Below are positions 1 to 36,714 of a DNA stretch of 36,714 nucleotides, piece by piece; positions within the stretch are counted from its first letter, which is position 1, and each line of letters opens with the position of its first letter. A model generated the notes under the pieces. The model had not been told where the DNA came from, did no database searches, and saw nothing but the letters and a program-made list of their open reading frames with translations. The position numbers were made by a program, and so were the translations under genes. The stretch is from an uncultured Bacteroidales bacterium (GTDB lineage: Bacteria; Bacteroidota; Bacteroidia; Bacteroidales; Paludibacteraceae), in NCBI GenBank assembly GCA_949297975.1, contig CASFUX010000092.1, positions 1 to 36,714 of the forward strand. The letters are read 5' to 3'.

Positions 1-1503
1 CGTCGTGCAGTTGTTGGCGCTGTCCCAATACAAAGCGGCGAAGGGATGCGTGCCGGTGGCATGGTTGAGCACCACGTCGAGGATGACGGCGATGCCGCGC
101 CGGTGACATTCGTCGATAAAGCGTTTGTACATCTCGGGCGGGCCATAAGCCTTGTCGGGGGCGAAGTAGTGGTTGGGGGCGTATCCCCAACTGCTGTTGC
201 CGTCAAACTCCTGGATGGGCATCAGCTCCACCGCCGTCACGCCTAGCTGCGCCAGATAGTCGATGCGGTCGATAGCTGCCTGGAGCGACTGTTCCTGCGT
301 GAAGTCGCGCAGCAGCAGTTCGTATATCACCATGTTGCTTTTCGAGGGCATGGTGAAGTCCGTCACCTGCCAGTCGTATTCCGGAGCGTTGATTTGGAAG
401 GTGGCCACCATGCCGTCCGTTTTCCCCGTGGGATAGGGGGGCAGGTCGGGATAACGCTCGGTGCGCGAGTTAATCCATCCGTCGTTCCACGGGTCGAGCA
501 CCAGCTCCGAGTAGGGGTCGGAGATGCGGATGCTGCCGTCCACTACGTACTGGAAGCGGTAGAGGCGGTCGGCATCCAACCCGCTGAGGGTATACCACCA
601 ATAGTCGCCGTCGCGCTTCATCTGGTATTCGTTCAGTTGCACCCAATTGTTGAAGTCGCCGACGAGGAACACGTTGTCTTTGTCCGGGGCGTAGAGCAAC
701 AACGACACATCGCCCGTGGGGGAGATGTTGATGCCGTCCTCCAACCCTGTCGGGCGGGTAGCCACGGGGGCATCACCGGGCACGCACACATAGAGGGTGT
801 CACGCACCACATCGTTCCCGGCAATGGCCTGTGCCACGACCATGTAGTCGTCCACCGTGGCGAAGGTGTAGGTGGCCTCCAATGTGGTGGCGGCATCGGC
901 CGACTGCACCGCCGCGCCGTTGACCGACAGTTGCAGGTCGGCCTCCATCGAGGCGTTGACCGCAAAGTCCACCGCCGTGCCGGGTTGCACCAGGAGGTCG
1001 CTCTCGGGTTGGGCGAAGCTCACGTTCAAGCCCTGTTCATAGACTTCCACGAAGATGTCCTTGCCGCCCTCGGCCTTGCCTTCCTTGTAGATGTTGGTGC
1101 TGGCATCCGTCGGCTCGCCGCTGCGGAACACGAAGGCCAGTTTCTGCACCTGTTCGCCCTCGGGCACGCCGTAATATTCCTGGATGCTCGGGGTGATGGT
1201 GAGTTGCCACTTGTCGCCCCCGAGGGAAGTCATCTTGCATTTATCTACATTTTCGCCCCAATCGGCCACCACGTATTTCCAGTCGCTGTCGCTCTGACTT
1301 TCGGAGGTAATGACGCCCGTGTGGGCATACACCGTACCACCATACCCGGCCAGGCCGCCTGTGCCTTGCGTGGCATCGAACACGACCGTGACTTCGCCGC
1401 AGTCCTCGGTAACGAAAGCGGGCGTGGTAGTGATTAGCTGCGCTTGCACCGACCACACGGCGGCAAGCACGAACCAAAGAGAGATGAAGTACCGTTTTTT
1501 CAT
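1..1503 (-). CDS. GH13 alpha-amylase family protein, 3' part missing (left window edge)
   Basis: The first 501 codons, reading from the ATG at 1503 to the window edge in frame, are present. Translation by eye gives a signal peptide (MKKRYFISLWF..., cleavage after SVQA), beta-rich modules to about residue 250, a CBM48/E-set-like module at about 255-345 containing FLVGDFNNW, then the start of a GH13 TIM barrel (MVIYELLLRDF near 390). Residues 476-481 are DVVLNH, conserved region I of GH13. The catalytic Asp/Glu/Asp regions would lie beyond the window. The family hydrolyses alpha-glucans. There is no lipobox, so it is not a surface lipoprotein of the SusG type; export to the periplasm or through T9SS is inferred. 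It is the last visible gene of the sus locus, 356 bp after the SusE/F-like gene. Confidence 0.9.
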   Translation of the reverse strand, partial: MKKRYFISLWFVLAAVWSVQAQLITTTPAFVTEDCGEVTVVFDATQGTGGLAGYGGTVYAHTGVITSESQSDSDWKYVVADWGENVDKCKMTSLGGDKWQLTITPSIQEYYGVPEGEQVQKLAFVFRSGEPTDASTNIYKEGKAEGGKDIFVEVYEQGLNVSFAQPESDLLVQPGTAVDFAVNASMEADLQLSVNGAAVQSADAATTLEATYTFATVDDYMVVAQAIAGNDVVRDTLYVCVPGDAPVATRPTGLEDGINISPTGDVSLLLYAPDKDNVFLVGDFNNWVQLNEYQMKRDGDYWWYTLSGLDADRLYRFQYVVDGSIRISDPYSELVLDPWNDGWINSRTERYPDLPPYPTGKTDGMVATFQINAPEYDWQVTDFTMPSKSNMVIYELLLRDFTQEQSLQAAIDRIDYLAQLGVTAVELMPIQEFDGNSSWGYAPNHYFAPDKAYGPPEMYKRFIDECHRRGIAVILDVVLNHATGTHPFAALYWDSANNCTT

Positions 1504-1524
1504 ATGGATGATATTATTACCCAG

Positions 1525-1616
1525 CCCCTTAGGGGATTTACCCCCGCCCCCTAAAGGGGAGGATTTGTTATACATGCTAATTTGTTTCGTAGGTTGCCCC
1601 CAACCCCCTAAAGGAG
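1525..1616. repeat. Three CCCCTAAAGGGG palindromes
   Basis: CCCCTTAGGGG at 1525-1535, CCCCTAAAGGGG at 1548-1559 and a decayed CCCCCTAAAGGAG at 1604-1616. They lie between the amylase start (1503) and the upstream gene's stop (1860). The same element follows stop codons at 13268, 16990 and 31068. The first two could fold as short hairpins in the mRNA of the minus-strand operon. Confidence 0.8.
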
Positions 1617-1639
1617 AACCGTTCCGTTGCGTCCTTGTC

Positions 1640-1684
1640 CGTAGGGCGATGCCCTACGCTGAGTGCCACAAGGCCGTTGGCCTT
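1640..1684. repeat. Two-hairpin 45-bp module, copy 1
   Basis: CGTAGGGCgatGCCCTACG (1640-1658) is followed 30 bp on by AAGGCCgttGGCCTT (1670-1684). A second copy with identical geometry lies at 4862-4906. Both are in gaps of the sus operon. Short ORFs crossing it are not believable genes. Confidence 0.85.
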
Positions 1685-1694
1685 GATACGGGTC

Positions 1695-1804
1695 GTGCCA
1701 AGCTTTGATACGAGGTCTCCCAGGCTTTGGGAGAGTGCCTCCCAAGCTTTGGGAGAGTGCCTCCCAAGCTTTGGGAGAGTGTCTCCCAGGCTTTGGAGGT
1801 GAGG
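1695..1804. repeat. 22-bp tandem palindromic array A
   Basis: Five consecutive 22-bp units start at 1695, 1717, 1739, 1761 and 1783. The core unit is CTCCCAAGCTTTGGGAG (7-bp stem, 3-nt loop) followed by a 5-nt spacer AGTGC or AGTGT; the first and last units are degenerate. A second dyad spans each spacer. The array lies in the gap between the SusE/F-like gene and the amylase. It shares unit length and design, but not sequence, with the arrays at 13449, 23493 and 32319. Confidence 0.9.
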
Positions 1805-1859
1805 TGCTCTTTGAAGAGGGCGGGGCGGTCAAGCCCGCGCCCTCCTGGTTCTTTCGTCC

Positions 1860-3035
1860 TTATTCTACCGGGAAGCTGAAGGAGAAGTTGTAGTTTTCGC
1901 CGTCAAACTTCTGGTTGTCGCCATTGGCCCAAGTCTGCGTACCAGCGGCATCCTGCATGATAACCTTGCATTGGAAGTTTTCGGGATAGTCGCCCGTCCA
2001 TTCCCACACGTCGCCGTTCTTCGTCATCACGCGGTCGGATTCGCCCCAGGCCTTTTCGGCGAAGTTGCCGGTGAAGATAATATCGTTGCCTTCCACATAC
2101 CCAGCGGTGATGGTCACTTTGAACGTGCCGTTACCGGCGGGCACGGGTGCCACGTTCCACGGCTCTTCTTTCCAAGCCTCCACTACGTCGTTGGCTTGCA
2201 GGCTTACCGGCATATCAAACTGTTTGCTGCATTCATACGCCCAATCCCACGTAGTGCCGTCGGCACTGACGATGTATTTATATTGGAATGCGGCAGGCAC
2301 TTCCTTCGTCAGCGAGTACGTGCCATCGGCCTCGCGGGTCATCAGCACGGCACCCGGTGCCCAGTATTCGGGGTCGCCATCCACGCCCCAGTTACCGGCG
2401 ATTGACACAAATGCCGTTTCGGGAGTCGTGGCGGGCACGGTCACCTTGAACGTGGCGGTACCGGCTTCGTTGCGTTCCACGCAGGGTGCGGACTTCCACG
2501 CCTTCACGTCGAAGTAGGTTACGGTATTTTCCACGAAAGTGGTCAGTTTCACTTCGCCGCCATTTTCGCTGTTGTCTATCACGCAGCCTTCGCCGGACAC
2601 GATGAGCACGTTCGTTTCCAAGGGCGCACCCGTTTCTTCATCCACGGTGTTCAAGCCCCACTGGGTGTTCCAGCTCACTTCGCCGGTTTGCGTCTTGGCG
2701 ATGACCTTCACCAGCATGTCGGCAGCGAAAGTCAACGTCACCTGGTACCAGTCTTCCGTATCGGCCACCGGGGTGAAGTCCGTGCCCGAGGGGTCCCAGG
2801 TCAGTTCTTCCGTGCCGTTTTGTCCTACGGCTACAATGCCGTTGCAAGTGCCATCGGGCACATGAACCACCAGCGTCACCTTGCCTGCGCCAGGTTCTAC
2901 CACCTGGGGAATTTCAAGGGGTTCGCCCCCTTCGGGCGGCACCACTATCGGGGCGGGTTCGGGTTCTTTACATCCTACGAATGCGACCGATACGGCCAAT
3001 GCCATACATGACAGCAGATAACTTAACTTTTTCAT
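1860..3035 (-). CDS. SusE/SusF-like starch-binding outer membrane lipoprotein
   Basis: 391 residues. The signal peptide ends in a lipobox (VAFVGC, acylated Cys22) followed by a Pro/Glu-rich linker, typical of Bacteroidota surface lipoproteins. The mature part is three beta-sandwich-like segments of about 100 residues (roughly 50-175, 190-295, 300-391). The middle one resembles CBM20-type starch-binding modules (AGNWG, then YWAPGAVLM, then FQYKYIV). There are many Trp residues and no catalytic motif. The expected role is to hold starch at the cell surface next to SusCD. It starts 43 bp after susD, in the same direction. Only one such gene is present where the B. thetaiotaomicron locus has both susE and susF. 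The family call rests on context plus module type. Confidence 0.8.
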   Translation of the reverse strand: MKKLSYLLSCMALAVSVAFVGCKEPEPAPIVVPPEGGEPLEIPQVVEPGAGKVTLVVHVPDGTCNGIVAVGQNGTEELTWDPSGTDFTPVADTEDWYQVTLTFAADMLVKVIAKTQTGEVSWNTQWGLNTVDEETGAPLETNVLIVSGEGCVIDNSENGGEVKLTTFVENTVTYFDVKAWKSAPCVERNEAGTATFKVTVPATTPETAFVSIAGNWGVDGDPEYWAPGAVLMTREADGTYSLTKEVPAAFQYKYIVSADGTTWDWAYECSKQFDMPVSLQANDVVEAWKEEPWNVAPVPAGNGTFKVTITAGYVEGNDIIFTGNFAEKAWGESDRVMTKNGDVWEWTGDYPENFQCKVIMQDAAGTQTWANGDNQKFDGENYNFSFSFPVE

Positions 3036-3078
3036 ACTTCTGATAATTTAATTGGTTAATGATTGTCTTTATTCGTTT

Positions 3079-4743
3079 TTAATTGGTGTATCCTTCGTTC
3101 TGCGTCCACAGTCCGCCGGAGGTTTCAAGCATCTTGCGCGGGATGGGGAACCAGTCGAAATGCTTGTCGACTACCGGCTTGAAGTCCCACGTGCCCTGCG
3201 AGAACCGGTCGTAGCGGATGAGGTCGCGACGGCGCACACCTTCCCAGGCAAACTCGCGCCCGCGTTCGTCCAGCAGTTCGTCCAAGTCCAGCGTGGTGTA
3301 AGGCTCTACCCCGGCGCGGGTACGTATCTTTTGAAAATCGGAATCGGCCAGGATATCGCTGATATTCGCATTGGTCGCCCCGCGCAAGGCCGCTTCGGCC
3401 TTCATGTACAGCACGTCGGCATAGCGGAACAGCACGAAGTCGTTTTCGCAGTACTTGTTGATGGACGAGTTCTTTTCCACTTCGTATTTCAGCAGGCGTG
3501 CGCCGTCGTTGGGGGTGGCGTTGTCCAGCGATGTCACCACCGAGGTGATGCAGGCGGGCAGGTTTTCCTTGTCCTCCATGACCAGCTGGTTGCCTGCGGC
3601 ATCGTACACCGGTCCGAGGAACCATCCCCACTGCCGGGTGTCTTTCGTACCCTGGATGCTGTCGCACGGCCCCCGGCGGTCCACGCCGTATTCATACAAG
3701 TCGATGAACGACTTCGGGGCGCAGAACCCGTTCCACGGCTTCTCTATCAGCCCCCAAGCCTGCTGGTGGGCATAGTTGAGCGTAAGCAGAGTGATGCGCA
3801 GCTTGTTCATGAACGAACCTGCCACTTCGCGGAAGTTGAAATTGGGGTTGCCGTTTTCCACGATGACGAAGATGTTCTCGTTGCTGCCCTCGTTCTGCAC
3901 CTTGAAGTTGGTGAAAAAGTCGTCTTCTATCTGGTACACGCCCGAGTCGATAATCTTGTCGCAGGCTTCCACGCACTTGGTGTAGAAATCGGCCGAAGTG
4001 GCGATGCCCTCGATGCCGCAATTGGCCGGGGTCACGCCAAACGACTCGGCGTTGAGGTAGAGCCGAGCCAGCAGGGCGTAGGCCATGCCCTGGGTAGCCC
4101 GCCCGTAATTCACCGCCTTGTTTGGCACATCGGCCTGGGGCAGCAAGGGGGCGTTTTCCTCCAGTGTGGTCACCAGTTTGTTCCACACTTCCCACGTTTC
4201 GCTTTGCGGCACGTTGTCCGAGGCATAATCTTCCATGTAGGGGATGCGCCCGAAGCAGTCGAACAGCGTGTAATAATAATAGCTGCGCACCACCTTCAGT
4301 TCGGCCACGTAACGGTTGTACACCTCTTCACCCACGGCATCCCGGTAGGGGGCTATCTGCCCCATGATTTTGTTGCACAACACGGCACCCGCGCTGCTGT
4401 ATTGCCACATGTTTTCAAATCCTTTGCCATTGGCATCCCACGACTGGGTGTTGAAGGAATTCCAATACCCGTCGTCATTCCAGTCACCGCCCGGGTTGCG
4501 GATGGGGCACACGCATTCATCCGAACTCAGGGTGCTGAGGCCCCAATAGCCCCAGTGGTCGTGCAGCCAGGTGATTTCGGCGTAGGCCTGCCCTACGATT
4601 TTGGCCATGTTCTCCTCGCTGCTGCTCAATATCTCTTCAGCCGTGGGCTTGCCGTAGGGGTTTTCATCCAGCATGTTTTCGCAGGACGACAACACACCGC
4701 CAGCCAGGCAAGCCATACCTATTATATATATTGTCTTTTTCAT
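3079..4743 (-). CDS. susD: SusD/RagB-family nutrient-binding lipoprotein
   Basis: 554 residues, normal for the family. The lipobox is GGVLSSC (Cys21), followed by ENMLDENPYGKPT, the usual SusD N-terminus. The helical TPR-like scaffold shows in segments such as YNRYVAELKVVRSYYYYTLF and MAYALLARLYLNAESFGV. The C-terminal region has the family pattern VLFRYADVLYMKAEAALRG, then LLDERGREFAWEGVRRRDLIRY and WFPIPRKMLE. SusD caps the SusC transporter at the outer membrane and binds the polysaccharide. The gene follows susC, but across an unusually long 238-bp gap filled with repeats. Starch as substrate is inferred from the neighbouring GH97 and GH13 genes. Confidence 0.96.
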   Translation of the reverse strand: MKKTIYIIGMACLAGGVLSSCENMLDENPYGKPTAEEILSSSEENMAKIVGQAYAEITWLHDHWGYWGLSTLSSDECVCPIRNPGGDWNDDGYWNSFNTQSWDANGKGFENMWQYSSAGAVLCNKIMGQIAPYRDAVGEEVYNRYVAELKVVRSYYYYTLFDCFGRIPYMEDYASDNVPQSETWEVWNKLVTTLEENAPLLPQADVPNKAVNYGRATQGMAYALLARLYLNAESFGVTPANCGIEGIATSADFYTKCVEACDKIIDSGVYQIEDDFFTNFKVQNEGSNENIFVIVENGNPNFNFREVAGSFMNKLRITLLTLNYAHQQAWGLIEKPWNGFCAPKSFIDLYEYGVDRRGPCDSIQGTKDTRQWGWFLGPVYDAAGNQLVMEDKENLPACITSVVTSLDNATPNDGARLLKYEVEKNSSINKYCENDFVLFRYADVLYMKAEAALRGATNANISDILADSDFQKIRTRAGVEPYTTLDLDELLDERGREFAWEGVRRRDLIRYDRFSQGTWDFKPVVDKHFDWFPIPRKMLETSGGLWTQNEGYTN

Positions 4744-4759
4744 CTTCGTATGTTTTATG

Positions 4760-4818
4760 TTCCAGATTTCAAATTTCTAATTTCAGATTCCAGATTTCAA
4801 ATTTCAGATTCCAAATTG
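4760..4818. repeat. Short direct repeats of CCAGATTTCAAATTT words
   Basis: Low-complexity AT-rich stretch just upstream of the susD start. The word CCAGATTTCAAATTTC recurs with variants (TTTCAGATTCCA). It is one of three repeat types crowded into the susC-susD gap. Confidence 0.75.
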
Positions 4819-4861
4819 GCACGTGGGTAACGCGGATTGAACCGATGCGGGCATACTCACC

Positions 4862-4906
4862 CGTAGGGCGTTGCCCTACGCTGAACGCTGCAAGGCCGTT
4901 GGCCTT
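4862..4906. repeat. Two-hairpin 45-bp module, copy 2
   Basis: CGTAGGGCgttGCCCTACG (4862-4880) and AAGGCCgttGGCCTT (4892-4906), again with starts 30 bp apart, as in the copy at 1640. The stems are conserved; the loop of the first hairpin and the linker between the two differ slightly. Confidence 0.85.
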
Positions 4907-4925
4907 GGACGTGCCGCCCGTTCGC

Positions 4926-4982
4926 CTTTCCCCTTTCTACTTTTTCCTTTCTACTTTTACCTTCCTACTTTTCCCTTTCTCC
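4926..4982. repeat. Pyrimidine tract of CTTTCTACTTTT words
   Basis: Strand-asymmetric C/T tract made of tandem words such as CCTTTCTACTTTT and CCTTCCTACTTTT, ending at the stop codon of susC. The transcript of the minus-strand operon would be purine-rich here. A similar purine tract on the plus strand lies at 36341-36394. Confidence 0.75.
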
Positions 4983-7948
4983 TAATTAAACGTCACGTTG
5001 ATACCGATGAGGAAGTTGCGCACGAATGGGTAGAACCCGGTGGCATCAATGCCCGATTCCCACACGCTCGATGTATTGATTTCGGGGTCGATGCCCGAGT
5101 AACCCGTGATGGAGAAGAGGTTTTCGCCCGTAGCATACACGCGGAACGACTGCACGAACTTGTTGGGCTTCACCGGCAGGGTGTAACCGATGGTGAGGTT
5201 GTCCAGCTTGATGTACGAACCATCTTCCAGGTAGTAGTCCGAGAATACGCCCTGACGTTTTACGCCCGTACCGTTGGCCATGGCTTCCACTTCCTTCATG
5301 AACACGTTCGTACCCGCGCTGGTGCCGCTGGGAGCATAGGCCCACCGCTTCACGTTGAGCACGTCGTTGCCCACCACGCCGCGGAAGAAGAGGCTGAAGT
5401 CCCAGTTTTTATAGCGGAACGTATTGTTCCAGCCATAGGTAAACAACGGTTGCGCATGGCCGATGACTTGCATTTTGTCGCGCCCGTATTCATCCTTTTC
5501 ATACACCAGGTTGCCGCCGGTGGTCACTTGCCCCGTCCACTTGTAGCCGTAGAACGTGCCTACAGGCTGGCCTTCCTCGATGCGTTGCGTGTTCACATTC
5601 ATCAGGCCGTTTTCACCCACGCCGCCGGACAGCATGGAGGAATAGTTCAGCCCCAGTTCCGGGTCGGACAGCTTGGTGATGATGTTCTTGTTGAAGGCTA
5701 TGGTGAGGGTCGATGTCCAGTCAAAATGCTTGCGCTGCACGGGCACGCCGGTGAGGGCTATCTCAAGCCCCTGGCTCTTGATGGCACCCGCATTGGCCAG
5801 CAGCTTGTTGAACTGGTAGGGCGGCGTAGGCACGTCGTATTCCCACAACAAGTCCTTGGTGTGGCGCAAGTAGGCATCGATGCTACCCGACAGGCGATTA
5901 TCGAGGAAGGCGAAATCTACCCCCACGTTATACTCGAACTTGCGTTCCCAGCGCAGGTCGGGGTTGGCATTCTGGTTGACCATGTAGGTGGTCACCCACT
6001 GCCCGTTGTACCAGAACGCACCGCCGTTGGTGAGCAGTTCCACCGACTTCAGGTCGCTGCCGAGGTTGTTGCCCGTTATCCCAAAGCCCGCACGCAACTT
6101 GAGGTCGTTCACCCAGTCGGCATTGGCCATGAAGTCCTCGCCGCTGATGCGCCAGCCCGCGCTCACCGCCGGGAACCACCCCCACTTGTGGTTGGCCCCG
6201 AAACGGGACGAACCCTCGCGGCGGATGGAAGCCGAGAGCAGGTACTTCTCCGCATAATTGTAGTTGACACGGGCGAAGCCTGACACCAGCACATTGTCGT
6301 TGCGGTAGGAACTCATGGTCATCTTCGACTTGTCGGCCAAGCCGTTTTCCATCATGTAATATTTATTGTCATCCACCGCGAATCCACCGTTCTTCATCTC
6401 GCTGCCGTCGTAGAAGAACTTCTGATACGAGAAGCCCGCTACCGCCGTGAGGGCATGTGCCCCCCATTGCCCGGCATAGTCCAAAGTGGCTTCGTACAAC
6501 TGGTTCAGGCTGCGGTCGGTCTTGCGGTCGGCCATGCCGGCATCGCCCAGACTGGTGTCATACAGCAGCGAATTATACCAGTAGCTGTAGTTGTCGCCCT
6601 CTTCCAGGGCCGCGAAGCCAGACACTTTCAATCCCGGCACAGGCTTGATGTCCACCGTGGCACGCACCGACCCACGGAAGTAATTACCCTCTTGGTAGGA
6701 TTCCTTTTGGTTCAAGGAAGCCACCGGGTTGCTCTGTCCCGACCCGTTGGGGATGAAGTAGCCGGACACCGCGTTGTCCGCATCATAAATGGGATACGTG
6801 GGGTTGAGCGTGGCCGCCTGCTTGAAGTCGCCACAGAAATAATTGTTCTTATAGTGCATGTACGAGAAGTCGTATTGCAAGTTAACCCAGCCGTCGAGCA
6901 GCTTCTGGTCGGCGGCAAACTTGGCGATGATTTCATCGCGGTCGGAGTTCTTGGCAATGCCCTGCGCGTCCTTGAAGGCCACCGAGCCACGGTAGCTGAA
7001 GTTCTTCGTCGCCCCCGTAATGGCCACGTTGTGGTTGTGCGTGATGGGAGCGGTGCGCAGCATCTCGGCCATCCAGTCGGTGCTTGCCCCCATGTCCACC
7101 GGCTTCACCTTGCCGCCCGAAAGGGCTTCCAGGTTGCGGTACTCGTCGATAGTAGCCATGCCCGTGTTGCCGCTCGCCTGTGACAGGGATACATAGCCCG
7201 AATATTCCACCTGGGCTTTGCCACATTCCACGTTGCCTGCCCCTTCGCCGCGCTTGGTGGTGATGATGATGACCCCGTTCGTGCCGCGCGTGCCATAGAT
7301 GGCCGCCGCCGAACCGTCCTTCAACACGTCCATGGAGGCAATTTCCGTGGGGGCAATGTTGTCGATGTTGTTCACCGGGATACCGTCCACGATATAGAGC
7401 GGCGACGTACCCGCGCCTTTGTCCAAGGTGGAGAACCCACGGATTTGAATGTTGTAGCCCGTGTTGGTGGGGTCGCCGCCCGAGCGGGAGATGTTCAGCC
7501 CTGCCACCTTGCCTTGCAGCAGGCCGATGGGGTTGGTCTTCACCCCGGGATTGAAGTTTTCTGCCTTGACGGAGGCCACCGAACCGGTCACTTCCTTCTT
7601 CTTCTGCGAGCCGTAGCCGATGGCAACGACTTCCTGCAACGCCACCGCGTCTTCTTGCAGTTCCACCACGATGGACGCGCGGCCGTCCACCTCCACGGAC
7701 TGCGTGGTGTAGCCGATGTAAGACACTTCCAAGGTGGCATCTGGTTGAACGGAGAGGACAAACGTGCCGTCCACGTCGGTAATAGTACCGTTGCTGGTGC
7801 CTTGTTCCATAATGTTGGCACCGATAATCGGCTCGCCGCTGGCCTGGTCTTTCACCATGCCCGTCACGCTGGTTGATTGCGCGGAGGCCATGAACGTCCA
7901 CAGGCAGCATACGGCAGCCCATACGAACTTAACAGGTAAGTTTCTCAT
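4982..7948 (-). CDS. susC: SusC/RagA-family TonB-dependent outer membrane transporter
   Basis: 988 residues from the ATG at 7948; a TTG further upstream (7978) gives a poorer N-terminus. The signal peptide ends in MASAQ. A carboxypeptidase-regulatory-like domain follows (VTGMVKDQASGEPIIGANI, DVDGTFVLSV). Next comes the SusC signature region (VVAIGYGSQKKKEVTGSV), a plug domain (IQIRGFSTLDKG, VDGIPVNNI, MDVLKDGSAAAIYGTRG, NGVIIITTKRG) and a 22-strand-type barrel to the C-terminus. It imports maltodextrins with SusD, powered by TonB-ExbBD. It lies 228 bp downstream of susB and upstream of susD in the same direction. The terminal residues FLIGINVTFN are the usual barrel end. Confidence 0.97.
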   Translation of the reverse strand: MRNLPVKFVWAAVCCLWTFMASAQSTSVTGMVKDQASGEPIIGANIMEQGTSNGTITDVDGTFVLSVQPDATLEVSYIGYTTQSVEVDGRASIVVELQEDAVALQEVVAIGYGSQKKKEVTGSVASVKAENFNPGVKTNPIGLLQGKVAGLNISRSGGDPTNTGYNIQIRGFSTLDKGAGTSPLYIVDGIPVNNIDNIAPTEIASMDVLKDGSAAAIYGTRGTNGVIIITTKRGEGAGNVECGKAQVEYSGYVSLSQASGNTGMATIDEYRNLEALSGGKVKPVDMGASTDWMAEMLRTAPITHNHNVAITGATKNFSYRGSVAFKDAQGIAKNSDRDEIIAKFAADQKLLDGWVNLQYDFSYMHYKNNYFCGDFKQAATLNPTYPIYDADNAVSGYFIPNGSGQSNPVASLNQKESYQEGNYFRGSVRATVDIKPVPGLKVSGFAALEEGDNYSYWYNSLLYDTSLGDAGMADRKTDRSLNQLYEATLDYAGQWGAHALTAVAGFSYQKFFYDGSEMKNGGFAVDDNKYYMMENGLADKSKMTMSSYRNDNVLVSGFARVNYNYAEKYLLSASIRREGSSRFGANHKWGWFPAVSAGWRISGEDFMANADWVNDLKLRAGFGITGNNLGSDLKSVELLTNGGAFWYNGQWVTTYMVNQNANPDLRWERKFEYNVGVDFAFLDNRLSGSIDAYLRHTKDLLWEYDVPTPPYQFNKLLANAGAIKSQGLEIALTGVPVQRKHFDWTSTLTIAFNKNIITKLSDPELGLNYSSMLSGGVGENGLMNVNTQRIEEGQPVGTFYGYKWTGQVTTGGNLVYEKDEYGRDKMQVIGHAQPLFTYGWNNTFRYKNWDFSLFFRGVVGNDVLNVKRWAYAPSGTSAGTNVFMKEVEAMANGTGVKRQGVFSDYYLEDGSYIKLDNLTIGYTLPVKPNKFVQSFRVYATGENLFSITGYSGIDPEINTSSVWESGIDATGFYPFVRNFLIGINVTFN

Positions 7949-8009
7949 GCGTTTGCGTTTTTTTAATTGGTTAGACAATAATTGTGTTAACTAAAGGATA
8001 AGCCCATGT

Positions 8010-8025
8010 GTCTTTCCGGAAAGAC
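8010..8025. promoter_or_regulatory. Perfect 16-bp palindrome in the susB-susC gap, possible operator
   Basis: GTCTTTCCGGAAAGAC is a perfect dyad 62-77 bp upstream of the susC ATG, in an AT-rich gap of 228 bp. No TAnnTTTG box was found in the gap. A regulator binding site is inference; an mRNA hairpin with 6-bp stem is the alternative. Upstream, ACTAATCGTTAAC is repeated directly at 8144 and 8165. Confidence 0.45.
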
Positions 8026-8176
8026 GTGAGTCTTAATCTTTACTTACAACAATCGCGTGTATAAAATGTTTGAAATATGAATAAAATTTCTCATATTCCG
8101 CACCTCACTCCAACAACCCATAGCGAAGCCCCGGAGCAAAGCGACTAATCGTTAACCGTCAATCACTAATCGTTAA

Positions 8177-10717
<2,541 letters not shown>

Positions 10718-10798
10718 GTCATTTCGACCGTAGGGAGAAATCCCCTTCTACAACGCTTCCAAAGCCACTGTGAGATTTCTCGCTGCGCTCGAAATGAC
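10718..10798. repeat. Interspersed GTCATTTCGA inverted repeat
   Basis: GTCATTTCGACCGTAGGGAG at 10718 pairs imperfectly with CTCGCTGCGCTCGAAATGAC ending at 10798, with a spacer carrying ATC/GAT remnants. This word pair (GTCATTTCGA...GAGAAATC...GATTTCTC...TCGAAATGAC) is a common dispersed repeat in Bacteroidota genomes as I recall it. Confidence 0.75.
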
Positions 10799-10901
10799 GA
10801 GGACGGCATGAAAATAGTACTTTTTACACAGCCTCACAGGCACAGGGATACGATTTTTTCCCTTTTCCCGCCAATCATGCCCCGGTACGGAAATTTATCC
10901 T

Positions 10902-10909
10902 TAACTTTG
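10902..10909 (+). promoter_or_regulatory. TAnnTTTG box for the antiporter gene
   Basis: TAACTTTG ends 20 bp before the ATG at 10930, with AGGAGA between (10921-10926). A -33 element is not evident. The spacing gives a very short 5' leader, which is usual in this phylum. Confidence 0.6.
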
Positions 10910-10929
10910 CATGGAAATCACAGGAGACG

Positions 10930-13257
10930 ATGAAAAACGATAAGCTGAAGATATGGGGATTCTACGGCATCGTGGTGGCCGTGTTCGTGGCGTGCACCGC
11001 GCTGCTGTTCCACCGCGCCGAGCACCTCACGGCCTACGAGGGCGCGGCTCCGGCCATCGAGACGCTCGCCCCCACCCCCAAGGAGGCTTTCGCGGAGTCG
11101 CTCCGGCACAACATGGCGGAGGACATCACCCTGCTCCTGCTGCAAATCGTCGCCATCCTGCTTGTCTCCCGTTTCTTCGGTTTCCTCTTCACCAAGATAG
11201 GCCAGCCCACCGTCATCGGCGAGATACTGGCAGGCATCGTCCTGGGACCTTCGCTGCTGGGGCACGTGTGGCCGGCGGGGTTCGATTTCCTGTTCTCGCC
11301 CGGCTCGCTCGGCAGCATCTACATCCTGAGCCAGATAGGCCTCGTGCTGTTCATGTTCATCATCGGGCTGGAGCTTGACCTCGGTTCGCTGCGGAGCAAG
11401 CTGGCGCAGACGTTCGTCATCAGCAACGTGAGCATCATCATCCCCTTCTTCGGCGGCATGTTGCTGTCGTACTTCATCTACGAGGAGTTCGCCGCCGGGC
11501 ACACATCGTTCCTCTCCTTCTCGCTCTTCATCGGCATCTCCATGAGCATCACGGCCTTCCCCGTATTGGCACGCATCGTGCAGGAGAAGGAGCTGACCCG
11601 CACGCACCTCGGCACCATGTCCATCGCCAGCGCGGCCACCGGCGACGTCACGGCGTGGTGCCTGCTGGCCGCCGTCATCGCCATCGCGCAGACGGGCAGC
11701 TTCGTCAGTTCCATCTACACCATCTTGTGCGCCGTGGCTTACGTGGTGGTCATGCTGCTGGTGGTAAGGCCCTTCCTCAAGCGCATCGGCTCCATCTACT
11801 CCAACATGGAAGTGATGAACAAGAGCATGTTTGCCTTCTTCGTGCTCATCGTTATCGGGTCGGCCTTCGTCACGCAGCTCATCGGCATCCACGCCCTGTT
11901 CGGCGCGTTCCTGGCGGGGGTCATCATGCCGCCCTTCCCTAAGTTCCGCCAGATGATGATAGAGCGCATCGAGGACCTGGCCGTCACGCTGCTGCTGCCG
12001 CTCTTCTTCGTTTACACGGGGCTGAACACCGAAATCGGGCTGCTCAACACGCCGCACCTGTGGGCCGTGTGCGGGCTTATTACGCTCACGGCCATCGTGG
12101 GCAAGTTCGTCGGCAGTGCGCTCCCCGCCAAGGCCACGGGCGAAACGACGCAGGACAGCCTCTCGATGGGCATCCTGATGAACACACGCGGGCTGATGGA
12201 ACTCATCGTGCTCAACATCGGGTACGAGATGGACATCCTGCCGCAGACCATCTACGTCATGCTCGTCATCATGGCGGTGGTCACCACCTTCATCACCACG
12301 CCAGCCCTCTCGCTTATCGAGAAGATATACGAACGCCCGAAGGAGGTGGAAGAAATCCAGCAGACGCAGGCGCAAGGCATCTTCCGCGTGCTCATCTCCA
12401 TGGGCAACCCCATGAACGGCAAGCCCATGCTGCGCGTGGCCAAGTCGGTGCTCGACGGGGTGAAGAAGAGCCTGGACGTGACCGTGCTGCACATGACCCC
12501 CGGTACGGACACCAACCCCATCCACGGCGAGCAGTTCGCCATCGAGAGCTTCGAGGACGTGCGTGCCGAGGCCGAATCGCTCCGCATCCCCATCCAGGCC
12601 CGCTACAAGGTGACCGACAACATCCAGGGCGGCATCGTGCGCATGGCCAATTATTACCAGTACGACTTCCTGCTGGTGGGTGCCAGCATCTCGCTGTCCG
12701 AGCCGGGGCGCAGGCGCATCATCCGCAAACTGAAATGGCTCAACCGCTTCATGTACCGCTTCCGCAAGCGGGCCATCTTCTACCCCGGCACGCTCATCAA
12801 GGACAAGACGCGCTACTTCATCGAAAACAGCCGGTGCAGCGTGGGCGTGTTCGTCAACCGCAACTTCCGCAGCATCACCTCCACCATCCTGTTCCTGTAC
12901 GACGAGGGCGACCTCTTCCTGTTCCGCTACGCCCGCTACCTGCTGAAGAACAGCCACGATGTGAGCATCGTGGTGCTCGACGTGAACGACACGCTGAAAC
13001 TCCCCGGCCACTCCGACCCTTACGACGCGCTGAAAGCGAAGTACCCCACCCGCATCCGCTCGCAACGCCGCTTCATGAGCGGACTCATGCAGCGTTACAG
13101 CTTCATGCTCATCGGCTACCACACGTGGGAGACCCTCTCCGAGGCAGGCAGCGACATGCTGATACAAATCCCCTCCACGCTCATCATCAACAAGAAATCC
13201 ACCCGCAGCCGCCCCGGCCTCCTGGGCGACGAGTTCGACGAGCCGTTCTTCAAGTAG
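10930..13257 (+). CDS. CPA2-family cation/proton antiporter with C-terminal USP-like domains
   Basis: 775 residues. One N-terminal hydrophobic segment is followed at about 70-460 by a Na+/H+-exchanger-type membrane domain of some 12 helices. Family motifs are GQPTVIGEILAGIVLGPSLL, GLVLFMFIIGLELDL and FGAFLAGVIMP. The cytoplasmic C-terminal third (about 480-775) looks like two universal-stress-protein-like alpha/beta domains (FRVLISMGNP...DVTVLHM; FLYDEGDL...VSIVVLDV), the layout known from plant CHX exchangers and some bacterial KefB relatives. The likely role is monovalent cation/H+ exchange in the inner membrane, with the tail as sensor. It is a stand-alone gene with its own promoter and terminator. 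Ion specificity cannot be read from sequence. Confidence 0.93.
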   Translation: MKNDKLKIWGFYGIVVAVFVACTALLFHRAEHLTAYEGAAPAIETLAPTPKEAFAESLRHNMAEDITLLLLQIVAILLVSRFFGFLFTKIGQPTVIGEILAGIVLGPSLLGHVWPAGFDFLFSPGSLGSIYILSQIGLVLFMFIIGLELDLGSLRSKLAQTFVISNVSIIIPFFGGMLLSYFIYEEFAAGHTSFLSFSLFIGISMSITAFPVLARIVQEKELTRTHLGTMSIASAATGDVTAWCLLAAVIAIAQTGSFVSSIYTILCAVAYVVVMLLVVRPFLKRIGSIYSNMEVMNKSMFAFFVLIVIGSAFVTQLIGIHALFGAFLAGVIMPPFPKFRQMMIERIEDLAVTLLLPLFFVYTGLNTEIGLLNTPHLWAVCGLITLTAIVGKFVGSALPAKATGETTQDSLSMGILMNTRGLMELIVLNIGYEMDILPQTIYVMLVIMAVVTTFITTPALSLIEKIYERPKEVEEIQQTQAQGIFRVLISMGNPMNGKPMLRVAKSVLDGVKKSLDVTVLHMTPGTDTNPIHGEQFAIESFEDVRAEAESLRIPIQARYKVTDNIQGGIVRMANYYQYDFLLVGASISLSEPGRRRIIRKLKWLNRFMYRFRKRAIFYPGTLIKDKTRYFIENSRCSVGVFVNRNFRSITSTILFLYDEGDLFLFRYARYLLKNSHDVSIVVLDVNDTLKLPGHSDPYDALKAKYPTRIRSQRRFMSGLMQRYSFMLIGYHTWETLSEAGSDMLIQIPSTLIINKKSTRSRPGLLGDEFDEPFFK

Positions 13258-13260
13258 AAG

Positions 13261-13283
13261 ACCCCCAACCCCCTAAAGGGGGC
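13261..13283 (+). repeat. ACCCCCAACCCCCTAAAGGGGG element after a stop codon
   Basis: The palindrome CCCCCTAAAGGGGG (13269-13282) begins 12 bp after the antiporter stop, preceded by CCCCCAA. The same arrangement occurs after the yidC stop and, shorter, after the BspA stop. Confidence 0.85.
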
Positions 13284-13293
13284 ATTTCAAAGT

Positions 13294-13326
13294 AGAGATG
13301 TCACCCCCGTGGCGTCTCTTTTTTTT
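13294..13326 (+). terminator. Intrinsic terminator of the antiporter gene
   Basis: AGAGATGTCAC-cccc-GTGGCGTCTCT forms an 11-bp stem (two G-U pairs) followed by eight T residues (13319-13326). The stem belongs to the GTAGAGACG interspersed family also found at 31147-31240 and 36477-36558. Confidence 0.85.
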
Positions 13327-13448
13327 GTTTAACCGCAAAGGGCGCAAAGAGCGCAGAGGATTGACGCAACACGGCTGGCCGCAGGGCAAAAGCGGTAGCG
13401 ACAAGGCTGTCTTATCTCCACCATCTCATTATACACAAGGCCTCTGCA
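13327..13448. other. Gene-free stretch with an AACCGCAAAGGGCGCAAAGA word
   Basis: AACCGCAAAGGGCGCAAAGA (13330-13349) resembles AACCACAAAGGGCGCAAAGA at 17011-17030, where it forms one arm of a hairpin. Here the second arm is missing. Nothing else recognisable is present. Confidence 0.5.
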
Positions 13449-13586
13449 CCCTTTAGGCAAAAGGGGCGTACCCCTTTAGGCAAAAGGGTCACACCCCTTT
13501 AGGCAAAAGGTCAACACCCCTTTAAGCAAAAGGTCGGCATCCCTTTGGGCAAAAGGTCAATACTCTTTTGGGCAAGTGGACCGTAC
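13449..13586. repeat. 23-bp tandem palindromic array B
   Basis: Six units start at 13449, 13472, 13495, 13518, 13541 and 13564, each exactly 23 bp, with a seventh decayed unit from 13587. The core is CCCTTTAGGCAAAAGGG (stem CCCTTT/AAAGGG) plus a variable 6-nt spacer. Units drift from left to right (TTTAGG, TTTAAG, TTTGGG, TTTTGGG). The spacer is far too short for a CRISPR array. Confidence 0.92.
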
Positions 13587-13917
13587 CTTTTTATGGAACA
13601 ATACAAGGACAAAATTCCCTCATACCACACGGAACAAACAGCACGGAACAAAAACAAAATAAAAACACTCCCCGCCCGAATAAAGCACTCTCCAAGGAAA
13701 GACACAGGGACAAAGCAGGTTGATGGGAAAAGAACACAAATGATAGTTTGTATCGTACCGCAAATATAGAGCAGCACATTCATATTACACAAACGATAAG
13801 TAAACATATTTACGGCAGATGCCACCTACCCCAATGAATAGAAACGCAAACAATAAATTTTTTCCTAAAAATAAGCATAAAGTTCTCTTTATCTTAAGCA
13901 GATTGCAAACAAATATG
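13587..13917. other. AT-rich gene-free region upstream of the BspA gene
   Basis: Apart from the decayed repeat unit at its left end I see no gene-like ORF, RNA or repeat. Base composition turns AT-rich toward the BspA gene. Confidence 0.5.
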
Positions 13918-13925
13918 TATCTTTG
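13918..13925 (+). promoter_or_regulatory. TAnnTTTG box ahead of the BspA leader
   Basis: TATCTTTG in an AT-rich context about 230 bp upstream of the BspA ATG, implying a transcript start near 13932 and an unusually long leader. No clear -33 element. Confidence 0.55.
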
Positions 13926-13931
13926 CAAAGT

Positions 13932-14028
13932 TAATTTGTCATTAAGTTTATAATAGATATAGAGATTGTGAGTGATGTACAAGGACCCAGGAGGAATGCA
14001 ACTGGAAGCATTCCTCCGTGTCCTTTTA
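13932..14028 (+). ncRNA. Candidate leader RNA or small RNA with strong terminator-like hairpin
   Basis: Between the promoter box and the BspA start, the arm at 13981-13999 (AAGGACCCAGGAGGAATGC) pairs with 14008-14025 (GCATTCCTCCGTGTCCTT) around an 8-nt loop, with a small internal mismatch. It is followed by TTTT (14024-14027). The hairpin locks up an AGGAGG motif. It could end a short RNA of about 95 nt or act as an attenuator for the downstream gene. The start is inferred from the promoter box. No Rfam family was recognised. Confidence 0.4.
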
Positions 14029-14154
14029 CTGAGAACGGAAAAGATGCAATATAAGCTGACGTCTTTTTTCAATTCTTCTTGTGATTTAAAATTTAAAGAA
14101 ATATCCGCATATATACCTGAAGATGAATCAACTAACCCCAAAAAACATAAAGAT

Positions 14155-16980
14155 ATGAAAAAACAACTGTTACTCATGACAGTCCTTTGCTTGGCTACAG
14201 CGCAAGCGTGGGGACAAACGATTGTGGCCTCCGGCACATGCGGAGCGCAGGGCAGCAACCTTACCTGGACGCTGACCGATGATGGCACATTTACCATTAA
14301 CGGTGTGGGAGCGATGGAGGATTATACTACTACTTCCAGACCATGGTATGATTATCGAGCAAACATTCGAAATGCGATAATAGCGGATGGAGTGGCAAAC
14401 ATTGGAAATTACACTTTCTACCAGTGTTCAGACTTGATTTCCGTGACCATTCCTAATAGCGTGACCAATATAGGGAATTATGCCTTCAGAAGTTGCAGCA
14501 GTCTTATTTCGGTAACTATCCCAAATAGTGTGACAAATATCGGAAATAATGCTTTCCAAGACTGTAGCGAATTGTCTTCAATAGCTATTCCTGGCAGTAT
14601 AACTAACATTGGGAATTATACTTTCCAAAATTGTAACGGATTATCTTCGGTCGCCATTTCGGAGGGGGTAAGCAGCATTGGGAATTCCGCTTTTATCAAT
14701 TGTAGCAGTTTGACTTCAGTGGCTATTCCCAACAGTGTGATCAGTATAGGCAGTAATGTTTTTGATGGAACTGCCATATACAATGATAGTATCAATTGGA
14801 AAGAAGGTGTATTATATATTGACCAGTGCCTAATAGAGGCAGATAAGACTATCTTAAGCGGTGCTTATGACATTTTACCTGGCACCAAAGTAATTGCAGA
14901 CTATGCCTTTCAAAACTGTGATAGCTTGACTTCAGTGAGTATTCCAACTGGTATTACAATCATCGGGAATTATACTTTTAGTAATTGCGATGGATTGACC
15001 TCTGCACACCTTCCTGATGGTGTAATAAGTATAGGAAGATATGCTTTCAGTGCTTGCCGTAGTTTGGATTCGGTAAATATTCCCAATGGTGTGACAAGCA
15101 TAGGAGATAATGCTTTCTATAATTGTGATAGCTTGGCCCTGATAAATCTGCCTAATGGAATAGCTAACATTGGAAACAATGCTTTTGGGGGGACTGCCTT
15201 TTACGAAGATGATAGCAACTGGACTGGAAGTGTGCTGTATATCAACTATTATCTGATAGATGCAAATACTACTACATTGACTGGCGCATACAATATCCTA
15301 CCTAACACAAAGTTGATAGCAGGAAATGCTTTCCAATCTTGCAGGAATTTGACTTCAGTAACTATTCCCAATAGCGTAAACAGTATTGGTAATTATGCTT
15401 TTTCCAGCTGTAGCAGCTTGACTTCGGTAACTATACCGAATAGCGTTTTAAGCATTGGGGATTACGCTTTCTTTGGTTGTTCTGCATTGATGTCTGTTGC
15501 TATCCCTAACAGCGTAACTAGCATTGGAAGAAATACCTTCGCTAATTGTGACGGTCTGATTTCAGTAACCATCCCTGAAAGCGTGACCAACATCGGAAGT
15601 TATGCCTTCAGCAATTGTGATGGCTTGACTTCAGTCATCATACACGAAGGCATAACAAACATTGAAAATTACGTTTTTAGTGGTTGTCGCAAATTATCAT
15701 CTATTACTATCCCCTATGGTATAGCAAGCATAGGAAATAATGTCTTCTATAATTGTGAAAGTTTAGCTTCCATCACTATTCCTAACAGCGTAACAAGTAT
15801 TGGAAACAATGTTTTCCAAAATTGCAGCAAATTAAACACCATCACCTTTCCTAAAAGTGTAACAAGCATAGGAGAATATGTTTTTACAGGTTGCACCAGT
15901 TTGACTTCAATACGGATTGGTGATGAATTAGAAACTATGGGGGCACTTTGTAGAAACAATAATTATTTGACAAATCTAGAAGAGTTTATATGTAAAAGTG
16001 CTAATGTACAATTTCCTACTAACTTGTTACAAGGTTGTCAAAAACTGCATCGTGCAGAAGGACCAGCAAACATGCTACACTATGAAAATAACGAAGATTT
16101 AGAAACGTACACAACCCAATTCGACTCGATAGCTATTACAGGCGGTTTGCTTCAAGAGACAGGTTTTGCTGTGTTACGACAAAGCAAAACATCTTTGAAA
16201 ACACTTTCACTTGAACATATTAGCAACACGGAACTACCTGCGCAAGCTTTATCGGGGTGCTTTAGACTAAAAACGCTTACTCTGCCCGCCTCTCTTGAAC
16301 AAACCGGCTACGGGGCATTCAAGGAATGTACTGCTCTTACGTCCATCACACTACCGACCAGCCTTACGGAAGTGGGCGACCGAGCATTTGAGGACTGCTA
16401 CCTGTTGAATAACATCACGTGGAATGAGAACCTGCAACGCATCGGCGACCGTGCTTTCTACGGTTGCAACAGCCTGCCGCAAGTAACCATCCCCGAGGGC
16501 GTAGAAGACATCGGCGTGGCTGCCTTTATGGGTTGTACTTATATGGAAAACGTGGAACTTCCCGCCTCCCTTCGCACAGTGGGAGACAATGCGTTTGCCA
16601 ACAACACGCGAACCAGGAGTATGACGGTATATGCCGCCGTGCCGCCCCTCGTGTCAGCACACACGTTCTACCAGTTGGATGCTTCAGCGCCGGTGTACGT
16701 GCCTGCTGAAAGCCTGTCCAGCTACCGGGCAGCCGCCTATTGGCAAGACCTCAACCTGCAACCTTTCGGGGGCACTACGGGCATGGGAGTCTTGTCCCTC
16801 TCCGAAGCCATCACGGTAGTGAACGGCGAAGTGAATCTCAACCTCCCCGGTACATTTGAAGTTCAGGTGTACGACCTGCAAGGTCATCACGTGCTGCGTA
16901 CCACGGAAAATCTCTTCGCATTGCCGCAGGGTGTGTACATTGTCCAAGTAGGGAACGAGGCAGTGAAGGTGGTGATATAA
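14155..16980 (+). CDS. BspA-type leucine-rich repeat surface protein with T9SS sorting tail
   Basis: 941 residues from the ATG at 14155, which opens a signal peptide (MKKQLLLMTVLCLATAQAWG). From about residue 75 to 830 there are over twenty 23-residue LRR_5 repeats of the form LTSVTIPNSVTSIGNYAF plus xxCxx. Two related non-repeat inserts (NWKEGVLYIDQCLIEADKT and NWTGSVLYINYYLIDANTT) suggest block duplication. The last 70 residues (VYDLQGHHVLRTTENL, LPQGVYIVQVGNEAVKVVI) fit a type A C-terminal sorting domain of the Por/T9SS system. That predicts export and anchoring at the cell surface. BspA proteins are linked to adhesion. The repeat core is much more AT-rich than the C-terminal part and the neighbours, suggesting recombination or acquisition. 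Confidence 0.92.
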   Translation: MKKQLLLMTVLCLATAQAWGQTIVASGTCGAQGSNLTWTLTDDGTFTINGVGAMEDYTTTSRPWYDYRANIRNAIIADGVANIGNYTFYQCSDLISVTIPNSVTNIGNYAFRSCSSLISVTIPNSVTNIGNNAFQDCSELSSIAIPGSITNIGNYTFQNCNGLSSVAISEGVSSIGNSAFINCSSLTSVAIPNSVISIGSNVFDGTAIYNDSINWKEGVLYIDQCLIEADKTILSGAYDILPGTKVIADYAFQNCDSLTSVSIPTGITIIGNYTFSNCDGLTSAHLPDGVISIGRYAFSACRSLDSVNIPNGVTSIGDNAFYNCDSLALINLPNGIANIGNNAFGGTAFYEDDSNWTGSVLYINYYLIDANTTTLTGAYNILPNTKLIAGNAFQSCRNLTSVTIPNSVNSIGNYAFSSCSSLTSVTIPNSVLSIGDYAFFGCSALMSVAIPNSVTSIGRNTFANCDGLISVTIPESVTNIGSYAFSNCDGLTSVIIHEGITNIENYVFSGCRKLSSITIPYGIASIGNNVFYNCESLASITIPNSVTSIGNNVFQNCSKLNTITFPKSVTSIGEYVFTGCTSLTSIRIGDELETMGALCRNNNYLTNLEEFICKSANVQFPTNLLQGCQKLHRAEGPANMLHYENNEDLETYTTQFDSIAITGGLLQETGFAVLRQSKTSLKTLSLEHISNTELPAQALSGCFRLKTLTLPASLEQTGYGAFKECTALTSITLPTSLTEVGDRAFEDCYLLNNITWNENLQRIGDRAFYGCNSLPQVTIPEGVEDIGVAAFMGCTYMENVELPASLRTVGDNAFANNTRTRSMTVYAAVPPLVSAHTFYQLDASAPVYVPAESLSSYRAAAYWQDLNLQPFGGTTGMGVLSLSEAITVVNGEVNLNLPGTFEVQVYDLQGHHVLRTTENLFALPQGVYIVQVGNEAVKVVI

Positions 16981-16989
16981 AAAACCAAT

Positions 16990-17000
16990 CCCCTAAGGGG
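16990..17000. repeat. CCCCTAAGGGG palindrome after the BspA stop
   Basis: Starts 10 bp after the stop codon; same family as 13269 and 31068. Confidence 0.75.
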
Positions 17001-17014
17001 GCTTATGATTAACC

Positions 17015-17057
17015 ACAAAGGGCGCAAAGAATGGTTTCATTCTTTTGCGCCCTTTGT
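17015..17057. terminator. Bidirectional hairpin between convergent BspA gene and parC
   Basis: ACAAAGGGCGCAAAGAATG (17015-17033), loop GTTT, then CATTCTTTTGCGCCCTTTGT (17038-17057): a 19-bp stem with a single bulged base. It lies between the two converging stop codons. There is no strong T tract on either side, so termination is inferred from position and stability. Confidence 0.65.
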
Positions 17058-17081
17058 AGTCATCGCACACCGATGCTGTTT

Positions 17082-19874
17082 TCAGAACAGCGTCATCTGT
17101 CCGCCTTCGTCAACATTGCCCACGATGTCGTCGGGCAAGACGGACGGCGCATCGGGGATAGGCGGGGCGGGGTGTGCGGGGGCAACGGGCGCATCGGGAG
17201 CGGTTTCCACGCCTCCGTTGCCATCGTCCCCGTCGTTTTCGTCGGACGATTCATCGGGCGCAGTCTCCTCCTCGGACGGTTCCGGGTCGGGGAAGCGGGT
17301 CGGCTCCAGTTCGTTGACGGCCGCCACTTCGTAAGTGGTGAGCCGCTTGCCGTGCGCCTTGTAGCCCTTCACGGCGATGAACTGTTCGGCATCCACCTCC
17401 AGGGTGCCCCGGTGCGCATCGGCCCCGCCATAAACCACCTCGAAGCGCGGATAATCCACAGATGAAAGGACCACCAACCGCGAGTGCGGGTTGTCGCCTA
17501 TGAAACTCTGCTTGCGCGGCGACGGGTCCAGGCAGAAACGTTTGAGGTAATAATACTTCTGGTCGGCATCGTAGAACACCACCGACCACACCCGCGCGGG
17601 GTCGAACTTCTCTATCCGCCGGATGTCCTTGTCGTAATGGTTCGTGGAGTCGAAGCCGGTGGTGTAGTACTTGCCATCGTCCGTGAGCACCAGCACCAGG
17701 TCGTCGCTTTGGAACTCGCCCAGGTAGTCGCCTCGCCCATCGTAGTTGAGGCGCAGCACGTCGGGGTCGAACCACACCTTGCGCCCGCCCAGCGTGGAGC
17801 CGCCACGCTGTTTGAGCGTGATTTTCTGCACCTCGTTTTTCGTGAGCAGGTTGCCTTGCGACTGGCGGCCCTTGATGGTCACCGTGCTGAAGTCCTTCTC
17901 CAGGTTCAGTTTGAGCAGGCGCGGACGGGGCTTGAGGGCAATGCGGATGACTTCGGCCTCGCCGTTGGGGTTGGCCGTGAGGTACATGATGCGCGAGCCG
18001 GGCTTGCCCTGCGTCATGTCGTACTCCTTGTCGCGTGCCACGCCCGTGATGGCAAAACGCTTGATGTAGAACGGACCCGCCTTGCCATCGCGATATACTA
18101 CATTATATATGGTGCGCTTGTCGTTCTTCTTGAACACCGCCACGTACAGGATGTTCTTGCCCACAAACACCTTGTCGGCCACCCGCACGATTTTGTATTT
18201 GCCATCCTTGAAGATGATGAGCACATCGTCTATCTCCGAGCAGTTGCACACGTATTCGTCCTTTTTCAAGCCCGTGCCGATGAAGCCCTCCTCGTAGTTC
18301 ACGTAGAGTTTCTCGGTGGCTTCGATGACCTTCGTGGCCTCGATGGACTCGAAGTTGCGTATCTCGGTGCGGCGCGGGTAGTTTTTACCGTAACGCGCCT
18401 TCAAGCCCTCGAACCAGGCAATGGTGAAGTCCACCAGGTGGGCGAGGTGGTCGTTCACCTCGTCTATCTTTTTCTGGATGGCCAGCAGCGTGTCGCTGGC
18501 CTTGTCGGCATCGAAGCGGGTGATGCGCTTCATGCGTATCTCCATCAGCTTCAAGATGTCCTCCTGTCGCACCTCGCGGATGAAATCCTTCTTGAACGGC
18601 TCGAGCCGCCGGTCAATGTGCGCCACGGCCTCTTCGGGCGAACGGCTTTCCTCGAATTCCTTATCCTTGTAAATGCGGTTTTCGATGAATATCTTTTCAA
18701 GCGAGGTGAAGAAGAATTGTTCCTGCAACTCCGCCCGCTGTATCTCCTGCTCGCGGCGCAACAAGTCCATGGTGTGGTCGGTGCTGATGCGCAACAGTTC
18801 GCTCACGCCGAGGAAACGGGGCTTCTTGTCGTGGATGACGCAGCAGTTGGGCGACACGCTCACCTCGCAGTCGGTAAAGGCGTAGAGGGCATCAATGGTC
18901 TTGTCGGACGACACGCCCGCCGCCAGGTGCACCTGTATTTCCACCTTTTCGGCCGTGAGGTCGTCCGTCTTGCGTATCTTGATTTTGCCCTTCTCGCTGG
19001 CGCGGATGATGCTCTCGATGAGCTTGCCCGTGGTAGTGCCGTAGGGGATTTCGCTGATGACAAGCGTCTTGTTGTCCAGTTTGCTTATCTTGGCGCGTAT
19101 CTTCACCACGCCGCCCCGCTCGCCGTCGTTGTAACGGCTCACGTCGATGGAGCCGCCCGTGGGGAAGTCGGGGTAGAGCGTAAACGGCTCGCCGCGCAGG
19201 TAGGCCACCGAGGCATCGAGCAGTTCGTTGAAGTTGTGGGGCAATATCTTCGAGTTCAGCCCCACGGCAATGCCTTCCACGCCCTGCGCCAGCAACAGCG
19301 GGAATTTGATGGGCAGCGTGATGGGTTCCTTGTTGCGCCCGTCGTAGGAGAGCTTCCACTCCGTGACCTTGGGGCTGAACACCGTTTCGAGGGCAAACTT
19401 CGTGAGCCGCGCCTCGATGTAACGCCCCGCCGCCGCGTCGTCGCCCGTAAGGATATTGCCCCAGTTGCCCTGTTTGTCGACGAGCATGTCTTTCTGCCCC
19501 AGCTGCACCAGCGCGTCCTTGATGGAAGCGTCGCCATGCGGGTGGAACTTCATGGCCTCGCCCACCACGTTGGCCACCTTATTATAACGCCCGTCCTCCA
19601 TGCGGTCCATCGTGTAGAGGATGCGGCGTTGCACCGGCTTCAGACCGTCGTAGATGTCGGGCACGGCGCGTTCGAGTATCACGTAGGAGGCGTAGTCCAG
19701 AAACCAGCTCTGGTACATGCCGCCCAAGTGGTGGGTAATCACATCGTCCTTTTCGGGCCGGTAGGCTGAATGTTCCACCGGAGCCAGTTCGTCGCCCGGC
19801 TCCATCGATGCGTCCTGCACGGTGCCGTCCAGGGTTTCGTCCTCGGGGGTCAGGATATCATTGTCTTTATCCAT
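17082..19874 (-). CDS. parC: DNA topoisomerase IV subunit A
   Basis: 930 residues. The cleavage domain begins near residue 50 (GGMYQSWFLDYASYVILERA, VPDIYDGLKPVQRRILYTM). HPHGDASIKD at 111-120 is the quinolone-resistance region in the ParC form of this phylum; the site matching GyrA Ser83 is Ala116. Tyr152 in GRYIEARLTK is the catalytic tyrosine. A coiled-coil stretch spans about 380-500, and a degenerate six-bladed beta-pinwheel follows to about 855. The tail (860-930) is acidic and Ala/Pro-rich and ends in GGQMTLF. The enzyme decatenates chromosomes with ParE, which is not in the window. GyrA is less likely because the N-terminal wording differs. The AlbA_2 gene lies 150 bp upstream in the same direction. 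Confidence 0.95.
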   Translation of the reverse strand: MDKDNDILTPEDETLDGTVQDASMEPGDELAPVEHSAYRPEKDDVITHHLGGMYQSWFLDYASYVILERAVPDIYDGLKPVQRRILYTMDRMEDGRYNKVANVVGEAMKFHPHGDASIKDALVQLGQKDMLVDKQGNWGNILTGDDAAAGRYIEARLTKFALETVFSPKVTEWKLSYDGRNKEPITLPIKFPLLLAQGVEGIAVGLNSKILPHNFNELLDASVAYLRGEPFTLYPDFPTGGSIDVSRYNDGERGGVVKIRAKISKLDNKTLVISEIPYGTTTGKLIESIIRASEKGKIKIRKTDDLTAEKVEIQVHLAAGVSSDKTIDALYAFTDCEVSVSPNCCVIHDKKPRFLGVSELLRISTDHTMDLLRREQEIQRAELQEQFFFTSLEKIFIENRIYKDKEFEESRSPEEAVAHIDRRLEPFKKDFIREVRQEDILKLMEIRMKRITRFDADKASDTLLAIQKKIDEVNDHLAHLVDFTIAWFEGLKARYGKNYPRRTEIRNFESIEATKVIEATEKLYVNYEEGFIGTGLKKDEYVCNCSEIDDVLIIFKDGKYKIVRVADKVFVGKNILYVAVFKKNDKRTIYNVVYRDGKAGPFYIKRFAITGVARDKEYDMTQGKPGSRIMYLTANPNGEAEVIRIALKPRPRLLKLNLEKDFSTVTIKGRQSQGNLLTKNEVQKITLKQRGGSTLGGRKVWFDPDVLRLNYDGRGDYLGEFQSDDLVLVLTDDGKYYTTGFDSTNHYDKDIRRIEKFDPARVWSVVFYDADQKYYYLKRFCLDPSPRKQSFIGDNPHSRLVVLSSVDYPRFEVVYGGADAHRGTLEVDAEQFIAVKGYKAHGKRLTTYEVAAVNELEPTRFPDPEPSEEETAPDESSDENDGDDGNGGVETAPDAPVAPAHPAPPIPDAPSVLPDDIVGNVDEGGQMTLF

Positions 19875-20024
19875 AAGAAATGTATTTTTTATCGAGAATT
19901 ATTGATTTCAATGTTTTCTTTATCCAAAAAGCTTTTTTATCAATGTTCACAACTGCTAATCAACAGTTTAAGCACATTTGCTTCCTGCTTTCTTTTGCAA
20001 ATCTTTTTTTTTTTACCACTTTAC

Positions 20025-21656
20025 TTATGATAGCGTGTAAGTTCTGTCCGTCTTGCTTCCTTCCTTTTCCAACAAACCTTTACGCACCATAGCATATACT
20101 AATTTCCGTATATCCCGAATTTCCACATCTGGCAAACGCCCATTTATTTCCTTTATCTTACTATGCGGGTGTAAACGCAAGTCCTCCTTAATGAGGGCTT
20201 CCAGACTGTGCGGTTCTATGGTTTTCAACGAAGTCTTTATATTCAATTTGGCATTGGTTATCAATTGCGGGTTCAATAAAAACTCTGTTCCTTTTTTGAT
20301 GCCCCGTGTAATCAAAATGCCATTCTTGAGCAATCTTTCCACATAACTTCTCATCCGGTCCGTTTCCTGCAACTGCAACTGGCGTGTCATCTCCGTCGAA
20401 AGGATTTTGCCGTGCTGAGCCACTAAGCCCAAAGCTATGATATCTTTTTGAGACAGCTGGTAATTGGAAAGCACATAATCAAGCAGCGGAATTATCTTCT
20501 TGTCTGTTATCTCTGAATATTGCGTCACCTTTGTATAATTGAAGTCCGACTCTACAATCGGCATCTTCTTGGCATCACGAGCATTCAATTCATAAATAAG
20601 GTCGTAACCTGACCCTTCTCCTTCCATCAGTTTCAAATCATGCATGATGCGAATGAAATGCGGGTTGCGCCGCTGACGCTGATGTAAGATATTATCCTTG
20701 GTAACTCCCAGCGGTAACCCGCCTGGATTGGATATTTCAAGCCGGTCGGGATACACCTCTATCATAATATCCCCCGAAATTGCAAAACTCTTATGTGCAA
20801 AAGCATTCAACAACAATTCCCGTACCACCTTCGGCTGATAATGATATATCTGCTTGCGGAACAAACCATCGGGAAATTCATACGAATAAGTCAGTTCAAC
20901 CGCTTCACGCTCGATGTCAAGTAGCAGCTCGGCCGGGTTCAGCAAATTATCATGCCAGTCCCTTTTGCGTATTTTACGCTCTTGCGCATCATATACTATG
21001 TATTGCACCGTTATCGGATAAGCAATTCGGCTTCTCTGCGCGGCATTGCCCAACCACAATATGCCCAGATAAGTAAGATACTCCCCGTCGACCAAGTTAT
21101 AGTTTTCTGCAATTTCCCCATCGCTCATCTGCTTGATATGCGCCGATACACGGTCGGATTCTCTTATCTTCCTTGCAAATGCCGACAGCGCATCCTCCCT
21201 CACATCTGCCAGCCTCACCTGTCGCGTACACTCCAACTCCCATTGGAACGCATGCTTTTCTGCGGCCAAGCGCAAAATATCCTCACTGCGTACCGGTTCA
21301 CATTTGTCACCCACCCGCATATAAAAACGACCGTCCGAAGTAGAAGCCACAGCATGTAATGCGGGAAACACCGTAACAATAAAATACTGGCTTCCCGTTT
21401 CATCCTGCAACACTTCCGAAGCATTTAACGCTACATTGAAGCACAAGCTGCGCAGCTTGGTCACCGCATCATTCACCTCTGCAACTGGAATTTCTTGCCC
21501 GGGCAACGGGCGGCCAGTCTTGTCTTCATACCCCAAGAATATCCGTCCTCCTTGTGCGTTGGCAAATGCCACGCAGGTAACCGACAAATCCCGAAACCCT
21601 TTGTCGCCTGTGCGGATTTTCTGCAATGATTTATATTCCGTGGTTTGCCTCTCCAT
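20025..21656 (-). CDS. AlbA_2/Schlafen-type ATP-binding transcriptional regulator
   Basis: 543 residues. The N-terminal AlbA_2 (divergent AAA_4, Schlafen-like) domain at 1-130 begins TEYKSLQKI and has FANAQGGRIFLGYEDKTGRP and FYMRVGDKCEPV. A GHKL-like ATP-binding region follows at about 280-400 (VVRELLLNAFAHKSF, DRLEISNPGGLP, GEGSGYDLIYEL). The C-terminus (about 400-543) looks like winged-helix segments (LSQKDIIALGLVAQHGKILS; RKLVYAMVRKGLLEKEGS). Proteins of this layout are usually labelled predicted transcriptional regulators or helicase-related; substrate and target are unknown. The gene is visibly more AT-rich than parC and the MATE gene on either side, which suggests an accessory, transferred gene. 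A defence role is possible but not shown. Confidence 0.85.
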   Translation of the reverse strand: MERQTTEYKSLQKIRTGDKGFRDLSVTCVAFANAQGGRIFLGYEDKTGRPLPGQEIPVAEVNDAVTKLRSLCFNVALNASEVLQDETGSQYFIVTVFPALHAVASTSDGRFYMRVGDKCEPVRSEDILRLAAEKHAFQWELECTRQVRLADVREDALSAFARKIRESDRVSAHIKQMSDGEIAENYNLVDGEYLTYLGILWLGNAAQRSRIAYPITVQYIVYDAQERKIRKRDWHDNLLNPAELLLDIEREAVELTYSYEFPDGLFRKQIYHYQPKVVRELLLNAFAHKSFAISGDIMIEVYPDRLEISNPGGLPLGVTKDNILHQRQRRNPHFIRIMHDLKLMEGEGSGYDLIYELNARDAKKMPIVESDFNYTKVTQYSEITDKKIIPLLDYVLSNYQLSQKDIIALGLVAQHGKILSTEMTRQLQLQETDRMRSYVERLLKNGILITRGIKKGTEFLLNPQLITNAKLNIKTSLKTIEPHSLEALIKEDLRLHPHSKIKEINGRLPDVEIRDIRKLVYAMVRKGLLEKEGSKTDRTYTLS

Positions 21657-21678
21657 GTATTCTCTTTGATTTTTCTGA

Positions 21679-21686
21679 CAAAGTTA
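21679..21686 (-). promoter_or_regulatory. TAnnTTTG box for the AlbA_2 gene
   Basis: Minus strand TAACTTTG, 22 bp upstream of the ATG at 21656. A TTGG about 21 bp further upstream may serve as the -33 element. Confidence 0.6.
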
Positions 21687-21783
21687 CGAAAAAAAGAGCG
21701 AGCTAAGCCAAGCCGATTACATTTGTCCAAGGCAAGCGCATCAAAACACCGTTATGGGCATCACCCAAATCGGCCACCTTTTA

Positions 21784-23175
21784 TTACCCTATTCGGCCGG
21801 GGTCGGGCACCGAATGGTCTTCGCGCAGGGACTTCAGGATGGGGAGGGTGAGCGGCAGGGATACGGCAAACGAGCACACGTCCGACACCGCCTGGCATAT
21901 CTCCACCCCTTGCAGGCCGAGCAGCCGGGGCAACAGCAGGATAAACGGGATGAAGAACAGCCCCTGCCGCGCCGAAGCCAGCACCACCGCCCGCACGGGC
22001 TGGCGGATGGTTTGCAGCATCATGTTGCACAGCACAATCCACGCCCCGAGCGGCAAGGTGACCAGTTGCCAGCGCAAGGCACGCGACCCCACGGCGATGA
22101 CCTGCGGGTCGCCATCGCGGAACCACGCCACGATGTCAGGCGCGAACACGAAGCCTGCCACCGCGCACGCCGCGAGGAACACCGCCCCCAGTCGCACGCA
22201 GAACCAGAACCCCTGGCGCACCCGGCGGTACAGCCCCGCCCCGTAGTTGAAGCCGCACACCGGCTGGAAACCCTGCCCGAACCCGATGAGGAACGAGTTG
22301 ATGAACATGCACACCCGCCCCACGATGGACATGCCCGCGATGGCCGCATCGCCAAACGCCCCCGCCGCCACGTTGAGCAGGATGGTGGAAAGGCTGTTCA
22401 GCCCCTGGCGGCACAGCGACGGGCTACCGCCGTACACGATCTCCTTCAACAACGCCGCCCGCGGCGTGAAGTTGCGCAGGCGGATGCGGATGTTGCCGCC
22501 CCGCCGGTCCATGGCCACCAGGATGGCGAAGCTGCACAACTGGCTGGCCAGCGTGGACCACGCCGCCCCCGCAATGCCCATGTCGCACACGAATATCAGC
22601 AGCGGGTCAAGCCCGATATTGAGCACCGCCCCCGCCGTAATGCCCACCATGGCATACACGGCGTTGCCCTGGAAGCGCATCTGGTTGTTGAGCACCAGCG
22701 ACGAGGTCATGAACGGCGCGCCCAGCAGGATGATGCCCAGGTACGTCTCGGCATAAGGCTGGATGGTGGGCGTGGAGCCGAGCAGGCGGCAGACGGGAGC
22801 GAGCCACGCCAGCCCGCACACGGCAATGAGCACCCCGGCCAGGAAGGCGCAGAAGAAGCCCGTGGCGGCCATGCGCTCGGCGTTGGCGTAGTCGTGCGCA
22901 CCGAGGCGGCGCGAGATGTAGTTGCCCGACCCGTGCCCGAAGAAGAAGCCGAACGCCTGTATCACCGCCATGACGGAAAACGAAATGCCCACCGCCGCCG
23001 TGGCCTGCGTGTTGATTTTCCCCACAAAATACGTGTCCGCCATCACGTAAAACGACGTGACAAGCATGCTCACGATGGTGGGCACGGCCAGCGACCCTAT
23101 CAGCCTCGGCACGGGAGCGGTAGTCATCAGCGCGTGCTTCCCCTCCGCGTCCCGGCCCGTCAGTTTCAGTCCCAT
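21784..23175 (-). CDS. MATE family multidrug/solute exporter
   Basis: 463 residues and twelve hydrophobic segments in two similar halves, the normal MATE size. Typical segments are APVPRLIGSLAVPTIVSMLV, SFYVMADTYFVGKINTQATA, GSGNYISRRLGAHDYANAER and GFGQGFQPVCGFNYGAGLYR (second-half signature). It would export drugs or metabolites across the inner membrane in exchange for Na+ or H+. The DinF/NorM-like type common in Bacteroidota fits best. It is followed by the AlbA_2 gene's promoter rather than joined to it. Substrate unknown. Confidence 0.94.
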   Translation of the reverse strand: MGLKLTGRDAEGKHALMTTAPVPRLIGSLAVPTIVSMLVTSFYVMADTYFVGKINTQATAAVGISFSVMAVIQAFGFFFGHGSGNYISRRLGAHDYANAERMAATGFFCAFLAGVLIAVCGLAWLAPVCRLLGSTPTIQPYAETYLGIILLGAPFMTSSLVLNNQMRFQGNAVYAMVGITAGAVLNIGLDPLLIFVCDMGIAGAAWSTLASQLCSFAILVAMDRRGGNIRIRLRNFTPRAALLKEIVYGGSPSLCRQGLNSLSTILLNVAAGAFGDAAIAGMSIVGRVCMFINSFLIGFGQGFQPVCGFNYGAGLYRRVRQGFWFCVRLGAVFLAACAVAGFVFAPDIVAWFRDGDPQVIAVGSRALRWQLVTLPLGAWIVLCNMMLQTIRQPVRAVVLASARQGLFFIPFILLLPRLLGLQGVEICQAVSDVCSFAVSLPLTLPILKSLREDHSVPDPGRIG

Positions 23176-23200
23176 AACATATCCCCCTTGATTTTCCCTG

Positions 23201-23208
23201 CAAAGGTA
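23201..23208 (-). promoter_or_regulatory. TAnnTTTG box for the MATE gene
   Basis: Minus strand TACCTTTG, 25 bp upstream of the ATG at 23175, followed by GCAGGG, as often seen in this phylum. Confidence 0.6.
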
Positions 23209-23288
23209 CGATTTATTATGTTTTATAAATATGAACAGCCTGTTGGCAGATTGAGGGTGTATCTAAGTAAGAACGAACACGGATTGAG

Positions 23289-23375
23289 CGGATTGAACGG
23301 ATTATCACGGATGAGGATACCGTTGAGAGTCCATGGCATCCCGGGTAAAATATCCGTGTAATTCTGTTTAATCCG
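23289..23375. repeat. Inverted repeat of CGGATTGAACGGATT words
   Basis: CGGATTGAACGGATTATCAC plus GGA (23289-23311) pairs imperfectly with TCCGTGTAATTCTGTTTAAT plus CCG (23353-23375), 18 of 23 positions. A further CGGATTGAG word precedes it. It lies in the divergent MATE-glyS region. Confidence 0.75.
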
Positions 23376-23492
23376 CATTATCAGAGTTCTAAAATCCCAT
23401 TTTGATACCCCCTCAAACGTTTGGTAAAGAAGTCGCAATCCCATAGGAACGTCTTGCATTTCCCCCGGCTGCTTCGTGCCTTCATGCCAGGA

Positions 23493-23592
23493 AAGTTATC
23501 GTCCCACGAACGTGGCACACCCGTCCCACGAACGCGAGACACCCGTCCCACGAACGTGGTACACCTGTGCCACGTTCGTGGGACGATAACTT
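23493..23592. repeat. 22-bp tandem palindromic array C with perfect 27-bp inverted ends
   Basis: Four 22-bp units start at 23501, 23523, 23545 and 23567. The first three begin GTCCCACGAACG (dyad CCACGaaCGTGG in units 1 and 3) with CACACC-type spacers; the fourth is the same unit inverted (CCACGTTCGTGGGACG). The outer 27 bp, 23493-23519 and 23566-23592, are perfect reverse complements, so the whole array can form one long hairpin. It sits between the divergent MATE and glyS genes. Confidence 0.93.
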
Positions 23593-23739
23593 CATGCCGG
23601 TGGGAACAAAAAGACGGGCTGATAATTGCACGACCGTGAGCGCACCTGTACACAAGTCCGGCACGAGGAACGCACTCCTGCCGCATCGGGTTCACGTCAG
23701 TTTACCGCCCCGATTGCCTGCCGTTTCAACGGAAATCAC

Positions 23740-23747
23740 TACCTTTG
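23740..23747 (+). promoter_or_regulatory. TAnnTTTG box for glyS
   Basis: TACCTTTG, about 50 bp upstream of the ATG at 23798. It supports the start used here, since the open frame continues upstream through the box and through array C. Confidence 0.6.
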
Positions 23748-23797
23748 CGCCGTTATTATCAACAAAAAGCAAGTCAAACCTCAAACGGACAAACGAT

Positions 23798-25348
23798 ATG
23801 ACACAGGAAGATGTATTCAAAAAGCTCGTTGCACACTGCAAGGAGTATGGTTTCGTGTTCCCGTCGAGTGAAATATACGACGGGCTGGGTGCCGTGTACG
23901 ACTACGGGCAGAACGGCGTGGAACTGAAAAACAACATCAAACGCTATTGGTGGGACTCGATGACCATGCTCCACGAAAACGTGGTGGGCATCGACGCGGC
24001 CATCTTCATGCACCCCACCACCTGGAAGGCTTCGGGGCATGTCGATGCCTTCAACGACCCGCTCATCGACAACCGCGACAGCAAAAAACGCTACCGCGCC
24101 GACGTGCTCATCGAGGACCTCATGGCCAAATACGATGAAAAGATTGAAAAAGAAGTGCAGAAGGCCGCCAAGCGGTTCGGCGACAGCTTCGACGAAGCCA
24201 TGTTCCGCCAGACGAACCCCCGCGTGCTCGAACACCAGGCCAAGCGCGACGAAATACACGCCCGCTACGCCAAGGCCATGAACGAAAACGACCTGCCCGG
24301 CCTGAAAGCCATCATCATGGACTACGACGTGGTGGATCCCATCAGCGGCACGAAGAACTGGACGGACGTGCGGCAGTTCAACCTCATGTTCTCCACCGAA
24401 ATGGGCTCCACCGCCGACGGCGCGATGAAAATCTACCTCCGCCCCGAAACGGCGCAAGGCATCTTCGTGAACTACCTCAACGTGCAGAAGACGGGCCGCA
24501 TGAAAATCCCCTTCGGCATCGCGCAGATAGGCAAGGCGTTCCGCAACGAAATCGTGGCACGGCAGTTCATCTTCCGCATGAGGGAGTTCGAACAGATGGA
24601 AATGCAGTTCTTCGTGCGCCCCGGCGACGAAATGAAGTGGTTCGCCTACTGGAAGGAACACCGCCTCGCCTGGCACAAGGCACTCGGGCTGGGCGACCAC
24701 AAGTACCGCTTCCACGACCACGACAAGCTGGCGCACTACGCCAACGCCGCCACCGACATTGAGTTTGAAATGCCCTTCGGCTTCAAGGAAGTGGAAGGCA
24801 TCCACTCGCGCACCGACTTCGACCTGAGCAGCCACGAAAAGTATTCGGGCAAGAACATCAAATACTTCGACCCCGAACTCAACCAGTCGTACACGCCCTA
24901 CGTCATCGAGACTTCCATCGGCGTGGACCGCATGTTCCTCTCCATCATGTCCGCCGCCTACTGCGAAGAGCAGCTCGAAGGGGGCGACAGCCGCGTGGTG
25001 CTCAAACTGCCGCCCGTGCTCGCCCCGGTGAAAGCCGCCATCCTGCCCCTGGTGAAAAAGGACGGCCTGCCCGAAAAGGCACGCGAAATCATGGACGCGC
25101 TGAAGTTCGACTTCCGTTGCGTGTACGATGAAAAAGACTCCATCGGCAAGCGTTACCGCCGCCAGGATGCCGTGGGTACGCCCTTCTGCATCACCGTGGA
25201 CCACGACACGCTCACCGACGGCTGTGTCACCATCCGCCACCGCGACACCATGCAGCAGGAACGCGTCAGCATCGAAGCCCTGCACGACCTCATCGACCAG
25301 GAAGTGAACATGAAGAATTTGTTCAAGAAAATAATGGGGCAGGTATAA
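23798..25348 (+). CDS. glyS: Glycine--tRNA ligase, dimeric (alpha2) type
   Basis: 516 residues from the ATG at 23798, the usual length. It begins MTQEDVFKKLVAHCKEYGFV and FPSSEIYDGLGAVYDYGQNG, the archaeal/eukaryotic-like GlyRS start. Class II features follow: the NWTDVRQFNLMF block, AQGIFVNYLNVQKTGRMKIP, FGIAQIGKAFRNEI (motif 2 loop FRMREFEQMEMQFFVRP) and motif 3 ETSIGVDRMFLSIM. The C-terminal anticodon-binding domain is at about 410-510 (VVLKLPPVLAPVKAAILPLV, CVYDEKDSIGKRYRRQDAVG). It charges tRNA-Gly in the cytoplasm. The open frame extends 77 codons upstream through repeat DNA; that part is not homologous and lies across the promoter. Confidence 0.97.
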   Translation: MTQEDVFKKLVAHCKEYGFVFPSSEIYDGLGAVYDYGQNGVELKNNIKRYWWDSMTMLHENVVGIDAAIFMHPTTWKASGHVDAFNDPLIDNRDSKKRYRADVLIEDLMAKYDEKIEKEVQKAAKRFGDSFDEAMFRQTNPRVLEHQAKRDEIHARYAKAMNENDLPGLKAIIMDYDVVDPISGTKNWTDVRQFNLMFSTEMGSTADGAMKIYLRPETAQGIFVNYLNVQKTGRMKIPFGIAQIGKAFRNEIVARQFIFRMREFEQMEMQFFVRPGDEMKWFAYWKEHRLAWHKALGLGDHKYRFHDHDKLAHYANAATDIEFEMPFGFKEVEGIHSRTDFDLSSHEKYSGKNIKYFDPELNQSYTPYVIETSIGVDRMFLSIMSAAYCEEQLEGGDSRVVLKLPPVLAPVKAAILPLVKKDGLPEKAREIMDALKFDFRCVYDEKDSIGKRYRRQDAVGTPFCITVDHDTLTDGCVTIRHRDTMQQERVSIEALHDLIDQEVNMKNLFKKIMGQV

Positions 25349-25371
25349 TCACCTCCATACAACAAAAAAAC

Positions 25372-25407
25372 CGGGATACGGCCGAATGCGCCGTGTCCCG
25401 TTTTTTT
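25372..25407 (+). terminator. Intrinsic terminator of glyS
   Basis: CGGGATACGGC (25372-25382) pairs with GCCGTGTCCCG (25390-25400, one G-U pair), followed by seven T residues (25401-25407). It lies 24 bp after the stop. An A-run precedes the stem. Confidence 0.92.
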
Positions 25408-25448
25408 ATTCCCTGTGACGGGGCAATGCCCACTCAAGGAAAACCCTT

Positions 25449-25456
25449 ATCTTTGT
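25449..25456 (+). promoter_or_regulatory. TAnnTTTG box for the GNAT gene
   Basis: TATCTTTG, 22 bp upstream of the ATG at 25479. The alternative GTG start at 25455 overlaps the box and would not be transcribed. Confidence 0.65.
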
Positions 25457-25478
25457 GAACAACATTATAATAATTCAA

Positions 25479-25820
25479 ATGGACATCCAACATCGCCAAG
25501 AAACAACCCAAGGCGCATTCCTGGCCGTGGAGAACGGGCGCAACGTCGGAGAACTGACTTACGTATATATAAAGGAAAAGACCATCCGCATCGACCATAC
25601 CCTGGTACACCCCGGCCAGCGGGGCAAGGGCCTTGCCCACCGGCTGGTCAAAGCCGCCGTGGACTATGCCCGTGCCGAGGGACTGACCATCGTACCTGTA
25701 TGCTCATTTGCCGTGACCGACTTCAAGCGGCACCCGGAATACGAGGATGTGCTCGACCAATCCGCCGACACCGCTGAGGAAGCTGCAAATACCAGTTGCC
25801 CGCTCCACAAATGGGAATGA
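25479..25820 (+). CDS. Small GNAT-family (YjdJ-type) acetyltransferase
   Basis: 113 residues from the ATG at 25479. It shows the compact YjdJ/NATD1-type GNAT fold: FLAVENGRNVGELTYVYI, the DHTLVHPGQRGKGLAHRLVK acetyl-CoA loop (R/Q-x-x-G-x-G), then DYARAEGLTIVPVCSFAVTD and FKRHPEYEDVL, a hallmark ending of this subgroup. The first strands carry the acceptor site. Substrate unknown; family members are usually annotated only as N-acetyltransferases. It is a monocistronic gene between the glyS terminator and the convergent M23 gene. Confidence 0.9.
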   Translation: MDIQHRQETTQGAFLAVENGRNVGELTYVYIKEKTIRIDHTLVHPGQRGKGLAHRLVKAAVDYARAEGLTIVPVCSFAVTDFKRHPEYEDVLDQSADTAEEAANTSCPLHKWE

Positions 25821-25834
25821 ATAACATTTAACAC

Positions 25835-25861
25835 CGGATATTTCCCATCCGTGAATATCCG
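25835..25861. terminator. Hairpin between convergent GNAT and M23 genes
   Basis: CGGATATT (25835-25842) pairs perfectly with AATATCCG (25854-25861) around an 11-nt loop, within the 42-bp gap between converging stop codons. No T tract, so it is a weak terminator candidate for both genes. Confidence 0.45.
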
Positions 25862-25862
25862 T

Positions 25863-27152
25863 CTATTCCGCGTACTTAACTATCGTGTCCATCGGCACGC
25901 TGTCAGCCAAGGCAGGGTGCAACGCCGCATGGTGGGCGTTAATTTCCTCCAGCAACTGCGCCTTCACCGTATTGAAGCTGTCGCGCAGTTCCTCATGCAG
26001 CGGGATATCGGGCGGGGCTTCCATGGTGAGAGGATTGATGTACGAGCCGTTCTTCTGCACGCGGAAGTCAAGGTGCGGCCCGGTGGAAAGGCCCGTGGAG
26101 CCGACGTAGGCGATGACCTGCCCCTGTTGCACACGCGTACCCTTGTTGATGCCCTTGGCGTAGCGGCTCAGGTGCATGTACGTGGTGGTGTACACGGAGT
26201 TGTGCTTCACCTTGAGGTAATACCCCCCGCCGCGCGGCTGGTAGCCTTTGGCCACTACCAGGCCGTCGCCGATGCTCTTCACGGGCGTGCCGATGGGAGC
26301 GGCGTAGTCCACCCCGTGGTGGGCGCGGTAACGCTTGAGCACAGGGTGGTAACGCGAATTGGTGAAGCGCGATGTAATGCGGAAGAAATCAAGCGGTGCT
26401 TTGAGGAACGCCCGGCGCATACTGTTGCCGTCGGGGTCGAAGAAGATACGCGCACTGTCCTGCACGAAAGGAATGGCCACGTAGTCGCGCCCCATGTGCG
26501 TGAACACCGCCCCCTCGATGGAGCGCACACCCAGTGGCACCGTGTCGTCCACGTAAGCCTTTTCGTACAGCACCTTGTAACCGTCACCTGGCTGCACACC
26601 GAAGAAGTCCACCTGCCAAGCATAGATGTCAGACAGCATGAGAGCAATAATCGGGTCGGTGCCGCTGCCCACGATAGCATCCCACAGGCTGGTTTCCACC
26701 GTGCCCTCGGCATAAAGCCGCCGCAGGGTTTCGGGCTTCGTGAAGGTGTGCACCGTCACGCTGTCGCCGGGGAAACCCAGCACCACGAAATCCGTCTTCG
26801 AACGGCCGAACACCACGTGAGCCACCCTCGGCACGCTGTCGCGCGTGGTGAAAGCGCAATACTCCATGCCCGGCATCAGGTAGCGGGGCGGCAGCAACTC
26901 CGCCGATGCCCGCACGATGCGGTCGGCTTCCGATGGCGTGAACCCCAGTTCATCGTATATCTTGGAAAACGTGTCGCCTCGCCGCACCCGGTAATCGCTG
27001 CGGTCCAGCGAGTCCACGCACAAGCCGAAGCAGTACGCATGTTCCGGTTCGGGGCATTCCCCCACTCCGTCATTCGTCGGATTGCCTACCGTTCTCTTGC
27101 CACACGAAGCCAACAGCACACAGGCAACCCCTATCACAAAAAATTTCCTCAT
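25863..27152 (-). CDS. M23-family peptidase lipoprotein (LytM/OapA-like)
   Basis: 429 residues from the ATG at 27152; lipobox VLLASC (Cys17). A LysM/OapA-like segment is at about 52-85 (YRVRRGDTFSKIYDELGF), a middle domain runs to about 240, and the LytM domain spans about 258-375. Zinc motif 1 is His278-x-x-x-Asp282 (HHGVDYAAPIGTPV). Motif 2 reads GPHLDFRV, that is His360-Leu-Asp362 where LytM enzymes have HxH. The rest of the active-site frame (YMHLSRYAKGINKGTRVQQG, IAYVGSTGLSTG) is intact. The likely role is a peptidoglycan DD-endopeptidase or regulator of cell separation at the envelope. The Asp at the third metal-ligand place could still bind zinc. It is divergent from pyrG. Confidence 0.92.
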   Translation of the reverse strand: MRKFFVIGVACVLLASCGKRTVGNPTNDGVGECPEPEHAYCFGLCVDSLDRSDYRVRRGDTFSKIYDELGFTPSEADRIVRASAELLPPRYLMPGMEYCAFTTRDSVPRVAHVVFGRSKTDFVVLGFPGDSVTVHTFTKPETLRRLYAEGTVETSLWDAIVGSGTDPIIALMLSDIYAWQVDFFGVQPGDGYKVLYEKAYVDDTVPLGVRSIEGAVFTHMGRDYVAIPFVQDSARIFFDPDGNSMRRAFLKAPLDFFRITSRFTNSRYHPVLKRYRAHHGVDYAAPIGTPVKSIGDGLVVAKGYQPRGGGYYLKVKHNSVYTTTYMHLSRYAKGINKGTRVQQGQVIAYVGSTGLSTGPHLDFRVQKNGSYINPLTMEAPPDIPLHEELRDSFNTVKAQLLEEINAHHAALHPALADSVPMDTIVKYAE

Positions 27153-27176
27153 ATTTCCCTGCAAAAACATTTCCTG

Positions 27177-27184
27177 CAAAATTA
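27177..27184 (-). promoter_or_regulatory. TAnnTTTG box for the M23 gene
   Basis: Minus strand TAATTTTG, 24 bp upstream of the ATG at 27152. TCCTGCAAA-like words recur around it. No clear -33 element. Confidence 0.5.
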
Positions 27185-27225
27185 AGATAATTCCTGCGAA
27201 CAGACAGCATACGCGATACAATTAA

Positions 27226-28939
<1,714 letters not shown>

Positions 28940-28941
<2 letters not shown>

Positions 28942-29120
28942 CTACAAGTTACAAGCTACGAGCTACAAGTAAGTGGAGAGTAGCTCACGCTGCGTGGCAA
29001 CATGATTTATCCATCAAGTAAAAAGCAATCATTACATATATTATATATAATAACTTCCGGCTCAAAATCTGCGGCTCGTGGCTTTGCCCAATTGTAGCTC
29101 GTAGCTTGTAGCTTGTAGCT
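28940..29120. repeat. 29-bp inverted repeat flanking the pyrG-yidC gap
   Basis: The arm at 28940-28968 (AGCTACAAGTTACAAGCTAC plus GAGCTACAA) and the arm at 29092-29120 are reverse complements at 28 of 29 positions, enclosing 123 bp of AT-rich DNA. The left arm begins inside the pyrG TAG stop; the right arm ends 9 bp before the yidC ATG. The arms are built of AGCTACAAG-like words. Confidence 0.9.
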
Positions 29121-29129
29121 GAACGACAC

Positions 29130-31055
29130 ATGGACAATAATACAACCATCGGTTTCTTACTTATCGCGCTCATCATCATCGGTTTTGCATTGATAAACAA
29201 GCCATCGGAAGAGGAGATTGCCCGTCAACGCCATTACAACGACTCCATCGCCCTGGTGCAGCAACAGCGCATGGCGGCGGAAGCGGCGCGGCAGGAAGCC
29301 AACGCCGCCTTGCAAGCCCCCGCGCAAGGGCTGGACTCGGCGTCCCTGCAAGCCAAACTGGCCGACGCGTTCGGCGCCTTCAGCCCGGCGGCCACCGGCA
29401 CGGACACCTGCTATGTGCTGGAGAATGAAGTGCTGCGGGTGGCATTGAGTGCCCAGGGCGGGCGCATCTATTCCGCCGAACTGAAGAACTTCCGCACGCA
29501 CGACTCGTTGCCCCTGTTCCTCTTCGAAGGCAAGGAAAGCATGATGAACTTCACCCTCATCACCAGCAACAACCGCATCGTGAACACGAAGGACATGTTC
29601 TTCACCCCCGTATCGGCCCCGCAGACCGATGCCGACGGCAACCAGACCTTGGCCCTGCGCCTCGGAACCTCCGTGCCGGATGCCTACATCGACTTCGTGT
29701 ACACCCTGCCGAAGGACGACTACATGCTGCACTTCGACATCGTGCCGGTCAACATCAGCCGGGTGATACCCGCCGGTACCAACTCGCTGGAGATGCAATG
29801 GGCATCCAAACTACGCCAGCAGGAAAAAGGACGCAAGTTCGAGGAACGTTACGCCGCACTCAACTACCGGTTTGCCTCCGAAAAGGACGTGGAAATGCTC
29901 AATGCCGCCAAGAACGACTCGCGCCGGCTGAACAACCGCATCAAGTGGATAGCTTTCAAGGACCAGTTCTTCAGCAGCATCCTGATAGCGGATGACGAAA
30001 TCGTGAGTGCCAACCTCACCAGCAGCATCGAGCCGGAACACAGCGGCTACCTGAAAGACTACTCGGCCAACATGATCATTCCCTTCGACGCGCTCGACGG
30101 CACGCCGACGGGATTCCGCTTCTTCCTGGGACCGAACCACCACCAGACCCTCGCCTCCTACGACAAGGGCATCGACAAGGAAGACAAGCTCTACCTGCGC
30201 AAAATCATCCCGCTGGGCTGGTTCGGTTTCGTGAACCGCTACTTCATCATCCCGATGTTCAACTTCTTCCGCAGCTTCATCGGCAACATGGGGCTTATCA
30301 TCCTGCTGATGACCCTGGTGGTGAAAATCATCATCTTCCCCATGACGTACAAGTCGTACATGTCAAGCGCGAAGATGCGCGTGCTGAAGCCGGAGATTGA
30401 CGAAATCAACGCCCGCATCCCCGCCGACAAGCCCGCCGAACGGCAACAGGCCATGATGAAACTGTACAACAAGGTGGGCGTAAGCCCCATGAGCGGCTGC
30501 CTGCCCCTGCTGTTGCAGATGCCTATCCTGATAGCCATGTTCGGCTTCTTCCCCACGGCCATCGAGTTGCGGCAGGAAAGTTTCCTGTGGGCAAAGGACC
30601 TCTCCACCTACGATGCCATCATCAGCTGGAAGGCGCACATTCCCCTCATCTCGTCCATATTCGACAACCACATCAGCCTCTTCTGCGTGCTGATGACGGT
30701 GACCACGTTCCTCAGCAACAAGCTGAACACGGCCACGCAGGCGGCAGCCGGGGGCGACCAGATGAAGATGATGCAGTGGATGATGAACCTCATGCCCATC
30801 ATGTTCTTCTTCATATTCAACAACTACGCTTCGGGGCTGACGTATTATTACTTCCTCTCCACCCTCATCTCGACCATCCAGATGTACGCCATCCGCGCCA
30901 CGGTGGACGAAGAAAAACTGCTTGCCCAGCTCCGCGCCAAAGGCAACGCCAGGGACAAGAACCCGAAGAAAAAAAGCACGTTCATGGAACGCCTCGAAAA
31001 GGCGCAACGCGAACAGCTGAAGGCCATGCAGCAACAACAGAAGAACAGGAGATAA
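29130..31055 (+). CDS. yidC: Membrane protein insertase YidC
   Basis: 641 residues, the long Bacteroidota type. An N-terminal membrane anchor (TIGFLLIALIIIGFALI) is followed by a periplasmic beta-sandwich domain (about 85-370) and the Oxa1/YidC core. The core has NRYFIIPMFNFFRSFIGNMG, the cytoplasmic loop MSSAKMRVLKPEIDEINARI, then VGVSPMSGCLPLLLQMPILI and the final helices (LMPIMFFFIFNNYASGLTYY). The tail is basic (KNPKKKSTFMERLEKAQREQ). It inserts inner membrane proteins with or without SecYEG. The pyrG-yidC order is one I remember as common in Bacteroidales. Only a weak ribosome site is visible, because the upstream DNA is repeat. Confidence 0.97.
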   Translation: MDNNTTIGFLLIALIIIGFALINKPSEEEIARQRHYNDSIALVQQQRMAAEAARQEANAALQAPAQGLDSASLQAKLADAFGAFSPAATGTDTCYVLENEVLRVALSAQGGRIYSAELKNFRTHDSLPLFLFEGKESMMNFTLITSNNRIVNTKDMFFTPVSAPQTDADGNQTLALRLGTSVPDAYIDFVYTLPKDDYMLHFDIVPVNISRVIPAGTNSLEMQWASKLRQQEKGRKFEERYAALNYRFASEKDVEMLNAAKNDSRRLNNRIKWIAFKDQFFSSILIADDEIVSANLTSSIEPEHSGYLKDYSANMIIPFDALDGTPTGFRFFLGPNHHQTLASYDKGIDKEDKLYLRKIIPLGWFGFVNRYFIIPMFNFFRSFIGNMGLIILLMTLVVKIIIFPMTYKSYMSSAKMRVLKPEIDEINARIPADKPAERQQAMMKLYNKVGVSPMSGCLPLLLQMPILIAMFGFFPTAIELRQESFLWAKDLSTYDAIISWKAHIPLISSIFDNHISLFCVLMTVTTFLSNKLNTATQAAAGGDQMKMMQWMMNLMPIMFFFIFNNYASGLTYYYFLSTLISTIQMYAIRATVDEEKLLAQLRAKGNARDKNPKKKSTFMERLEKAQREQLKAMQQQQKNRR

Positions 31056-31067
31056 GCCACCCCCAAC

Positions 31068-31079
31068 CCCCTAAAGGGG
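31068..31079 (+). repeat. CCCCTAAAGGGG element after the yidC stop
   Basis: Starts 12 bp after the stop, preceded by ACCCCCAAC and followed by CTTTT, so it might act as a weak terminator. Same family as 13269. Confidence 0.8.
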
Positions 31080-31100
31080 CTTTTGCGGGAGGCAACAAAA

Positions 31101-31146
31101 ACAAGCGCAAATACACGCGAAAATCACGGCGTATATTTGCGCTTGT
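31101..31146. repeat. Hairpin of ACAAGCGCAAATA arms
   Basis: ACAAGCGCAAATAC at 31101-31114 pairs with GTATATTTGCGCTTGT at 31131-31146 (one 2-nt slip). It follows yidC and directly abuts the next inverted repeat, so two nested structures stand side by side in the yidC-gldB gap. Confidence 0.75.
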
Positions 31147-31240
31147 CTTGTAGAGACGTCACTCCTGTGGTGTCTCTAACGCGCCTCTTTTCAGAGATGC
31201 CACCTTTTCAGAGACGCCACAGGAGTGACGTCTCTACAAG
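31147..31240. repeat. GTAGAGACG inverted repeat, 31-bp arms
   Basis: 31147-31177 and 31210-31240 are reverse complements at 30 of 31 positions, with a 32-bp spacer. Each arm also contains an internal dyad (AGAGACGtCAC...GTGGtGTCTCT). Related single copies lie at 13291-13326 and 36477-36558. Confidence 0.92.
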
Positions 31241-31276
31241 GCCACATGCGAGAGATAATCTGAAATTATATAATAT

Positions 31277-32308
31277 ATGTTATCTATGTCATCCCTCTCC
31301 ATCAAAAAGAACCTGTTGCCCTTGTGCGTTACCCTTGCCCTGCTTGCCGCAGGCGGTTGCAAGCAAAAGAGCCGCTTTGCCATCGACACCGACCGATACC
31401 CCCATGTGGCATTCCAACGGCTCGACCGCGACATGCTTTCGCTCGATACCGCCCGCATGGCATCCGGTGTGCGGACGCTCTACCACGCCTATCCCGACTT
31501 CTTCCCCGCCTACGTGGCCAACGTGCTGGGCATGAACGCGGCGGACACGGCACAGGTGGCCGATGCCATCCGCGCGTTCCTGACCGACAGCACGTTTGCT
31601 CCCTTCAACCGGGACGTGCTGCAACATTACGCTTCGGTGAATGACTTGGAGAAGACGCTCACCACCGCCTACGCCTACCTGCACCACTATTTCCCGAATA
31701 TCGCCCTACCGAAGCCCTGCCTGTTCGTCTCCGGCTTCAACCTGTCCATCCTCATGACCGACAGCGTGACGGGCATGGGCACGGACATGTACCTGGGCAC
31801 CGACTACCCGGCCTATGCCAACCTCACCTACCACTACCTGGCCGCCAACATGAACCGCGCCAACCTGGTGCCGGACATGGTGTCGGCCCTGCTCTTCCGT
31901 ACCTTCCGCATGGACAGCGACCGGGGCCGCCTGATTGACCACATGCTGTACCGGGGCAAGGTGATGTACCTGCTCTCGGTGTGCCTGCCCGACGTACCCC
32001 ACGAAGTGCTCATCGGCTACACGCCGGAGCAACTGGACTGGTGCCGCCAATACGAACGGGCCATGTGGGCGGCGGTCATCGACCAGAAGCACCTGTTTTC
32101 GTCCGACGTATTCCTCATCCGCAAATACGTAAACGATGCCCCTTTCACCGCCCCCCTCTCGCAGGACGCACCCGGACGTGCCGGTACTTGGCTCGGCTGG
32201 CAAATCGTGCGCAGCTACATGGAACAGAACCCCGCCGTCACCCTGCCTGAACTCATGCGCACAAACGACTACGACCTCCTGCTGGAACAGTCGGGGTACA
32301 GGCCGTGA
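31277..32308 (+). CDS. gldB: GldB-type gliding motility/T9SS-associated lipoprotein
   Basis: 343 residues from ATG 31277 (ATG 31286 is equally possible). Lipobox LLAAGGC (Cys28). The body matches the GldB family: FQRLDRDMLSLDTA, PDFFPAYVANVLGM, YLHHYFPNIALPKPCLFVSG, GTDMYLGTDYPAY, VLIGYTPEQLDWCRQYERAM and the C-terminal GRAGTWLGWQIVRSYM. GldB is an essential gliding lipoprotein in Flavobacterium; homologues persist in non-gliding Bacteroidales, where the link to T9SS or to metal/protein handling is unclear. A T9SS is implied here by the sorting tail of the BspA protein. It has no close partner gene; it is convergent with rodA. Confidence 0.88.
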   Translation: MLSMSSLSIKKNLLPLCVTLALLAAGGCKQKSRFAIDTDRYPHVAFQRLDRDMLSLDTARMASGVRTLYHAYPDFFPAYVANVLGMNAADTAQVADAIRAFLTDSTFAPFNRDVLQHYASVNDLEKTLTTAYAYLHHYFPNIALPKPCLFVSGFNLSILMTDSVTGMGTDMYLGTDYPAYANLTYHYLAANMNRANLVPDMVSALLFRTFRMDSDRGRLIDHMLYRGKVMYLLSVCLPDVPHEVLIGYTPEQLDWCRQYERAMWAAVIDQKHLFSSDVFLIRKYVNDAPFTAPLSQDAPGRAGTWLGWQIVRSYMEQNPAVTLPELMRTNDYDLLLEQSGYRP

Positions 32309-32318
32309 AAGAAAGACG

Positions 32319-32506
32319 GATGTTTGTCCAATCGTGAGCAGATGTTTTCCCAATCGTGAGCACAAATTCTACTGCCCACAGTTATGGGTTGTACGACCCA
32401 CAGTTATGAGTTATATAACCCACAGTTATGGGTTATACAACCCACAGCTGTGGGTTATAAAAATTGTGCTCATGATTGGGAAAAGTTGTGCTAATAAATG
32501 AGAAAA
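32319..32506. repeat. Composite 22-bp array D: two X, four palindromic Y, two inverted X units
   Basis: X units at 32319-32340 and 32341-32362 (20 of 22 identical; both contain CCAATCGTGAGCA). After 12 bp come Y units at 32375, 32397, 32419 and 32441, each 22 bp, starting CCCACAGTTATGGG or the perfect palindrome CCCACAGCTGTGGG. Two X-type units follow in reverse orientation at 32463-32484 (close copy) and 32485-32506 (more diverged). Every block is 22 bp. The TGGGTTATATAACCCA dyads between Y units offer an alternative fold. The array fills the gap between the convergent gldB and rodA genes. Confidence 0.94.
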
Positions 32507-32531
32507 AGCATGCCCGCTTTTGCCCGATTTC

Positions 32532-34010
32532 CTACCGCATCCGCTCGCCCCGCGAGGCATCGAGGCGCAGCAGGATGAAGAGCATGACGGTGAACGCCCA
32601 CAGCGACGAGCCGCCGTAACTGAAGAAGGGCAACGGGATGCCGATGACGGGCAACAGGCCGATGACCATGCCGATGTTGACCGTGAGGTGGAAGAAGAGG
32701 ATGGACACCACCGCATAGCCGTAGATGCGGTTGAACGTGTCGCGCTGCCGCTCGGCGATGTGGATGAGCCGCAGCAGGAAGGCGGCATACAGGCACAGCA
32801 ACCCTGCCGCGCCCAGGAAGCCGAACTCCTCACCCACGGTACAGAAGATGAAGTCGGTATCCTGCTCGGGCACATATTTCAACTTGGTCTGCGTGCCGTT
32901 GAGGAAGCCCTTGCCCGTCAACCCGCCCGAACCGATGGCTATCTTGGACTGCGCCACGTTGTAACCCGCCCCGCTGGGGTCGTGCTCCATGTTGAGGGCC
33001 ACCTTGATGCGTACCTGCTGGTGCGGTTGCAGCACGGAGTCGAACAGGTAATCGGCCGCAAAGCAGAACAACACCGCCCCCACCATCATGAGCACCATGA
33101 CCTGCACGCCCCGCAACCGCTTGACGTAACCCACCACGCCCCAATACAGGCAGGCGGCCACCGCCACGCCCAAGAGCACGTGCGTGTAACTCACCATGAC
33201 CCACAAATTGGCCACGAAAGCCAGCAGCCCCGCAACCGCCATGCCGCCGAGGTAGATGAGCGTCTCGCGCCGCACCCGCCGCACGAAACCCACATAGGCC
33301 AGCCCCGCCAGCAGGATGAACGCCAGGGCAATGAGCATCCCCAAGTCGCCCGCCCCGCCTTGCACCGGCACGTTGCCGAAGCGCACGATGATGACGAACA
33401 GCAGCACGGCCAGCACACCAGCCAGCAACACCAGCCCGCTCATGCCCTCGCGGTAGAACACCAGCAGGAAGGCGGCGAACACGAGGGCCGAACCCGTCTC
33501 CTTCTGCAAAACAATCAGGCAGAACGGCACCAGCACAATCAGCGCGGCCTGCACCCACCCGCGTCCCGCAAAGGCGTTGCGGTGCACCGACAGGTAGCGT
33601 GCCACGGCCAGCGCGGTGGCTATCTTGGCCACCTCGGCGGGCTGGAAACTGACCGGGCCGAGCACAATCCACGAGCGCGAACCCTTGATGTCGGGCACGA
33701 AAGGCAGGTTCACCATCCCCCCCACGATAGTGAGCAGCAACAGCAACATCGCCCCGATGTAAATGAAGTTGGTGATGAGGCTGTCATATACCTTGTAATC
33801 TATCAGCAGCACCAGCCCCGCCAGCATGAAGGCGGTAAGCATCCACACGAACTGCTTGCCCGCGCGGTTGTCGAAGCTGAAGATGGATGACTGGTCGAAG
33901 TCGTAGCTCGCCCCGTAGATGCTCAGCCAGCCGCACACCACCAGGGCCAGGTACATGAGCACCGTGGGCCAGTCTATCCCCTTGCGTATGTCAGTTTCCC
34001 TTGATAACAT
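32532..34010 (-). CDS. rodA: Rod-shape SEDS peptidoglycan polymerase RodA
   Basis: 492 residues, somewhat longer than enterobacterial RodA because of extra central membrane segments. About ten or more helices. SEDS features are KQFVWMLTAFMLAGLVLLID, SWIVLGPVSFQPAEVAKIAT (conserved Q/P-E loop), VLQKETGSALVF, and late motifs GFLNGTQTKLKYVPEQDTDF, IFCTVGEEFGFLGA and GIPLPFFSYGGSSL. It polymerises glycan strands in the inner membrane together with PBP2. Its start overlaps the end of mrdA by 20 bp, which indicates translational coupling in the mre operon. It is the last gene of the operon, facing array D. Confidence 0.96.
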   Translation of the reverse strand: MLSRETDIRKGIDWPTVLMYLALVVCGWLSIYGASYDFDQSSIFSFDNRAGKQFVWMLTAFMLAGLVLLIDYKVYDSLITNFIYIGAMLLLLLTIVGGMVNLPFVPDIKGSRSWIVLGPVSFQPAEVAKIATALAVARYLSVHRNAFAGRGWVQAALIVLVPFCLIVLQKETGSALVFAAFLLVFYREGMSGLVLLAGVLAVLLFVIIVRFGNVPVQGGAGDLGMLIALAFILLAGLAYVGFVRRVRRETLIYLGGMAVAGLLAFVANLWVMVSYTHVLLGVAVAACLYWGVVGYVKRLRGVQVMVLMMVGAVLFCFAADYLFDSVLQPHQQVRIKVALNMEHDPSGAGYNVAQSKIAIGSGGLTGKGFLNGTQTKLKYVPEQDTDFIFCTVGEEFGFLGAAGLLCLYAAFLLRLIHIAERQRDTFNRIYGYAVVSILFFHLTVNIGMVIGLLPVIGIPLPFFSYGGSSLWAFTVMLFILLRLDASRGERMR

Positions 34011-35832
34011 CCGGATTGGTAATGGTATTCGTCACGTAGTCAAGCAACCACGTGCGTTTGATTGTTCCCTGCAAATAAAACTCCGTCATCAGCGTGGCCA
34101 CGGGCATGGCGTAGGTGGCTCCGAAGCCCGCGTTCTCCACCACCACGGCGATGGCTATCTGCGGGTCGTCGAGCGGGGCGAAGCCCATGAACAGCGCGTG
34201 GTCCTTGCCGTGGGGGTTCTGCACGGTACCCGTCTTGCCGCCCATCTCCAGCCCGGGCACGCGGTAGTAGCGGCCCGTCACGGTATTTTCCAATACCCGC
34301 TTCATGCCTTCCTTCACCACGGGGAAGTGCTTCGGGTCCACGTCCACCCGGTGGGTGCGCAGGGCAAGCGAGTCGGCACGGCGCAGGTGGGGCGTCACGT
34401 AGTAGCCCTCGTTGGCGATGGTGGCGGCCACGTTGGCAATCTGCAAGGGGGTGACCAGCAGCTCGCCCTGCCCGATGGAGAGCGAGCGTACGGTCATGGC
34501 CTTCCAACTGTGGGGACCGTACGTCTTATCGTAGCGGTCGCGCGAAGGCACGTAGCCGGCCAGCTGCTCGTAAATGTCCGTGTCGGGCAGGCGGCTGCCC
34601 AGCCCGAAACTGCGCACCTTGCCCTCCCAAGTGTCGTAGCGTCGCTTGAAGGGTTCGTTGTCCTCGCCGTAGCCGTCCAGCTCCAGCGTGTTGCGGTAGG
34701 CTTGCCAGAAGTAGGGGTTGCAGCTTTGCTCAATGGCGTCGCACAGGTCGGCGGGACTGTCGTGGGTGTGGGTACACTTGATGGGGTAAGACAACTGCCC
34801 TTGGCAGCTGAACAGGGTGGACGGGGTGATGCCCCCCATGTCGAGGCATACGAGTGCCTGGATGATTTTGAAGGTGGAACCGGGCGAATACTGCGCCTGC
34901 GTGGCCCGGTTGAGCAGGGGCTTCAAGGTGTCGGCCACCAGCCGGGCGTAATTCTCCGAACGTTCGCGCCCCACCAGCAGCCCGGGGTCAAATGCGGGGT
35001 TGGAGACCATGGCCAGTATCTCGCCCGTGGCAGGCTCTATGGCCACGATGCTGCCCACCTTGCCCGTGAGCAGCCGCTCGCCCAGCTGTTGCAGTTCCAT
35101 GTCGAGCGACAGGGTGATGTTCTGCCCCGCCCGGGGAGCCACGTCCTCCCGCCCGTCCTCGTAGCGGCCTTGGATGCGTCCCCGGGCATCGCGCAGCAAT
35201 ATCTCCACGCCATTCTCGCCCCGCAGTTCCTTCTCGTACACGTACTCGATGCCGTCGCGCCCGGCATAGTCGCCCTGGCGGTAATAGTCATCCTCCTCCA
35301 GCTGCCGGGGCGACACCTCGCCGATGCTGCCCAGCACGTGCGCCGCGCTGGGATAGGCATATTCGCGCAAGGTGCGGTTCTGCAGGTAGAAGCCGGGAAA
35401 CTTGTAGCCCAGCTGCTGGAAAGCGGCCACATCCTCCATCTCCAGCTGCGACATGAAGGTCTGCGGCGTGTAGGGGGAGTAGCCCCGGTTCTTGCGGCGG
35501 TTCTTGATGTCGGCCATGCGCCCGTCGAAATACGCCCGGTCGATGCCCAGCGTGCGGCACAGCTCCAGCGTGTCGAGTTGCTGTACCTCACGCATGATGA
35601 CGTTGATGTCGTAAGCAGGCTTGTTGTACACCAGCAGCCGCCCGTCGCGGTCGTATATCAGCCCGCGCGGGGCATAGAGCGTGCGGTGCAGCAGGGCGTT
35701 GCTCTCCGCCCCCTCCTTGTATTTGGTCTCGACTACCTGGAGGGAGAAAAGGCGCACGATGTACACCAGCACGACCCCCACGATGATGGCCGATACCACG
35801 TATTTCCGGTTCTGGTAGGGATTGTTGAGCAT
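33991..35832 (-). CDS. mrdA: Penicillin-binding protein 2 (elongation transpeptidase)
   Basis: 613 residues. One N-terminal membrane anchor (about 10-33) is followed by the class B dimerisation domain (LYAPRGLIYDRDGRLLVYN, LGSIGEVSPRQLEEDDYY, GRDGIEYVYEKELRG) and the transpeptidase. Active-site motifs are S319-T-F-K322 (SPGSTFKI), S370-C-N372 and K533-T-G535 (GGKTGTVQNP). It cross-links peptidoglycan during elongation, paired with RodA. It starts 6 bp after mreD and overlaps rodA by 20 bp. All catalytic residues are intact. Confidence 0.97.
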   Translation of the reverse strand: MLNNPYQNRKYVVSAIIVGVVLVYIVRLFSLQVVETKYKEGAESNALLHRTLYAPRGLIYDRDGRLLVYNKPAYDINVIMREVQQLDTLELCRTLGIDRAYFDGRMADIKNRRKNRGYSPYTPQTFMSQLEMEDVAAFQQLGYKFPGFYLQNRTLREYAYPSAAHVLGSIGEVSPRQLEEDDYYRQGDYAGRDGIEYVYEKELRGENGVEILLRDARGRIQGRYEDGREDVAPRAGQNITLSLDMELQQLGERLLTGKVGSIVAIEPATGEILAMVSNPAFDPGLLVGRERSENYARLVADTLKPLLNRATQAQYSPGSTFKIIQALVCLDMGGITPSTLFSCQGQLSYPIKCTHTHDSPADLCDAIEQSCNPYFWQAYRNTLELDGYGEDNEPFKRRYDTWEGKVRSFGLGSRLPDTDIYEQLAGYVPSRDRYDKTYGPHSWKAMTVRSLSIGQGELLVTPLQIANVAATIANEGYYVTPHLRRADSLALRTHRVDVDPKHFPVVKEGMKRVLENTVTGRYYRVPGLEMGGKTGTVQNPHGKDHALFMGFAPLDDPQIAIAVVVENAGFGATYAMPVATLMTEFYLQGTIKRTWLLDYVTNTITNPDVIKGN

Positions 35833-35838
35833 GGGCGG

Positions 35839-36336
35839 TCAGCGTCGTTTAATCAGTTGCAAGCCCAGCACGATGACCAGCGTGACGGCCGAGGCCAGGC
35901 AGGCATGCCACAGGGTGTCGAAGAAATGCGCCAAGGTGAACGCTTCCAGGAAATAGATGACCAGGTGGTGCACCACCAGCACGGAGGCGTATTTCACATA
36001 ATTGCCCATGCCCAGCGTGGCCATCGAGGGGGTGAAGTCGTTGTTGTCGTCGCCCGCGCCGAGCAGCTTGACGAGCGGGTCGCGCAGGAAGCCCGCCAGC
36101 ACGCAGGCAAAGGCGTGCAATCCCAGCGTGTCGGCAAAGGCATCCACCGCCATGCCCAACCCGAACGACAGCACCAGCGTGAGCCAGCGCGGCGTGCGCA
36201 CCGGCAGCGACAGGATGAACAGCACGTAAACGTAGGGATTGACAAACCCCAGGAACTGCACGTGGTTGAGCACCAGTACCTGCACCAGCACCAGCACCAC
36301 AAAGCGGATGATATTCTGTATGACCGTCTGCAACAT
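35839..36336 (-). CDS. mreD: Rod shape-determining protein MreD
   Basis: 165 residues, almost entirely hydrophobic with five to six helices (IIRFVVLVLVQVLVLNHVQF, YVYVLFILSLPV, LTLVLSFGLGMAVDAFADTL, LGLHAFACVLAGFLRDPL). The Pro/Arg loop and GMAVDAF...LGLHAF pattern match MreD. It is an inner membrane component of the elongasome, between MreC and PBP2. It is the expected operon position, but 218 bp of repeat-bearing DNA separates it from mreC. Confidence 0.93.
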   Translation of the reverse strand: MLQTVIQNIIRFVVLVLVQVLVLNHVQFLGFVNPYVYVLFILSLPVRTPRWLTLVLSFGLGMAVDAFADTLGLHAFACVLAGFLRDPLVKLLGAGDDNNDFTPSMATLGMGNYVKYASVLVVHHLVIYFLEAFTLAHFFDTLWHACLASAVTLVIVLGLQLIKRR

Positions 36337-36340
36337 GGAC

Positions 36341-36394
36341 AGGGTGAGAAGTAAGGAGTGAGAGGTGAGAGGTAAGAGGCAAGAGGTAAGGGAA
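36341..36394. repeat. Purine tract of GAGAGGTAAGAG words
   Basis: Strand-asymmetric A/G-rich direct repeats (GAGAGGTGAGAGGTAAGAGG) just upstream of mreD. The opposite strand resembles the pyrimidine tract in the susC-susD gap at 4926-4982. Confidence 0.75.
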
Positions 36395-36476
36395 CACCAT
36401 CCTCCGCATCTATTCCTTTATCGCATTTCTCTCTTTATCCTATTTATAATAACATATAAAATATACCGATGGAATT

Positions 36477-36558
36477 GTAGAGACAAGGCATGCCTTGTCT
36501 CTACCCACGTCACGCCTATATTCCAGCATGTAGGAGGCACGTCATGCCTTGTCTCTAC
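36477..36558. repeat. GTAGAGACAAGGCATGCC palindrome and partial second copy
   Basis: 36477-36504 is a perfect 28-bp palindrome (half-site GTAGAGACAAGGCA). A second half, CATGCCTTGTCTCTAC, lies at 36543-36558. The second copy runs into the mreC coding end and supplies its stop codon. Same GTAGAGAC family as 13291 and 31147. Confidence 0.9.
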
Positions 36559-36714
36559 ATGGGCAGAGAGGATTCCAACGCCTCCTGCTCGTCCCGGTTT
36601 TTATAATCAATGACCTGCACATTGGAGATGCGGCGGAAATCGGTGGCCAACCGCACCTGAATGTGATAGAAAGCATCGCCCTCGTCGCACGTAAAATTCT
36701 CGATGACCCCTACC
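36555..36714 (-). CDS. mreC: Rod shape-determining protein MreC, C-terminal end only
   Basis: Fifty-two codons and a TAG stop are in the window; the rest lies beyond the right edge. The translation by eye is VGVIENFTCDEGDAFYHIQV, then RLATDFRRISNVQVIDYKNR, then DEQEALESSLPM. It fits the end of the MreC beta domain in Bacteroidota (short acidic tail after a V-Q-V-I-D strand), and the position directly upstream of mreD agrees. MreC scaffolds the elongation complex in the periplasm. The stop codon at 36555-36557 is part of the GTAGAGAC repeat, so the last residues may have been shaped by the repeat's arrival. Confidence 0.85.
   Translation of the reverse strand, partial: VGVIENFTCDEGDAFYHIQVRLATDFRRISNVQVIDYKNRDEQEALESSLPM

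Follow-up and report, generated by a model that had tools for sequence, protein, structure and literature searches.

The window analysed herein is a whole 36.7-kb contig of the Bacteroidales genome G000 (3.05 Mb in 270 contigs, 87.6% complete). Four tandem arrays lie within it, and their features are listed in Table 1. TRF matches were obtained at 1698-1796 (period 22), 13449-13575 (period 23) and 23500-23581 (period 22), and array 4 was returned as three matches of period 22 (32319-32362, 32375-32459 and 32459-32507). When the four arrays were compared with one another by BLASTN (E<=1), each matched only itself. The sequence-only reading had described four arrays with these places and periods and with no sequence in common, which is confirmed. 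Its statement that they are not CRISPRs also holds, as the units run head to tail without unique spacers, and one mobile element behind all four is excluded by the lack of cross-similarity and by their membership of separate families. The arrays had also been placed in gene-free gaps. They do fall between called ORFs, with the exception of a called GTG start at 23567 that would overlap the final 26 bp of element 3; the ORF calls came from a home-made scorer that missed at least one gene (an LRR gene). No Rfam RNA family was found at gathering score within the window. A 69-bp period at 15502-15635 was set aside as the coding repeat of a BspA-type leucine-rich repeat gene.

Table 1 Features of the four arrays within the window.
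Feature	Position	Strand	Description
Array 1	1698..1796		22-bp unit CCAAGCTTTGGGAGAGTGCCTC, 4.5 copies; family of variable copy number
Array 2	13449..13586		23-bp unit CCCTTTAGGCAAAAGGTCAACAC, 5.5-6 copies; family of variable copy number
Array 3 left arm	23492..23502	+	AAAGTTATCGT
Array 3 inner region	23503..23582		Four units over 80 bp, with cores GAAC, GAAC, GAAC and GTTC
Array 3 right arm	23583..23592	-	ACGATAACTT, left arm inverted
Array 4 left outer units	32319..32362	+	GATGTTTKYCCAATCGTGAGCA twice, direct, pointing to the centre
Array 4 left arm	32363..32374	+	CAAATTCTACTG
Array 4 inner region	32375..32454		Four units over 80 bp, CCCACAGTTATGGGTTRTAYRA with variants
Array 4 right arm and two right outer units	32455..32506	-	Inverted

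The four arrays fall into two kinds, one with a fixed plan of four units (arrays 3 and 4) and one with a variable number of copies (arrays 1 and 2). Element 3 matches its own reverse complement at 80% over 100 bp and element 4 at 77% over 156 bp; both are mirror-symmetric. Arrays 1 and 2 share the period of the fixed families without their plan. The array 1 family occupies about 5 dispersed places in G000, with copies of 4.5-7.5 units, and the array 2 family has many copies in the sister genome G002, with 5.5-9.3 units among those listed; the highest figure given for these two families is 10.4 units, at L112. The long arrays of a GTACC family are likewise variable (4 to 12 units), and arrays of 9-12 units are found at L032, L035 and L038. 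For half of the families, including those of arrays 1 and 2, the period is the sole shared feature, and copy number varies. Each of the four arrays belongs to a dispersed repeat family, and the earlier statement that they are not REP families was therefore too strong.

The period survey covered intergenic arrays of at least 2.9 copies in 1.17 Mb from G000 and G002, the closest relative compared; both of these array-rich genomes are about 88-89% complete. The sample contained 51 arrays with a 22-bp period and 16 with a 23-bp period, and none at periods 17-20 or 24-27. Period 21 gave 11 arrays, mostly heptamer repeats; heptamer (7, 14, 21, 28) and octamer (8, 16, 24) repeats form a class separate from the 22/23-bp arrays. 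When TRF was applied to 644,941 b of G000, 59 of 201 non-overlapping arrays had period 22, versus 1 array at this period in an order-3 Markov copy. Behind the peak are 26 sequence clusters at period 22 and 11 at period 23 by a 75% identity cut that splits some families. Fewer are distinct by eye: 25 of the 26 period-22 clusters were inspected and reduce to about a dozen unrelated ones, the redundant clusters being five of array-3 type, three of array-4 outer units and four of a GGAATTT family. The peak and the Markov control extend the earlier description, fixed length with free sequence, to the whole genome. Fixed unit length with free sequence across families suggests that spacing is read more than sequence.

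Array densities, summed over periods 22, 23, 44 and 46, were 12.1 per 100 kb in G000, 13.7 in G002, 6.5 in G001 and 0 in G003 (119,468 b sampled, with no 22/23-bp array). Seven further genomes of the family or order gave 0 to 2.4 arrays per 100 kb in samples of 20-80 kb each. These densities indicate that the trait is mainly a feature of some members of a single genus. Extrapolation to the whole genome gives about 370 arrays in G000.

The families of arrays 3 and 4 share one plan despite their unrelated sequences. Outer 22-bp units point inward to an 80-bp region with four dyad units, beyond which the outer units are inverted. Array 3 belongs to family B, found at 23 distinct places in G000, 10 in G002 and at least 31 in G001. 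The alignment of 27 family B copies shows arms AAGTTATCGT and ACGATAACTT around units of the form CAC-nnnn-GTG; the spacers between these are palindromic, for example ACACCTGT, ACAGGTGT and ACACGTGT. Array 4 belongs to family A, for which 36 distinct stretches were compared; the order is outer units TTTTCCNANTCGTGAGCAGATG, arm TTYTACTG and inner units CCCACAGTTATGGGTTRTAYAA, followed by everything inverted. Among elements with standard arms, the inner region measures 80 bp in 21 of 23 from family B (exceptions 36 and 102) and in 20 of 21 from family A (exception 36), where the family A count requires the standard right arm CAGTARAA and thereby leaves array 4 of the window (80 bp) and L016 (five units) outside the 21. 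All three exceptions differ from 80 by whole units. In family A the outer units remain in 22-bp register, and their information falls outward through 1.24, 0.93, 0.75 and 0.32 bits per base, measured on 57 half-elements, each half of an element being scored separately. Within a copy, neighbouring outer units resemble each other more closely (0.621 vs 0.556 ± 0.011). Family C (L031, L042, L047, L064 twice, L119 and L205) has four 21-bp units in 7/7 arrays, with detection limited to arrays of at least three units. These arrays are mostly bounded by ATTCT / AGAAT, and the outer units, where inspected, are 22 bp long and inverted. In these three best-resolved families, each unit of 21-22 bp combines a conserved palindromic site (12-18 bp) with a core whose sequence is free but whose length is fixed, the two alternating along the array.

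Comparison of matching loci shows that the cores turn over inside this frame. Array 3 and its G002 counterpart lie at a matching place with four units each, and they differ at 14 of 16 core positions and at 8 of 86 other element positions; the flanks differ at 8 of 60 positions on the left and 8 of 40 on the right. These counts indicate that the core evolved faster than the flank, in all units, with a Fisher P of 5e-10 that assumes independence for positions that are non-independent. The array 3 core GAAC recurs at another G002 locus, C128:519-596, as a four-unit array in the same order (three forward, one inverted) with dissimilar flanks. At a second matching place, L020 of G000 and L110 of G002 differ at 16/16 core and 25/86 other positions; their core types are swapped relative to each genome's usual type, and the arms are altered as well. 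The probable G001 counterpart of array 4 adjoins the same rodA-type gene, with 80 bp in both. The spacers are TTGTACGA, TTATATAA and TTATACAA in array 4 and TCGTACGA, TTATATAA and TTATACAA in G001, and 14 of 24 core positions are changed versus 3 of 56 others. Two family A spacers drawn at random are identical with probability 0.148, so that the matching spacers by themselves lend modest support to orthology. At the end of the rodA-type gene in G002, an unrelated 23-bp array is found instead. The geometric constraint proposed from the sequence alone is thus stronger still for arrays 3 and 4, with an inner length of 80 bp and cores replaced within a kept frame.

Both flanks were present in the G002 sample for 9 of 64 G000 array clusters. 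Five were kept: array 3 of the window, L020 (with a different core type), L035, L054:5161 and L054:9205. The inner array of L049 is collapsed in its G002 match, L123; array 1 of the window and L054:2463 are absent from the matching places, the latter being one clear local tandem duplication; and L019 was not aligned.

A dyad in every unit had been claimed as well, and this holds unevenly: elements 3 and 4 are mirror-symmetric as wholes and a general excess exists, but the dyad is weak in several arrays. For arrays 1-4, the longest-stem P values against shuffled letters were 0.010, 0.082, 0.086 and 0.044, and the circular-dyad P values were 0.197, 0.476, 0.074 and 0.031. In a set of 163 arrays from the three genomes G000, G002 and G001, the unit consensuses had a dyad fraction of 0.571, versus 0.490 when shuffled, and 25% of arrays exceeded the 95th percentile of the control; 9 of these 163 rows are 66/69-bp arrays folded to 22/23, which are to be discounted and which also remain in the compensatory-change and gap-placement counts below.

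Core pairing was measured in 26 family B arrays (104 units). The innermost two pairs of the core, 8-11 and 9-10, were complementary at 0.62 and 0.75 versus 0.33 and 0.30 expected, with no excess or a deficit further out; array 3 of the window was left out of the core-pairing and uniformity analysis, because its second unit deviates from the pattern and could not be parsed. Family C core pairs 3-7 and 4-6 gave 0.93 versus 0.54 and 0.79 versus 0.50 expected, with no pairing excess at the outer two core pairs. The P values of the core pairing excess are overstated, as there are few independent core types. Since the adjacent bases 9-10 are unable to pair in a hairpin, symmetric double-stranded recognition or templating fits better; bases 4-6 of family C flank one base, and hairpin pairing is impossible there too. 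The family A spacer TYRTAYRA has a symmetric consensus whose two sides vary independently, without covariation over 72 spacers (pairing 0.56 vs 0.54 and 0.62 vs 0.57 expected). A long hairpin between the two arms was rejected, as left and right arms matched no better within than between elements (0.616 vs 0.590 ± 0.027, 21 elements). Positions that are symmetric without covarying fit better with what would be expected of protein half-sites than with base pairing.

A local templated copying of hairpins, another early suggestion, gained no support from compensatory changes within arrays, which numbered 409 overall versus 394 ± 10 in shuffles, and 12 of 33 arrays exceeded their own mean. Core sharing within family B arrays was 0.832 in G000 versus 0.543 for shuffled units, weak in G001 (0.561 vs 0.488 ± 0.036) and without excess in G002 (0.724 vs 0.714), and in family C it was 0.778 versus 0.594. 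Some homogenisation within arrays is therefore present, but not in G002 for the array-3 family.

Family A arrays serve as a defined target site of an IS110-type element (PF01548 E 4.5e-9, PF02371 E 9.9e-12). All five PF02371 matches of G000 (4) and G002 (1) lie in the array-4-type core of this family, with both sides seen in L034 and L040 and one side in L058, L298 and L209. The two junctions of L034 are CCCATAAC and CTGTGGG, which places the junction at CT in mid-palindrome (CCCATAA^CTGTGGG). The single IS110-type copy of G001 does not adjoin an array-4-type core. The candidate target core of the element is CCCATAACTGTGGG, and the IS110-type gene frames in L040 and L034 are broken.

Several explanations of the arrays were weighed. 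Neutral minisatellites, in which hairpin-prone units spread by replication slippage, local duplication or template switching, would account for the variable copy number of the array 1 and 2 families and of the 9-12-unit arrays, for the likeness of neighbouring outer units within a copy, for the inner-array collapse between L049 and L123 and for the tandem duplication at L054:2463. This explanation is strongest for the variable-copy families. Slippage would not be expected to set the period so sharply at 22-23 bp in unrelated sequences, to hold the number of units at four, or to conserve unit-specific spacers while all cores change; overall this explanation is improbable. RNA hairpins acting as terminators, attenuators or transcript-stability signals are still less probable. 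Stems occur in several arrays, and 117 of the 120 array clusters in G000 and G002 lie outside called genes (21 of these at contig ends, with 3 inside called genes). Tandem gaps hold 61 clusters, at a median of 100 b from the end of the upstream gene versus 162 b to the downstream start, and thus slightly nearer the former, while 25 lie in divergent gaps and 10 in convergent gaps. With gap lengths of 112 kb tandem, 39 kb divergent and 30 kb convergent (30.0 of 181.7 kb), the 10 of 96 placed clusters show no bias to convergent gaps. A convergent-terminator role was rejected on this placement, and a terminator role in general is not favoured by it. The lack of arm pairing and of spacer covariation, the core pairing excess at bases unable to pair in a hairpin and the absence of Rfam matches at gathering score within the window also argue against RNA.

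A mobile origin fares differently between two versions. In the first, the arrays are MITE-type elements mobilised in trans, with the 22-bp units as transposase-binding sites at their ends. The CTATAG family, in which CTATAG recurs each 22 bp over about 216 bp with sharp ends (at least 16 matches in G000, 8 in G002), speaks for it. In two G002 copies (L275 and L273), the left end runs into the start of a transposase-like ORF, 47 aa at a contig end, with HTH_Tnp_1 at E 0.029, below the cut-off, and 40% identity to a G001 OrfA that adjoins a full transposase-like frame. This shows that at least one 22-bp-phased family is apparently tied to a transposase-like gene, and the presence and absence differences between G000 and G002 point the same way. 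Against it, the CTATAG end arrays are direct instead of inverted, no partner gene was seen for families A, B and C or arrays 1 and 2, and families A and B have inverted arms with fading outer units, and neither a sharp insertion boundary nor a target-site duplication was found for them. We give this version a low but appreciable probability. In the second version, the arrays are REP/BIME elements mobilised by RAYT (Y1_Tnp, PF01797) transposases. Small, palindromic, dispersed intergenic repeats in opposite orientations that serve as an IS110-type target would resemble REPs. PF01797 has 0 matches in G000 and 0 in G002, both array-rich and 88-89% complete, versus 5 in G003, whose sample is free of arrays, and 1 in G001, which has arrays; this version is highly improbable.

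With confidence a little short of even, we favour REP/MITE-like intergenic elements that carry phased, double-stranded sites for a putative protein. The description of the arrays is firm, and from it we infer such a protein, its cooperative binding and any role, which may lie in chromosome organisation or in a transposition complex. The arrays form several dispersed, non-coding intergenic families of one Bacteroidales genus, of the general REP/BIME/MITE kind with a strict metric; in the best-resolved families this means four units between inverted arms, and further 22-bp units outside, in phase, with decaying conservation. Each conserved site is a candidate for binding by a symmetric, dimeric protein that would recognise double-stranded DNA. 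With sites repeated every two helical turns, the proteins would lie side by side on one face of the DNA, and this alignment could permit a cooperative complex, which may nucleate at the centre and spread outward. The core sequence would be free provided that its length maintains the spacing, and cores may be exchanged or rewritten among copies. A bolder and unlikely reading makes the arrays a geometry-coded chromosomal element in which all units of an array have their cores rewritten together, with the frame and even the unit-specific spacers kept. They might then be recombinase-like arm-core-arm arrays with mutually matching cores, or the product of an arms race in which altered cores evade the RNA-guided IS110-type elements directed at them.

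Plasmid iterons and the MuA/TnsB end sites of about 22 bp are known cases of protein sites every two helical turns. They are single-locus systems of one sequence each, unlike the hundreds of chromosomal loci and many sequences here. The favoured phased elements can also be compared with three published systems. The BrickBuilt MITE of Porphyromonas gingivalis is intergenic, with about 19 dispersed copies, each of 1 to 22.8 units of 23 nt that run head to tail and for which stem-loop folds are predicted, and earlier 41-, 23- and 22-nt repeats of strain W83 are cited in the same paper (PMC4596501). BrickBuilt resembles the present arrays in its Bacteroidales host, its intergenic, dispersed copies and its 23-nt head-to-tail units; compared by description, it differs as one sequence family with a leader, a tail and IS5-like terminal repeats, and is described with neither a mirror-symmetric four-unit plan nor unrelated families sharing a period (PMC4596501). 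CGTC-tagged REPs have stems of 8-9 bp opening with A-T pairs and loops of 4-5 b; they are mostly head-head dimers with rare clusters and variable spacing, and in Bacteroidetes the group is described as lacking a dedicated transposase (PMC3733652). The arrays share with them short dispersed palindromes in opposite orientations, and family B has CGTC before its palindrome, but the arrays are tandem at 22 bp with a 3-bp conserved stem and no fixed loop (PMC3733652). Family B conserves CAC/GTG only, around a free 4-b core, and so falls outside the stem and loop dimensions of CGTC REPs. IS110-family enzymes insert IS621, ISPa11 and ISPpu10 into REP elements, and the present IS110-family junction likewise lies at CT inside a repeated palindrome (PMC11208160, PMC11187229). 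In this comparison the array is the target, not the mobile unit. No paper matching the present description was found in the open-access library searched.

Should spacing and symmetry, rather than sequence, be what is constrained, these arrays would represent a class that is missed by sequence searches, and other genomes may hold more of them. They would offer a natural system in which to test how phased protein-DNA complexes assemble in bacteria. They also provide a ready example of cores being replaced in concert inside a fixed frame between sister species, and a second setting, outside Proteobacteria, for the specialisation of an IS110-family element on a dispersed palindrome.

The sister genome G002, the closest relative compared, carries many copies of the ~160-bp dispersed element beside array 3, the four-unit 22-bp palindromic element, and this dispersed element is absent from the corresponding G002 locus. 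Another dispersed non-coding repeat of the window, at 10684-10847, is also present in many copies in G002. The stretch holding the BspA-type gene was without counterpart among the G002 matching blocks listed. Heptamer tandem repeats form a second abundant repeat class in these genomes; intergenic heptamers are described in passages of a survey paper (PMC6344855) as widespread and unexplained.

Features of the window and of compared contigs (L-numbers)
Feature	Position	Detail
Dispersed element adjoining array 3	window 23253-23414	~160 bp
Dispersed non-coding repeat	window 10684-10847	
BspA-type leucine-rich repeat gene	window 13972-16980	PF13306, E 6.5e-178
Heptamer tandem repeats	window 4763-4817, 4921-4983, 28940-28969, 29092-29120, 36343-36390	periods 7, 14, 21
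IS110-type element	L040:3935-5240, L034:9849-11015; also L058, L298, L209	
CTATAG-family dispersed element	L054:5155-5370 and relatives	~216 bp, CTATAG every 22 bp

Gene order breaks at array 4 (window 32308-32532), the mirror-symmetric 22-bp-unit element. The gldB-type and rodA-type genes are adjacent there in the window and lie on separate contigs in G002 and in the further relative G001. Two G002 copies of the CTATAG-family element continue into the start of a transposase-like ORF, at contig ends. The array-4-type core is the site on which the IS110-type element is specialised.
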